Shown here one piece after another: positions 1-64,000 of a stretch of 64,000 bases of DNA; within the stretch, counting starts at the first letter, position 1, and every line of letters starts with the position of its first letter. The stretch is from Naumovozyma dairenensis CBS 421 (lineage: Eukaryota > Ascomycota > Saccharomycetes > Saccharomycetales > Saccharomycetaceae): contig NC_016484.1 of assembly GCF_000227115.2 (NCBI RefSeq), forward strand, positions 124,001 through 188,000, written 5' to 3'. The translations under genes were made by a program, and so were the position numbers. A model generated the notes under the pieces. It was not told the origin of the DNA, did no database searches, and saw only the letters and a list, made by a program, of their open reading frames with translations.

Positions 1-503
1 TTAGCAGCACGAGCAGCTTGTTCATTAGGGTATGGACCTGGGATATAATCAGCCAATTTCCCAATTCTTTTCTTAGGATTACCTTGTTCATCAGGCTCAT
101 CATCGTATTCGAATTCTTCAGCCATAGCTTTCACTTCATCCTCGGAATGAGAGACTCCTACCATGGTTCTCCATGCGACTCTGTCTAATGAATGACAGGC
201 TGCACAAACTTCTCTGTAGACTTGATAACCCCTTCTAATGGATGCATGATCGAATGTTTCCAAGGGTCCATTATGTGACCAAGCAAAGGCAGGAGGATGA
301 AGACCATGTTCTGCAGCGGTCATTGCCTCTGCAGTTAAGGAGTCTGTGTAGAGTAAAGTCGAGGTGCTGATACCTGTAAGTATGGCACCTGTGGTTAACC
401 ATTTGGAATATGATTTTGATTTCGATGTATTTTGCTTTATTGCATTTGTCGTAAGAGAATATGATCTTCTCGAGAGTGATTTGGGGATTCTATTTAAAAA
501 CAT
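1..503 (-). CDS. CYT1: Cytochrome c1 of respiratory complex III (partial, N-terminal part)
   Basis: This is the N-terminal 167 codons of cytochrome c1, the haem protein of the cytochrome bc1 complex that passes electrons from the Rieske protein to cytochrome c; the gene runs off the left edge. The start is the ATG at 501-503. A basic, Ser/Arg-rich presequence (MFLNRIPKSLSRRSYSL) is followed by a hydrophobic sorting stretch, as expected for intermembrane-space targeting. The covalent haem site CAACH is encoded at 192-206, followed by SLDRVAWRTMVG and the acidic stretch typical of fungal c1. It is divergent from YNG1, as YOR065W and YOR064C are in S. cerevisiae. Identification is firm. Confidence 0.96.
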   Translation of the reverse strand, partial: MFLNRIPKSLSRRSYSLTTNAIKQNTSKSKSYSKWLTTGAILTGISTSTLLYTDSLTAEAMTAAEHGLHPPAFAWSHNGPLETFDHASIRRGYQVYREVCAACHSLDRVAWRTMVGVSHSEDEVKAMAEEFEYDDEPDEQGNPKKRIGKLADYIPGPYPNEQAARAA

Positions 504-1323
504 GGTATCTTAGTATTGTTCTTGTTGCCTCTTCTCCTTATTCTATTGTATGTGATAGTGGATATGAGATGATTTTATGTTGGTGTCAGGGAATAGAGTA
601 ATAATCGTAGTAGAAATATATGTGTATGTATATATGTATATCTGCAGTGTTCGATGGATAGGATGGATTGTTGTTATGTTGGAAAGATTGCCCTTAAAAA
701 TTATGTGACAGTTAAGTCTAAGGGAAATGGAAATGGATATAAATCAGTTACAAGAATAACGATTGATAGATCATCAAAGGTTGATACAGGGAAAAGATAC
801 AAGTCATAACAAATGAAATAATCAAAAAAAATAGCTGAAAAAAATCAGCCATTGCATATACTACATTATATTGTACTATATCATACTATATTGTACTATA
901 TCACTATAATAATACTATACAACAAGGATTTTATCCAATAAGCAAGAAGAAGACGGAATTTTGACGGAAAAGAGACGGAGACTGCCGGCTTCTCCGGGGG
1001 GGCCCGAGAGGGTAAGGCGGGCTATATCGGCTCTCACGATCTGCTGGCCACACCACAGATGGTCACCTGACCTAAAAATCTATTGGAAGAACAGATACTA
1101 ATTAAGAACCTAATTTTATATCACGTGCATAGAGGACTAGTATGCACACAGCGGAGGATTGGACATCATATATATATCTGGAAAAAATACCATTAGCATA
1201 CAACAAACACTGAAAAAGTCTATGTATAGCTTTACAAATAGGCATCTAGGGTATCGCAGTTTGGGTTCAAGAAGCCAGAAACAAAAATATCTTTCTTGAT
1301 GAGTATATGATATTTAGTTTATC
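504..1323. promoter_or_regulatory. Divergent CYT1/YNG1 promoter region
   Basis: An 820-bp intergenic region with no credible ORF. A 12-mer at 1019-1030 reads GGG-CTA-TAT-CGG, one base from the Hap1 consensus CGGnnnTAnCGG. A CCAAT box lies at 935-939 (Hap2/3/4/5 type) and a CACGTG box at 1122-1127. CYT1 is known to be controlled by Hap1 and Hap2/3/4/5 in S. cerevisiae, so these sites are plausible but untested. An imperfect AT-rich repeat of tactatat/tgtactat units lies at about 866-905. Confidence 0.45.
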
Positions 1324-2148
1324 ATGCCATTAACCCGACGGACAGTAAAAACCACTACTGATGGTAGCATTGCTAAAATTTCCGATGCAATGGACACGAT
1401 ACCAACTGCCCCAGATAACATGGACACTTCTCTAGGGGAAGAAACAGATCTAAGATACCATTTCTTAAATACATTAGACCATTTCCCAAGTAAACTTATA
1501 CGATCACTATGGGTGATTCAATCTTTAGACTTCAAATTGAAGCATATGGATCAACCAGAGAATAATGCCCTTGCTGATACTGATGCTGATGAATATTTTG
1601 ATTTTTTACAAGATCAAATATTGTCAAAGGCAGCATTTACAACATCATTAATTGAAAATCAAATAGAATCATTGAAAAGTTACGAAAAGCAATTATTATT
1701 ACAAAAAAATATTATCATCAAAAACAAAAGATTCTCTAATCAATTACCCGTTGATAACGTAATGAAATCAACTAGATCCAAAATAATAACCACCCCAACG
1801 ATCATTACTAAACCAAAGAAGAAGACTACCTTTAAAATAAAATTAACTTTAAAAGATACATCAAATATTTTAAAACCTGTATCTCCCAAAATCGTAGCTG
1901 CACCACCTCCGTTATTGTACTGTTTTTGTCAAAGGCCATCATTTGGAGAAATGATCGCTTGTGATAATATAAATTGTCCCAACGGTGAATGGTTCCACTA
2001 TGAATGTGTAGGAATAAAGCCAAGTTCTCCACCAAAGGGAGAATGGTTTTGTAGTGAACATTGTAAGTTATTAGTTACTATGCCCAAGAAGGATAATAAT
2101 AATAAAGGTAAAAAGAAGCCCGTGAAAAGGAAATCCAGGAAACGATAA
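1324..2148 (+). CDS. YNG1: ING-family PHD-finger protein of the NuA3 histone acetyltransferase
   Basis: A 274-residue ING protein. The N-terminal part has the ING helical region ([20 protein letters not shown] and following), then a basic middle section. The C-terminal PHD finger lies at about residues 199-247 (CFCQ...[19 protein letters not shown]...WFCSEHC), with the C4HC3 ligands present. It ends in a Lys/Arg-rich tail. Yng1 reads H3K4 methylation and directs NuA3 (Sas3) acetylation of H3K14. ING paralogues Yng2 and Pho23 have similar PHD fingers, but position beside CYT1 supports YNG1. It is somewhat longer than the S. cerevisiae protein (about 219 residues), mostly through the low-complexity middle. 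Confidence 0.88.
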
Positions 2149-3565
2149 TAGTAGAAGTAAAATGTCAAATTGTTAATATTCTACTTACTATTCTCCATTT
2201 AGTCTACGATTAACTCTCGCCTATAAGTAGTTTAGGAAAAAATAGTAACTTCTAGAGGACATATTATCTGGTGATCTATCGGAGCATTTCCCGATAGTAT
2301 TTTCTATTTCTGATGCATTTGAATGTATATATATATATATATCAATGCGCCTTCAGCTATCGGATGAATAGAAGTTTCCAGCAATGAAACTCATTTAATG
2401 GACATATTAGTCTCGAAACATTAGACTACATACATACGTACATATTTACATAACGATATATAGAAATTTGGCAAGTGGTAGGTGTCAGTTCGGTGTAAGA
2501 AAGGAATCTTCGGAAAAACTAAGCACATATTCTTTAGGGATTCAAATGAAGAGTATATCCGTACTCACGTTCTTACTTCGCATAAAAAGTCAAAAATAAC
2601 AAAGACGATGTGCAAAATTTTCCATGTTGGTTGTCAGGCGGTCTCTTTTTGTTCTTCCTTTTCTCATAACATTTTTTCGTTCGTAACCTTTTTTATTTCT
2701 TTAGGAAGTTCAGGGAATTCGAAGCAAGTACGTAGATTTTTCTCCATGTGTTATTTGCTCTCTCTAGGGAATTCCTCCAACAAAGAAAATCCCCCAAGAG
2801 GGCATGACCACAAGTTATGATTAGGTGTCAGATTGAATCCAGGGAGCTTTTCTCAAATAGGGTAGGATTGCGCCAGTACAAAAACGGTAAGGTTAAAGTA
2901 GGGTTAAGATTAAGCTCAGGTTAAAATCGGATTAGGATGGGATTAAAATTTTTGGCAGGTATTAAAAAACGATAGGGTTGGTCCAAAATCCGTCGGGATT
3001 GGCCAAAAAAATCCAATCAGTCACAGGCTTGGCCTGGTCCCTATAAACATACCCCGCAGTGCCCCGCCTATTTCAAAAAAACTGTCTCTCGGAAAAACTA
3101 TTTTCTCGACGTTTGTCGTGTACTTTTCGGATAAATTATTACCTAACTACGGAGCTTTCTTAGAAAGTAATAATGTACTTTCTTTTTTCGCATGCAACCA
3201 TTTTTCTTTGTTCCCCAACTTTTTGTCCCTTCGGCTACTGAAGTTTCTCTGCAATTCAGCCCCCCACCAATATTTTGTTTTTCCTCTTTGGTTGTTTCGG
3301 AGAAACTTGACATGTTTTCTTTTTTCTCATGCTTTGTACTTTCTCCACCGGGGTAAAAGGAAACGACATATTTTCTTTTCTTTTCTTTTCTTTTCTTTTC
3401 AGTGTGGTATAAAAGCAAATGCCCCAGTGAAAAATATATATACCATATTCATTCCTTTCTATATTCCTAATTTCTTATTGTTCTTTTCTTCAAGCTAACG
3501 TGCAACAAGTACATCGACCACCTTTGTGCTATCAATAAAATACGTTAGATATTATTTTGACAAAG
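2149..3565. promoter_or_regulatory. Intergenic region with Rgt1- and Mig1-like sites; RPL3 absent
   Basis: In S. cerevisiae RPL3 lies here between YOR062C and YOR064C; no trace of it is visible. On the plus strand there are five Rgt1-type motifs (CGGANNA) at 2511-2517, 2928-2934, 3090-3096, 3128-3134 and 3298-3304. Two CCCCGC cores of the Mig1 type lie at 3052-3057 and 3062-3067. They sit upstream of the YOR062C-like gene, whose S. cerevisiae counterpart is reported to respond to glucose and Rgt1. A (ttttc)n run lies at about 3371-3399. The short ORFs in this region have no coding character. Confidence 0.5.
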
Positions 3566-4267
3566 ATGACAAGTCTAGATGATACGATTATTTCGTATCA
3601 AAATATGATGCTATTAGACAATGTTACAAACTATTCAAAGGAATCAATAGATTATTTCAATTTCAATTTCAAATTATTGGATTACCAAAGAGACATCCCA
3701 TTAGCATGGGGGCTTCTATTGAAAATGCGTAAACATAGATTACTTCGGTTACCAAGTTGTCCATTAGAAGACAACATGGAATACTCAATATATTTATCAA
3801 GATTACATCATTGTCTTTGGAGGCGTTGGTCTATGGAAACATTCCATTTAAAGAACTCAAAGATTAATCCATTGGAATTAAATTGGAATAAAGAATTAGA
3901 CATGACTGTTCTTTACGGTCCAGATTTAGCTAATTTTAATTCAGAGGCATTCAAAATCGAGCAAGAATCATTAGTGGATGGTATATATGATATTCCTTGT
4001 AATACTACCACCGCCAAAAACGACATAATAACAGAGGAATTAATAGAAGTAGACTCAGATGTTTCTGAAATGGATAGTTCGTTCGAAGATTCGTTATCTG
4101 TCGAGTCCATTTTTGATTCTAAAACTAAAAGTAATCTAATGAGGAAAGACCACAGTACGAAAAGGAAACATCTAAAATTTAATAATATAGTATCTAGAAG
4201 AGATATTGACCGTCATGGTCATTTCTTCGAATCACATTTATTGATCAATGATTCCTGTCCACAATGA
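3566..4267 (+). CDS. YOR062C/YKR075C-like glucose-regulated protein of unknown function
   Basis: A 233-residue protein; the start chosen is the ATG at 3566, since the frame upstream offers only a TTG. Residues around 62-90 contain a short conserved block, RLHHCLWRRWSME, like the Asn/Trp-Arg-x-Trp motif of Reg1/Reg2-type and DUF1752 proteins. The C-terminal half is acidic and serine-rich and ends in a basic patch. S. cerevisiae YOR062C and YKR075C are duplicates of this family; expression is glucose- and Rgt1-dependent, biochemical role unknown. Convergent with CKA2, exactly as YOR062C and CKA2 are in S. cerevisiae. Which duplicate this is cannot be decided from one track. Confidence 0.7.
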   Translation: MTSLDDTIISYQNMMLLDNVTNYSKESIDYFNFNFKLLDYQRDIPLAWGLLLKMRKHRLLRLPSCPLEDNMEYSIYLSRLHHCLWRRWSMETFHLKNSKINPLELNWNKELDMTVLYGPDLANFNSEAFKIEQESLVDGIYDIPCNTTTAKNDIITEELIEVDSDVSEMDSSFEDSLSVESIFDSKTKSNLMRKDHSTKRKHLKFNNIVSRRDIDRHGHFFESHLLINDSCPQ

Positions 4268-4673
4268 GTTTTTATCAAGTTGAGATCCAACCTCAAGGTC
4301 TCCTACTTAACAAATCATATTCATAATCATCATCATAACTCACATAACAATCATTCAACATAAATTCTTTGCTATGGAACTGGTTCCACAGTAATCATTT
4401 TAATGACTGTTTTATGAATTTTCTACGAAGCAAAAAGCTTTTATTTTATCATGAGTTTCACGATATAACCCTTATAACTTTAACTATAGACTACCACTTT
4501 TATCTAAAATAATGAATAGTACATATCAAACTTAATAATAATAATAATAATAATACTCAATTAATCGTTCATTCAATCTCGTCACAATTTTTTCTTTCAT
4601 TATTTCATTATTTCATTAATTGTCTATATGTTATTTAAAAAATTATATAATGTTGGCATAGCAGTTCAAAAAA
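4268..4673. other. Convergent 3' intergenic region
   Basis: About 400 bp between the stop codons of the YOR062C-like gene and CKA2. It is AT-rich, with an (AAT)n microsatellite at about 4533-4554 and pyrimidine/AT tracts suited to 3'-end formation. I see no gene in it. Confidence 0.6.
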
Positions 4674-5717
4674 TTATAATGCTTTCGTGGAGGAAAAATC
4701 CTTCGGGTCCATTTTGAAGAACTTATGGTTTAATGTTTCCTTTGCTGTTAATCTTTCTTGATGATCATACCTTACTAATTTATCTATTAAATCAATTGTT
4801 TCTGGTGTGGCTAAAGGGGTTTGAACATTTACAAAATCTTCCCAAGGAATCCTCGGACGTTGTTTTATGAGAGTATCATATTCATGAGGTAACTCAATAC
4901 CATATTTATCAAGATATAAAAAAAGTTTCTTGGTACCTAAAACTTTTGTGATTTGTACCAATTGATCAGTATTGGAATTCCCTCTAAACATTGGTTCCCT
5001 TTTAAATACAATTGCCGCAATCATACATCCTACACTCCATAAATCTAAAGAGTAATCGTACTGTTTTAATTCTACTAACAATTCAGGACCTTTATGATAC
5101 CTTGATGCGACTCTAACATTATAATCTACCCCTGGATGATAATATTCCGCGAGGCCCCAATCTATTAATTTCAATTGTCTTTTAAATGGGTTTATCATTA
5201 TATTCTGAGGCTTAACATCTCGATGCATTACACCCATTGAATGAGCATAGTCCAATGCCTCTAATAATTGCGCGAAATAACATTGTAACTCTGCAAAAGT
5301 GAAAAGGGGATATAATTGTTTAAAATCTACGTTTTCCACTTCTTCGAATATCAAAGCTGGAATCTTCGTCTTTTGGTTTTTCACGATATCTAACAATTCA
5401 ACAATATTTGGACCACCAGATAAATTCATCAACATGCTAATTTCTCTGTGAATTTTCCTTAATCTGACAGGTTTAAGTGCTTTAATGACGCATCTTGATT
5501 TTGACATAATATGGATACCTCTAAATACTTCAGAGTATTTACCATGACCAACTTTCTCCATAATTTCATATTCAGAGACATCTCCCCATTTTAATGGTTT
5601 TATTTGTTCATAATCCCAATACTCTTGGGGTCTTTTTGTACATGCATCTTTATAGACTCTGGAGACTGAGTATACTCGACATGATTTCTCGTTTAAGGTT
5701 GTAGAACCCAATGTCAT
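4674..5717 (-). CDS. CKA2: Casein kinase 2 catalytic subunit alpha'
   Basis: A 347-residue Ser/Thr kinase. The glycine loop GHGKYSEVF is at about 57-65, the catalytic lysine in VIKALKP at about 79, the catalytic loop HRDVKPQN at about 165-172 and DWG at about 186-188 (the CK2-specific variant of DFG). The basic cluster KPVRLRKIHREI is the CK2 substrate/heparin-binding feature. CK2 is a constitutive tetramer of two catalytic and two beta subunits; the beta' subunit gene CKB2 lies at 60.2-61.0 kb in this window. Length is close to S. cerevisiae Cka2 (339). Position next to the YOR062C-like gene favours CKA2 over CKA1. Confidence 0.94.
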   Translation of the reverse strand: MTLGSTTLNEKSCRVYSVSRVYKDACTKRPQEYWDYEQIKPLKWGDVSEYEIMEKVGHGKYSEVFRGIHIMSKSRCVIKALKPVRLRKIHREISMLMNLSGGPNIVELLDIVKNQKTKIPALIFEEVENVDFKQLYPLFTFAELQCYFAQLLEALDYAHSMGVMHRDVKPQNIMINPFKRQLKLIDWGLAEYYHPGVDYNVRVASRYHKGPELLVELKQYDYSLDLWSVGCMIAAIVFKREPMFRGNSNTDQLVQITKVLGTKKLFLYLDKYGIELPHEYDTLIKQRPRIPWEDFVNVQTPLATPETIDLIDKLVRYDHQERLTAKETLNHKFFKMDPKDFSSTKAL

Positions 5718-7170
5718 TTTAAAGGAGAGTGTACCTTAAATATGTAAGAATTTTGCTTGGCTAGGTATAAAAAAAGATCTCCTCTTATTTGAATCAGCAA
5801 ATAATCGTTGAAACCTAGCCAGGTAAGTAAGTGTTTGTGATTTCAGTTTGCATTTTCTATAATAAGTGCAACTTTATGTTTTAACTTCTTAATAATGCCA
5901 AGACCTGTTGTAAATTTTGTGCACGTACCTTACGAAAAAAAAGCAGGGATCTATATTTATCTAACTTTACTGCACCGCCGTCTTTGCGAGTAAACAGTAT
6001 AAAACAATTTCTGCTTATGAGAGGGCAAAATGAAACATATTTATCTTAATGTTCATCGTACCCTTTGAAGGATATTTTTGTTTGTGCTGTATGAAAAGCC
6101 TGATTTAGTCTGTGAATGTTTAATAGAAGATTTTTTACTTTACGTTTTGAAGTTTATAGTAATACCCCTAGTAATCTTATCTGTCCTATAAGGTTGATTT
6201 AGTTGCTCTAAACCATACCTAAGTTAACAGACTTAAGGATGGGGTAGTATAAGCTGAATAGTAGTTATACTCTGATCAAGTGTAACGAGGATCATAATAA
6301 AGTGTCCTCCCCGCATAATGCGACACGCCCAGCTTGACGATCGTATCAAAAACTTCTAATGAGAACTTTGCAACTGAAGCTACTTCAGAGAACGTTACCA
6401 ATCCTAGAACCCTTTAGGTATTCACCATATCCCATTGTTATCCTAGCTGTCTATTATATAAGCGAACCTATTATTACTAGACTTATATATATTATACCTG
6501 AACGTATTAATAGATAACCCTGAACTATCAATAAGAAGTAAATTGCATCTAACATGTCCTTGCAGGCGAAGCAATCTTTACCTCTTCTTAATTGTAAAGC
6601 ATTTAAAAATTCTACTTAAATACATTATAACCTTTTTATCATTTATTATTCAACCTTAATTTTTAGCCATAAGGTACCTTGACGTCCCGTACCTTTATAC
6701 ATCTCTATTTTCTATCTTACGGCATCTGCGTATATAAATAGACTATAGAATTTATAATATATATGGATATCATGATAAAAATAATATAACATAACACAGT
6801 GGTGTCCTTCGCTTGAACAGGAAGCATATAATTATATGAAATACTCGAACTAAGTAATTTTTTATGACACGTTATTATGATAAACCATGACTGCTTGAAA
6901 ATCATTACATTATGTACAAAGGGTTCGGTGGAACATTGAAAGCCCTGTGATCCCTGGCGTATGGAATCTATTATCGTTACAGTTAAATTATATTCAAAAA
7001 AATGGTTCCAACTGAATGCAATAATTAATTAAAGTGTTGCAATATCGATGAGAAAAAACAGAAACCCTAAATGGCATCACATGTAGTTTTTTATTCCAGT
7101 TACTTTATCCTCGTATTACAAAAGCTAAGAAATAGATATATATACATATCCATACAATAAGGACTTCACA
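5718..7170. other. Gene-poor left inversion junction; possible solo LTR
   Basis: About 1.45 kb with no credible gene apart from the CKA2 promoter. A stretch around 6240-6556 looks like a decayed LTR: it has a TATA-like element (tattatataag, about 6453-6463). Its end (aataagaagtaaattgcatc at 6530-6549, then taaca) closely resembles 39216-39240 beside the copia fragment at the other junction. AAACCCTAAA, a Tbf1-type motif, lies at about 7062-7071. Confidence 0.35.
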
Positions 7171-7594
7171 ATGCAACAAATGAATAAGAATAATGAAACA
7201 CCAGAGGCAGCAGCCGGTACATATCTTAACAAGAGGGAGGTACCAACTGCTGAAGAACTCTCTGATGATGAATCAACTGGATTAAAAGGCTGTGTGTTCC
7301 TTACGGTCACTATCAGTATGGGTGTTGTTCAATGGATACCGGTTCATTTTTTTATTAAAAGAGGGATGTCACCCAATTCTGATACAAACAGTCATGATGA
7401 TTATTATAGCAATAACCTATATCGTCAGTGGACTAATTTGTTTCATAGCTATATTTAATACCAAAATGCCATGGAAAGGATTTTTGACTTTAGTTACTCG
7501 TTATTGGGCAATGGGGTTTCCGTCCGTTATAGCAGGGACTACTTTTACGATTATTCAGTTGTCGGGTGCTTACAATAGGAAAAAAATAACTTAA
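7171..7594 (+). pseudogene. Small multi-pass membrane protein gene split by a frameshift
   Basis: Two overlapping open frames make one plausible protein. The first begins at the ATG 7171 with a hydrophilic Glu/Asp-rich head and enters a hydrophobic segment (CVFLTVTISMGVVQWIPVHF). The second frame, without its own ATG, continues with two or more hydrophobic segments (IIIAITYIVSGLICFIAIF and FPSVIAGTTFTIIQL) and ends at 7594. The change of frame falls near a run of seven T at 7347-7353, so it could be a real frameshift or a homopolymer sequencing error. I do not recognise the family; spacing of the hydrophobic segments resembles the protein at 8570-9109. Confidence 0.45.
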
Positions 7595-8569
7595 GATTAC
7601 TGAAGAACATTAACTCTGCTATCTGGATTTATTCGCTATATATTCCATATTTTCACCAATTATCAAATATCAAATATCAAAATTATTAGAATGTAATTTG
7701 TAATTTGTAATTTACTTTTATTGTTAGTTTATGACAATCTTTTAGCCAGGTACAGGTTTGGTGCGTGTGTGTTAAGAGTAAATCCCTAATTCAAAGTATT
7801 CTTGATTGATTACGTACGTAATATATAGTATAATACTATAACAGATACCCAAAGGGTCCAGCGGTCAAAGACGTCCCAACATGGTTGCTTATATACGTTA
7901 GCTTATGACATAGCGTCCAATACAATACAGGACCCCTGACTGTTTACCAAGTGGTATTGACACGGCCGATGATCAATGACTGAGTTGCTCCGATGGTTGG
8001 CCGAATCATGGTAAACCCCATACTGAAAGACATATAACAAACAGGCTTGGATACAGTGTAATAATGCTAACAGTGTGTTACTTATTTTATATGATACACA
8101 AAAAAATTTAATACAAATAAACCAACCTCATAAAAAATTGATCATGATTTGTTTCCCACTTTTGACGTGCTTTTTCCTTGAATATGCCTTTAGATACAGT
8201 GTCACTATATGTAGAAGTCAAAAGCATTCATTCCTCTCAACATTTTTTAAAGCGAAACTCCGGTGACTTACAGTTTTAACGGCGCGTTTTAGGGGAAACT
8301 CCGATACATTCGAAAATCAAATAATTTTGTTAATGTGGTCTTTTGCTGTCATTATTTTGTGAGCATCGATTGTCAGTAATCACACACAAAAGATTAATAT
8401 AAAAATAAAATTGAGCTACCAACTTGAAGTTAGCTTTCTTCTCTTCTCAAATTAGAGGGAAATAAACAATACATATTTTGAACAATATTTTTCCTCTCCA
8501 CAAATTAAGGGAAAATAAACCAACACATTGTCTAAACAACATTATTTTCTGCAATTAATTCTTATTACT
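7595..8569. other. Intergenic region, no gene recognised
   Basis: About 975 bp, AT-rich, with the repeat atcaaatatcaaatatcaaa near 7662-7681 and atttgtaatttgtaattt near 7694-7712. The last 200 bp probably hold the promoter of the gene at 8570. The open stretch at 8075-8266 lacks coding character. Confidence 0.5.
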
Positions 8570-9109
8570 ATGACTGCTACACCATTAACCGTTGAAATGC
8601 AAAATATAAATCTTGAAACAGAAACTGTCCCAGTACCAGAACCTCACACCCCAAAACGAGGGGAGAAAAATGAAACAACAATTCCTTGGTACAAGGGTTA
8701 CAATTTTCGGTTACCAAAGATTATTATTGTTGACGATCAAAAACTACACAAAGGGGTAAGAAAAGTAGTAGTGAAAAAAAATCCCCGGTTTGTGATGCTT
8801 CTCATCTCCATTGTGGCTCTATTTTTTTCTGCCTTGGCTTTGTACTGGTCTCTCACTCTATACTACGACTGCGGCTCTGACTATAGGGTATTGATATCAT
8901 TAATCCTGGCAAGCTTTACACTAGCTCTCCGTATTCTAGACGTCGTCTTTTGGTATCTAAGTCTAAAACAGACCTTATACATCTTTGATCATCTTAAAGT
9001 CACTACCATTGTTTTGAGTATATGTTCTTCTACTTCTTTGTTGCTTTCTGGATTCAATAACATATATATGAAGCTGTTAAACAAACTTGGCTATGATAAA
9101 AGAAAATAA
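8570..9109 (+). CDS. Lineage-specific small membrane protein of unknown function
   Basis: A 179-residue protein; the start is the ATG at 8570 (the frame opens earlier only from a TTG). Residues 1-70 are hydrophilic and include the block PWYKGYNFRLPKIIIVDD and a basic stretch KGVRKVVVKKNPR. Hydrophobic segments follow at about 73-97, 105-131 and 143-160, ending in a basic tail. I do not recognise the family. A decayed paralogue at 38225-38745 on the minus strand keeps the same blocks (WYEGYDFRLPKI, HKGVRKVTVKKNP). That conservation of the protein sequence between copies argues that this ORF is a real gene. Both copies sit at the junctions of the inferred inversion. Confidence 0.7.
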   Translation: MTATPLTVEMQNINLETETVPVPEPHTPKRGEKNETTIPWYKGYNFRLPKIIIVDDQKLHKGVRKVVVKKNPRFVMLLISIVALFFSALALYWSLTLYYDCGSDYRVLISLILASFTLALRILDVVFWYLSLKQTLYIFDHLKVTTIVLSICSSTSLLLSGFNNIYMKLLNKLGYDKRK

Positions 9110-9215
9110 TAGGTAAAGCCTACCTATTTAGTTTTACAGTAATCAATAATTTAATTTTTTTTATTGATAGTATAAAGTTATCTAATTTTCATACTCTCTG
9201 CCTCGAATTTCGTTT

Positions 9216-10983
9216 TTATACATTAGATATATTATCCATATATTCAGACAGAAGGGAGATTAATAGTAGAAGATCGTAATCATCTCGTTTGAAGTCATAT
9301 AATGATGAATAGGTTTGGAAATTATGCATCAATATGTTCTGCTGTTTCAAAATGAATTCAGACAGAATAGTTTCATCCATATTGGGTACATATACCATTA
9401 GAGTGTTATAGATATTTCCTTTCATTGTCATTGGTACTATTCCAGCCTTAGTAGCTCGATGGTTTGTTCCAGTGAATGCTTACAATTCCATGTCCACAGA
9501 ACTAACGTCTTAAGAAAGTTCCAATGTACCAGTTACGCATATAGCACCACCACCATCAATTAACGCTGGAAGTGTAGCTTTTTCGAGATCATCGGAGAAG
9601 AGTAATTCATTATTATGCTCTAATCCTACATAACCAGCTAGATTTTTGAATTTATCTTTGACAGATTCAGGTAATGTAACACTAGCTTCTGTATTTGACT
9701 TAGCAGCGGGTTTACCAATTTTACCAAGTAATCTACTGTTTGTCTTCTTCGGAGCGTCTGCTTTAGTGTTAGCATTTAATAATTCTTTCCGTAAGTTTTG
9801 TATTATCTTATATAACTCATCGGTGGTATGGTGGACGGTACTTTACTTATTTAACGTTTTATTAGAAGATTTTTCTTTAGAGAATGCAGGATTACCTTTC
9901 CTATTATTAAGAGGTTTGCATTGACGATTTACATTATATTTGGAAGATGATTTGGCAAATCTCGTGTTAATATTGTTCAATGGGATCTCTGTATTGTTTT
10001 CACATAGCATATTTTCGTCATAGTCTTGATCAATCTCCATAATTACGTCAGTAAGCTTATATTTGTTGGAACGCCATTGAGCAACTTTCGCATCGCTTCG
10101 AGCACCATAGGTCTTGTAGTATTCGTTTGCCAGCTTTTGTTTGAATTCATCATTAGTAAATTTAAGTCTTGATGAAATCTTAAATAAAGCGTTTGTTTCA
10201 GTAATGCAGGTTCTAATATCCATACCTGGGGTAGCTCTATTTAGCCTAAAGTTATTGAAGGTAGAAACCGCAAGACGGGAACAATTAGCAGGAACGTACG
10301 TTCTTTTTAAGTCTTTCCAGTATTCATAAGAACTTTAATTGGTCATTGGACGCTTCTTTGGGGAAATTTTAACGAGAATATGTAAGACCAAGTTCTCGCA
10401 TACTTGGGTAAAAATTATAGTACTAAATTGGAAACTTTGGTCCTAAATTATAAGGTCTATCAGAAATTCGACATTCAATATAAGTGGCGTTGGCTTCAAC
10501 CATAGCATTAATATAGTTAACCTTCGAGAAGTAAGTGAAGTCTAAATCTTTGTAACGCTTATAGTTGGTTGTATTGATGTCAGTTCAACGAATGGCAGCT
10601 TCAATACGGTAATTTGGGGCAGTCCATTTCATAGCATTAATTTCCAACGGTCTCTTGATTCTAGTGGTTGGACTAGTTGTATTAGTTTCATTTTGAGAAT
10701 TGTCAGTTTCTTGAATCCCAGAAGTAGATTTGTCGTTAAACGTTGGATTATGAATTTCATTAAATATTAGCAAATTCTATACCATTAGCATCGTAAGGGG
10801 TATGTTCCAGAAAGCTGAACATAATGCTTGAAATTGAACAGTATCCATACATAGCATAGTAACATCGTTTAAATGATTCATTGCATGAAATGAAGTATTT
10901 AAACCAGGTAAGATTCCCGATTGGTAGGAAACACAAATTTCTAGACCAGACTTCTCCAGATTCATTCTCTGTTGAATTACCAT
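9216..10983 (-). mobile_element. Degenerate Ty1/copia-type retrotransposon relic (gag, protease, start of pol)
   Basis: Reading the minus strand from 10983 down, broken frames give a gag-like sequence including MDIRTCITETNALFKISSRL (from 10223) and an Asn/Lys-rich section. A protease-like block at about 9530-9600 follows (LPALIDGGGAICVTGTLE, resembling the D-S/T-G active site with the middle residue changed to Gly). Then comes IPMTMKGNIYNTLMVYVPNM, which resembles the 'VPG/VPN..ILS' segment that follows protease in copia elements. Stops and frame changes are frequent, and reverse transcriptase and most of integrase are missing. A matching fragment in opposite orientation lies at 38741-38945. 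Confidence 0.65.
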
Positions 10984-11799
10984 TTTAGAAGTCAGAAGAA
11001 GGATCAGAGTTAGAAGTTAACTTAGTTGAACGCTCAGCCTGATTAACTTCAGAGGTAAGCAAGGAATTAGCGCCATGTGCTGATTTAGCATAGAGCCACG
11101 GGGGTCTCTTTGTTCGTTTACCTGAGAGTTGTCATAATGATCTTAAGTGTCGTTAATGTTGATATTTTATGTATTGACCATGTTATAGTTATTTAATAGT
11201 GTATATGGTTGATTCACTATATCTATTTGTCGTTATATATTTATGTATTTTTGTATTGAAGCAGAGTCCTTCTAATGTTCTATCTTATTATTTTACCTTA
11301 AATTGCAATGGGTAAGTATTAAATAACTTTTAAGTAATTAGTAAAAGATCAACAACATGAACAACAATACTGGCACTCAAGCACACACTGACAACTCTCA
11401 GATAGAAAAGAAGAGCAACCTGATGACTCTAGTGCTACATTACCGCAGCTAATAAGCTTAATTTCCTAGTTGGGAATCCATACATACGCCCCAGAACATA
11501 CAAATAATAATATTTCATTGAAAAAAAAGGTAAAAATTATATCGACAAAGAACTAAATATTACATAAGTAAATAAAGGAATATGGTCTATAGTCTTACAA
11601 ATTGTAAAAAATGCAACCTTTATTATATCTTTTTTAATAACGGTAGATGAATGCGATAAAATGTAACAGTAGGGTATCTATCATATATTGATATTGTTTG
11701 TTTTTTTCTTTTTCTGTTTTTGTTTATTATCACGGAAAAAGGGTATTCATTATTCATTTAAGTTTTTTTTTTTTGTAACCTATTAAGGGTAAACTGGTA
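10984..11799. other. Intergenic region beyond the copia relic, no gene recognised
   Basis: About 800 bp. The part next to the relic (to about 11.1 kb) continues degenerate gag-like frames on the minus strand. The rest is AT-rich and could include a decayed LTR, but I could not define TG...CA ends. Poly-T tracts near 11700-11780 lie just past the RSB1 stop. Confidence 0.35.
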
Positions 11800-12948
11800 T
11801 TATTTCTTGAATGGATTTTTGAGCATTTTCTTAAAGAATGTCTTAGGTTTCTTGTCAAATCTTTCTACTACTTCTTTTTCAATATCAGAAACTGATAGCT
11901 TATTGTTTTCCAGATCATCATCAAAGGAGTTATCAGATCTAGTCTCAGGATCAACATGTCCTGTAGTAATTGGAATTGACGTATATTTCCCCTTGAAGGC
12001 GAATCCTGGATGGAAAATAGTAAATATTGTTGTTGCCAAAGTCATCATTAAGGCATCCAAAATGATAAAATACCATTCATGTGTAATTAAATATCCGGAC
12101 CAACCTTCAGATAGTTCAGCAAGACGATAACAACAACGTGTAAAGATACAAAGGACAGCTGCAGTCATTGCTAAAGTGAAGTAACGAAAAACCCAACGGT
12201 CAGGATCAATTCTTAGATCATGGAATTTTTCTCTATACAGGTAATCAATTTCTGATTGTCGTATCATTAATAATTGTTTTGTAATCTTTTTAGTGTTTGT
12301 ATGTTCAAATCTGACTTGAATATAAATACGGAATAAGAATTGGAACCAAAACAATAAAAAGAAAAACATTGATGCCACTTGAATTGCTAAACCAGCGACG
12401 AAAATGTTATCACCTGTCTGGGCAGATTTATTGACTCTCACTGCCATACCTGCAGTACCACCTCCTGCTGCTTGGATGGCCAAGGATATAATATCTGATG
12501 CAATGAAAATAAAAGAATATGCCATCGGTGAAGGTAATAAGGAGAAACGATGTCCATATATTTCAATTAATTTAGCTAATTGATAGTATATACCGCCCAT
12601 TGTGAAGACAGGCGCAATGGTTAAACAAACCATATTTAGTAGAAATGGATTCATTGCTGGTAAATTATAATGCGACCATGTTCTTCCTATATAACCTAAA
12701 ACTTCTAAAACACCTGTGCAAATAAATGCTATGGAGAACCACCATTGGCGATAATAGAGTTGTAATACTTGGATAGTTAGAAGCACACCCCATATTGCTA
12801 TCATGGAGATGTTGAATGCAACATTGGGTACCATCCCACTATACAGGGAAACTTTATGTCGTAAATGTTCTAGAATTTGTACAGTTGTGGCATTGGCTGG
12901 GAGTGTGTCCTTTATAAGGACGGTTGAGTTGGAATACAGACCAGACAT
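11800..12948 (-). CDS. RSB1: Sphingoid long-chain base transporter/translocase, RTA1-like family
   Basis: A 382-residue seven-transmembrane protein of the lipid-translocating exporter (RTA1) family. An N-terminal extracellular segment with Asn-x-Thr/Ser sites (NST, NAT) precedes seven hydrophobic segments. The family block NPFLLNMVCLTIAPVFTMGG and then FIASDIISLAIQAAGGG are characteristic. The C-terminal tail is long, charged and cytosolic. Rsb1 promotes release of sphingoid bases at the plasma membrane and is induced through Pdr1 in S. cerevisiae. The next gene is ETT1, as in YOR049C-YOR051C. The upstream region has two PDRE-like repeats. Confidence 0.88.
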   Translation of the reverse strand: MSGLYSNSTVLIKDTLPANATTVQILEHLRHKVSLYSGMVPNVAFNISMIAIWGVLLTIQVLQLYYRQWWFSIAFICTGVLEVLGYIGRTWSHYNLPAMNPFLLNMVCLTIAPVFTMGGIYYQLAKLIEIYGHRFSLLPSPMAYSFIFIASDIISLAIQAAGGGTAGMAVRVNKSAQTGDNIFVAGLAIQVASMFFFLLFWFQFLFRIYIQVRFEHTNTKKITKQLLMIRQSEIDYLYREKFHDLRIDPDRWVFRYFTLAMTAAVLCIFTRCCYRLAELSEGWSGYLITHEWYFIILDALMMTLATTIFTIFHPGFAFKGKYTSIPITTGHVDPETRSDNSFDDDLENNKLSVSDIEKEVVERFDKKPKTFFKKMLKNPFKK

Positions 12949-13887
12949 TTTTTGTCTTGTTGTGGTATGTATTGAAGGTCAATTAAATAAAGTGTATATA
13001 AGTACAGAAAAAGAAAAGTTTTCTTTAGTTTTGAACCTTAGTTAATTTAAGATAAGGAACTTGAAGAAATCGAAAGACCTGGGGAAGATGACAGTTATGT
13101 ACGTTTTATATTTTCCAAGAGTTTTCCCACAATTATGTGTACTCGAAGATTTGAATCAAATTTTTCTCTTTTCATTGAGTAATACCAGATCTGGGTCCAC
13201 TTAACAACCGATCATCTTTCCGATGATTATGCGTCTTTTTATTGACTTTTGGCACGCAGAGATACTGCGTCCTCTTCTCTGTCAAAATTAAGGAATTAGG
13301 TAAGATTACGTATGCGGCACAATTGGGAAAAGGGAAATATTCAAAGACTCCCATGCAGGACCCTAAGCAGTAGCAGTGACACGGAGACGTAAGGGAGGGG
13401 GGGTTTCTTTTTTCTCTTTCTTTTTCCCAACTTTTTTTTTCACGCGCCGCTGTGTTTTCTCGGGCGTCACACTGGGGGTTGACCGTTTTGAGAAAGTGTG
13501 TCGCCCAGGGATCGGGTCATCTGAAGGGAAAAAAACGCACCCTGAACTTTTCTTCTTCACGAGATGCTTTCCTGGCACTAACATATATGCGTAGTACGGT
13601 GTATTGTTTGTAGCTGTATATTTCAGGTAGGCGAACTCCCACGGAAGACTTTTCAATACCCACGGAAGACTTTCAACATCCCAAGGAGCACGCATTTAAC
13701 TGTACAAATATGGTAACGTGCGTACCTACGTACAGATGAACTAATCGTTACCGAAATCCTTGAACTGATTTAGCCGCCCAAGCTCGATTGAGGTGAATAA
13801 CACACTACGCATGTCAATATTTAGCTATTATATGTGTTACTATATTAGTAAAGTATATATGTATACACGTATGTTTTAATAAACATT
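12949..13887. promoter_or_regulatory. RSB1 promoter region with duplicated PDRE-like element
   Basis: About 940 bp between RSB1 and the 3' end of ETT1. Two copies of CCCACGGAAGACTTT lie at 13638 and 13659 (period 21 bp). The core CCCACGGA is one base from a pleiotropic drug response element (TCCACGGA). G- and T-runs occur at 13392-13440. The ORFs seen here have no coding character. Confidence 0.45.
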
Positions 13888-15195
13888 TCAATCTAGTAAG
13901 TTATCCAAAATATCTTGATACTTACCATTGGTAGCTCTATTGGCTTTCTTTAAGATTTCTTCAGCTTCTTGATATGCTTTTTTTTGCTCTATAGATTCAT
14001 TATCGCACAAATTACCAAATTCAATGCATGCTTCTGCTAATTGAACCCATGTTTCAGGATCGTCTTTGACTTGAGCCTTTCTCAAATACTTCAAGCTATT
14101 ATCAACCAATTCAATGGCTTCTCTTTGAGCAGCGTAAACAAGACCACCTTTATCTTTAGCAGCTATACTGTTCTGTTCGTCTTCATCATCACCATATTGA
14201 AGTTTTAAATATTGGGAACGTGGACTATCTGCGAATTTCATATATAATTCACCAATTTTTCGGGCAACGGGATGAATCAATTTGTCACTGCCATGCATTA
14301 TATCGAATAAAGCAATCAATTGTTCTTTCAACCACGATAAATCAGATTCATGATTCTTTTGAAACTTATATAATGGATGATCCTTTGCTAAGGTAATTGG
14401 TTCCAATTCTTCATCATCATCACTATCTAAACCCTCTTCAATATCGTCTTCATGACCGAAATTTTCAATAATATCTAATAGATCATCTGTTGAGTTCAAC
14501 ACTTCTAAAGTTAATGGTAAATCATTCTTATAGATAGAGAAGTTTTCCTTAGCTTTACCAAATTGTTCATAAAGTTTCAAATATTTTCCCTTTGATTCTT
14601 TACTTTTAACATTTAATTTAGAAATATATTCTAATGGTAGCCTCTGTAATAAGATCTTACTCATTACTAGTTTCAATAATTGAGAGTTAGGTATACAATC
14701 TAATCCATCTTGACATCTTTGTAAAGCCAAATCGAAAAATTGCTTAACTTCATTATCCATTTCATCATCATCATCACTTCCTTTTTTGAAGATAGTCAAT
14801 TCAGATAAAGCAAGGGCAAAGATGGCATAATATCTATCATCTTTATTCACCAATGCCTTTAATTTGGTAGCCTCTTCGCTCTTATCATTATTATTATTAT
14901 TGTTAATCAAACGCAAAATTCTATCACATTCATGAATGATACCATTCAATAACATTTCATCATCCTTATCAGATTCAAAATAAGTCTTCCATAACCCATT
15001 CAATTGGACGATCTCATTATCAGCATCTTCAGAATCTTGTAATTCAATTTGGATCTGATTACTTGGTGTCTTAGTTTCCGAAGTTGGAGTTGGTGATTCT
15101 GATGTAGATTTAACTTCAGGTGTATTTTCCTTTAAAAATTTTTGCTTCTTTTTTTGAGCTTGCTTTTTACCTAATCCTAGTGGTCTTTTTGCCAT
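13888..15195 (-). CDS. ETT1: Enhancer of translation termination 1
   Basis: A 435-residue protein starting MAKRPLGLGKK, the same beginning as S. cerevisiae Ett1 (412 residues). The frame stays open 34 codons further upstream, but that extension is not conserved, so 15195 is the chosen start. Ett1 is a nuclear protein linked to Tpa1 and efficient stop-codon recognition. The body is helical with acidic stretches (for example around the EDDIEEGLDSDDDEE segment) and a conserved block QLNGLWKTYFESDKDDE near residues 65-80. It lies between RSB1 and TMC1, as in S. cerevisiae. Confidence 0.93.
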   Translation of the reverse strand: MAKRPLGLGKKQAQKKKQKFLKENTPEVKSTSESPTPTSETKTPSNQIQIELQDSEDADNEIVQLNGLWKTYFESDKDDEMLLNGIIHECDRILRLINNNNNNDKSEEATKLKALVNKDDRYYAIFALALSELTIFKKGSDDDDEMDNEVKQFFDLALQRCQDGLDCIPNSQLLKLVMSKILLQRLPLEYISKLNVKSKESKGKYLKLYEQFGKAKENFSIYKNDLPLTLEVLNSTDDLLDIIENFGHEDDIEEGLDSDDDEELEPITLAKDHPLYKFQKNHESDLSWLKEQLIALFDIMHGSDKLIHPVARKIGELYMKFADSPRSQYLKLQYGDDEDEQNSIAAKDKGGLVYAAQREAIELVDNSLKYLRKAQVKDDPETWVQLAEACIEFGNLCDNESIEQKKAYQEAEEILKKANRATNGKYQDILDNLLD

Positions 15196-15812
15196 CTTCG
15201 TATCGCAATTATATTTGTTGGATCGTTTTCTTGGTAAGGTGCCAATAGGCATATTTGTATATAATGTATATACGTAGATCTTTATAAAATTTTTCATTAT
15301 TGTTTTAAGAAATTGTTTAAGTTTTCTTTTGGCTCGATGCGCGCCGCATTACGATAAATTTTACTTACAAATCTTTGTTATGTATGATGATGATGAATTT
15401 TTAAGGAGGGATCTTGTTCGAAATTGGATCAAAATTTTACATGAGCGTGGGAGCTCTAGCTTCAAGAACTTGTTCAGCTTGCTAAAATCGTATATTAGCA
15501 TAATAGCTTTGTTGTAGGACACATCTGAGTAACAAGCCATTTTAGTCTAAAGTTAGATATCACTAAAGAATAACGAGTTCATTTTTTTTCTTTGAAAAAA
15601 TTCAAATAGACCATATTTTATTATATATAACATCTAAAGTAGTCTATAAAAGTCTCTCTTTTTTATATAAATGGATGAATGGATGGATGGGTGAATGAAT
15701 GAGATTTATTGGGAGCCATTATTATTATTATTATTATTATTAACAATGTCCTGAGTAGAGTAATGGACCTTCGTGTTTCCTTCTCTTATGATTCTGATAA
15801 TGGTGTCTCTCT
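15196..15812. promoter_or_regulatory. ETT1 promoter and TMC1 3' region
   Basis: About 600 bp, no gene seen. It has an (ATT)n microsatellite at about 15719-15740 and an ATGGATG-type minisatellite at 15671-15700. The GC-rich patch gatgcgcgccgc at about 15336 is the only striking motif near the ETT1 start. Confidence 0.4.
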
Positions 15813-16277
15813 CTATATTTCAATCTTTTGATTTTTAGTTCTTTCAGCAGACAATTTATCAGCATTTTTCTTATGCATTTCCTCTTTACAAGATACCAAA
15901 CCTTCACAAGAATGTGTCTCTAATAAACGATGTCTTGAACAAAACTGTCTATCACAAAACTTACATTCTCCAATAAATTTCGCTATGGGACTTATACAAT
16001 CACCATAATAACATATCGATTTGCCTTTCTTACCCTTCTTAGTTTTATTACTCTTGCTTCTGTTCTTCTCTACTCGGTGTGATTTCTCCTTAGTGAGTAG
16101 TGGTTGTTCTTGTGTATTCGTCAGACTGGAAGGTAACGTAGAAGTTTCACTATCTGTTTCATGGTTGCTCTTATTTTCTATACTCTCAGTAGTGGTATTG
16201 TTATTTCCCTCTAGTTTTGGACTGTTAGCTGGAGTAGCCGCTTTAGGAAGTGGTAAAGTTTGTGAGTTAGATTCCAT
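15813..16277 (-). CDS. TMC1: AN1-type zinc finger protein, stress-induced
   Basis: A 154-residue protein, close to S. cerevisiae Tmc1 (150). The first 90 residues are Ser/Thr/Asn-rich with a basic stretch. The AN1 zinc finger is at about 97-140 (CYYGDC...CKFCDRQFCSRHRLLETHSC), with the Cys and His ligands in place. Tmc1 is induced by metalloid and misfolded-protein stress under Rpn4 control and is related to Cuz1. It lies between ETT1 and VHS3, as in S. cerevisiae. Confidence 0.88.
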   Translation of the reverse strand: MESNSQTLPLPKAATPANSPKLEGNNNTTTESIENKSNHETDSETSTLPSSLTNTQEQPLLTKEKSHRVEKNRSKSNKTKKGKKGKSICYYGDCISPIAKFIGECKFCDRQFCSRHRLLETHSCEGLVSCKEEMHKKNADKLSAERTKNQKIEI

Positions 16278-17331
16278 TTTTGTTTTGTTTTTGTTTGTTG
16301 TGTTTTGTTTTGAGCGATAATAAGGAAGAATTTGCCTTTTATTTATAATGTTAATAGTTTCTTAAATCCAGTAATAATCAATATAGAATATCTACGGGGT
16401 TTTTAATGTCGGTATAAGGTAAATCCTAGATCTGGTTTTTAGTTACTTGAATAGATAGTAGTAATAATACGTTCTTGATAAAGGACAAGAGAAGCGAAAA
16501 GGAGAAAAATATATAATCTGTGTTATCAAAGAAAGGAAAAACTTCGGTGGCAAAACCCATTAATTATAAATGTAATGTCTGCCTCTCTCTACATATATAT
16601 ATATACAAGTATTCCTTTCCTTTCCTTTCTTTTCTTTTCTTTTCTTTTCTTTTCCTAAGATACGTAGCGAACGTATATGACGCCTCCCCCCCCCCCCCCT
16701 CTGTAGTTGGATTGGGTTGGGTTAACTTAGATTTTCCACCTCAAGTGAGCGAGTGAGGTTTACTCATAAAACACAGGCGCTCTCTCTTCCTTTTACGGGA
16801 GAAGTTTGGTGTGGGAATATTGTTAATAATTTTTGCCGCATTCCCCCCTGCTGAACATGGGGGGGGATCCCGCCACCGTGATATGACGCCCGTTAGTCCC
16901 ACATTCCCCCACCAACAGAAACGGCTATAGTTGTGGTGGGAAATAGGGTGGCGTGGGATGACCACAGACATGCCTCCCTCCCTTGAGTAATGTCTCTCCA
17001 TCCACCGGGATGATATGATATGATATGATGTGATAGTAACATCATATCATATCATCTGACGTGAACAAATAGGATACGTACGTAATAATAGCTTTAAGAT
17101 TTGTCATTACACGCCACATACATACGATAATAAATAAGATATTTGTACATTGGGTTCAATAGGATTAAATCGATTTCTCATGCAAATGTGGTCTATTCTA
17201 TATAAAGTTATGCAGTTTTTTTTTATGTATGAAACGATTCGAAAAAAGAAAGGAAAGGAAACTCTATCTATAAAAAATAAGGGTTTTCATCTTGCTCTCA
17301 TGGACTAATAAATATAAATTTGGGCACGATG
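16278..17331. promoter_or_regulatory. TMC1 upstream region with simple repeats and an inverted repeat
   Basis: About 1.05 kb without a gene. It holds a (ttttc)n tract at about 16620-16656, a run of C at 16686-16699 and several G-runs. A near-perfect inverted repeat of atgatatgatatgatg and its complement lies at about 17011-17055 and could form a hairpin. Confidence 0.45.
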
Positions 17332-19425
17332 CTATATATTTACAGTGTTATCTTCTTCTAGATAACTATTTGTTTCTTGTTGTTGTGCCGCTTCATCTTC
17401 ATCCTCGTCTTCATCATCATCATCATCGTCCTCGTCCTCGTCCTCGTCGTCATCATCGTCAGCTTCTGTATCCGTAATATTCTTTACCTCTCCTTCTTCT
17501 TCATCGTCGTCATCGTCATCATTGTCATCTTCATCTTCAGGGTATCCACCAAGTTTCATTACAATCTTGTCTACAATTTCATTACCATCCATCATCCCAC
17601 CAAGACCAATATCACCATTAATATCCATAACTTTCTCAGATGGTTTAAAAACAGTTATCCATGGCATTTCTTCATTAATAATGTTTAATTGTTTCTTAGT
17701 CATTGTACTATTAAAAGTACTACTAACCATTGAAGGTGCTAAAAAAATTGGGAAATTTGGATTCCAAGCTCTAATAACACTAGTCAATAAATTATCACAT
17801 AATCCCAATGAAATCTTTGACAAACTGTTCGCAGTCAATGGTGCAATAACAAGAATATCTGCCCAACGACGTAATTCAATATGTAACACTGGATCTGTTC
17901 TTTGTCTCCATACATCCCATTCATCTTGATCTGTCCAAAATTGAATATGAGGTGGGATCTCAATCTTTGCTGTGGGTGACGACGAGGATTTGAATGGTAT
18001 CATTGGTGTACTCGGAAGTGAACCACTAGTGGAACTTACCCTTGATATCATCGATGCTTCAGATCCAGTTCTTCGTACAATATCATTTGGACTTGCAATA
18101 TCATTACAATCATTATTATTCATAATATTGGCGTTGCTATTGTTATTGTTACAATTCTTCTTCACGGATTTCCTCGTGAAGAATTTCGTAGCATCCTCAG
18201 TCAAAATAACTTGAATACTAACTTTATCTCTACCGTAAATTTCTTCCAATTTCTTAATCATCCCTTTGATTTTGAAAACTGATAACGTCCCGCATGCACC
18301 GAATAATATATGTAATTTACCATCATCTTGTGGTAATCTTGGTTCAATGTTTTTCCCTGTTTCTCTCTTGGGAATATTTGGTGCTACTGATTGAGGACCC
18401 GCAGAAGCATTGGTAGTGGTAGTAGTAGTAATATTCTTATTTTGTTCTAGATTTTTTTTCTGAAGCATTGGCTCAGTTGGTTTGTTTTCTTTTATCATCG
18501 TCGTAGAAGTAGAAACAGATAAATGGTTTGTAGGCTCTTCAAGGACAGATTCTAATGGAGTTGGTTCACTAACTCTTGAAATTATGGAAGCTTCTCTATC
18601 TAATTTCCCTTGACTACCATTTGTTTGAATCATCATGATTGATGCAGGTGGACTAGTACTATTACTGTTGGATCTTGATCTGATTGCTGTTGGGGTATGT
18701 AATGAGTCCTCCACGATGAAATGGGGATGGTCGGCGGTAAACGCGTCTGCCATTACCGATTCAAGCGTTCCTTTATTCGTCATATTTATATTTTGCTTGT
18801 TTAAATCTTTTAGATTGTTATTTGAAGTTGTTGTTGTAGCAATTGATGTATTTGAACTAGATAAAATTGATGTGGGACTTGTTAACATAGTTAATGGAGT
18901 ATCGATTGTATTTTCATGACTTGTTACCTTAGTAGTATTAAGTTTACTTAATTTACCACCTGGACCCACGATATTAACTTCATTAATATCTTGGGTTTCA
19001 GGTTTCACTGGTACCTGGTTTGATATCAGAGATACTGATGCCGAAAATTTAGGATCATGGAAAGTTACTGTGGGGATTCTTTTCAAACCAGGTTCTGGAG
19101 TATTATTAACTACAGCACCAGAGGTACCACTAACGTTCATGATTGATTTAGTAGTTTGAGAACATAACGTTGGACTTATTACACTACCATTACTTGCCAA
19201 TCTTTGAGTATTGCCTCCTTGAGTCGGTATTGTATTGTTGTTGTTAGTACTGGTAGGCACCAAATCATTTTGAACGGTACTTCTAACGGCAACAGAAGAA
19301 GTTGGTGGTGGCCCCATAATATTGGTATTGGTACTAATATTAATATTGCTGTTGCTGACGTTACTGTCGGACCTTGCTATTATTGAGACCAGTTCCTTTT
19401 CCTTATCATCTATTGGCTGGGTCAT
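17332..19425 (-). CDS. VHS3: Flavoprotein inhibitor of phosphatase Ppz1 and PPCDC subunit (VHS3/SIS2)
   Basis: A 697-residue protein with a long Ser/Thr/Asn-rich N-terminal region and a flavoprotein domain from about 370 to 620. It ends in a very acidic Asp/Glu tail. The domain contains HILFGACGTLSVFKIKG and HIELRRWADILVIAPLTANS, where the His matches the catalytic His of phosphopantothenoylcysteine decarboxylase. The segment APSMVSSTF stands where true PPCDCs have a PXMNXXMW motif. Yeast PPCDC is a trimer of Cab3 with Hal3/Sis2 or Vhs3, and Hal3 and Vhs3 also inhibit Ppz1. Position beside TMC1 and the length (Vhs3 674, Sis2 562) favour VHS3, but the duplicates are hard to separate. Confidence 0.8.
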   Translation of the reverse strand: MTQPIDDKEKELVSIIARSDSNVSNSNINISTNTNIMGPPPTSSVAVRSTVQNDLVPTSTNNNNTIPTQGGNTQRLASNGSVISPTLCSQTTKSIMNVSGTSGAVVNNTPEPGLKRIPTVTFHDPKFSASVSLISNQVPVKPETQDINEVNIVGPGGKLSKLNTTKVTSHENTIDTPLTMLTSPTSILSSSNTSIATTTTSNNNLKDLNKQNINMTNKGTLESVMADAFTADHPHFIVEDSLHTPTAIRSRSNSNSTSPPASIMMIQTNGSQGKLDREASIISRVSEPTPLESVLEEPTNHLSVSTSTTMIKENKPTEPMLQKKNLEQNKNITTTTTTNASAGPQSVAPNIPKRETGKNIEPRLPQDDGKLHILFGACGTLSVFKIKGMIKKLEEIYGRDKVSIQVILTEDATKFFTRKSVKKNCNNNNSNANIMNNNDCNDIASPNDIVRRTGSEASMISRVSSTSGSLPSTPMIPFKSSSSPTAKIEIPPHIQFWTDQDEWDVWRQRTDPVLHIELRRWADILVIAPLTANSLSKISLGLCDNLLTSVIRAWNPNFPIFLAPSMVSSTFNSTMTKKQLNIINEEMPWITVFKPSEKVMDINGDIGLGGMMDGNEIVDKIVMKLGGYPEDEDDNDDDDDDEEEGEVKNITDTEADDDDDEDEDEDDDDDDEDEDEDEAAQQQETNSYLEEDNTVNI

Positions 19426-20258
19426 TATTATTATTAGTAGTAGTAGTGTTTACTAATGTAAACGATATAACCAGGATAATTATTTTCGTTTTGTACCAGC
19501 TGTTCAACTTGGGATAGGTACTGTATATTAAGGTAGATATCGTCACGAAAAGTAACTGAATCCAAAACAAAGGGCTATAATTTATGTATACCTCCACTCA
19601 GAGCTTAACAGAAGCAGCGTAGTAGTAGAAGTTCTCAATAAGGAGTAATCAAGAGGACAGTTTTTTGAAAAGTAGTAAGTGGACAACCATCAAATGAAAG
19701 CAAGTAAGAATTCTGTCTAACATCCACCACATCTTGCTATATACTATTTATTTAGCACTTAACTACTAACCTACCCTGGTACCCACGTAACGTACTCCAC
19801 AGTATTTTGCCCATTCCAGATCCCGAAACTCTCGAAGTGAACAGAAACAGAAACAGAAACAGAAACAGAAACAGAACAAAGCAAAAACGAGCAAAACGGA
19901 CAACAACTATTTTCTTCTCTTCTCTTCTCTTCCGTCTGAATTGATTTTCTTTCGAAAGAGAGAGAGAGAGAGAGAGAGACGCAATGAAAATTTTTCTTTG
20001 TTTACCACGCAAAACGCTGCCGAGGTGCGGTGTTAAAGAGGATTTAAAGGAAATACATGGTCACATGACTGGCTCAGTTTATGGAGGCATACCGAACACT
20101 TGCCTTTTTTCCATATGTAGACTGATAATAAAATAATAGATGCTATTACGATTAAGAATGACTTTTTACTGTTAGGATGCTATATATATCGTGTAGAAGA
20201 GATGCAGAGGGGGGTATCAAGTTGTATTTTTTTTCTTTTGCGTAATTGGCTCGTCTTT
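19426..20258. promoter_or_regulatory. VHS3 upstream region; NOB1 and SGT1 absent
   Basis: About 830 bp between VHS3 and the 3' end of ASE1. S. cerevisiae has NOB1 and SGT1 here; neither is visible. An (acagaa)n repeat lies at about 19841-19876 and an (ag)n run at about 19959-19979. Confidence 0.5.
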
Positions 20259-22357
20259 TCATTGAGGAAGCATTCGTTCTTGCTGTTGTCCTTGCTTCAG
20301 TTCATCCAATTTAATCATTTGTTCACTTTTCCAATCAAGATAATGTTTATCTATCTCACTATCCTCATCATCTAAGATACTAGTGTCTTCAAATGGATTT
20401 TCTAAATCTCGTTGTTGAATATTTAACTTGAATCTCCCATCTGGTGACATCGATAATTTATAAACACTATGCTCTCTTTCTTTAAAGGGACTACTTAATT
20501 CAGAAGGATATTGTGTATTGTTATTGTTACTATTACTATTAGTAATGAGTTTAGTGTCACCATTTATTTCTTCAAATACCATAGAATTTTCTTTATTGGA
20601 TCCTTCAACCATAAGCATTAACTCCTTTGGTTTCTCTTCATTTATTATTAAATTGGATTTGGTCTTTCTTAGTACAGGAATATGCGTTTGTGGTTGTGGT
20701 TGTTGTGGTTGTTGCTGCTGTTGTTGTGATCTTTGATTCAATGATATAGGAAATAATCTTGTAGGACGGATTGGTATAGATGCTGTCGGCATAGTCGTAC
20801 GGGTCGCTGATGATTTATAGTATAATAAAGGAGATACCATCGAAGATGCTTCCGCTTGTAACTGTTGATTTTTCGTTCCTTGGCTCATATTTCTACCATG
20901 AGATGAAGCATCTATTTCATTTCTTTTCGGTATTACAGTAGGTGGTAATAATTTTGTTATTTTTTTCCTATTTGGACTTGATGATGATACTGTACCTTGT
21001 AAATGCCTTTTGGAAGTAGATAATATTACACCATCACTAGTGCTACGATAAGCCTGACTTACCATGTTTCCTCTCGTTGGTGTCTTATTCATTGAACTAT
21101 TATGTTTCTTGATAGCTGCATTAGGTGGAATGGTTATAGTGCCTCCTTGATCAGAGGTATGTCTCTTTTGTATCCTATATGGTGATGTTTTAGTATTTCG
21201 AAGTTTATTCTCAGTAGCATGGGTTAGGGAACTCGTAATGCTTGTCCTACTTCTTGGATACCTATTAAGTAATTCCTTCTCCTCTCTTCCAATTACATCT
21301 GTTAAAGGTTCCCCATTGATTATAAACGGTTTATCAAATATTTGTTGAGCTTGTTCAAGCTTTATTTTCAATTCTTTAATAACACGTGGGAAATGCCTTG
21401 TAACTCTTTTCCTTGTCTTTTCTTCATTTAATAAAATCTTGTGAGAGTTTCTTGATAATAGTCTTGAAGAATCTTTGGAACTATCTTCTAAGAATAGTTT
21501 ATCTTGTTGTAACGATTGGAAATCCTTTATTAGATTTAACACTGGTGTATATATTTCTAATTTCTCTTCTAAATCCTTAATCTCATCTTCACACATTGCT
21601 AGTATAATCTCATCATCTTTTAAAGATTGGGAATTAATAATCAAAGAATTGATATTATTGGAAAATTCTAATATGTATTCTGAAGATATTTGTAACGTTT
21701 CAGATAAATCTTTTATTCTCTGTAATGAATCTTGGATCAACTTTTTAATAATTTTTTGCTTTTTTAACTCTAAATTGTTTAATTCATTTTCGATATTTAA
21801 TATAGTTGTTTCTGATATATTGGAATTTTCCTTTTTAAACTTTTCGATGTACACAGGTGATATCTTTAACTTGGTCCAGAGACACTGGCAATCCTTCAAT
21901 AATCGGTTCTTTTGCCTTGTTCTTTTCTCGTATGTTTTTTGGTAACTATTAAAAATCACTTCCAATTCCTCTATGACATTATTATTTACCAGTAATAAAT
22001 TGTTTTGTTTTTTGTCATTATTTCCCGCATTAATGTTCATGTACGACGATGTCAATTTGGTCACCTGTTCATTCATATCTTGACATAAATCGTTATTAAG
22101 TTTATAAATATGATGACATCTCTGTATAATTTTAGTAAGCCTCGAATTATATTCATTTTCATACAAGTTTATTAATTGTTTAATCTTATCAACTACTGTT
22201 GGTGAAACGGCTTTAAAATAATCATTTTTCAAAAAAATCTTATCATTCTCTTGAATTATTCGTGATATTATTTCATAGTCGTTTGCCGATGATTCAATTT
22301 TCGCAAGCAATTCATTCAATTGGCTCACAGAGGGTATCAGTGATAATTCTATTTCAC

Positions 22358-22388
<31 letters not shown>

Positions 22389-23264
22389 TTTGTCATGAAT
22401 GGGATGTTGTTGAATCGTTTCAATGTAACGTTTCAATCTTAAAGTATACTGTAAAAAATCTACAATCTTAGGAATATAATCTTTAAAAACATAATTTCTT
22501 GCCTTTTGTAATGAATTTTGCATCTTCAATAATGATAATGGTTTCTTGGGAGATAATGGGACAGTCTTACTTTGTTGTATCAAAATGGCATTTCTAATAT
22601 ATAAATCTGGGATTGTATTGATTCCACTTGAGTCCTGTAAAATTTCCAATATTTTATTTAACATTTGTTGTTGTTTATCATTAGTATAATTTAAATTTTC
22701 CATTTCCTTTTCAGCTTGAATATAAAATGTTGTTATTGATTCTGATAAAGCATTGAATATTAATTTTTCCTTTGAGATGATTTCTGAATTTGAATAACCA
22801 ATCTTTTGATAAACAACATTCAAGTTCTCTAATAAAGTTTGTAATTGTCTTCCTATCAAATTAAACTTTTCCACATAAATTCCATTGTTTTCTTGCAAAA
22901 GAATAACTCCACTGTTTTTTTCAACTTCATTTCTAGAGCATGCATCGGTCGTCGTAACAGTCCTCGTAAGGTTATCTGTTAATGATAAACCTTTCAATGG
23001 AGAGTCTAATTCTTTTAGTCTAACTGGTGTTAATGTCATATATTCTTTTGAAGGGCTCATTGATAGGTTTCGACTTATTGTGACAATTTTATTTTCAATT
23101 TTGGAAGGGGTAGTTACAGAAGTCATATCTGAATGTGCCATTGACGATTTAGAGTTCATCGTATCACTGTTACTATTGTTTTCAAAATGGGGCCCTATAG
23201 AAGCTGTTGAATCCTTCGGGGTTTCCCCATTGATATAGCTCGATTGGGTTGGTGGAGAGGACAT
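20259..23264 (-). CDS. ASE1: MAP65/PRC1/Ase1-family microtubule bundling protein
   Basis: A 1001-residue protein (S. cerevisiae Ase1 is 885). An unstructured Ser/Thr-rich head with SP/TP sites (LSMSPSK, LTPVR, TTPSK) precedes coiled-coil helices from about 130 to 690. These contain the spectrin-like microtubule-binding region (EKRTRQKNRLLKDCQCLWTKL; KRVTRHFPRVIKELKIKLEQ). The C-terminal 300 residues are basic, Ser/Thr/Gln/Asn-rich and end in an acidic stretch. Ase1 crosslinks antiparallel microtubules in the anaphase midzone; the SP/TP sites fit Cdk control. A poly-Asn run comes from an (aat)n tract at 22361-22387. It lies left of LPL1 and SLD7, as in S. cerevisiae. Confidence 0.88.
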
Positions 23265-23789
23265 TTATTTGATATCATTCAGTAGGGTACGTATATATAC
23301 CACAGACTCTTTGATAAAACTTTATGTAGGTAGGTAGGTAGGTAGGTAGGTAAATTGATGTTTATAATGTTATATTGTATATATTCAATAGCAGACCCCT
23401 AACAATGGATTGCACCGTTAATTAGTAAACTTAATATTATTAATTAAACTGAGTATACTCAATTGAAGAGAGATGGTTCTTCAAAAAAAATAGTTGAAGT
23501 TCACGACAATAATACAGAATATATGTTTATACTTTACCCTTTTAGGTTCATTGTGTAAACAACAAAAAACAACCCAAAGTTGCTTATACACCCAGACACC
23601 TTCACAGAGGGCTTTACCAAAAACAATGCCAAGGACAATCGGCAAATAACCATTTGAAGTGTTTAAAAGCAAAAGGTAATATTTTATTATAACAAAAGCT
23701 CTATCTATTTTTTATGTTCAAATGTAGAAATAATCTGTACTAATCAATGATACTCTAATGTACAAGTGTTATCTTTCGGAACGTTATTT
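23265..23789. promoter_or_regulatory. ASE1 upstream region
   Basis: About 525 bp. It contains a (gtag)n microsatellite at about 23328-23352. No gene is recognised; the open frame at 23481-23672 has no coding character that I can support. Confidence 0.4.
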
Positions 23790-25568
23790 TTATCATATAG
23801 CGTCACGTTGGTAACTCCCAAAAACAATACGAATATCCCAGCTTCTTTGTTTCCATTATCTTTTGAACATCTCTAAATGTTTGCTAGACCTCCCATATCG
23901 GACAGTTATGGACTGTATCTGTGAAAAGTAGTCTAGCATTTGGATTCCAAAGTTTACTTCTAAGCATCAATTGGGTTAATACTCTAATAGTGGCATGAAA
24001 TCTCGAACCGAGAAGCTTAGCATGTTCCATATATTCTGCATCAATAATGACATGGGAAAGTTGTTTTATTTTTATCCATTATCAAAATAAAAGAGATCAT
24101 CAATATAAATGAAATTGTGGAAGTCTCCAGCAAATATTGTCACATTCCATTAAAATGCGATGAATTTCAAGAATATCTGTCAATGTGAAATTATTTCGGT
24201 TTTCAATGATGACTTTATTATCTTCGTCGTTACCAGAGTTATTATTTTCGTGGAGTTAAGATAATTAAGTTGAATGTAAGTTACATTCTCTTCCCAATTG
24301 GAGAGATGCAAATATGGTTTTGCATGAAGCCTGTACCTGCGTAGGTAATCTGCTACGAAGTTCTTGGCACCTGGGAGATATTTCCATATATTATCTCTTC
24401 TCAAGTGATTGAATCTTGGAATACATCTAGTTTGAACTCTCTCAATCAAATTCAATTCCCAATTGGTTCACACGAAAGGATGTTTTCTTTTCGTCTTTAC
24501 GCGATTGATAGTTACGTTTCTGATCTGAACAAGTAGAGCATTCGCACTTAGCACTGTAGCCAGTTTTATCAGCAGGATGTTTCTTATTCCAAATAGGAAC
24601 ACAACCAATTGGAACAGAAATAGCGATACGTGTGTAATTATTCTTCTCTAGTTGAAAAACAGGAACGCTGGATGTACCAATAGGTTTTGGCGAAAATTCC
24701 CTATTCACGTTTTCATTCAAATACTGAATTAAAGCATCGATATTTGTGTGGATATATGGGTTTAACTAAACAATATTCAATGGTTTCAATGTCTCATTGG
24801 AGAGCGCATGAGCAACAGGAAAGGCTGATATACCTTTGATGTCCATGGAGTCGTGACTGGTGGATAATAAGTAGGAGTATAATGATGTACCTCGAACATA
24901 TTTCGAGTTCTTGAGTTTCTCAGACTTGGAGGAGTTGATTTTGTAAAACTCGACATGTCTGCATAAGGAAGTGACACAATTAGTCCAGATCATCAGACGA
25001 CCACGTTCGTCTTTAGGTGCTCTAGTAGCAATTCCAAAACAACAATTGTTAAGGAAAAACCCCAATCTTTCAACGCCACTTGTTTGAAAAGTAAAATTGA
25101 TTGTATTTTCAACAATTGAAGAGTGACATCGATAGCAGGACCTGTTGTAATCAACATATCTGAGTTGACCGTACCGACATTTACTTCTGAGAAGTTTTTG
25201 ATACAAGCTAATAATCTCGCATCACCACGTTTGATAATCAAATCTGGGACAGATTTCTCGATTTCGTCAACTTCGAGTTAATAGCTGTTAAAGCCCCTTT
25301 TCTACCCTAAGAATTGTTATCTTTCAATAGCAATATTTCGTTTTTAGCGTTTTCACCGAATTGGACTTGTTCAAGTTTAAATTTTTGGAGCTGATCGACA
25401 TAATCAGTGAATGCAGATGCAGCGATGCTCAATTATTGTTGAGTATTAATTCCAGCATTCTTTCACTAGCTGCTTCTTCTGAAGTGTGTAGTGCTACCAC
25501 GTTATCTTTTTTCAATTTGGTCACTTCATTGGAAAGAGAAGTAATAGCTTCTTGCATAACAGACATTT
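23790..25568 (-). pseudogene. Unidentified degenerate coding relic (retroelement- or virus-like)
   Basis: Reading down the minus strand from an ATG at about 25568, broken frames run for about 1.8 kb. The first (MSVMQEAITSLSNEVTKL...) is helical. Later segments include DLIIKRGDARLLACIKNF, GIATRAPKDERGRLMIWTNC, a Cys-rich patch KCECSTC and GAKNFVADYLRRYRLHAK, ending near 23.9 kb with LLGSRFHATIRVLTQLMLRS. Stops and frame changes separate the pieces. No reverse transcriptase, integrase or polymerase motif is seen and I do not recognise the family. A Gag of a retroelement or a capsid-like gene captured long ago are both possible. Confidence 0.5.
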
Positions 25569-25874
25569 GTTGAGCACTTTAAGTTAAAGTGCCTTTTAAA
25601 TAATTTTCTTCAGTTGCCACCTTGCGTTAATAGGAGTTGAGAAGTTGATTGGTATAGTTAGTTTAACAAAGTGATATGAGTAATGAGCTTAACAAACTGT
25701 AATAGGATTGACAAAGATAACACTTATGCATTAGATTATCACTGATTTATATTCGATTATATATATATATATGTATATTGGACCAAGCCAAATAAAATCT
25801 TTGAAGTACATCTAAAAGTAAAAGTCAAGAGAAATTCTCCTCTGAAAGACATCAGCTCAATCAGCCGTGTGGAA
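25569..25874. other. Short spacer between the coding relic and the Ty3-like element
   Basis: About 300 bp, AT-rich, with an (at)n run at about 25756-25773. Positions 25870-25874 (TGGAA) are the left copy of the target-site duplication of the Ty3-like element. No gene is seen. Confidence 0.5.
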
Positions 25875-26918
25875 TGTAAAATATGGGTTCGATAATAGAT
25901 CAAAATCTAAACTTCTTAAAGGCAGAGAGTAGAATTTAGGATTCTAGCGAATAGATGATTCGGGTTGCTCTCTTCATATATAGTATAAATAATAACTAAT
26001 AAAGAGATATAAATAACTAACTAAAATCCTCTAATTCTAGTTCAACTTTCAGTCCTTTTATAATCTTTCCAAAATACTTTTTCTCTTGTCAATAACCTTT
26101 CTTACTAGCCATTACTTTTCTCTAACAAAGCTGTAATAGGTAATTTGGATAATACGTGTCGTTTTAGATTTGTTTCATGTCAGACCTCAATAAACTTTAA
26201 ACTTCTCTGTTCCACGGTAATTCACTGGATTGGTAAAAATAGAAATAAAATAAAGTAAAATAAAATAAAGTTAGTAGGATCTTCTTTCCACAGGCACACA
26301 ACTAGTTCTTCAACATAATTGTGGCTTAGGATAATGTTAATAAAGTAATAACTTAGTAAGTCAAATAAATTCTAGAAGTTCATATAGTATCTCGTTGAAG
26401 TCATGCATGCATAAAACAATATTCGTAATCATGAACACCGCTCTCAAAGTCCTTTCGACTAGGTGCTCCGCAGGACACTCTAAATACTTGTAGGTTTGAT
26501 TAGGAGAGACTAATCCAGAACGCCTGAGTAAACACTCAGCAAGACCATACAACTTAACCGACCCAATACATAACTCTTGTACGCATGGCCGGCCGAAACC
26601 GTAGACGTGGCTGCAATCAAAAACAATCTTAATAATAATAAGATAACACTTGCATGGCATTCGACTCAATTCAACAAACGATATTCAATTATAATTCAAT
26701 AAACGTTATACAGCTACAAACATGTATGGTGCATAACATAGTTCGGGTCATTACTTCGAACCTGGTAAACTTCATAATAATAATTCTTGACTTACTTAAC
26801 TGATAACGACACATAATTTCGTGACAGTAATTACTCAAACAATAATAAAATAAACATACTTCTTTGTGACACTTTGGCATGACGCCAATGCTTCGTTATC
26901 TCGATTGGATATCTTACA
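25875..26918 (-). repeat. 3' LTR of the Ty3-like element
   Basis: A 1044-bp direct repeat of 31333-32357. It begins TGTAAAATATGG on the plus strand and ends GGATATCTTACA. It is bounded by the TGGAA flank on the left and the polypurine tract on the right. Confidence 0.93.
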
Positions 26919-26930
26919 CTTTCCCCCGTT
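26919..26930 (-). other. Polypurine tract of the Ty3-like element
   Basis: Read on the minus strand, AACGGGGGAAAG directly abuts the TG start of the 3' LTR. This is the expected position of the plus-strand DNA primer for an LTR retrotransposon. Confidence 0.75.
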
Positions 26931-26951
26931 TTGTAGAAGCTGGTCCCCAGC

Positions 26952-29900
26952 TTAAGAGGATGTAACGGTAAGTTCTTTGGTAACTGGATCATAATATGGA
27001 TCGAGTAGATGACGGTATTCAGAGTTGAAAATGATGTGGAGTGGAAGGATGCTAGTATCCCATGTTTCGGCATTTGACCATTGGACTTCACACGTACTAT
27101 TGCGGAATGTACGAACAACACGCTCAATTAGGTGTAACTTGTTTTTATACTCAGTAGGTGGGACATTATTGGAATTGTGCTGGCGTTGGTGATATAACTT
27201 GAGTCTTCGAACATGAAAAGTATTTGTACGACGATTACCAAGTTGGGAATTGAGTCTGTAGGTTTGGTCACCCATCTTTTCTATAATTTTGAAGGGGCCA
27301 TACCACAAATGATGGAATTTGGTGTAAGGTTTGTTGTTATAAGCATCCTTATGAACCAGTACTGAGTCGCCAACCTTGAAGTTTGTAACACGATGACGCT
27401 TGTTAAAGTGGATAGATTGATGATCTTGAGCATCGGCCATGTTGGTTTGTATCGATACCATGATATTTTGAAGTGCTTGAAGGTGATAGTCTAAGTTGGA
27501 TTGTAAGGTACCAGGTGTTTGCTGCTCTTCATTGTTCTGCGAGTGATCGAGTATGGGGTTGGTGAAACCAGGCAACCTTGGATGGAAACCATAGTTAGCG
27601 AAGAAGGGAGTAGTTTTGATGCTACTCTGGTAGGTGTTGTTGTAAGCAAAAGCAGCGACAGAACAGTACATTGGCCAATCAGTGGCGTGTTGGTTGGTAT
27701 AGCTTGCTATGATCTTTCTCATGGTGTCATTAGTTCGTTCAGTTTGACCGTTGGAAGCTGGGTTGTATGATGTGGTAAATTTGAGGTGGATTCGTAGTCG
27801 TTGCCTGAGACGGTCCCAAATTTTACCAGTGAACAGCTTATCTCTATCGGATACAATTTCGTCTGGAACACCATGATGGCAGATAATATGGTTGATTAAC
27901 AGGTCAGCACAATCACTAGCGTCGAGCGTCTTTTTCGTTGGAATAAACCGTGCCATTTTAGTCAAACGGTCGATAACCACTAGGACCGAGTTGAATTTGT
28001 GGACCTCTTTCATACCAGAAACAAAATCAATACCTATTGAAGACCAGGGGCGGTATGGAACAGCAAGTGGTTGGAAAATACCAGAAGGGAGTACCCGTGC
28101 ATGTTTTGTACGTTGACATTGTGGACAAGTCTTGGTGTATTGTTCAATGATACTTACCATGTTAGGCCAATAGTAATCGTGTACCAAATTTTGGTAAGTT
28201 CTGAATGAACCAGGATGACCAGCGAGCAATGAATCATGATGTAGGTGCATCAATGTTTGACGAATAGTACCTTTGGGTATAACCAACCTTGAATCAAATG
28301 GTATCTTAGCGGAATAATAAAGTAAACCGTCTTTTATGGAGTAATGCTTAATGATGGTGACTAACTTCTGTGGTAATGGTGTAGCTTTCTGGAGGTTAGA
28401 GTAGATAACTGACAGTTCTGGGTCCTTCTGATATTCTTTTCGTAACGTAGTGAGGTGTTGAGGGTCCAATGAGATTCTGGATATGGTCCTTTCAGTGGAC
28501 TCAGTATCGATTGCATTTAGTCTTGATAGGGCGTCAACATGATTGTTTTTGCCTTTAATGTGAATAATTTTGAAGTTGTAATCTGCAAGGTCGTCCCACC
28601 ATCTTGCCAATCTTAATTTGAAGCTTCTCTCAGTAAGTACATACTTTAATGATTGATGGTCAGTATATAACTTGAACTTCTTACCGAGCAAATAATGTCT
28701 CCATTTCTCTAAGCAGCAAACAATAGCAAAGAACTCTTTCTCACGTATAGGCCAATTCAATTCGTGCCCATGCAGTGCCTTGCTCATATAAGCAACAACT
28801 CCGTAAAACTTACCATCTTTGTATAATTCTAACGTACCACCAATAGCAGTGTCACTAGCATCCGTTGTAACTACAACGTCTAAATTGTTATCAAAAGGTT
28901 TCAACACAGGTGCCTCTAATAATGCTCTTTTCAATTTCTCAAACGCAAACTCTTGTTGTTCATGCCATTTAATTTTCTTCGATTTATCGTTTGCATATTC
29001 TCTCAATGGCTTAGCAATAGTAGAAAAATCCTTAATGAAACGTCTGTAGTAACCAATCAATCCTAGGAACCTCTGACAACTCTTGTTATCTTTTGGAGCA
29101 ATCCAATTCTTAATGCATTCTATCTTTTCTGGGTCTGAATGAATACCTGTAGCATTGATAACATGACCTAAAAATCCGACTTGGTGTAAGAAAAATGAAC
29201 ATTTTGACTTTTTGGCAAATAAGTGATGTGCTCTTAAAGCTTCCATGATTTTTCTAATATGTTTAATATGTTCTTCGTTAGTCTTCGAATAATTTAAGAT
29301 GTCATCTAGGTATACAATACAGAATTCTCCGATATAGTCTCTTAGCACATGATTCATTAATCTCTGGAACGTAGCGGGGGCATTTGTCAAACCGAAGGGC
29401 ATGACGTTCCATTGATATTGTCCTCTTTGTGTAATAAACGCGGTCTTGTAACGGTCTTCTTCAGCAATGGGTACTTGATGGTAACCACTAACTAAATCTA
29501 ATTTACTGAAAATGGTGGCACCTCTAAGTTGGTCAAACAAATCGTCAATTAATGGTATAGGGTACTTGGCTTTTACAGTAATTTCATTTAATCTTCTATA
29601 ATCGACGCAAAGTCTTCTTGATCCGTCTTTCTTCTTAACGTATATAACAGGTGCTGCAAAAGGTGAGTCGCTAGGGCTAGTCTTGTTGTCTTTCATTAAG
29701 TCTTTTAATTCGTCTTCTAAAGCTTTGCGTTCTTCTTCAGCCATCCTGTATGCGCGTTGAAATACTGGTGTAGCACCCTCTTTGAGTGTGATTTGATGGT
29801 GAATTGTCTTGGTATGTTCGTCGTGAGCTGGAATCTTTTCAACTAAGATATCCCCGAACTCTTTTGTAATTTCTGATGGTGGTTCTGTACTCGAATCGCT

Positions 29901-30353
29901 GGTGGATATCCTAACATAAATAGTCACTTCATTATTCTTGTTCGTAATATCGTTTCTAATGGTTCTCCATGGTACTAATTCTGATGGTTGTACCATTGTC
30001 TTTAATGCTGAGCGTAGTATGTTGGGATGATTGTTGATGAATGGCATTCCTAAAATAATAGCGGATGTTAGTGTAAATGGTGCGATAAGAGCCGAAAGGG
30101 TGAAAGGTTCACCATCAATAATAAATTTAACTTTGCAAGCATGAGTAATTTCTGACATAGTGCCATCTCCAGTTTTACAATGTATTGGTTTTGTAAGTTT
30201 CCTAGTGGTTAGATTGAGTCTGTTTGCCCATGTAGGGTCGATGATATTGGAGCTTGCACCTGTGTCTAGTAGGGCTTGTATTTTCTGTTTGTTGGCGAGT
30301 TTAGTAGTCACGTGTGGTAGTTCGTTGATGAGTGCTTGATGTTCATGGGACAT
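26952..30353 (-). CDS. Ty3/gypsy Pol polyprotein (protease, reverse transcriptase, RNase H, integrase)
   Basis: 1133 codons counted from the first ATG; the frame is open upstream into the Gag overlap, so the natural product is probably a Gag-Pol fusion. Aspartic protease LLDTGAS is at about 28-34. In the reverse transcriptase, FSKLDLVSGYHQ is at about 282-293 and YLDD at about 348-351. In RNase H, TTDASD is at about 496-501 and YTDHQSLK at about 563-570. The integrase has an HHCC zinc region (H...H...CPQC, about 705-746) and a catalytic triad D776, D836 and E872 (D-D-35-E spacing). A C-terminal module with GPFKIIEK follows. All signature residues are intact, so the enzyme may be active. Confidence 0.95.
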   Translation of the reverse strand: MSHEHQALINELPHVTTKLANKQKIQALLDTGASSNIIDPTWANRLNLTTRKLTKPIHCKTGDGTMSEITHACKVKFIIDGEPFTLSALIAPFTLTSAIILGMPFINNHPNILRSALKTMVQPSELVPWRTIRNDITNKNNEVTIYVRISTSDSSTEPPSEITKEFGDILVEKIPAHDEHTKTIHHQITLKEGATPVFQRAYRMAEEERKALEDELKDLMKDNKTSPSDSPFAAPVIYVKKKDGSRRLCVDYRRLNEITVKAKYPIPLIDDLFDQLRGATIFSKLDLVSGYHQVPIAEEDRYKTAFITQRGQYQWNVMPFGLTNAPATFQRLMNHVLRDYIGEFCIVYLDDILNYSKTNEEHIKHIRKIMEALRAHHLFAKKSKCSFFLHQVGFLGHVINATGIHSDPEKIECIKNWIAPKDNKSCQRFLGLIGYYRRFIKDFSTIAKPLREYANDKSKKIKWHEQQEFAFEKLKRALLEAPVLKPFDNNLDVVVTTDASDTAIGGTLELYKDGKFYGVVAYMSKALHGHELNWPIREKEFFAIVCCLEKWRHYLLGKKFKLYTDHQSLKYVLTERSFKLRLARWWDDLADYNFKIIHIKGKNNHVDALSRLNAIDTESTERTISRISLDPQHLTTLRKEYQKDPELSVIYSNLQKATPLPQKLVTIIKHYSIKDGLLYYSAKIPFDSRLVIPKGTIRQTLMHLHHDSLLAGHPGSFRTYQNLVHDYYWPNMVSIIEQYTKTCPQCQRTKHARVLPSGIFQPLAVPYRPWSSIGIDFVSGMKEVHKFNSVLVVIDRLTKMARFIPTKKTLDASDCADLLINHIICHHGVPDEIVSDRDKLFTGKIWDRLRQRLRIHLKFTTSYNPASNGQTERTNDTMRKIIASYTNQHATDWPMYCSVAAFAYNNTYQSSIKTTPFFANYGFHPRLPGFTNPILDHSQNNEEQQTPGTLQSNLDYHLQALQNIMVSIQTNMADAQDHQSIHFNKRHRVTNFKVGDSVLVHKDAYNNKPYTKFHHLWYGPFKIIEKMGDQTYRLNSQLGNRRTNTFHVRRLKLYHQRQHNSNNVPPTEYKNKLHLIERVVRTFRNSTCEVQWSNAETWDTSILPLHIIFNSEYRHLLDPYYDPVTKELTVTSS

Positions 30354-30462
30354 GATGGAATTTTGCAGTTCATTAATGAGTGTAATGTTTTCTATAGATG
30401 AAGAAGAAGAATGGTCACCTTGTGGTAAAACGTGTAATTTATTAATATATACTACAGGTGAC

Positions 30463-31248
30463 CTACTTAATTTTTGAACTCAAGTCACTAATAGGGATAG
30501 TGTTGGATCCGGACTTCCTAAAAGATTTTTGATTATAGCGATGTCTTCCAGGTTGTCTACCGTGTGAGTTACGGCATTCGTTAGATTTATGTCCTGAACG
30601 ACCACAATTGAAACAAACAATTGCTGATTGATTGAACTGGTGATTGCCTTTGGTATTGTCCCCATGGACATCACTGACTAGGCCACAGAATCTTGGGTCT
30701 AAGATAGAATCCTTGAACATAATGGATCTATTTTCTCCGATGACGATGGCTTCTTGGACATTTTGAGGGTTCTGGGAACGGATTGCATCTTGTAATCCTA
30801 ATTGTAACGGGAATAAGAAGCAAGCTAATTTCCATGATGAGTCCTTGAAATCGGCTGGGAGGAATGCTAATCTATTTTCGAAGTGATTAACATATTCTCT
30901 GTATGTTCTAATGTTCTTTGGTGGCGACATCAATAAACGGAAATTAGTAGCGATCTCATTGTTCTTGTCAGATTGGTACTTGGTGTCTAACGTAATCCAA
31001 AATTCTTCGTAAGAGTTGAAACTTGTGTTCTTCAACCAGTTAGCTGCGTTACCTTCGAAATAGTTGTAAAGACCAGCCATAAATTGTCTGTCTGAGACTT
31101 CAAACAATTCCTTGTTACCTTGCATAGCAGCTTTCCAAGTGAAATATTCATCTGGTTCGCCTTTAAATGTCTTGACAATCTTTAAGAAGTTGACCATGTT
31201 GCTTTGTTTCTCGTTGTTTTGAGAAGTAGATTCGATAGTTTGATTCAT
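30463..31248 (-). CDS. Ty3/gypsy Gag (capsid and nucleocapsid)
   Basis: A 261-residue Gag. The capsid-like part occupies about residues 1-200 (FKGEPDEYFTWKAAMQG, FRLLMSPPKNIRTYREYVNH). A single CCHC zinc knuckle, CFNCGRSGHKSNEC, is at about 212-225, followed by a basic Arg/His/Gln tail. It packages element RNA and assembles the particle. Pol follows in the +1 frame; a stop in the Pol frame just before the TTGAGTT heptamer (30477-30483) and the Gag stop at 30463-30465 confine the frame change to a few codons. Confidence 0.93.
   Translation of the reverse strand: MNQTIESTSQNNEKQSNMVNFLKIVKTFKGEPDEYFTWKAAMQGNKELFEVSDRQFMAGLYNYFEGNAANWLKNTSFNSYEEFWITLDTKYQSDKNNEIATNFRLLMSPPKNIRTYREYVNHFENRLAFLPADFKDSSWKLACFLFPLQLGLQDAIRSQNPQNVQEAIVIGENRSIMFKDSILDPRFCGLVSDVHGDNTKGNHQFNQSAIVCFNCGRSGHKSNECRNSHGRQPGRHRYNQKSFRKSGSNTIPISDLSSKIK
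30477..30483 (-). promoter_or_regulatory. Predicted +1 programmed ribosomal frameshift site, Gag to Pol
   Basis: The Gag frame reads TTG-AGT-T here. S. cerevisiae Ty3 shifts +1 at GCG-AGU-U, with AGU in the A site followed by U; the AGT-T part is the same. Reading GTT after TTG enters the Pol frame. The Pol frame has TGA across the TTG/AGT boundary, so a shift must occur at or after this point and before the TAG that ends Gag. Confidence 0.65.
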
Positions 31249-31299
31249 TGTAATGTAAATTGTGATATAGTTTATGATACGACTTGTAATAGGGCTCTT

Positions 31300-31330
31300 C
31301 CTGATGTGAATCGAACTGCGACAGCTACCA
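31300..31330 (-). other. Primer-binding site of the Ty3-like element
   Basis: Two bases inside the 5' LTR the element reads TGGTAGCTGTCGCAG, complementary to a tRNA ending in GCTACCA. The plus strand also carries ATCGAA, CCTGATGT and AGGGCTC in the order found in initiator tRNA-Met, so that tRNA is the likely primer. Confidence 0.65.
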
Positions 31331-31332
31331 AT

Positions 31333-32357
31333 TGTAAAATATGGGTTCGATAATAGATCAAAATCTAAACTTCTTAAAGGCAGAGAGTAGAATTTAGGAT
31401 TCTAGCGAATAGATGATTCGGGTTGCTCTCTTCATATATAGTATAAATAATAACTAATAAAGAGATATAAATAACTAACTAAAATACCTCTAATTCTAGT
31501 TCAACTTTCAGTCCTTTTATAATCTTTCCAGAATACTTTTTCTCTTGTCAATAACCTTTCTTACTAGCCATTACTTTTCTCTAACAAAGCTGTAATAGGT
31601 AATTTGGATAATACGTGTCGTTTTAGATTTGTTTCATGTCAGACCTCAATAAACTTTAAACTTCTCTGTTCCACGGTAATTCACTGGATTGGTAAAAATA
31701 GAAATAAAATAAAGTAAAATAAAATAAATTAAAGGTTAGTAGTATCTTTCTTCCCACAGGCACACAACTAGTTGTTCACACAATTGTGGCTTAGGATAAT
31801 GTTAATAAAGTAATAACTTAGTAAGTCAAATAAATTCTAGAAGTTCATATAGTATCTCGTTGAAGTCATGCATGCATAAAACAATATTCGTAATCATGAA
31901 CACCGCTCTCAAAGTCCTTTCGACTAGGTGCTCCGCAGGACACTCTAAATACTTGTAGGTTTGATTAGGAGAGACTAATCCAGAACGCCTGAGTAAACAC
32001 TCAGCAAAACCATACAACTTAACCGACCCAATACATAACTCTTGTACGCATGGCCGGCCGAAACCGTAGACGTGGCTGCAATNNNNNNNNNNNNNNNNNN
32101 NNCGACTTAATTCAACAAACGATATTCAATTATAATTCAATAAACGTTATACAGCTACAAACATGTATGGTGCATAACATAGTTCGGGTCATTACTTCGA
32201 ACCTGGTGAACTTCATAATAATAATTCTTGACTTGCTTTTCTAAAACGACTCATAACATCATGACAGTAATTACTCAAATAATAATAAATAAACATACTT
32301 CTTTGTGAAACTTTGGCATGACGCCAACAGTTCGTAATCCTAATCGGATATCTTACA
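31333..32357 (-). repeat. 5' LTR of the Ty3-like element (contains an assembly gap)
   Basis: Direct repeat of 25875-26918. Twenty Ns at 32083-32102 replace what is a 44-bp stretch in the left copy, so the gap length is a placeholder. It ends TCTTACA at 32357, followed by AGGAA. Confidence 0.92.
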
Positions 32358-32373
32358 AGGAACAATGAACTCA

Positions 32374-32473
32374 TCCTTGTTAGCTCAGTTGGTAGAGCGT
32401 TCGGCTTTTAAACAACACATTCGTTTAAACCAAGGATACCGAAATGTCAGGGGTTCGAGCCCCCTATGAGGAG
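32374..32473 (+). tRNA. tRNA-Lys(TTT) with an intron
   Basis: A 100-nt gene. Acceptor strands TCCTTGT and ATGAGGA pair, the D arm has TAGCTCAGTTGGTAGAG and the B box GGTTCGAGCCCC is canonical. The anticodon TTT is at 32407-32409. A 27-nt intron (32411-32437) sits one base 3' of the anticodon, the standard position, and mature anticodon stem TTCGG/CCGAA forms across it. A T-run at about 32485-32490 is the Pol III terminator. The Ty3-like element ends 16 bp upstream. Confidence 0.96.
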
Positions 32474-32721
32474 TTCATTAATATTTTTTATTTCCGATCC
32501 CTTAATGGGAATTTTTTTTTTCCAGTTCTCGAGATATGTATCTCATAATAGAATGGAACTCCAAGGGTTAATAAGGAGGAAATTAGCTGCAACAACAACT
32601 TGTCTAACAAGGTTATATTGTAATAAATTTGCCATTCTTGCCAAAATACTTTACTGCTTTTCATATTCTCTCGTTTCAATAGCAATAAACTCTGTGGAAA
32701 GCAATTCCAATTACATCGATA

Positions 32722-33177
32722 ATGACAAATGCCACTCATCCTATAGATTACGATCTTGAAGAACCATTAACATCAAATGCTAGACCACTCACTAACGTCA
32801 CTCTAACAATTAGGCTAATCAAATCATTCCCGTATAGAAACGTCAAGAATATAATCTTACAAAATTATAATTTAGAAACAAAAACAGCTCATGATTTATT
32901 TGAAGATGTCTTAAAGCGTGTCCAAACAGAGGGTTCATTAAGGCCCTATCGTAATGTAAATTACGACACTATGAAAATCTATACTCATGCCCATAAATCC
33001 AAAACTATTAATTTGGTTATAAATTTTGATCATGATGAAGATTGGACTTTGGATGTTGAAAACGCCAATGGTAAGAAATTGTCTGAATATGATATTGAAA
33101 ATGAGACTGAAATTTCTTTATTCAACAATAAAGATTATATAGAATTCAAAGCAAATCCAATTGAAAAGTGGTTATAA
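32722..33177 (+). CDS. AIM29: AIM29/UPF0538 family protein
   Basis: A 151-residue protein of the UPF0538 family (human C2orf76), matching S. cerevisiae Aim29 (155 residues, YKR074W). Typical blocks are LTIRLIKSFPYRNVKN, KIYTHAHKSKTINLVINFDHDEDW and an acidic C-terminal part. The function is unknown; the yeast mutant affects mitochondrial inheritance. In S. cerevisiae it sits on chromosome XI next to YKR075C; here it lies between ASE1 and LPL1. That shows the interleaving of the two post-duplication tracks. Confidence 0.9.
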   Translation: MTNATHPIDYDLEEPLTSNARPLTNVTLTIRLIKSFPYRNVKNIILQNYNLETKTAHDLFEDVLKRVQTEGSLRPYRNVNYDTMKIYTHAHKSKTINLVINFDHDEDWTLDVENANGKKLSEYDIENETEISLFNNKDYIEFKANPIEKWL

Positions 33178-33661
33178 ATGGAAAATGTTTGTATAGCCTT
33201 GAATCTAAATTTGAATTTGACCTCTTTTATTTGCATTTCTCATGAAAGTTAGGACCTATTTCACTGATGAACCGAGAAAATAGTTCGAACCGTTCAGCCG
33301 CACTAGCTCCATACTTTCGTTATATAAGATTTATAAATTAATGGGTATACATTTTTTGCTTTCATTTGAAACATCAGCTCTATTCCAATACTATATATAG
33401 ACAATCGCTCTTTAGAGAAGTTTGTTTGTGATGGATTTGAAAATATGCCTAATCAGGGAAATTTTTTAAGTTATGAAGGCTGAAAGTATATCTGCACTTG
33501 CAGAACTCTACGATAGATACTTTCCATCTACTCAATAGTGAGTCGGGATATCTTCGTAACTGTACGTTCGTAGATGTACATATCAAATACCATTGGCAAC
33601 TGTTTATCAACTGTAAAGGTTCATAGGAAATAAAGACTCTTCATATGTGAGAGAAATTCGA
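33178..33661. other. Convergent 3' region between AIM29 and LPL1
   Basis: About 480 bp between two convergent stop codons. It is unremarkable AT-rich sequence with TATATA stretches; I see no gene or RNA. Confidence 0.5.
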
Positions 33662-35176
33662 TTAATGATTTAGTAAATAATTTAGTAGTTGGCCTGCAAA
33701 TTCGACGTTTGCCACACTAGTCCTTCCAGTTTTATCTAACCCACTTCTAGCTACTATACCACCATGTGCATTAATTGCCTTTATATACACTGGTATACGA
33801 ATCCATTTTACTGACGAAAGATTCTTTAGCATCATATCTCTTTTCGAATCAAATTCCAAACGATTGAAATTTTGTTCCCAACTGTCATCATTATCGCTTG
33901 TTATTTCAGAGTATTTCTCTATAAAGGAATTCCATGAACCGTTATCCTCTTCATAATCATTAATATCAGCGTCCTCAGCATTCTCAATTTCATCTTCAAA
34001 TATGGATCCATAAACATCTTGCACATAAGTCTTGAAACTATCTGTAACGCTAAAGGTGGGAGACAATGTATCTATAGAGGATCCTGAATTACCAGATATT
34101 GATATGTCAACCTCTTTTAGTAAGACGTCATTGACCTCACCACTAGCTATCATTTTCCTATATTTTGATGCGGCAATGTAACTGTAAATAGTTCCACCGA
34201 GATTCATACATAGAGCAATTGGGAATACTAAGGTCATTGCAAGAGCAATCCATATCAAAGTTAATGCACTCTTTTTCAAAGTTTTTGTCTCTTTAGCTTG
34301 TGGTGGTTTTGATGATTTATCTAATTTATACAAATCGACAATTCTTGGCAAAATCCCCGTATATTTATTACCTGGAATATCATCTTCAAAACTATATTTG
34401 ATTTGATTCCCCGTGTCAATAAATGGATCATGGTCAGTAATGAAAGCACTATAAAATGCAACAGTTCTATCATTCTTAACATTAGCAAAAACAATCCTCC
34501 ACTTAAATTTCCGTAACCCTTTCAAATATTTCCCAGAACTTAATTGAACTAAAGTATCATTACTCCCAGTTAAAAACATTTCTCTCCCAGTCTTCCCCAA
34601 TAAAGATGATCCCAACACAGTCAAAAGTGGGTCCAGTATCCATCTCAATTTATTACTCAAAGGATTATAAAATCGTACTCCCAAATGTGGAGTAGCAAAA
34701 GTGACAAACAATTGAGGAACCATTTCACCAAAGACACTCAATAACTCTTTATCCATTGGATCATCACCAAAAATGGTCCCTATAAGAAACCTCGCTACAA
34801 GGCCACCCATTGAGTACCCACACACGCTTAATTTGGTAAATTTAAATTCAGGGTGGAATTTAATAAAACTAATAATTTCAAACAAAGTTCTGTATCCAAC
34901 GACTTCGATACCGTCGAATGTCTTGAAGAGAGCATTTTCCTTCGGAGAGTAGTATATTATGGGTAAAGTATCCTGAGTATCTCTTAGTTTATGTCTTAAT
35001 GTAGCTTTCATCGATTCCATGTGCTTGTAAGAGCCCCAAAGACCATGGAGCAGGATGAAGAGATGGGCTTCCCTTGGTGATTTTTTAGTTAGGGAAGAAT
35101 TCGAAGTTTGTGCACTATTCACAGGAGACAAAGAAGTTGATGCTGTTGATGATAATAGTAATGTATCTGCTGTCAT
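33662..35176 (-). CDS. LPL1: Lipid droplet phospholipase, alpha/beta hydrolase (ROG1 family)
   Basis: A 504-residue alpha/beta hydrolase. The lipase start block FILLHGLWGS is at about 40-49. The nucleophile elbow GYSMGG is at about 120-125 (Ser122), and FATPHLGVRF is typical of the DUF676/ROG1 group. A hydrophobic pair at about 300-345 (LTLIWIALAMTLVFPIALC) would anchor it to the membrane or lipid droplet. Lpl1 (YOR059C, 450 residues) cleaves phospholipids on lipid droplets. Neighbour SLD7 matches YOR060C. The extra length is mainly the Ser-rich head and an acidic insert near residue 390. Confidence 0.9.
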   Translation of the reverse strand: MTADTLLLSSTASTSLSPVNSAQTSNSSLTKKSPREAHLFILLHGLWGSYKHMESMKATLRHKLRDTQDTLPIIYYSPKENALFKTFDGIEVVGYRTLFEIISFIKFHPEFKFTKLSVCGYSMGGLVARFLIGTIFGDDPMDKELLSVFGEMVPQLFVTFATPHLGVRFYNPLSNKLRWILDPLLTVLGSSLLGKTGREMFLTGSNDTLVQLSSGKYLKGLRKFKWRIVFANVKNDRTVAFYSAFITDHDPFIDTGNQIKYSFEDDIPGNKYTGILPRIVDLYKLDKSSKPPQAKETKTLKKSALTLIWIALAMTLVFPIALCMNLGGTIYSYIAASKYRKMIASGEVNDVLLKEVDISISGNSGSSIDTLSPTFSVTDSFKTYVQDVYGSIFEDEIENAEDADINDYEEDNGSWNSFIEKYSEITSDNDDSWEQNFNRLEFDSKRDMMLKNLSSVKWIRIPVYIKAINAHGGIVARSGLDKTGRTSVANVEFAGQLLNYLLNH

Positions 35177-35593
35177 ACTGGGCAGGAAATATTATGAGGT
35201 GGTTGATGGTTGATTATGTCTCTATTCTTGTTCAAAAAATTGCTTTCTTGATCTACTTCAGATGTAGTAGTAATAGTGTGTTCGTTCCATTTCGGTTTTT
35301 ATATCATTGTTTCCCTTCAAAAGTCCGTGGAGATTATAATGACTTACAGGTCCCGCGGCAACCACGCCTAATCTATTCCACGGAATAAATACAATGATAC
35401 TTACCGATTTCTTAGGGCTATTATATATGGTCTTATGTAATGTCTACAATGTTTTTTCAGCTAAATCATGTAAAGATACAGAAGGTGTATATCAATATAC
35501 TGGAAAGGCTATTTGGTCGCTTGATAGATAGAGCTGATCTATATATAACTTTCGCTTTGGGTTAAGATTTTGTAAATAATTTTAATAAAGTTT
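35177..35593. promoter_or_regulatory. LPL1 upstream region
   Basis: About 415 bp between the LPL1 start and the SLD7 stop, both genes on the minus strand. It contains a GC-richer patch (cccgcggcaacc, about 35352-35363) that may be a promoter element. No gene is seen. Confidence 0.4.
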
Positions 35594-36355
35594 CTACAGT
35601 TTCTTGCAATTCTTCGAATGGGACCAATTGTTTTTTATTGGAGAATCAGATGAAATATCATTCAATATATTGCGCCGTATTTGATCTCTATGAGCAAACT
35701 CTGCAGCATCAAAAGTCATCTTATATAATCTGTGGAATCCAGAATTAGTATTAGGTATTCCTCGTAATCTTAGCCCACTAAGAATCAATTTAGTCAAAAT
35801 TTCATTGAATTGAACTTTACGTTTAATTGATTCAGTGTTTCTTTGCAATCGATTACGGTTCTCTTGTGATTTTAAAATTCTTGAATGATTTTTGCTGTTG
35901 CCTCCTCTGTTGCATGTGTCGGTATTATTAGAAAGATCTTGCTTAATTTGAACATCAAATTTGTTCTTTAATGTATAATCGATAGAAAACCAACAAATTG
36001 TATTGGCATTTCTATAAAACACAATGAATTCCTGAGACGGTACGTCACTAATAATTTCAATGACTATACCTCTATGTTTATATTTCAATTTAGAACTAAA
36101 ATACGACAATGTAGTAGCACTTCTAGTAAAGCAAACATTCTCCTGAGCATCATCGCGGATCCAGAATGGCAATTTAGAAAGATCAACGTATTGAATGAAA
36201 TTTCCATTCAGTTCAAGTACTTTATTTTTTTGAGGAAGCGCACTTCTGTTATCATGAAACTCATTATCTTCTATCCACAATTGGACATCTCTCAACTTCA
36301 ACTCAGTATGCCTTTCACCCAATCCTATCTTTAGGATTTTCAATTTCTTCAACAT
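35594..36355 (-). CDS. SLD7: Replication initiation protein Sld7
   Basis: A 253-residue protein when started at the ATG at 36353-36355, close to S. cerevisiae Sld7 (257). The frame is open for 46 more codons upstream, but that part is hydrophobic and not like Sld7. Conserved blocks are LKLRDVQLW near residue 20 and FIQYVDLSKLPFWIRDD near 50-66, then YFSSKLKYKHRGIVIEI. Sld7 binds Sld3 and helps Cdc45 load at origins. It is next to LPL1, as YOR060C is next to YOR059C. In S. cerevisiae the other neighbour is CKA2; here it is a tRNA and then RAT1, marking the inversion junction. Confidence 0.85.
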   Translation of the reverse strand: MLKKLKILKIGLGERHTELKLRDVQLWIEDNEFHDNRSALPQKNKVLELNGNFIQYVDLSKLPFWIRDDAQENVCFTRSATTLSYFSSKLKYKHRGIVIEIISDVPSQEFIVFYRNANTICWFSIDYTLKNKFDVQIKQDLSNNTDTCNRGGNSKNHSRILKSQENRNRLQRNTESIKRKVQFNEILTKLILSGLRLRGIPNTNSGFHRLYKMTFDAAEFAHRDQIRRNILNDISSDSPIKNNWSHSKNCKKL

Positions 36356-36588
36356 AGAAGGATAGACCTTTCTATAATCAATAAAACCAGCCTCAATCAA
36401 ATAATATACAATACAGCAGTCATTTATCTGCGAAATTGCAGTAGTCATAAGGCAAGTCGCTTGAATTGTCAACCAGTTTGAAATGACATCCATGACCAGC
36501 TCTTGAAAACGTATTCCATCATCTTCATCACACGGTCATCATTGTTGGACCTGTATGGCTAAAGGCAAACATTTTATCAAGAAATAAG

Positions 36589-36660
36589 ACTTGCGTGGCG
36601 TAATGGCAACGCGTCTGACTTCTAATCAGAAGATTCTGGGTTCGACCCCCAGCGTGAGTG
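36589..36660 (+). tRNA. tRNA-Arg(TCT)
   Basis: A 72-nt intronless tRNA. Acceptor strands ACTTGCG and CGTGAGT pair with two G-T wobbles, the anticodon arm is CTGACTTCTAATCAG and the B box is GGTTCGACCCC. The discriminator base is G. A T-run (36665-36670) follows as the Pol III terminator. The gene sits beside the right inversion junction. Confidence 0.96.
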
Positions 36661-38224
36661 CTTTCTTTTTACCCCTTCTTTTTATATCTGTAAAGTCCTT
36701 ACTAATTGTCACGATTTTGTGATATATTACCTCACCACGATCTATAGGCCGCATTCTTATTTAACAGCCGAGTATAACTCAACTTACCCTGCACCTTGAT
36801 TCTTTATAAAAAATTTATAGACGTCTATGATATTAACTCTTTTACGTCTGTTATGACCAGTTTGGGTGAAGTTGTGTCCTTATTATCTTGACTACCTTGA
36901 TAATNNNNNNNNNNNNNNNNNNNNNNNNNNNNNNNNNNNNNNNNNNNNNNNNNNNNNNNNNNNNNNNNNNNNNNNNNNNNNNNNNNNNNNNNNNNNNNNN
37001 NNNNNNNNNNNNNNNNNNNNNNNNNNNNNNNNNNNNNNNNNNNNNNNNNNNNNNNNNNNNNNNNNNNNNNNNNNNNNNNNNNNNNNNNNNNNNNNNNNNN
37101 NNNNNNNNNNNNNNNNNNNNNNNNNNNNNNNNNNNNNNNNNNNNNNNNNNNNNNNNNNNNNNNNNNNNNNNNNNNNNNNNNNNNNNNNNNNNNNNNNNNN
37201 NNNNNNNNNNNNNNNNNNNNNNNNNNNNNNNNNNNNNNNNNNNNNNNNNNNNNNNNNNNNNNNNNNNNNNNNNNNNNNNNNNNNNNNNNNNNNNNNNNNN
37301 AGTATGTTTATCGATGAGTATGCCTATCGATGAGTATGTTCCTTTCGGTGATGATATTCTCTTCTTTCTATAATCTAGGTTCCTAGGGATCTAGTTGTAT
37401 GTTTTCTTTTCTTTTCTTCTATAAATGCGTATCAAGATAACTTCAGATTCAAATTTCCCATTTCAATGTCTCTATATATATATATATATGGTATTCGCTG
37501 AAACTCATCGAACCCATTCAGAAAGCGATGCCATGGAAATTTTCGCTCTTAAAATATACACAGTTTTTCACTTCGTTGGTCACCTTCGGGGAACGCGACA
37601 CGGAAAAGGCCCAAATGGCCTAGAACGTGACAACTAAGAAATAGTTAGGGTGACACAAAGTGTTCTAACTCTACCCCAAAACTATACCGCATAAACTAAA
37701 AACATTCCACAGTTATTGGGGAGAGATGTAAAGTTCTATATAAAGCGTTGTTGTATTTGTGGATTCGAAAGCAAAATTATCTCATTTCCATGTTTTTTTA
37801 ATCCAAAACTTCCTTCTTTTCTTTATTGTCTTTCAATACTTCCATATGTTAGTGGATAACTTAACATCCTCAAAACGTGATTATTATTGACCCAAACTTT
37901 TTGCTTTTTTCACGTTCTGAGAATGTACTGAAGTTTTATGGAAATAATCTATTTGAACCATTTTTCAACTATTGTCTGTGACACAATTATTAAATGTGAA
38001 TTAGATGTATAGAGGATTTCGATATATGCTAACAGTATTGGTAAACTACTCATATCTCCCAATTATAAAGTCACATAAACTAATATAATTGGGAAGTATG
38101 ACAAATAAAATCTATAATTATGCATAGTGATAGGTATGGTTAACATATTTTATTTTATATTTCAACCAAAGAAATTCGGACTTCAAAAGAAGGAGAGACA
38201 ATTTCTAAAGAGACACCACGGTTT
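36661..38224. other. Right inversion junction with assembly gap and minisatellite edge
   Basis: About 1.56 kb without a recognised gene. An assembly gap of 396 Ns spans 36905-37300. Right of the gap, two and a half copies of a 16-bp repeat (GTATGTTTATCGATGA-type) remain at 37302-37341, suggesting the gap is a collapsed minisatellite. TATATA stretches lie at 37471-37486. Reading frames across the Ns are artefacts. Confidence 0.55.
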
Positions 38225-38745
38225 TGATACCTATATATATAGGTCGTCGAATTCTTTAAATCCAAAAATATCAAAGAAATAAAAGCACATATATCTAAAA
38301 CCACCGTAGTGGTTTTTTACGTGGGAGTAAGTATACACAGTCTGTTTTAGATCTAGTAGAAAAAAAGAGGAAATCCAGGAAGCTAAGAATTCCTGCACAA
38401 GTTGCGATGACCAGTGCTATACATACGCTGTTCCCAGAGCCATGTTTTCAGTACAGAGTGAAAGCCCAGTAGAAAGCAAAGCCACTGAAAAGTATGGCCA
38501 AAATTGAAACTAGCAGCGTCACAAAACATGGATTCTTTTTTACCGTTACTTTTCTCACTCCTTTGTGTACCTTTCGGTCGTCGAGAGTAATTATTTTTGG
38601 TAACCTGAAATCGTAACCCTCATACCATGCCGTTTTTTTAGCCTTTTTCTCCCCCTTCTTGTGAACCCCCCATTTCTTGTTCCGGAGTAGTATCTTCTTT
38701 GTCAGGATTCAAACTTTTCATTTCAACGGTTGATGGTGTAGTGGA
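38225..38745 (-). pseudogene. Decayed paralogue of the membrane protein at 8570-9109
   Basis: Read from about 38745 down the minus strand, the frames align block by block with the 179-residue protein at 8.6 kb. PSTVEM corresponds to PLTVEM, WYEGYDFRLPKI to WYKGYNFRLPKI, HKGVRKVTVKKNP to HKGVRKVVVKKNP and FVTLLVSILAILFS to FVMLLISIVALFFS. The start codon is ATT, there is an in-frame stop after the first hydrophobic segment, and frame changes occur near 38640 and in an A-run near 38318. It abuts the copia fragment at about 38741. Confidence 0.75.
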
Positions 38746-38945
38746 ATTGTAAGCATTCACTAGAATAAACCATCGAGCTACTAAGGCTGGAATACTACCA
38801 ATAACAATGAAAGGAAATATCTATAACACTCTAATGGTATATGTACCCAATATGGATGAAACTATTCTGTCGAAATTCATTTTAAAACAGCAGAACATAT
38901 TGGTGGATAACCTAATACCGAATCTGCCGTTGGTTTTCGAATAAC
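38741..38945 (+). mobile_element. Ty1/copia-type fragment, inverted relative to the relic at 9.2-11 kb
   Basis: About 200 bp closely matching the reverse complement of roughly 9310-9490, with a handful of differences. It encodes the same post-protease block (GNIYNTLMVYVPNM). The match starts abruptly at the edge of the membrane-protein pseudogene. Further right, 39216-39244 resembles an LTR end (catctaacaaca), which would fit a 3' LTR in plus orientation. Confidence 0.75.
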
Positions 38946-39932
38946 ATCAATTTGATTATATTGTTTAGAGCAGATAAACCGACTAATGAATATATCCAGC
39001 CAGTTAAAAAAATTGTGTTTAATCTTCTCTGATTTCTTTATAGGTGAGAGTAATATAAAATCATGTAAAATGTATATGAAAGAAAAGTCCTCGCTTATAT
39101 ACTTGTAAAATTTAACAGCACATCACATCACGTTGTGTATACGGCATGATTTAATATTCATATTAAATTGCAATAACATATAACTGGACAAATTAAATGA
39201 TAATGCTGGACTAGTAATAAGAAGTAGAATTACATCTAACAACATATTTTTCGATAATCTTTTGTTTATTCCCCCCTAAAAATATATTTATTAGGAAAAG
39301 TAATCATTTTTATTTGGGAAATATAAATTTTCGGTACGAGAAATAAACAGTAAATCAACTGAAAAAAAGTCTTCTATTTATTTGACCCAATAATACCACA
39401 TTGGTAACGAAAACCCACAATTCAATTTAGAACTCTATAAAAAACTTAATCCCATCTTAGAACAAAGCCAATCGTTGTTTAATATGAAAATAATAAGACT
39501 ATTTAAAATAGTTGTAATTTCCACAACAGTACGTAGTGGCTTCCCCTTTAATTAATATATAATTTTAAATACACGAGTAGTTTATGAAGAGAGGGGTGCT
39601 GGATTAATTAAGATTGGCTCTCAAGATAATATTTTTTCAAAATACAGCTTTCACAAGTTTCGGAATTCTCTAGAAGATGATCCTTTCTGTATTTGAATTT
39701 ATTCATTTCCATTGACATTAAATTAGGTTTATATCTAAATTTTAATTATCGCTCATTACGAATTTGAAAAATTTTAAGCGCCTATTATGGATCTCATCTA
39801 TAAAACACATAGGGTATACAGTTCTCATCAGAATATGATGATCAGGATAAGACAGATAATTAAAATATTCCAAGCTGTAAAAGGCAAGAAACCAATTTCG
39901 GTACCTATAAAAGACGTTGAAACAACAACAAC
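38946..39932. promoter_or_regulatory. RAT1 upstream region; possible LTR remnant
   Basis: About 990 bp. The left third may be an LTR remnant ending near 39244; the remainder is AT-rich and contains the RAT1 promoter. The ORFs that overlap the RAT1 start are shadows. Confidence 0.4.
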
Positions 39933-42900
39933 ATGGGTGTTCCATCTTTTTTCAGATGGTTATCAAGGAAGTATCCAAAAATTATCTCACCAGTTCTTGA
40001 AGAACAACCCCAAATTGTGGATAATGTCAAATTGCCACTTGATTACTCATTACCAAATCCAAATGGTGAACTAGATAATTTATATCTAGATATGAATGGT
40101 ATCGTCCATCCATGTTCTCACCCAGAGAACAAACCACCTCCAGAAACTGAAGACGAGATGCTTTTAGCCGTGTTTGAATATACCAATCGTGTTTTAAATA
40201 TGGCAAGACCAAGGAAAGTCTTGGTAATGGCAGTCGATGGTGTTGCACCACGTGCCAAAATGAATCAACAACGTGCTCGTAGATTTAGAAGTGCTAGAGA
40301 TGCTCAAATTGAAAATGAAGCTCGTGAAGAAATTCTACGTCAGAAGGAGGAAATTGGTGAAATGATTGATGATGCTGTTAAGAATAAGAAAACATGGGAT
40401 TCGAATGCTATTACACCGGGAACACCATTTATGGATAAATTAGCAGCAGCTTTGAGATATTGGACTGCTTTCAAATTGGCCACTGATCCAGGTTGGAAAA
40501 GTTTACAAGTTATAATCAGTGATGCTACTGTACCAGGTGAGGGTGAACATAAAATTATGAATTTCATTAGATCTCAAAGAGCTGATCCTGAATATAATCC
40601 AAATACAACCCATTGTATTTATGGTCTAGATGCAGACTTGATCTTTTTAGGATTGGCCACTCATGAACCACATTTCAAAATCTTAAGAGAAGATGTATTT
40701 GCGCAAGATAATAGAAGGCGAGGCAACACCTTAGCAGATAGTATTAATATGTCTGAAGAGGAGAAAAGATTAATCCAAGAACAAGACGCTCAAAAACCAT
40801 TTTTATGGCTACATATTAGTACCTTAAGGGATTATTTAAGTGCAGAATTATGGATTCCAAGGTTACCATTCCCATTTGATTTGGAAAGGGCTATCGATGA
40901 TTGGGTTTTCATGTGTTTTTTCTGTGGTAATGATTTTTTACCTCATTTACCTTGTTTAGACGTTCGAGAAAATAGTATTGATATTCTTTTAGACATTTGG
41001 AAAGTTGTCCTACCGAATTTGAAGACTTATATGACATGCGATGGTGAATTGAATTTAGAGTCAGTTGAGATGCTTTTGAAACAACTAGGTTCTCGTGAGA
41101 GTGATATTTTTAAGACCAGACACATTCAAGAAATCAGGAAACAAGAAAGTATTCAAAGAAGGAAATTACAAAGACAAAATGGAAATAACAATTTTGCAAC
41201 TGGTCAAGAACAATTACAAATGCATGATACTTCTGGTAACCTAGCAAAGGGTTCTTGGAACTTGACAACAAGTGATATGGTAAGGTTAAAAAAGGAGTTG
41301 ATGTTAGCTAACGAGGGTGATCCTGAAGCAATACGCGATAATAAAAGACTGAAAGTAGCAAAAATAGATGAATTGACTAAGAATATTAGTAATGAAGAGA
41401 TGGACAAAGTTGTTGATTTGGCCAACAAATCAAACTTCACTGCCGCTGAGATAATGAAAAAGAAATTACAAGCTAGGAAGCATAAATTGGAAGAAGATGA
41501 GAAGAAAGAAAAAGAAGAGGGAGCTGAAGCTGAAGCTGAAGAAGAGAGATCAAAAAAAAAATTGAAAACAGAAGAAGATAATTTGAATGAAGAAATTTCA
41601 AACGAAGTTGAAGCAGAAAACGAAGATGAAGAAAGCAGTGTTAGCGGAACAGCAACTCCATCTGCAGTTGTAGTTTCAAATGGCCCAATTAAAAGTGGTG
41701 TTATTGATACTGATGAGGCTGTTAGGCTCTTTGAGCCTGGTTATAGAGAACGTTATTATAAAGCTAAATGTTATGTCTCTGACGAAGATATTGAATCTTT
41801 AAGAAAGGGGATGGTGAAATCGTATATTGAAGGTGTTTCTTGGGTGTTGTTATATTATTATCAAGGTTGTGCTTCATGGAACTGGTATTATCCATACCAT
41901 TATGCACCATTTGCTCAAGATTTCTTTGGAATAACTGATATGGATGTTAAATTTGAATTAGGTGAACCCTTTTTACCATTTGAACAACTGATGAGTGTTT
42001 TACCAGCAGCTTCTGGTCATACTTTGCCAAGTATATTCCGTCCACTAATGAGTGAACCTGATTCCCCGATTATTGATTTCTACCCTGCTGAGTTCCCAAT
42101 TGATATGAACGGGAAAAAGATGTCATGGCAAGGTATCAGTTTGTTACCATTTATTGATGAGAAACGATTATTGAAAACTGTTCGTGAACAATACCCCAAA
42201 TTAACTGATTATGAAAAATCTAGGAATGTTCGTAAGGAAGCTGTATTATTAATCAGCAACAAGAACGCTAATTATGAGAAATTTACAAAAAAACTATATA
42301 AATCTGTCGATGGCAAGATAGAAACTGCTGAATTATTATTCCATCATTTCAAGAGTGGTCTAAGTGGTATTGTCTGTACTGATAGTGAAGGTTTTACTTT
42401 GGGTTCAAAAATATTATGTCCAGTTCAAGGTGGATCACTGCCCGATCTTTCTACAAATTCACTACTGAAAATGACCTATAAGCTGTTGCCATTACCTTCA
42501 AGGAATAAATCAGTTATATTAAATGGTTATATTCCTCCTGAACGTGTGTTAAACCAATATGATCTTGATTCTGTGATGTACAAATACAACAATAACCCAC
42601 GTAATAATCGTTGGAATTTTGGAGATGATATGAAACAAAATAAAATCCCAGTAGGACCAAGTGGTACTACCCAATATAAACCAAGAGTCGGCGGATTCAG
42701 AGCTTTCTTCTTCTTTGGCCAACAGCAACAACAGCAACAGCAATATCATCAACAACAACAGAACGTTAACATCACGTCTGGTAACACACAGTATACAAAT
42801 GGTACTCGATATCAATCTAATAACAATTATAATAATCGTGGAAGGTATAATAATAATAATACCGGTCGTGGCGGTAATTATAGAAATAATAGTACAAATG

Positions 42901-43037
42901 GTCGTATGAATGACCAAGATGGTAGAGGAGGTAGTTTCAGAGGTGGTAACAATGGTAATAGATATAATAACAGGAATTATAGCGGTAATCAAAGAGGTAA
43001 CTCAAGTCGCTATCAAGGTGGTCCGCCCCGTCGTTAG
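39933..43037 (+). CDS. RAT1: Nuclear 5'-3' exoribonuclease 2
   Basis: A 1034-residue XRN-family nuclease (S. cerevisiae Rat1 is 1006). It starts MGVPSFFRWLSRKYP, the family N-terminus. Conserved blocks include LYLDMNGIVHPCSHPE and the acidic metal site region IYGLDADLIFLGLA, followed by FCGNDFLPHLPCLDVRE. An acidic Glu/Lys-rich insert lies at about 505-575 and a Gln/Asn/Gly/Arg-rich tail from about 925. Rat1 with Rai1 drives transcription termination and rRNA/snoRNA 5' trimming. In S. cerevisiae its neighbour is RSB1; here the inverted block separates the two by 27 kb. Confidence 0.96.
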   Translation: MGVPSFFRWLSRKYPKIISPVLEEQPQIVDNVKLPLDYSLPNPNGELDNLYLDMNGIVHPCSHPENKPPPETEDEMLLAVFEYTNRVLNMARPRKVLVMAVDGVAPRAKMNQQRARRFRSARDAQIENEAREEILRQKEEIGEMIDDAVKNKKTWDSNAITPGTPFMDKLAAALRYWTAFKLATDPGWKSLQVIISDATVPGEGEHKIMNFIRSQRADPEYNPNTTHCIYGLDADLIFLGLATHEPHFKILREDVFAQDNRRRGNTLADSINMSEEEKRLIQEQDAQKPFLWLHISTLRDYLSAELWIPRLPFPFDLERAIDDWVFMCFFCGNDFLPHLPCLDVRENSIDILLDIWKVVLPNLKTYMTCDGELNLESVEMLLKQLGSRESDIFKTRHIQEIRKQESIQRRKLQRQNGNNNFATGQEQLQMHDTSGNLAKGSWNLTTSDMVRLKKELMLANEGDPEAIRDNKRLKVAKIDELTKNISNEEMDKVVDLANKSNFTAAEIMKKKLQARKHKLEEDEKKEKEEGAEAEAEEERSKKKLKTEEDNLNEEISNEVEAENEDEESSVSGTATPSAVVVSNGPIKSGVIDTDEAVRLFEPGYRERYYKAKCYVSDEDIESLRKGMVKSYIEGVSWVLLYYYQGCASWNWYYPYHYAPFAQDFFGITDMDVKFELGEPFLPFEQLMSVLPAASGHTLPSIFRPLMSEPDSPIIDFYPAEFPIDMNGKKMSWQGISLLPFIDEKRLLKTVREQYPKLTDYEKSRNVRKEAVLLISNKNANYEKFTKKLYKSVDGKIETAELLFHHFKSGLSGIVCTDSEGFTLGSKILCPVQGGSLPDLSTNSLLKMTYKLLPLPSRNKSVILNGYIPPERVLNQYDLDSVMYKYNNNPRNNRWNFGDDMKQNKIPVGPSGTTQYKPRVGGFRAFFFFGQQQQQQQQYHQQQQNVNITSGNTQYTNGTRYQSNNNYNNRGRYNNNNTGRGGNYRNNSTNGRMNDQDGRGGSFRGGNNGNRYNNRNYSGNQRGNSSRYQGGPPRR

Positions 43038-44196
43038 ACTTTCAAAAACAAACAATGGCACGAATATACTTTCGACATCTTTATTCTATGCACTTTTGAA
43101 CAACCGTATGTACTATATAAAAAAAACATATACTTATATTCTAACAATATAATATACTATAAACATGGTATAAAACTTGTGTGATGTCATTTGGATTGTT
43201 CACTTGAGACTAAACGTAATGTTTCGAGATCATTATGTGACTTATTTAATATTTGTTTTTTGAAACCGTTATCAGGTTCACCAAAAGCAACATGACAACT
43301 AAAAAGCATTATGAAATTACTACTACGAAGTGTCTGAATTCTTCAGCCCCAAGCAAAATAGCTCTTGTTGATCGTTATGAACGGTCCCGGGAAATATGCT
43401 GTCATTTCATATAGGGTTCAACTTCAACAACCCTACGTACGGAAATTTCTCCACCATGTCTTCGTCCCCCCACAGATTTTTCCGGGATAACATCCCTACA
43501 CCCCTACTACCAACCCGGTGGAGAATTTTTACCGCACACCGGAAAATCTTCGGGAAAATTATGTTTCCTTTGCAGATTCTAGTGCTACGGTTATTTCTGA
43601 GGGGAGACCTACTTCATTGTAAAGTAACTAAATCCGTCAATTTTTCCAAATGATGTTTCTGCGGACTTTTCTCGGTGGGGTATTTTTCTTCAAAAATTCG
43701 TAATAAAAATTTGTGGTTTTTTTCACCAACTGACCTGCAGAACTGGGAAAACGGTAAGTAACAAAGGATGTTAAGTTATTCACAACTGAATAAGTCTGTT
43801 TCCCTGATATCTTCATTTATATATTTGTTGTAAAATAAAAGGTGCTCTGTTTTTCAATAAGCACTGCTGCTTTGATAGAGTTCTACCAACGCAACACAAC
43901 AGCTAAACAATCCAATATAAGAGATATCTTTCGAGGAATCTGTGTTTTATTATACTAGCACCACTATTGGGCCCAAAAAAAAATAGCAAACGAGCATACT
44001 ACCAAGTGTACTTTAGTTTTCGCTCATTTCAACTCAATTGTACACGAGGGAAAAAAGTCGAGTGAGAAACTAATAATATTACAATTATACAACAAACGTT
44101 TATCCTGAATATAAGGATTCGAACAATATTGGAATTAAAAAGCTGGTCTTAAAATTCCTTACTAAATATATAAGAAAAATATACTGTTTTCTCAAA
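43038..44196. promoter_or_regulatory. STD1/MTH1 promoter region
   Basis: About 1.16 kb without a gene. Two Rgt1-type motifs occur: CGGAAAA at about 43541 and its complement TTTTCCG near 43477. TATA-like stretches lie near 44165-44172. MTH1-type genes are known to be repressed or induced by glucose signalling, but the sites here are only motif matches. Confidence 0.4.
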
Positions 44197-45645
44197 ATGT
44201 TTGTTTCACCTCCTCCTGCTACCTCAACTGTTCAGATACTACAGATGAAACATTCTAAACGGAACAAATCTGGTTCCAACCTTGAACAGGGATCCCATTA
44301 TAGAAATGATATAGAAAATAACATTAATAGTAATCATTTGAGTTCTATACCAGAGGAAAATAACTACTATAATAATGCGTCACATAATGGCTCTAGTTCA
44401 ACGGTAGAGTCCCAAGGATATTTAATACAACAACAGCAACAGAATCAAATGAACTTAAGCGCTAACAGTAGAAAGAATAAAACAAATTTTGTTAGTGCTC
44501 CACCTGAATATGCTGATAGAGCTAGGTTAGAAATTAGAAAGAGATTATTACCTTCTCATAATAAGAAATCAATTCCAACTAATAATACCACGAACCACAA
44601 TAGTGATAACCATCCAAGATCTTCTATATCAACCGGTACAATCAGTAACAATAGTAGTATTCAAGATAATCATAGTCTTGTATCAGATAATGCATCATCG
44701 TATCAATCAAGTATATTTTCACACCCCTCTACGGTAGTTACAGAAACAACGAATGATAGTCTTCCGATAATACCTAAATACGTCACAGAAATAACACTGG
44801 AGGATGCATTACCCAAAACATTCTATGATATGTATCCTCCTGAAGTATTAATGTCAGATCCCTCAAACCTTTTTTATAATGGTAGACCCAAATTCACAAA
44901 GAGAGAATTATTAGATTGGGATTTGAATGATATAAGATCGTTATTAATCGTTGAAAAATTAAGACCCGAATGGGGAAATCAATTACCAACTATAATAGCC
45001 ACAAATGGGATGAATGTCCCACAATTTAGGTTACAATTACTGCCGTTAAGATCGATGGATAATTTCATAATAAAAACTTTAGTGGAATCAGACCTTTATT
45101 TAGAAGCTAACTTAGATTATGAGTTCAAAGTAACTAGTGCAAAGTATACAGTTGCATCCGCTAGGAAAAGACATGAACAAATTACTGGACTAAATGAACC
45201 AATAATGAATTTATCTAAACCAGAATGGAGAAATATTATTGAAAATTATCTATTAAATATTGCTGTGGAAGCTCAATGTAGATTTGATTTCAAACAAAGA
45301 TGTTCAGAATTTAAAAAATGGAAATTGCAGCAATCCAATTTGAAAAAACCAGACATGCCACCACCAAGTTTAATACCGCGTGGTTCATCATCATCAGCTG
45401 GTAAAGGCAATGGTATTAATCCTTCAAGTAATAATTTATTAAAGAAGGCCTTAATGAAGAACATGCAAATGAAGAACCTTGGTAATGGACAAGAACAACA
45501 ACCTTCCATTAACAAATCAATGGAACAGCAAAATGTTAAGATATCACTAACAAAGGAAGAAAAGGCAAATATATGGTCACATTGTCAGGCACAAGTGTAC
45601 CAAAGATTAGGGCTAGATTGGCAACCTGACGGTGTTTTAAGCTAG
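44197..45645 (+). CDS. STD1: Glucose-sensing co-regulator of the Snf3/Rgt2-Rgt1 pathway (STD1/MTH1)
   Basis: A 482-residue protein of the Std1/Mth1 family (444 and 433 residues in S. cerevisiae). The first 190 residues are Asn/Ser/Gln-rich. The conserved domain follows, with [41 protein letters not shown] and [20 protein letters not shown], then [10 protein letters not shown]. Std1 and Mth1 bind Rgt1 to repress hexose transporter genes and are degraded when glucose is sensed. RAT1-STD1-DBP5 order matches YOR048C-YOR046C, but the other duplicate, MTH1, lies next to PMP3 in S. cerevisiae, and PMP3 is also here. The choice between STD1 and MTH1 is therefore open. Confidence 0.8.
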
Positions 45646-46234
45646 ACGAACGCTAATATATTATCATAATAATTTTATGATTACATTCGTAGTCATAAAG
45701 AACTTTCAAAGTGGTCTATGCCAAATATGCATTCGCTAAAGTACTTACAAAACAGACAATCTAATAATAATAATTAATATCTATATAAATTAATAGTACG
45801 TACTTTTATTCGAACCGAATCATTCAACAAGTATTACACAAAATATTGAATACTAAGATTAAAGCCATAACATGAAGCAATTGGGTTAGAATAGAGCCTC
45901 ACCATTGTAATCACTTTGCCTTTTTGCTTCCTAATTAATCCTAGAAGAAACTGCAACTATATTTATGTCGAGAGATTGATCTTCCTCCTCATCTAAATTA
46001 TACATGTTACCCGGTGGGATACCGAGCCGTAGTCTATTTTTTTTTTTTTTTGTAAAAATTGATTGAAATTTCGCAACTATTCAATAATAGACAAAAATTA
46101 AACCAAACTGTGAGATGGCATTTTACTTTACAGATCATCGAATAAGACAACTTTTGCTCCAAAAAAATAGTATACAGTACTGTTTTGAGTTAAAAAGATA
46201 ATAAATCCCTGGGCAATCTATTTTTCGAACCATT
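45646..46234. promoter_or_regulatory. STD1-DBP5 intergenic region
   Basis: About 590 bp, AT-rich, with a T-run at 46037-46051. It contains the STD1 3' end and the DBP5 promoter. No gene is seen. Confidence 0.45.
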
Positions 46235-47699
46235 ATGAGTGAAGCGGCTGATTTACTAGCGTATTTAAAGATTAAGGATGAAAACAAAAATGACAAAAGT
46301 GACAAAGCAACAACAACAGCCGACAATAAGAAGAAATAGACAAAGATATACCTAATCCTTTCTTAGGCGGTGAATCCCCTCGTTACTCCTTCCCAAAGAG
46401 ACCGAGACAAAGAAATCAGATGCTGATGATAGTAATTTAATTAAATCAGAATATGAAGTGAAAGTAAAATTAGCTGATTTACAAGCTGATCCCAACTCTC
46501 CCTTATATAGTGCTAAATCATTTGATGAATTGGGATTATCACCTGAATTATTGAAAGGTATTTATGCAATGAAGTTTCAAAAACCATCTAAGATTCAAGA
46601 ACGTGCATTACCCCTATTATTGCATAATCCACCACGTAATATGATTGCGCAATCTCAATCAGGTACGGGGAAGACAGGTGCCTTTTCGTTAACTATGTTA
46701 AGTCGTGTTGATGTTAACGAACCAAATGTGACTCAGGCTATTTGTTTAGCTCCATCTAGAGAATTGGCTAGACAAACTTTAGAGGTGGTTCAAGAAATGG
46801 GTAAATTTACAAAGATTACTTCTCAATTGATTGTCCCAGATTCGTTTGAAAGAGGTCAAAAGGTTACAGCACAGATCCTTGTCGGTACACCTGGTAGTCT
46901 GTTGGATTTAATGCGTAAGAAATTGATTGAATTATCTAAGATTAAAATTTTCGTTTTAGATGAGGCCGATAATATGTTGGATAAACAAGGGTTAGGTGAT
47001 CAATGTATTCGTGTTAAGAAATTCTTACCTAAATCTACTCAATTGGTTCTATTTAGTGCCACATTTGATGATGCAGTAAGGAAATATGCTAGGAGTATTG
47101 TTCCTGATGCTGATGTTTTGGAATTGAAGAGAAATGAAGTCAATGTGGATGCTATTAAGCAATTATATATGGATTGTAAAGATGAAAATCATAAATACGA
47201 AGTTCTTTGTGAATTGTATGGGTTATTAACAATTGGATCCTCTATTATATTTGTTGCTAAGAAACAGACAGCGAACCTATTATACGGTAAATTAAGGAAA
47301 GAGGGTCATACTGTATCTATTTTGCATTCTGATTTACAAACTTCTGACAGAGATAGATTAATTGATGAATTTAGAGAGGGGAAATCGAAAGTTTTAATTA
47401 CTACTAATGTGTTAGCACGTGGTATTGATATTCCCACGGTGTCTATGGTAGTTAACTATGATTTACCAACAACAAAGACGGGAGAACCAGATCCAGCTAC
47501 ATATATTCATAGAATAGGTAGAACAGGTAGATTTGGTAGAAAGGGGGTTGCCATATCATTTGTTCATGATAAGAAATCATTCTCCATTTTGGCTGCTATA
47601 CAAAAAATCTATGATGACATGGAAATGACTCGCGTACCAACAGATGACGTGGGATGGAAGTGGAGGAGTATTAAGTTAAAAAAACTACTAAAAGATTAA
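46235..47699 (+). CDS. DBP5: DEAD-box mRNA export helicase Dbp5 (frame broken near both ends)
   Basis: The core is intact from about 46374. It includes the Q-motif region FQKPSKIQERALPLLL, motif I SQSGTGKTG, the DEAD box LDEADNM, motif III SAT and motif VI HRIGRTGRFGR. Dbp5 remodels mRNPs at the cytoplasmic face of the nuclear pore and is essential in S. cerevisiae (482 residues). The expected N-terminus (MSEAADLLAYLKI) starts at 46235 in another frame and meets TAG at 46337-46339; a third frame is open between, so two frame changes are needed. The long ORF has no ATG before 46458 (a GTG). Near the 3' end the conserved WDEVE-type segment is out of frame (about 47648-47675), then the frame recovers. 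Sequencing errors or a decaying copy are both possible. Confidence 0.8.
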
Positions 47700-48652
47700 G
47701 GAAGGGAAGAACATACACACATATATATATANNNNNNNNNNNNNNNNNNNNTTTTAAAAAATTAATTGTATCGTAACTAGTTTATAGCTTTAATTATTGA
47801 CACAGGCACAGCCCAAGTATGCACTAGTGTACTTTTACTACCCGTGATGGCCACAACGAGTACACTCGTTAACCATGATAATTTCTCTACATGCGTCTTC
47901 GTCTTTTGTATTTTTGTAAATCCCTCGTTGTTGTTTTCGAGGGGTTCCCCATCGAGCCCCTTCAAGGGAAAACGAAAAGAATATGAAAGAAAATGGGTTA
48001 CTTAATCCCATATATAAGGATGAGGATCTGTGGTAGTGTATTACGTAATTTAGTTATTTACAAGTCATCTTTGAATGATTGAATGAATTGCAAAGGATCC
48101 CTTAATAAATAACTACAAATACTTAAATAACTAGGTTTTCATTCGCCACTCTAATTAATAGACGCAGGGACTAGGAATGTTGTTACCGAAGCCACGGATA
48201 CTTTGTTTGTACCTCAAATATTTCCCGCGTAGTGCGTTCGGTACCTACCTATGATTTTTTAGGATCCCGTCCTTGCTGCCGTAGGTGAAGAAGTACCTAA
48301 TTTATTATATAATTGAAATTTATACGGAAATAGATAGATAGATTTTTACCCCCGGCCGCCCCCCTCCGTTGATGGCGAAAAAATGTATAAAAGTTAGAGA
48401 AATTTCCACCAATTATTTAATCTCCCCTTTCTTAGTCTAACTTATCCCTTACCTCATCTCATCTCTACTTATCTCTTGTCTTATCTACTTCATTTATATA
48501 TCAGTTCTTCTTTTTTTGTCAATCAATTCAATTCAATTCAATTCAATTCAACTGTATTCTACAATAAAAGGAATATTTTGATTACATAAGATACCAACTT
48601 ACCAAATAAAACAAACAGACAAACTACACATATATTTAACTAACAAACAAAA
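47700..48652. promoter_or_regulatory. PMP3 promoter region
   Basis: About 950 bp with a 20-N assembly gap at 47732-47751. A C-rich patch (gccgcccccctcc, about 48355-48367) includes stress-element-like CCCCT. An (ATTCA)n pentanucleotide repeat lies at about 48525-48552 in the likely 5' leader. This promoter structure is typical of a highly expressed gene. Confidence 0.45.
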
Positions 48653-48963
48653 ATGGATTCTGCAAAAATTGTCAACATTATTTTAGGTATGTCCATTCGA
48701 ACATAAATAAGTCATAATAGAGGTTTGAATAGAGCCAATTGAATCGTTTCTTCCCTCATTTTCTGAAAGTATTTTGTCTCCGTTACGTTTACTAACATGA
48801 AATTTTTTTCCTTCCTATCATCAATTTAGCATTATTTTTACCACCTGTATCTGTATTTTTAGCTCGTGGATGGGGTAGTGAATGTATTATCGATATTGTA
48901 TTAACTATATTGGTTTTCTTTCCAGGTATGCTATATGCTCTATATATTGTTTTATCCGATTAA
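48653..48963 (+). CDS. PMP3: Small plasma-membrane proteolipid Pmp3, with an intron
   Basis: Two exons, 48653-48686 and 48830-48963, give a 55-residue protein, the same length as S. cerevisiae Pmp3. It has two hydrophobic segments (IVNIILALFLPPVSVFLA and IIDIVLTILVFFPGMLYALY), with the conserved PPV and FPG turns. Pmp3 affects plasma membrane potential and cation tolerance. The gene is too short for standard ORF scans once split. S. cerevisiae PMP3 has no intron, as far as I recall. In S. cerevisiae the gene is YDR276C on the sister block of the STD1/GLO4 region, so its place here is another sign of interleaved gene retention. Confidence 0.93.
48687..48829 (+). other. Spliceosomal intron in PMP3
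   Basis: A 143-nt intron. The 5' splice site is GTATGT (48687-48692), the branch site is a perfect TACTAAC (48790-48796) and the 3' splice site is TTTAG ending at 48829. Splicing joins TTA-G to CA-TTA and restores the conserved IILALFLPP reading frame. Confidence 0.93.
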
Positions 48964-49397
48964 ACAATATAATAAGCTGTTTAAAGGGGAAAACGACTAA
49001 TTTTATTTTTTCCTTTTTAATGTAATAACAATATCAATTTTAATAATATCATCAATTCAATTTAATTTCAATTTAATTTCAATTTAACTTACTACAATTT
49101 CCAATATTTTAATACTAATAATAGTTCCCTTTTTTATGATTATTATTATACCCCTCTTTACTATCTAATGTAAATTTTAATCTCTTATATCTTTAGTTTT
49201 TTTGAAAGCTGCCTCCTTTATATATTTAAATCTATAGTATTTACTGTATGTTAAAATATGGCTCCATATTGCAGGAATGATGCATGTNNNNNNNNNNNNN
49301 NNNNNNNAAGTTATATACAAGTTTAGTAGAAAAGGTTGCCTTTCTCTCCATCCTTCCTTCCTACTTTCTTTCTTTTCCCAATCATTTGGTCACGAAT
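48964..49397. other. Convergent region between PMP3 and TOM6
   Basis: About 430 bp, with repeats of atttcaattta at about 49061-49090 and a 20-N gap at 49288-49307. No gene is seen. Confidence 0.45.
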
Positions 49398-49604
49398 CTA
49401 AAGAGCTGGAGCTAACATATCCATCAATGGAGATTGAATAAATGTGACACCAGCAACGAATAAGGTACCATTTAATAAAACAGTGAAAGCAGGAGATTCT
49501 TTAAATTGTTGAAATCTTGATTTATTACTTGGAACCCCATTATTTGTACCAATAGTGGCTCCTGTTGGGTTCATACCTGGCATACCAAACATTGGTCCTG
49601 ACAT
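49398..49604 (-). CDS. TOM6: Small subunit of the mitochondrial outer membrane translocase
   Basis: A 68-residue tail-anchored protein (S. cerevisiae Tom6 is 61). A Gly/Met/Asn-rich cytosolic head is followed by the conserved block SRFQQFKESPAFTVLLNG. One membrane span follows, LFVAGVTFIQSPLMDML. Tom6 stabilises the Tom40-Tom22 complex. It is on the minus strand after DBP5, consistent with YOR045W and YOR046C being convergent. Confidence 0.88.
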   Translation of the reverse strand: MSGPMFGMPGMNPTGATIGTNNGVPSNKSRFQQFKESPAFTVLLNGTLFVAGVTFIQSPLMDMLAPAL

Positions 49605-50152
49605 CTTTTGTAGTTATAAGTTCTTGTGTATATTGTATTGGTACTTAGTGTAACTGTGGTAATACGACAACTATATTTTCTAAAAAGTAAGATATCGATA
49701 TCAAGAAGTACTTTTAGTCTAGAAGTAGTAGTCTATTATTAAATTCAACGAACTTTTGAGACTATTTCGATATTAAAGTTTCCCTATGTAACCATGTCCC
49801 CGTTACCCGGCTTTTACACCAATTACATACAAATGACTGATCACTCTCAGGAATATATACATAAATATACTAAGTAATACTAGCAGTGATGGTAGAAGCA
49901 TGTAATAGTTTGTTTATATATATATATATATATATTACGTATTCCTTGCTTAGTGTCATAATGTACCTAAAAAAAATCTATAATAACGATGTTTATTTGC
50001 TCTACCTTTTTTTTTTGTTGTTCCATCTCCGATTTCGATTTCGGTTAGTTTTCCCCCTCCATTACCCTATAGTTCATATAGGCGTAAATAATAATAATAT
50101 ATAATATGACTCTGATTGTTGGTATTTTCTTGTGTTGGTTTCTTCTTCCCTT
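49605..50152. promoter_or_regulatory. TOM6 promoter region
   Basis: About 550 bp between TOM6 and the IRC23/BSC2 stop. It has an (at)n run at 49917-49934 and a T-run near 50010-50018. No gene is seen. Confidence 0.4.
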
Positions 50153-50794
50153 TTAGCATGCTTTCAACTCTTGTATCTCGTAACGATCCAGCGATAGAGG
50201 GACACTAGCACCTGTAGTCCTTGCATTGATACTGTTATTGCTTATAGTTTGGGTTATTGTATCAGCATCACCATCATCTGAGTGGCATGACGATTCATCC
50301 TTATTAATAGTGTTATTATTATTAATTTTTGAACCACTCTTATTTATATATACTCCTAAACCTAAAAGTTGTAATCTAATCTTAAGGAGACTTTGTATCT
50401 TATTAAATATCACATTACTATCAGTCCACGGATCACAGTAACGTAATTGGAATCTGTTTTTACCATTGTGTTCATGTTTATGGCTACCATCATCTGTAGT
50501 TTGATTTCTCTTTTGAACCTTGCCAAGTTGAATTTTCCATTTGTGAGAATGACGTCTACGTTGACCTTTATAAATTTGATATTTCCAAAGATATTGTAAT
50601 AATCTATAAAGATAAAGGAAAACGTCAAATGAATAGATACCAACGAATGGTATTAGTAAGATTGCTATGCCAAGATAACATGAATATTGTATTATCATTA
50701 TTATTGATTGGATTATTGTATGAAATATGAATATATTATTATTTGGATTCGATGTCATATCGTTTAAATCGTTCATCACTATTGTTTCGTTCAT
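50153..50794 (-). CDS. IRC23/BSC2-like membrane protein of unknown function
   Basis: A 213-residue protein. Two adjacent hydrophobic segments near residues 23-65 (SIIMIIQYSCYLGIAILLIPFVG...) are followed by a basic stretch (GQRRRHSHKW). A conserved C-terminal part follows (YCDPWTDSNVIFNKIQSLLKIRLQLLGLG). S. cerevisiae IRC23 (YOR044W, 157 residues) and BSC2 (YDR275W, 235 residues) are the duplicated pair at this position. The function is unknown; Irc23 localises to the ER. The assignment rests mainly on position and topology, and I cannot say which duplicate it is. Confidence 0.65.
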   Translation of the reverse strand: MNETIVMNDLNDMTSNPNNNIFIFHTIIQSIIMIIQYSCYLGIAILLIPFVGIYSFDVFLYLYRLLQYLWKYQIYKGQRRRHSHKWKIQLGKVQKRNQTTDDGSHKHEHNGKNRFQLRYCDPWTDSNVIFNKIQSLLKIRLQLLGLGVYINKSGSKINNNNTINKDESSCHSDDGDADTITQTISNNSINARTTGASVPLSLDRYEIQELKAC

Positions 50795-52011
50795 TTTTTA
50801 GTTAGAATTGCAGCCGCAGGTTTAACTAATCGTATGGTTTACTTTAAATTCTTAATATGAGTGATGGCGACCTCTATTTTTTTATGTTATGTTATATGTG
50901 AAAAATTTCTAGATGCCCAAAGAAAAAATAGCGTATAGAACAATTGAGAAAATAATAGTTTTTATCTCCCTTTGTTCCTTAAAATGTGAATTATTAGCTA
51001 GCCTAGCTAATGAAAAAACTCCCGGACTTTATTAGAAAACAATTCAGTTAAATAGTGTTTTGTATTCTTGGTTGGTATATTAGATGGATACCGTTAGATC
51101 AATATAATAAAAGCAACAAGGATCAATTAAGGGCAGTCAAAGGACCGCACCGGAGGACAATGAAGAAAAAGGAAGGATGAGTCGACTAAAAATTGAACTT
51201 TATCTAGTAAAAGAAAGGTCTTTAGGCATACTGTCTGGAAATTACAATACACACATGCAGATCAGATCATATCATATTAGAGACTAAATCCAATATTTTA
51301 AGCTATTTTTCATTTCCTTCTTTCCCCTTGAGCTGCTTACGTACGGAAGGGTTTCATCTAAACTTTCCAGCGAATTTCTTTCTCACCCATCCGCTTCTGT
51401 CCGCCCGCGCAGTGGAATTTTGTTCCTTTTTGGTTAAAGAGAAATAAACGCCGACTACTAGTAAAAGTCGGCGTACTTACGTCGGTTCACGTGAAGATCT
51501 GTTCTGTTAGCGCCAAGAATGTGTCCTAACTAGGAAAAGGAGGGTTCCATCACGTGTCTTTTTACACTTCTAAGCGTCTACGTACGTAGGAACGTTATTA
51601 AGGTTACAAAGGTTACACAATAGGAAAAATCAATCAACTAAATCAAAGAAACCCTTCTTAGAAAAAGTTTTCCTTCCTTTTATCTGTGGCCATTCCAAGT
51701 ATCTTATTAAGAAGCAATCACATCTGATCTCTGCAGCTATTTTCNCCATCCAAACCTTTAAAGTTAATGTCAGAAATCCGTATGGCCCGGCTGAACAATA
51801 CTTGCAATTACTAGTTACACAATAAACACCGAGAAACTTGCTATAAAGCTGATAGTCTATATGATTTTACCTACGAAATGTATATATATATATATATTGA
51901 TACTTATACTTATACTTATACGCAGAGTTTATGACTGACTAGTATGTCTAGTAACACTAGGGGGAAGATTCCATAATTCTCACATTCCAGTTGAACTTCA
52001 TTTGGATTTAT
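50795..52011. promoter_or_regulatory. Long intergenic region upstream of IRC23/BSC2
   Basis: About 1.2 kb without a gene. A perfect 8-bp stem, CGCCGACT (51449-51456) and AGTCGGCG (51466-51473), with a 9-nt loop, could form a hairpin. Two CACGTG boxes lie nearby at about 51488 and 51552. There is one ambiguous base at 51745, an (at)n run near 51882-51897 and an (acttat)n run at 51901-51920. Confidence 0.45.
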
Positions 52012-53700
52012 TTATTGAACACCAACAACGCTTAATTCTAAAGTCCATACTCTACGAATATGTAATCTAATTGGCACAGTAATCATATTTAAATCACCTC
52101 TGATAGCATTTTCATTACTTGGTAATTTCAAACCAATAATTCTCTTTGATTTATCAATCCAATCACCATAAATTTCAACATCAAGTTCAATATCTTCTTC
52201 ACCCCACCAACATTTCCTTGCAGGTTTCCTCCAAAATAACAATAATTTAACATTAATATCAGGTTTTGGAACTAAATCATATAATTTAGGAAGTTCCGGT
52301 ATCTTAACTCCGTCAGTTTTACTATTCGTATTATTATTGTTAGTCCTAGTTAATGAACTATTTCTTGACGTGGATCGAGAACGAACATTATCTGCCAAAG
52401 TGGCTAATCTCGATTTACGTTTATCACCACGACCAGTATTATTAGATGTTAATGTGCTGTCACTATCGCGTATATTGGATATCTTTGCAACAGTTGCAGA
52501 ACTTTTCAATGGTATCAAATTATTATTACTATTATTGTTACTCTTCGAATTGGCATTGTTGTTAGTAAAATTATTTGAAGAACTACGACCTAACATTTGT
52601 AAAGATATAGAAGAAGATGCCTTTTTATCATTGTCATTAGCAGTTAAAATGCTATGTTGTAATTCCCATTTCTTCTTAGCATTTTCATATAATTCTCTAA
52701 ATTCTTGGGTACTTTCATTAGCTAGACGACATAATGATAATGAGCTAATCACTGTTTTACCTGGTTCTTGAGTTCTATTACCCCATTGAGATTCCTTTTT
52801 AAAACCTGATGAACATAACATATCCATAAGATGTTGTTCAGCGGGACCTAACTTTGGTTTTATCATTGTTGTATTCGAGCTCCCACTATCATGTGTGTGA
52901 GAATGCTGTTTTTGTTGTTGTTTTTGTTCTTTTTGTTGTTGATGATTTTCAGATTTTAAACGATTTGAAGAATATAAACCTTGGAAAATAGATGTCTTTT
53001 CAGTTAAATAACTGCCAGCAGCTAATTTAATTTGACCCATAAAATGTTGTAAAAGATCATCTTTATTTTCAAAAATTTCATTTGGTTCAAATTGGAATTC
53101 TTCTTGTGGTACACAATAATAATCTAAATCTTCTCTCAAAACTATAATAGCAGGTTTTTGGTGTAACAAATCATGTTCATTTGTTGTTGTACCACTACCA
53201 TTTGTAGGACCGGTAGTATTATTTTGACTGTTGTTGGTTCCGAAACCGAAAAATCCTTTAGCAGAAGTAAGAAATTTATTATTTGAAGATTTATCAAATA
53301 TTGTTTCTACAGGATAATTAATTAAATCATCATGAGCTCTTGTATAAACTTCCATTATATATTCAAAACAGTCTGGTGGGAAATTCATAATAAAAACTTC
53401 ATCATCAGGGGAAAGATTTGTAATAACTTGACCAGATCTATCTAAGAAAACACCGGATGGGAAAAGGCAAAGTAGTAAAGATTCTGGTAATGACATTAAT
53501 TGATCTCTTGTAATGAAATAATGATTTTCTTGAATATTTAAATGGATTAATGAATCACCGTATTCTTTATCTAGTTCTTCGTTCGTATCATTTCCATTAT
53601 TATTATAAGCGTTGTCGCTATATGAATTGCCTTGGCTATTGAATATAGGATTTGTCGATATGGGTCTATCTTGTGAGACCTGCGTTATAAAATTCGACAT
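52012..53700 (-). CDS. WHI2: General stress response and mitophagy scaffold Whi2
   Basis: A 562-residue protein (S. cerevisiae Whi2 is 486). A BTB/POZ-like domain occupies about residues 48-125 (LIHLNIQENHYFITRDQL, LLLCLFPSGVFLDRSGQVI, MNFPPDCFEYIMEVY). It continues with AIIVLREDLDYYCVPQEEF, and a C-terminal domain (KLLLFWRKPARKCWWGEED) ends the protein. Low-complexity Asn/Ser/Gln inserts account for the extra length. Whi2 partners the phosphatases Psr1/Psr2, restrains TORC1 when amino acids are low and activates Msn2. Order WHI2-CUE5 matches YOR043W-YOR042W. Confidence 0.93.
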   Translation of the reverse strand: MSNFITQVSQDRPISTNPIFNSQGNSYSDNAYNNNGNDTNEELDKEYGDSLIHLNIQENHYFITRDQLMSLPESLLLCLFPSGVFLDRSGQVITNLSPDDEVFIMNFPPDCFEYIMEVYTRAHDDLINYPVETIFDKSSNNKFLTSAKGFFGFGTNNSQNNTTGPTNGSGTTTNEHDLLHQKPAIIVLREDLDYYCVPQEEFQFEPNEIFENKDDLLQHFMGQIKLAAGSYLTEKTSIFQGLYSSNRLKSENHQQQKEQKQQQKQHSHTHDSGSSNTTMIKPKLGPAEQHLMDMLCSSGFKKESQWGNRTQEPGKTVISSLSLCRLANESTQEFRELYENAKKKWELQHSILTANDNDKKASSSISLQMLGRSSSNNFTNNNANSKSNNNSNNNLIPLKSSATVAKISNIRDSDSTLTSNNTGRGDKRKSRLATLADNVRSRSTSRNSSLTRTNNNNTNSKTDGVKIPELPKLYDLVPKPDINVKLLLFWRKPARKCWWGEEDIELDVEIYGDWIDKSKRIIGLKLPSNENAIRGDLNMITVPIRLHIRRVWTLELSVVGVQ

Positions 53701-55463
53701 TATCTTTTGTATCTGTAATTTGTAAGCTTGTCGTTTGTCTGTTTGTTTTTAAAATTAAAGTCTTCCTATCTATCAAAATATTGAATGTTATATGTGAATA
53801 TCAATTGGGAGTGGAGTTCTCAAAAAGAATTGATATTACTTTAATAGAGGAGGCAACTTTGGTTTAAAAAAACGAATATATACCAAAAATTGTTGATGTA
53901 CTTTTCTTTATATTTTCTGTGGATATTATAAGTTGATAATATTTCTGAATAAGCTTATATTTTGTCTATCACTCTGTCTATTCCTTTTACCTCCTTATAA
54001 AATTCGTGGTGAAGTAAATCAATTGTTATAGGGTTTCTATTTTCCCGATTTTATTATAGTGTCCTATAGACTAGTGGGAGATTTGAATTAAAAATATTAG
54101 TTATGACGAATCTTTTAATTGAAAAGTCCAATAAAGTTTTAAAAAACTATTCGACAATGATTGCTATTTGGTAGGTAATATGGAGTAGTTGCATGTGTAA
54201 ACTAATCAACCAATATAAACCCTCACTGACCTCTAATCAATCATCTGGTGAGTAATTGGTAACGTAACAAACGTACCGTAATGTTGATATTAAATTCAAG
54301 AGAAAAGATAAAGCGTTTTCGGATGGAATTTTCACTACGGGAAGGAAAAAGAAGTTTGCCTTTCCATGATCGATTAGGGTTTGTTGACTTGCGGGAAAAG
54401 TATATAGGGCTAATAGTTTGTTTCTGTTGAGAAATCAGGAAAATCAACCCCCTTCATTACCCGGATTACCGAGTTTTATCTTTTCATATCCAAAAATAAA
54501 AGGGCATAATATTAGGATTAATAATAATAATTCCGCATTTTCACAGGGAAGGTTCACCCAATATCTTTGTTACCCACCATATACAAACGGATAGCCCGTG
54601 GGACCGCGCCGTCGAAATTTGAAATTTGAAAAATTTTCCTCACGTTTCACGACTCAACGAAAATTTTTGCATGGATAGACGATGAGCTTTATTCTCGTGT
54701 TATATAAATAGTTAACCCTTCTTACTTATCAGTTAAAAGTTGGTGTCTGCCACTTTTGACCTTCGAAGTTCCGATCTAGCTTAACATATCTCAAACAACT
54801 GGCATCCATTGCGTAGATGCCTAGCGTTCTATAATACATTACATTTCTTTGAAGGATCAAGATCGTATTGTATGAGAATTTCATGTGTAAAAATTGAAGT
54901 GGCGTAAAAGAAAACAAATGATGAATTTTTTTTCTAAAAAACATATCTTATCTACATTATCTGATTATTTTAACAACTAACAATAGTAGTTAACTGAAGA
55001 TATCTCCTTTTATTCTGATTTTTTGCTTATCACTTCATTTTTTTATAAGCACCAGTAATTTCATGCAGCTTTTTTAAACTTAGTTCTCAACATTATTGAA
55101 CTTAGAATATCATAAAAGCGTCTGTGTAAATTTTCATCAAAATACTATCCAATGTTCCTGGGATGCCTTACACGTTTAATATTCATGATTAGCGCAACAT
55201 TATTGGTAACATTCATTCATACTAGACAATCCAATTGGACCACGTAAAGAAGAAATCCTTGAAAACCATCATTTAAATTATCTTCATAATCGCTAAGAAA
55301 GATAGATTTAGAGTTCTGATCAATACGTATTCAAACTACTACTGCAAGCTATTAGAGTAAAATAGTCAATTATATATATATATATATATAAGCTGATAGA
55401 GTTTTCTATGTTTATTGAACAGAAAATTCCAATAGACTCTCTTCGAAAAACAGCTAATATATA
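53701..55463. other. Long WHI2-CUE5 interval with a possible small RNA gene
   Basis: About 1.76 kb without a protein gene. From left to right there is a Tbf1-type motif TTAGGGTTT (54374-54382), an RRPE-like TGAAAAATTTT (54627-54637), a PAC core GATGAG (54682-54687) and TATATAAAT (about 54702). A structured stretch follows, including the hairpin GGCATC...GATGCC (54801-54821). Further on, a C-box-like ATGATGA (54918-54924) and CTGA D-box candidates (54961-54964 and 54994-54997) occur. This arrangement resembles yeast snoRNA promoters plus a C/D RNA. From memory, S. cerevisiae has snR62 between CUE5 and WHI2. An (at)n run lies at 55374-55390. Confidence 0.4.
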
Positions 55464-56915
55464 CTACAATTCATCATCGCTATTTATTAGAAAATCATCT
55501 TCATCATCAAGAGAATTTGGTTTCTTATCCTTACTAACAACATTCACTTTAGTAGGTGTCGCGTTCAATGGCTCAGGAGCTACAGGGGTCCATTTATTTT
55601 GTTGCTTAGTATCCACAGGTTCTGGGGTATCAATCAAAGTAGTTTGAGCAACAACTTCATTCTTCTTCACAGTAGGGGTCTTTTCCAATTGAATTGATCC
55701 TTTTCCATCGGAGTCCCTTGACCTTTCTCTAGATGGTAATTGAGGTGGAACATCATCGTCATCATCATCATCATCATTTGTACCAACATGATCATCTCCA
55801 AATTCATTATCGTCATCATTATCAAGCAATGAAATACCATGATTCTCCAAAGAATCTTCACCGACTTGAGCACCAAATGAGTTAAATCTACGTCTTTCAG
55901 GTTTCACATTTTCAACTGTATTGTTTGTTTTTTTCCCCATTTTTTTTTCATTCTGATAATAAGACCACGCTTTTTGTTGTTCTCTAATATCATCATCAGT
56001 GAACCCGGCTGGGTTCCTCTTTTCGCGTTGTTGCATGGATTCATCCTCTTCTCCAATAATATTCTTACTAAACCATGAACCTACTTTTGACGCAGTTTCT
56101 TGTAAAGATCGATTTGCTCTAGCTGTAATTTCAGGTAAATCCTTTTCGACAAATTGACCCCAAGAATCATCTTCTATATCATTTTCGACTCCATATCTTG
56201 AATTTCTTGGCCTATCATCTTCTTCAGTTCTTCTCTGTCTTCTTGGTTCATTAGAGGGTCTTTGTTTCTGTCTAGGGTTTGTTCTATTATATTGTTCATT
56301 CAATTGACGAGCTAACAACTCATCTTGTTCCAATTGCCTCTGATCTTGGGTTTTCCTAGTTGGTAAAGTGGGAGGTTCTTTAATGGGATCTGTTGGTAAT
56401 TCAATATCTTTCTCTGCATCTGGATCAGATAAATATAGTAAGGCGTTGAATGCAGGATCAAGTACACCTTGAGATGCAATAATTACTGCCTTAACATATT
56501 TTTCTTCAATATTAGGAAAGGCCTCCTTCAATTGAGTCAAGATCGGGTTTTCTCTTGGCTTCTGCAATCCTTCAGACACATCTTCAGTAGTTTTTCTTCT
56601 TGTTGGTAAAGGTGGACATTCTTCATTGTCAGCATCTTTGGTGTTATCAGTCAATTCATTCTTTCCGTCTAATTGTGAAGGTGCAGAATCAACGGAAGAC
56701 TTTTTTGCATCATCTTTCTCTTGTTCTTTTCCTCCTTCAATAGAAAGTTCATTATCTGTTAATTCAAGCTTAGTAGAATCTGCAGCACTGGTCGATTCTT
56801 TAGGTTTTGCATTAGATTCATTGTTTTCTAAGGGGACTTCTTCAGTTTTTTGTTCAACATCAATTATCTCAGCCTCCTTGGTCAGTGATTCTTTTGAATT
56901 GCTCTTTTCTGTCAT
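55464..56915 (-). CDS. CUE5: Ubiquitin-binding CUE-domain autophagy adaptor
   Basis: A 483-residue protein (S. cerevisiae Cue5 is 411). After an acidic Glu/Asp/Ser head, the CUE domain lies at about 122-165 (ILTQLKEAFPNIEEKYVKAV, with the conserved FP and later ALLYLSDP). A charged, Arg/Gln-rich middle follows. Near the C-terminus, NKWTPVAPEPL offers a W-x-x-V motif, matching the Atg8-interacting motif of Cue5 (WQPL, as I recall it). Cue5 links ubiquitinated proteins to Atg8 and also aids proteaphagy. It lies between WHI2 and GLO4, as in S. cerevisiae. Confidence 0.9.
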   Translation of the reverse strand: MTEKSNSKESLTKEAEIIDVEQKTEEVPLENNESNAKPKESTSAADSTKLELTDNELSIEGGKEQEKDDAKKSSVDSAPSQLDGKNELTDNTKDADNEECPPLPTRRKTTEDVSEGLQKPRENPILTQLKEAFPNIEEKYVKAVIIASQGVLDPAFNALLYLSDPDAEKDIELPTDPIKEPPTLPTRKTQDQRQLEQDELLARQLNEQYNRTNPRQKQRPSNEPRRQRRTEEDDRPRNSRYGVENDIEDDSWGQFVEKDLPEITARANRSLQETASKVGSWFSKNIIGEEDESMQQREKRNPAGFTDDDIREQQKAWSYYQNEKKMGKKTNNTVENVKPERRRFNSFGAQVGEDSLENHGISLLDNDDDNEFGDDHVGTNDDDDDDDDVPPQLPSRERSRDSDGKGSIQLEKTPTVKKNEVVAQTTLIDTPEPVDTKQQNKWTPVAPEPLNATPTKVNVVSKDKKPNSLDDEDDFLINSDDEL

Positions 56916-57758
56916 AGTAATGTCGGTATATTATTGATTATAATAAGTTTGAAATGCAATAGTTTGGGTTGCTCTATTGAGTTTTACGTCTCCTCCCTGT
57001 TCAACAATAGATACCGTACCCATAAATATGGCTATTTTGAGATTTGTCCTTATTTCAAAGGTTGGGAAACACCCATACCGTCCGTAGTATTTCATACAGC
57101 TTTGCATAATATACAACCAATGCGTCACAAACAAATTGATGGAACATCGAATTATACGGTAACGGGTAAAAATGGATATTTGGTACATAACTTTCTCCTT
57201 ATGGGATACTATGCTAAAATAACACCTTGAGTATTTTTCACTCAATGGATAAGTAAGCAAGTAATATCTTAAACCTCAAATAAATGGGGAATGGTAAGGT
57301 TGTACTTTCCTATTTTTGTACGTCAGTATACGAAGAAGATGTTTGTGAACAGCTTACTAGCCGTTAATCAGGAGCACCAGTCGTACATACTTTGTGACAA
57401 AGGCAATCGTTCTTGAGTTTATTATGGAATTTTTTAGATAATTCCCGGGCAGCTTAACAAAACCAACTAGCATTTACTTGAATACAGAAATAGAACTGGT
57501 GCTACCTCCTGTCACATACTGTGCTTAATACCCTTGGAAAAAATGCTACCAGATTACTTTCCAACAAAAGCTAGTTTAGTTACCTTTTGAGTCACTGTTG
57601 GTTAATTTTTTGGCGCAATATTAAAATTTGTCAGTGTAAAAACGTTTCAGTCGAAGTCGAAGGTTTCTAATAAATGTAAAACGTAGTCACGGTAAGTCAG
57701 CTGTTAAGTATTTCAGAAAATTATTTACAAAAATTAGGTACAAACTCAGCATCTTCCT
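56916..57758. promoter_or_regulatory. CUE5 upstream region; possible non-coding RNA
   Basis: About 840 bp. The ORFs around 56931-57260 on both strands have no coding support. A stretch at about 57340-57560 is less AT-rich than its surroundings and shows short complementary segments. As I recall, S. cerevisiae has the H/ACA RNA snR9 between GLO4 and CUE5, so one may lie here or right of 58.0 kb. I could not fix boxes H and ACA. Confidence 0.3.
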
Positions 57759-57989
57759 TCACTGCCTTTGCTGGTCATATTGCTGGGCTTCTTTAGCCTT
57801 ATTCTGTTGTAACTTATGACAGAAACGTAGAATATTTACTAAAAGAACAGGTACAAGTGTACCGTATAACTTAGAAATATAGACAGCGTTATGATTGTAT
57901 AAAGCCAAGTACGGAAGAAAGATGTTAAGAACGAGAAATACAAAAACGGTAAATAAGGCAATAAAGGAAAAGCTTTCAACTTTAAGCAT
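57759..57989 (-). CDS. Unrecognised 76-residue two-span membrane protein
   Basis: Started at the ATG at 57987-57989 (the five codons upstream begin with TTG), the product is 76 residues. It has two hydrophobic segments, about 6-30 (FSFIALFTVFVFLVLNIFLP) and 39-58 (KLYGTLVPVLLVNILRF). The tail is hydrophilic and Gln/Lys-rich (HKLQQNKAKEAQQYDQQRQ). The amphipathic layout and clean charge distribution suggest a real small gene. I do not know the family; S. cerevisiae has only a dubious ORF at this position. An upstream exon cannot be excluded. Confidence 0.5.
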   Translation of the reverse strand: MLKVESFSFIALFTVFVFLVLNIFLPYLALYNHNAVYISKLYGTLVPVLLVNILRFCHKLQQNKAKEAQQYDQQRQ

Positions 57990-58843
57990 GCCTATGGAAT
58001 ACAAATTTTATGCTAGTTAAAGGAATTCAAAAGGTCAGAATAATCGATTATTTTTTCCTTTTATCTAGTAAAACGAGTAATTATAACAGTATCCTTAAAA
58101 CGATTATCCTTTTAAATAAGTGAGGTTAAGGTATTATAGTGTCCTAGAGGATTTTTATAATTTTGTTTGACCCCAACTAAGGCCAGCATCTACTCCTCTG
58201 TCATCAGATCCATTGAGATTTGCCTTAGAAATAAAGTTAACCCTAGAAAAAAATAATGCTTGTTTTTTTTCTCCGACTTCAAACGAAAAAACTGTCTTCT
58301 GGAAAAGACTACCAGCTGAACGAAAAGAAAAATTTATAATAGGACTATAAAAAGAAGAAGAACAACAACAGTTTTCTTCTTACATGATATGTATTGTGTA
58401 CTTTCTGTTTTGTTTCAATTATTGGCATTTTTTTTGTTTTGAATTTTTTTTTTCGAAAGAAATCGGAATCTTATAGTAGAATCTCTGCCTAAAATAGAAC
58501 TTTTTAACCATTGCTACTTTGGTTAGAAGGTGTGGACAGCGGAGAAAGATTAAGATACGATTGAATATGAATTCAGTCTGGTTTTTGAAAATATCTTCAA
58601 CTTATTTCTGAGATTAATTAATTCTCAAGCGATTTCCATTTTCACTTTCCAAACAAAACCCATCCTTGTAGTTTTTTCTTCTTCTCTCATTTTCTTTTTA
58701 TTACATTGTAATTGTTATATAGATATGTTAATGTTGTATGACTTAAAAACCTTTATAGAAAAAAAAGTAAATTTAAGTTAATTAGCTAGTAAAATGATCC
58801 AAAGGCCACTAATATGGGACAGGATGAGATGAAATGCTCTCGA
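57990..58843. other. Intergenic region with possible snoRNA features
   Basis: About 850 bp. AACCCTAG, one base from a Tbf1 site, lies near 58240 and a TATA-like ctataaaaag at about 58346. A stem formed by AACCA and TGGTT around 58508-58526 lies in a stretch of lower AT content at 58465-58600. This could be a small RNA gene but no class-defining boxes are certain. Confidence 0.3.
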
Positions 58844-59650
58844 TTACATTGAGTTTTTCAATTTCCTTAATGTTTCCATTACTTTACTTCTCTTCCATGA
58901 TGAATCGTCATCACCTACAGCTTTTCTAACTAATGGATCATCCAATCTCATAAATGGGTTATATTTTAATTCATCGTCGATGGTGAATTCACCACAAGTC
59001 ATTTCATGTTTATCAGCATATTTCTCTAAATTATCCAACGCTTCATTTTCACCTAATTCTTGATAAACGTATTCCCTAATAAATTTGACATTACTCTTTG
59101 TATATTCATGACCAGGATAAACTCTTGTCAAGTTCCAATTTGGTTCTCCAACGCCATGAATAATCCTTTCATTAAGAGCTTCATCCATTTGTACACCATT
59201 CCCCTCGAAAAACCTTCCACAACCTCCAATGAAAAGTGTATCACCAGTAAAGATACATTGCTCATTAGTTTCTGGATCTTTAACATGATAGCAAATAGAA
59301 TCAACTGTATGACAAGGGGTTCTAATGCAAGTGATATCCAAATTACCCAATTTATAATGTTGTAAATGTTCAGGCAATTCAGTCGCGTCCGGGGAGGATT
59401 TAGAACCTGCAACAATCTTCACTACGAAACGCTTCCCCTCTTGTTTCAACTCATTAATCATGGACATATTCCCATCAGAATGATCATAATGATGATGTGT
59501 GTTTACAATTGCCTTGATAGATTGTCTTTCACTTGATGTCAAATTAGGGATGACTTCGTCAGATTCTGCAGGATCAATAAGCCATGAGTTTAATTTATCT
59601 TGACTACTTAATAAGTAACAATAATTGACACCACCGGTGTTCCATCTCAT
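58844..59650 (-). CDS. Glyoxalase II (hydroxyacylglutathione hydrolase), GLO2/GLO4
   Basis: A 268-residue metallo-beta-lactamase-fold enzyme that hydrolyses S-D-lactoylglutathione to D-lactate and glutathione. The metal-binding motif THHHYDHSDGN is at about 51-61. Further ligands are in the RTPCHTVDSICYH segment, FTGDTLFIGGCGRFFEG and YPGHEYT. The duplicates are GLO2 (YDR272W, cytosolic) and GLO4 (YOR040W, mitochondrial). No presequence is seen here, which favours a cytosolic enzyme like Glo2. The chosen start gives MRWNTGGVNY; another ATG 22 bp upstream is out of frame by one base and would otherwise add a Glo2-like N-terminus. Confidence 0.9.
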   Translation of the reverse strand: MRWNTGGVNYCYLLSSQDKLNSWLIDPAESDEVIPNLTSSERQSIKAIVNTHHHYDHSDGNMSMINELKQEGKRFVVKIVAGSKSSPDATELPEHLQHYKLGNLDITCIRTPCHTVDSICYHVKDPETNEQCIFTGDTLFIGGCGRFFEGNGVQMDEALNERIIHGVGEPNWNLTRVYPGHEYTKSNVKFIREYVYQELGENEALDNLEKYADKHEMTCGEFTIDDELKYNPFMRLDDPLVRKAVGDDDSSWKRSKVMETLRKLKNSM

Positions 59651-60247
59651 TTTGATTGGTTTAACGTGTCATTGTTCTTGTTATGACTGTGATTCTATTT
59701 CTAATATGATGAAATGCAAATGTTCTTCTTGGTATATCTTTGGTTAGATATCTTAACATATATTTATGAGTGTATATATGCAATAAGAAAGTATACTAGT
59801 TGATCTAGTTGGTTTGAGGTGGGAGATGTGCTACTCTATTCTACTCATTCAAGAATCTTTTTCCTTTTCCTGTCTCTTCCCCTTACGCACCATAGACTAT
59901 ATTATATACTGTTTTAAACATTATCTGCCCATTACGTATTTTAAACTATATTTCCACCACAAACACATAGTGAAGCGAAGTGTAGAGCGTTGAGCACGGA
60001 GTGGGAGGGGGATAAGAGGACGAACCCTGGGGATCTGTTAGAAATAAGGCACAATGTGTAGAGTAGTTATGGATGGTAATTCGTTTGCTTGTTTCAGCTA
60101 TAGTTTCCATTGATTACAGTAGGCTTATGCATTAGATTATTTAATTTAGTTCACTTTTTTTTAGTAAGACCTAATCTCGTCTAGTCTACTCTTATTATAC
60201 GCAAGGTATATATTATTATACAGCGAGAGAACTTACGGTTCTCATCT
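59651..60247. promoter_or_regulatory. Glyoxalase II promoter region
   Basis: About 600 bp between the glyoxalase gene and the CKB2 stop. A G-rich patch (gtgggagggggataag, about 60001-60016) contains an AGGGG stress-element core. No gene is seen. Confidence 0.45.
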
Positions 60248-61006
60248 TTAAGTAGCATAACCACCATTTTTAGACATGTCTATTTGTAATTTGTCTAGTC
60301 TCTCCACCAATTTCAATCTTTGTAACTCTTGCCAACGGGCCAATTGTGCTTGTTTATGAAGTTCGAATCCAAATATCTTTGGGACATATCTCTTTGTTGG
60401 ATGTTTTGGAACCATGTCTGGATATGCTTGAAGAAACATCCCAGGGAAACTTGTTCCGAAAAAGGCACCATCAATGGAACTATGTCTTGATGATTTAGGG
60501 ACATATAGGTCTTCACATGATGGACAATAAAGCTTTACACAATCAATTCCAGGTTGATCATGTAGACCCACTGGCAATAGCGGTTGATAATTACAATATA
60601 CTCTTGGACATCTACCGAAATCGGCATCCTTATATTTATCTAACATCTTTTGTAAACCTTTAATGGTAATAATATAACGAGCATGAATTAACCCATAAAA
60701 TTTACGAGCATCACTTTCCAATTGTTCCAAGCGAGAATGTGACATGGATTCTAAAACGTTTTCATCTAAATCATCAACAATGTATTGAACCACTTGAGAA
60801 AATTTAGAGACTGATTTTTGTAAATTAATTAAATTAAATCTATCAGTAATGTATTCCGGATCAATATCACAAAAATATTCGTTACCTTTCCTTCCTAGGA
60901 AAACATCTATCCACATTTCAACATATTCAGAGGATTCAGAGGCAGCTTCTTCTTCTCCTACTTCCATAGATTCATCTTCCACATGTTCTTCTGTACTACG
61001 TTCCAT
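60248..61006 (-). CDS. CKB2: Casein kinase 2 regulatory subunit beta'
   Basis: A 252-residue CK2 beta subunit (S. cerevisiae Ckb2 is 258). An acidic N-terminus precedes EMWIDVFLGRKGNEYFCDID. The zinc-ribbon cysteines fall at 133, 138, 161 and 164, the spacing conserved in CK2 beta, where they mediate dimerisation. The C-terminal GTSFPGMFLQAYPDMVP is the block that contacts the catalytic subunits. It pairs functionally with CKA2 at the left of this window. The gene lies between the glyoxalase II gene and HIR2, as in S. cerevisiae. Confidence 0.95.
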   Translation of the reverse strand: MERSTEEHVEDESMEVGEEEAASESSEYVEMWIDVFLGRKGNEYFCDIDPEYITDRFNLINLQKSVSKFSQVVQYIVDDLDENVLESMSHSRLEQLESDARKFYGLIHARYIITIKGLQKMLDKYKDADFGRCPRVYCNYQPLLPVGLHDQPGIDCVKLYCPSCEDLYVPKSSRHSSIDGAFFGTSFPGMFLQAYPDMVPKHPTKRYVPKIFGFELHKQAQLARWQELQRLKLVERLDKLQIDMSKNGGYAT

Positions 61007-61452
61007 TGATGTGCTTTCTATACTACTACTAGTTTTTTGTACTTATCCCTATCTCCTTTGGGGGTTTCGTTCACTCTCTTAACACTTCAAAAATGTACCT
61101 CTTGGTTTGATGGATAACGCAATGATATAAATTACGTGTATGTACTTATATATCCCACTCTTCAAATCCTTCACAGATCTATATAGCTTCTTGCACTTGC
61201 ACTTCCACTTGCACTCAGATATAATAACAATAATACTAATAATGAAAACTGCTCGGTGAAAATTATTCCAAAAAGTTCCCAAAACGAAGAGCCGAGAAAG
61301 AAAAATAATAACAACAATAACATAACATTACATTACTATGTTTGTATGTGTAGAGCATATATTGCCATGTTCAAAGGTTTACATACATACATACTTACAT
61401 ATATACATACACAGAAACAAACCAGACATGCATGCATGCATAGATAGATCAA
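61007..61452. promoter_or_regulatory. Divergent CKB2/HIR2 promoter region
   Basis: About 445 bp between two divergent start codons. Simple repeats include cttgcacttgcacttcc-type at about 61190-61216 and (catacata)n near 61380-61440. The small ORFs on the plus strand here are not credible genes. Confidence 0.5.
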
Positions 61453-64000
61453 ATGAGACTATTGAAATACCCATTAGAAACAGAATCAAAACATTTAACT
61501 TCATTAACCGCAGTGGATAAAGATAACAAATTAATTATAGCAGATGACACCGGTCACGTGATAGTTTGGTCACAATCTAATTTAATCAATACTGCTTTCA
61601 ATAAGATCCCCATTAAGGATTTGAAATTAGATTTGAAATTTAAATTACCCGATTATGATCCAGATTGGGATGTTACTGTTTTCAATATCATTTCTTGTGA
61701 TGTTGACGAGACGCGTGATGGATCATTGATAGTTGCGACCGAATTCAGAATTATTATCGTTGATCATTGGATGGATGAGGCAAAAAGATCATTTAAGACT
61801 TTGTACAAATGTCCAATAAAAAACATTATTACGCATAATCATGGTATGGAAATGCGTTCTAATATTATGACCATAACTGATGTCAAATTAGACTCGGTCA
61901 AGAACATTCTATTGGCATCGTTAGTTTCTTTGAAAGATAATAAAATATTATTATTCGATTCCCAGACGTGGAAACTGTTAAATGTGATCAAATTGGATTT
62001 AATGCAAAAACCAATTACTATAATAACGACACCAACAACCGAGGAAACCGTTACTGTAATGTGTCTTGATCGATCAATCTTAGTGTATCAATTCAATAAA
62101 ATCGGTAATTTTAAATTGATTCATTCATTCCCACAATATGTTCAATTACAACCTATACATTATCAATTATCTATGCCACCTCAAAGTAATTTATTACCTG
62201 TAATAAATTCCATCAAAGGTTCTACATCTAAAGATATAACTACAACCGTTCTTTTGGATCGACTTAATAATTATAAGATTAAAACAACCTTAGTATCACC
62301 ATCATCCATTAATTCAAAAGTTTTAAAATCATCTCCTGTTATATATGAAAAATTTAATCAAAGGAAAAATACAAAAATAAAATATAATTTATTAGCTACC
62401 TCAGCTAATAAAGATGGATCGATAATGGTTTGGAACACGGGAAGAATGAAACCCTTATTTAACGCTATTCAAATCTCAGAAACTCCAATTAATGATATGG
62501 AATGGTCTAAAGACGGTTATTCCTTGTTCGCAATTTCAAACGATGGTATATTGTATACTTTTGCATTCCAACAATCTGATCTTGGTGACATATTCCAACC
62601 AACAACAAAGGAAAAAACCAATGAACAACAAGTGGAGGCGAAGGACAATATTATATCTTTAGCACCATTGCCTGAGATTAAGATTGATCAGCAACTCTTG
62701 GATGACACATTATCAAATAAATATGAATTGGAAGAAGAAGATGATGATGATGACAATAAGCAGAAAGAAGCAGGTGCCTTGACTACTGAGAAAGGTAACA
62801 AAAAGAAAAATGCAAAAAGAAAATCAGTATCTTCAACTTCTTCTTCGTCAACAACAACAAAAATAAATAGCAACAACACTGCTAATAATAAAGAACCAAT
62901 GAAACCCGATATTAAAATAACCAAAAGTAATAACATGGAATTTAATCCGCCTTCATATAATGTTCCTAAAGATTTGAAAAGGAAACTAAAACCACAGTTA
63001 CAACAACAAACATTACAATCACAACCACCACCCGCCGCTATAAATGGGAAAGATGGTTCTCATACGCCTTCGGCGAAAAAGGTAAAACGTGATTTGGAAC
63101 CTATCGATTTCTTAGATACAAATTTGATATTACCAAACGTTTCGTTTTCAAGAATAAGACTAGCGACTCCCAAAATACGACTAAAATTCACCTATATACC
63201 ACCATCACCACAATCACAATCGGTACTCTCTCCTATGGGCAAGTCAGACTCATCGATATTGAAATTATCAGTCTTAAATGGTTCAGGAACTGAACAAACA
63301 CCAACGATAATTACATTAGAGAATACAAAATCTCAACAAAAACTATTTGAGAAAATGATACCAAACTTCGTGACATTAACAACATCAGGTACTTCATTTT
63401 GGGCCATTTCAACGGATACGGGGACAATATATACATATTCTGATACAGGTAGGACCATCTTACCGCCCTTAATATTAGGTGTCCCAATAAGTTTCCTAGA
63501 GGCAATGGGGTCATACTTGTTATGTTTAACATCATTAGGTGAATTATATTGTTGGGATTTAGAAAATCGTAAATTAAAATTCCCAATGAATTCAATTTAT
63601 CCAATTTTAAATCCATCACAAAGGTATAGTGATGATATATTGACTCGTGCTGAAAATGTTACCATGTGTAGTATCACGAGGAAGGGTGTCCCCATCGTGA
63701 CTTTAAGTAATGGGAATGGATTCATTTTCGATGAAGAAATGGGGGTTTGGTGTCTTGTTAGTGATTCATGGTGGGCATTCGGTTCACAATATTGGAATTC
63801 ACTTTCTTCTGATAACTACACGAATGAGAACGATAAAGATGGTAAATCGAAAAATGAAAGACAAGGAAATTCAAGTGATGAAATGATGCAAGTGATAATA
63901 AATGAGAAGGGGAGTTTAATAAACTTCTTAGAGACTAAGACTAATGATGAATTAAATAGGAAAAATAAAATAAAATTGCTACAAAAATTTTCCAAAGTTG
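61453..64000 (+). CDS. HIR2: HIR histone chaperone complex subunit Hir2 (partial)
   Basis: The gene starts at ATG 61453 and runs off the right edge (849 codons visible; S. cerevisiae Hir2 is 875). It starts MRLLKYPLE, like Hir2. WD-repeat-like segments form the N-terminal half, including DDTGHVIVWSQ and LLATSANKDGSIMVWNTGRMK. A charged Lys/Asn/Ser/Gln insert follows at about 390-550. The HIRA-type C-terminal domain then begins (TSGTSFWAISTDTGTIYTYS). Hir2 acts with Hir1, Hir3 and Hpc2 in replication-independent H3/H4 deposition and histone gene repression. It follows CKB2, as YOR038C follows YOR039W. Confidence 0.92.
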   Translation, partial: MRLLKYPLETESKHLTSLTAVDKDNKLIIADDTGHVIVWSQSNLINTAFNKIPIKDLKLDLKFKLPDYDPDWDVTVFNIISCDVDETRDGSLIVATEFRIIIVDHWMDEAKRSFKTLYKCPIKNIITHNHGMEMRSNIMTITDVKLDSVKNILLASLVSLKDNKILLFDSQTWKLLNVIKLDLMQKPITIITTPTTEETVTVMCLDRSILVYQFNKIGNFKLIHSFPQYVQLQPIHYQLSMPPQSNLLPVINSIKGSTSKDITTTVLLDRLNNYKIKTTLVSPSSINSKVLKSSPVIYEKFNQRKNTKIKYNLLATSANKDGSIMVWNTGRMKPLFNAIQISETPINDMEWSKDGYSLFAISNDGILYTFAFQQSDLGDIFQPTTKEKTNEQQVEAKDNIISLAPLPEIKIDQQLLDDTLSNKYELEEEDDDDDNKQKEAGALTTEKGNKKKNAKRKSVSSTSSSSTTTKINSNNTANNKEPMKPDIKITKSNNMEFNPPSYNVPKDLKRKLKPQLQQQTLQSQPPPAAINGKDGSHTPSAKKVKRDLEPIDFLDTNLILPNVSFSRIRLATPKIRLKFTYIPPSPQSQSVLSPMGKSDSSILKLSVLNGSGTEQTPTIITLENTKSQQKLFEKMIPNFVTLTTSGTSFWAISTDTGTIYTYSDTGRTILPPLILGVPISFLEAMGSYLLCLTSLGELYCWDLENRKLKFPMNSIYPILNPSQRYSDDILTRAENVTMCSITRKGVPIVTLSNGNGFIFDEEMGVWCLVSDSWWAFGSQYWNSLSSDNYTNENDKDGKSKNERQGNSSDEMMQVIINEKGSLINFLETKTNDELNRKNKIKLLQKFSKV

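Follow-up and report, generated by a model that had tools for sequence, protein, structure and literature searches.

In the window analysed here (64,000 nt of Naumovozyma dairenensis CBS 421, contig NC_016484.1, called C6 below), the block of genes from RSB1 to SLD7 is inverted relative to both of its flanks when read against the gene order of Saccharomyces cerevisiae, and the corresponding interval of the sister region on another contig, C8, is inverted as well. We consider it about an even chance that these are two separate, overlapping inversions, one on each sister track of the whole-genome duplication, that their breakpoints are marked by tRNA genes, and that they arose by breakage and end joining rather than by recombination between the repeats (M and C) found at the C6 junctions. 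An inversion is a known kind of event; what stands out is that both tracks carry one.

Gene order was compared with the interval from YOR038C to YOR065W, whose gene names we take to represent the S. cerevisiae reference. The window reads CKA2, then RSB1-ETT1-TMC1-VHS3-ASE1-AIM29-LPL1-SLD7 (∼8 genes), then RAT1-STD1 (Table 1). Only the middle block keeps the S. cerevisiae strand under this assumed reference; both flanks are reversed. Gene order and strands thus bear out the inversion proposed in the initial annotation, with breakpoints between CKA2 and SLD7 and between RSB1 and RAT1, together with the block members it had named; AIM29, which went unmentioned there, also belongs to the block. 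The initial annotation was likewise silent on the tRNA-Lys, the solo LTRs and the sister region. CKA2 was identified through PDB, where the best 60 of 87 matches were, without exception, casein kinase II or CK2 alpha or catalytic subunits. Downstream of TOM6 follow, in order, CUE5, a GLO4-like gene, CKB2 and HIR2. IRC23 and WHI2 gave no Pfam match and were named from position and by eye.

Table 1. Features of the window (positions in nt of the window).
Feature	Position	Strand	Basis or remark
CYT1	3-503	-	
YNG1-like PHD protein	1324-2148	+	
YOR062C-like	3566-4267	+	without Pfam match; name from position and by eye
CKA2, last gene of left outer block	4674-5717	-	Pfam Pkinase
Solo LTR, family A, within left junction	6189-6555		>20 other matching places (best 40 of 119 candidates scored)
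Two-gene unit X + M	6735-9162	+	X broken here, M open 8570-9109
Solo LTR, family B, between X and M	7770-8072		9 other near-full-length matches
M, orphan membrane protein, 179 aa	8570-9109	+	hydrophobic peaks
Copia relic with stop codons, spanning part of an LTR, gag and the protease region	9170-11290	-	matches C10:781144 and C2:1274965
C, 169-nt piece common to right junction	9322-9490	-	94.7% to 38910-38742, 9 differences
Inverted block RSB1 to SLD7	11800-36493		strands vs S. cerevisiae names; Pfam
RSB1 (RTA1 family)	11800-12948	-	Pfam
ETT1 (Nro1)	13888-15297	-	Pfam
TMC1 (AN1)	15813-16277	-	Pfam
VHS3 (Flavoprotein)	17332-19425	-	Pfam
ASE1	20259-23264	-	
Ty3/gypsy element	25875-32357	-	LTR pair ∼1.03 kb; Pfam RVT_1, Integrase_H2C2, Ty3_capsid
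tRNA-Lys(UUU) with intron, beside AIM29	32374-32473	+	ARAGORN with introns
AIM29 (DUF2340)	32722-33177	+	Pfam
LPL1 (DUF676)	33662-35176	-	Pfam
SLD7	35594-36493	-	
tRNA-Arg(UCU)	36589-36661	+	ARAGORN
Solo LTR, family T	36706-37632		contains 396-N gap 36905-37300
M′, decayed M copy truncated at ∼codon 3	38256-38741	-	
C′, copia piece of 169 nt directly abutting M′	38742-38910	+	
Short dispersed repeat	39038-39172		11 other rows
RAT1, first gene of right outer block	39933-43037	+	Pfam XRN_N, XRN_M
STD1	44197-45645	+	
DBP5-like	46569-47699	+	
TOM6	49398-49604	-	

The left junction (CKA2–RSB1) contains no N gap, and a tRNA search found no tRNA gene in it. Its X-M unit recurs in the same order at C6:266k and C6:336-338k (blastn, 74–78% to copies L043 and L044), where the family B LTR is missing; X forms one 139-aa frame in L043 and two short frames in the window. 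M gave no Pfam match, and a search for relatives among 5.8 billion proteins returned M alone. In the copia relic, a reading frame runs through the protease region, which resembles the Ty1 protease.

The right junction (SLD7–RAT1) carries the N gap, which had raised the concern that this join is an assembly error. The gap does lie in a dispersed LTR with ∼20 other copies, a usual site of wrong joins; however, its two sides are collinear parts of one LTR with ACTAA at both ends (the 5′ end one nucleotide out of phase), and in 20 of the 21 other genome rows matching the part left of the gap, a row for the right part follows nearby in the same order and strand. The CKA2–RSB1 junction and, on C8, the SGT1–BET3 junction are free of N, although 20 N interrupt the left C8 junction (C8:143548-143567). 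A false join is thus highly improbable, and mis-assembly was rejected as the main explanation because the gap falls inside a single LTR, which answers most of the concern.

Alignment of the two junctions yielded the inverted related copies described in the initial annotation: the C pair (E 9e-71) and the M pair (8577-9057 vs 38741-38256, 68%, E 1e-38). Judged by sequence comparison, both pairs exceed what would be expected by chance. One further match, between 6493-6554 and 39179-39241, is an LTR scrap repeated in direct orientation; the order within the junctions is, as had been remarked, no simple palindrome. The inversion had been ascribed to ectopic recombination between inverted copies of M or C, followed by an event that scrambled the junctions. 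Both repeats are indeed inverted across the junctions, and M is dispersed, with at least 6 rows at no fewer than 5 places in 13.5 Mb, 4 of these places on C6. Moreover, C′ is by far the best genome match of C (runner-up 79%), and the left M is in raw identity nearest to M′ (67.9%; others 60.2–64.2%). The latter point also speaks against our preferred reading of two end-joined inversions, as does the C/C′ pair (95%), genome-unique and inverted as an event mediated by C would leave it.

The detailed relationships of the copies argue against such recombination. M′ is closer to the copies at 338k (75.0%) and 266k (73.0%) than to the left M, and only 5 of 71 informative sites pair the left M with M′, compared with 18 that join the left M with C4:153k and 24 that join C6:266k with C6:338k; the tree likewise does not unite the two junction copies. 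On these site patterns, M was rejected as the recombination substrate. In addition, the left M is part of the X-M unit, which has the same order at the two other C6 sites. C is internal to the longer copia relic on both sides (at the 9490 edge, continuity is judged from reading frame and likeness to the Ty1 protease rather than from an intact copy, a weak point of our preferred reading), whereas C′ lies between non-copia DNA, M′ on one side, which indicates that flanks were not exchanged at C. A staggered-break inversion with inverted duplication was rejected as well, since on the left C lies within the longer relic and not at a fusion point (again with the 9490 edge judged by frame only). Because, in addition, the C8 track is inverted without M or C (see below), recombination between the repeats is left unsupported as the cause and is rather unlikely.

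The regions on C6 and C8 are whole-genome-duplication sister tracks. In searches of the same genome, VHS3, STD1 and the YOR062C-like gene each had an ohnolog on C8, with order and strands as in the window, and the CKA2-like kinase of C8, 64% identical to the CKA2 of the window, adjoins a YKR075C-like gene. The order on C8 is YKR075C-like, CKA2-like, MET1 (+), YKR070W-like (+), DRE2 (−), SIS2 (−), TRM112 (+), NOB1 (−), SGT1 (+), BET3 (+), GPT2-like (−), MTH1 (+) and WHI2-like (−). With YOR062C/YKR075C, CKA2, VHS3/SIS2, STD1/MTH1 and WHI2 paired between the contigs, synteny is doubly conserved and retention complementary. Compared with YKR067W to YKR075C, taken here to be the S. cerevisiae reference, the segment from MET1 to SGT1 is inverted relative to both flanks. 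Searching the genome with the right C8 junction (SGT1–BET3) returned only itself, and no tRNA was found there; the left junction (CKA2-like–MET1) matched 7 other places, all within its tRNA-Lys. No M- or C-type repeat was found at either C8 junction, the tRNA-Lys gene being the sole repeat. As C8 was inverted without such repeats, those at the C6 junctions are probably not the cause of the C6 inversion. The initial annotation had named a sister species with the same adjacencies and no repeats as what would speak against its proposal; a near equivalent was found, in the sister subgenome instead of another species.

The C8 tRNA-Lys lies on the CKA2 side and is oriented as in the un-inverted flank. 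If it is ancestral, the left breakpoints of C6 and C8 differ; the right breakpoints may coincide. tRNA genes can change place, and if this one did, identical breakpoints would be allowed. In S. cerevisiae, tRNA-Lys(UUU) genes lie near both regions. A single inversion near the time of the duplication could have been fixed in both tracks, through homeologous exchange or through a polymorphism sorting in the early tetraploid, with the C8 tRNA-Lys moving later. In its favor, the corresponding interval is flipped on both tracks, and the right breakpoints (RAT1/BET3 vs RSB1/MET1) may be the same site. Furthermore, the track that retains NOB1, SGT1 and AIM29 is in each case the other one in S. cerevisiae, so the lineages split while these genes were still duplicated. 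Identical ends are also improbable by chance: in a simulation that assumed 35, 75 or 150 inversions per track and two length models, they arose in 0 to 0.15% of inversions (0.01 to 0.16 pairs per genome). Against a shared event stand the side and orientation of the C8 tRNA-Lys, which point to a different left breakpoint, and the report that no rearrangement is common to all post-duplication species (PMC2675101). We regard this course of events as unlikely; even the wider proposition, in which either one duplication-era inversion became fixed in both subgenomes as a trace of homeologous exchange or two shared fragile sites broke independently on each track, is doubtful. In the simulation, chance produced a sister inversion with both ends within 4–5 loci for 1 to 10% of inversions (0.5 to 13 pairs expected per genome); a near-match alone is thus weak evidence for linked C6 and C8 inversions.

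Conversely, the order seen here could be ancestral, S. cerevisiae having inverted both of its tracks. Counted by hand, the number of events ties if the tRNA-Lys marker is ignored; with it, an S. cerevisiae-like ancestor takes 2 inversions and a C6-like or C8-like one ∼4, and two matching inversions in S. cerevisiae would be needed. This alternative is quite improbable. That the ancestral order is taken from S. cerevisiae gene names counts against our preferred reading.

According to that reading of two separate inversions, the RSB1–SLD7 block on C6 would have flipped once in the Naumovozyma lineage, and the overlapping MET1–SGT1 block on C8 in an event of its own; ancestral order, number of events and timing are what we infer from the gene order observed on both tracks. 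The breakpoints would lie in intergenic regions marked by tRNA-Arg (SLD7–RAT1, C6) and tRNA-Lys (CKA2–MET1, C8), and breakage with end joining at these sites would be the most likely cause. The lack of a tRNA at the other two of the four junctions, CKA2–RSB1 and SGT1–BET3, and the 20 N in the left C8 junction count against this reading. The C6 junctions may have gathered their solo LTRs, copia relic and X-M copies before or after the inversion. C′ would be filler DNA, with the copia relic or a related element as its template, that was attached end to end to a broken copy of M; the join between C′ and M′ is clean, without microhomology. Ty cDNA is captured at double-strand breaks in S. cerevisiae. 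Similarly, the copia piece here (169 nt) ends cleanly and is joined to a broken gene; unlike in cDNA capture, its nearest relative sits 29 kb off, at the opposite breakpoint, and the direction of copying could be either. Capture of cDNA fragments at such breaks in S. cerevisiae has been described for transcribed genes (PMC2675101).

A literature search found no printed gene order of S. cerevisiae or other yeasts for these loci; the matches listed on inversions in ohnologous regions contained nothing on this locus, nor did the passages searched in PMC3141009 on this region. The case warns that repeats at inversion junctions need not be causal, and a sister region within the same genome can argue against repeat causation without any other species. 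Should the C6 and C8 breakpoints prove identical, they would provide a direct test of early post-duplication exchange between sister chromosomes versus inherited fragile sites. In transposon-mediated inversion by Galileo in Drosophila (PMC2775673), inverted repeat copies occur at both junctions, as here; unlike there, flanks are unexchanged, the junction M copies do not group, and a sister track is inverted without repeats. On the S. cerevisiae lineage, 73 inversions have been inferred, and yeast inversions likewise comprise blocks of about ten genes with breakpoints at or near tRNA genes (PMC2675101); in contrast to those, the corresponding block is flipped here on both duplication tracks of one genome.

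The yeast Naumovozyma dairenensis descends from the whole-genome duplication (WGD). The window lies on contig C6 (C6:124001-188000) and its sister region on contig C8. The gene orders of S. cerevisiae used for comparison follow its systematic gene names. Against them, ORFs and Pfam matches showed CYT1 to CKA2 and RAT1 to HIR2 reversed, and RSB1 to SLD7 unreversed. This is the gene order described by the initial annotation, whose breakpoints, CKA2|SLD7 and RSB1|RAT1, are also correct judged from the strands. AIM29, a gene of chromosome XI (the sister track) in S. cerevisiae, sits here between ASE1 and LPL1. Conversely, NOB1 and SGT1, which belong to the corresponding stretch of chromosome XV in S. 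cerevisiae, are found here on C8. These opposite tracks look like reciprocal loss of WGD copies. No RPL3-sized ORF (at 2148-3566) was present in the ORF lists of the window between YNG1 and the YOR062C-like gene, where RPL3 would be expected.

The sister region was read over C8:137001-177000, with ORFs of at least 110 aa having a Pfam match or an ohnolog counted as genes. Protein searches of the own genome (11 contigs, 13,527,580 bases) placed ohnologs of VHS3, STD1 and the YOR062C-like gene at ∼150, ∼171 and ∼140 kb of C8, matching the strands of the window genes. Compared with chromosome XI of S. cerevisiae, which reads GPT2, BET3, MET1, YKR070W, DRE2, SIS2, AIM29, YKR075C, the C8 segment bounded by MET1 and SGT1 is flipped with respect to the genes on either side of it. 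Thus, the corresponding block is inverted on both WGD tracks. PMC2675101 gives 73 inversions on the line leading from the ancestor to S. cerevisiae, against which an inversion of comparable size, bounded on one side by a tRNA, is ordinary. Less ordinary are overlapping inversions on both tracks, of which a literature search of open-licence papers found no published account.

Features of the window and its sister region (bare coordinates are positions in the window)
Feature	Position	Remark
CKA2-like kinase genes	4674-5717; C8:141913-143022	one per track, 64% identical
X-M units	6735-9162; C6:264925-268701 (L044); C6:336297-340269 (L043)	small orphan membrane proteins
M; degraded copy M′	8570-9109 (+); 38256-38741 (-)	left; right junction
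Copia relic	11290 down to 9170	LTR piece, gag, protease region
Copia pieces C; C′	9322-9490; 38742-38910	left; right junction
Ty3/gypsy element	25875-32357	LTRs differ at about 31/1003 compared sites
AIM29	32722-33177	
tRNA-Arg(UCU)		right junction
Solo LTR of dispersed family		right junction; 396-N gap inside it
C8 genes, left part		YKR075C-like +, CKA2-like -, tRNA-Lys(UUU) -
C8 genes, inverted block		MET1 +, YKR070W-like HAD +, DRE2 -, SIS2 -, TRM112 +, NOB1 -, SGT1 +
NOB1 and SGT1	C8:154046-157197	
C8 right junction	C8:157198-160466	
C8 junction ORFs	C8:157328-157822; C8:158572-159003	no Pfam match; one with signal-peptide-like start by eye
C8 genes after SGT1		two unnamed ORFs, BET3 +, GPT2-like acyltransferase -, methyltransferase gene -
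C8 genes, right end		tRNA-Glu, MTH1 +, WHI2-like -

On C6, tRNA-Lys(UUU) lies beside AIM29 within the block; on C8 it is found at the breakpoint, towards CKA2, and shares the strand of the flank that is not inverted. If this tRNA gene kept its ancestral place, the left breakpoints are tRNA-Lys|SGT1 on C8 and SLD7|CKA2 on C6, and this difference would imply two separate inversions. The breakpoints on the other side, BET3|MET1 (C8) and RAT1|RSB1 (C6), may be one site or two. Counted by hand, an S. cerevisiae-like ancestor requires 2 inversions and a C6-like or C8-like ancestor about 4; without the tRNA-Lys marker, the count is a tie. In a simulation with assumed input numbers, a sister inversion whose two ends each fell within 4-5 loci arose by chance at 1 to 10% per inversion (0.5 to 13 pairs per genome), and one with identical ends at 0 to 0.15%. 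A near-match is therefore only mildly surprising, while an exact match would be striking. The bolder alternative, either a single inversion that became fixed in the two subgenomes or genuine reuse of both sites, is less likely. Most likely, two overlapping inversions occurred, one per track, at tRNA-marked sites, and the repeats at the C6 junctions would have arrived later or be incidental.

The initial annotation had instead suggested ectopic recombination between these repeats as the origin of the inversion. The left (CKA2 to RSB1) and right (SLD7 to RAT1) junctions share three blastn matches: C and C′ (169 nt, 94.7%, inverted), M and M′ (488 aligned columns, 68%, inverted) and an LTR scrap (63 nt, direct). 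The left junction has the repeats in the order M-C and the right one, read in the same direction, in the order C-M, so the junctions form no palindrome, as had been stated. M is rare genome-wide (at least six match rows at five places, four of these on C6). The left copy belongs to a two-gene unit, X-M, whose order is kept at C6:266k, where its neighbour is a P450 gene that by eye looks ERG11-like, and at C6:336-338k. The X-M copies are spread on C6 and differ in their degree of decay. Among five M copies (494 gap-free columns, 71 two-against-three sites), 24 sites joined 266k with 338k, 18 left M with C4:153k, nine M′ with 266k, and only five the two junction copies. FastTree recovered the same groups, with support of 1.00 for 266k with 338k and 0.82 for left M with C4. 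Counting against this grouping, the raw identity of left M was highest to M′ (67.9%, compared with 64.2% to 338k, 62.5% to C4 and 60.2% to 266k), probably due to the long branch of left M; M′ itself was closer to 338k (75.0%) and 266k (73.0%) than to left M. These alignments suggest, with moderate confidence, that the junction M copies belong to a dispersed family rather than being a pair created by the inversion.

C lies inside the copia relic. A copy on C5 matches 9276-9436 and thus spans the C edge at 9322, and the reading frame of the relic, with two stops, runs on past the edge at 9490, with a likeness to Ty1 protease. C′ is bordered by M′ on one side, joined at about codon 3 of M′ without microhomology, and on its other side by DNA that does not resemble copia. 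Neither the flank swap expected of a crossover within C nor the placement of C at the fusion point in both junctions, expected of a staggered break, was observed. At two of the nine differences between C and C′, the C5 copy sides with C′, so present-day C was not the template of C′; we take C′ to be filler, captured or copied. Searches of the own genome found neither M nor C at the C8 junctions. The right one contains no N and matches only itself; the left one has a 20-N gap, and its seven other matches all fall within its tRNA-Lys. With the junction M copies left ungrouped by the site patterns, no flank swap at C, and C8 junctions devoid of both, a repeat-mediated origin is unsupported.

As for the gap in the right junction, 20 of the 21 other rows matching the left part of the LTR around it have the right part nearby, in the same order and strand, and ACTAA occurs at both ends, the 5′ one being one nucleotide out of phase. 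This argues for, but does not prove, a single insertion and a correct SLD7-RAT1 join. The left junction contains no N and carries two further solo LTRs, one of which is absent from the other X-M units. The Ty3/gypsy element terminates 16 bases before tRNA-Lys, the same placement as that of Ty3, which inserts upstream of tRNA genes.
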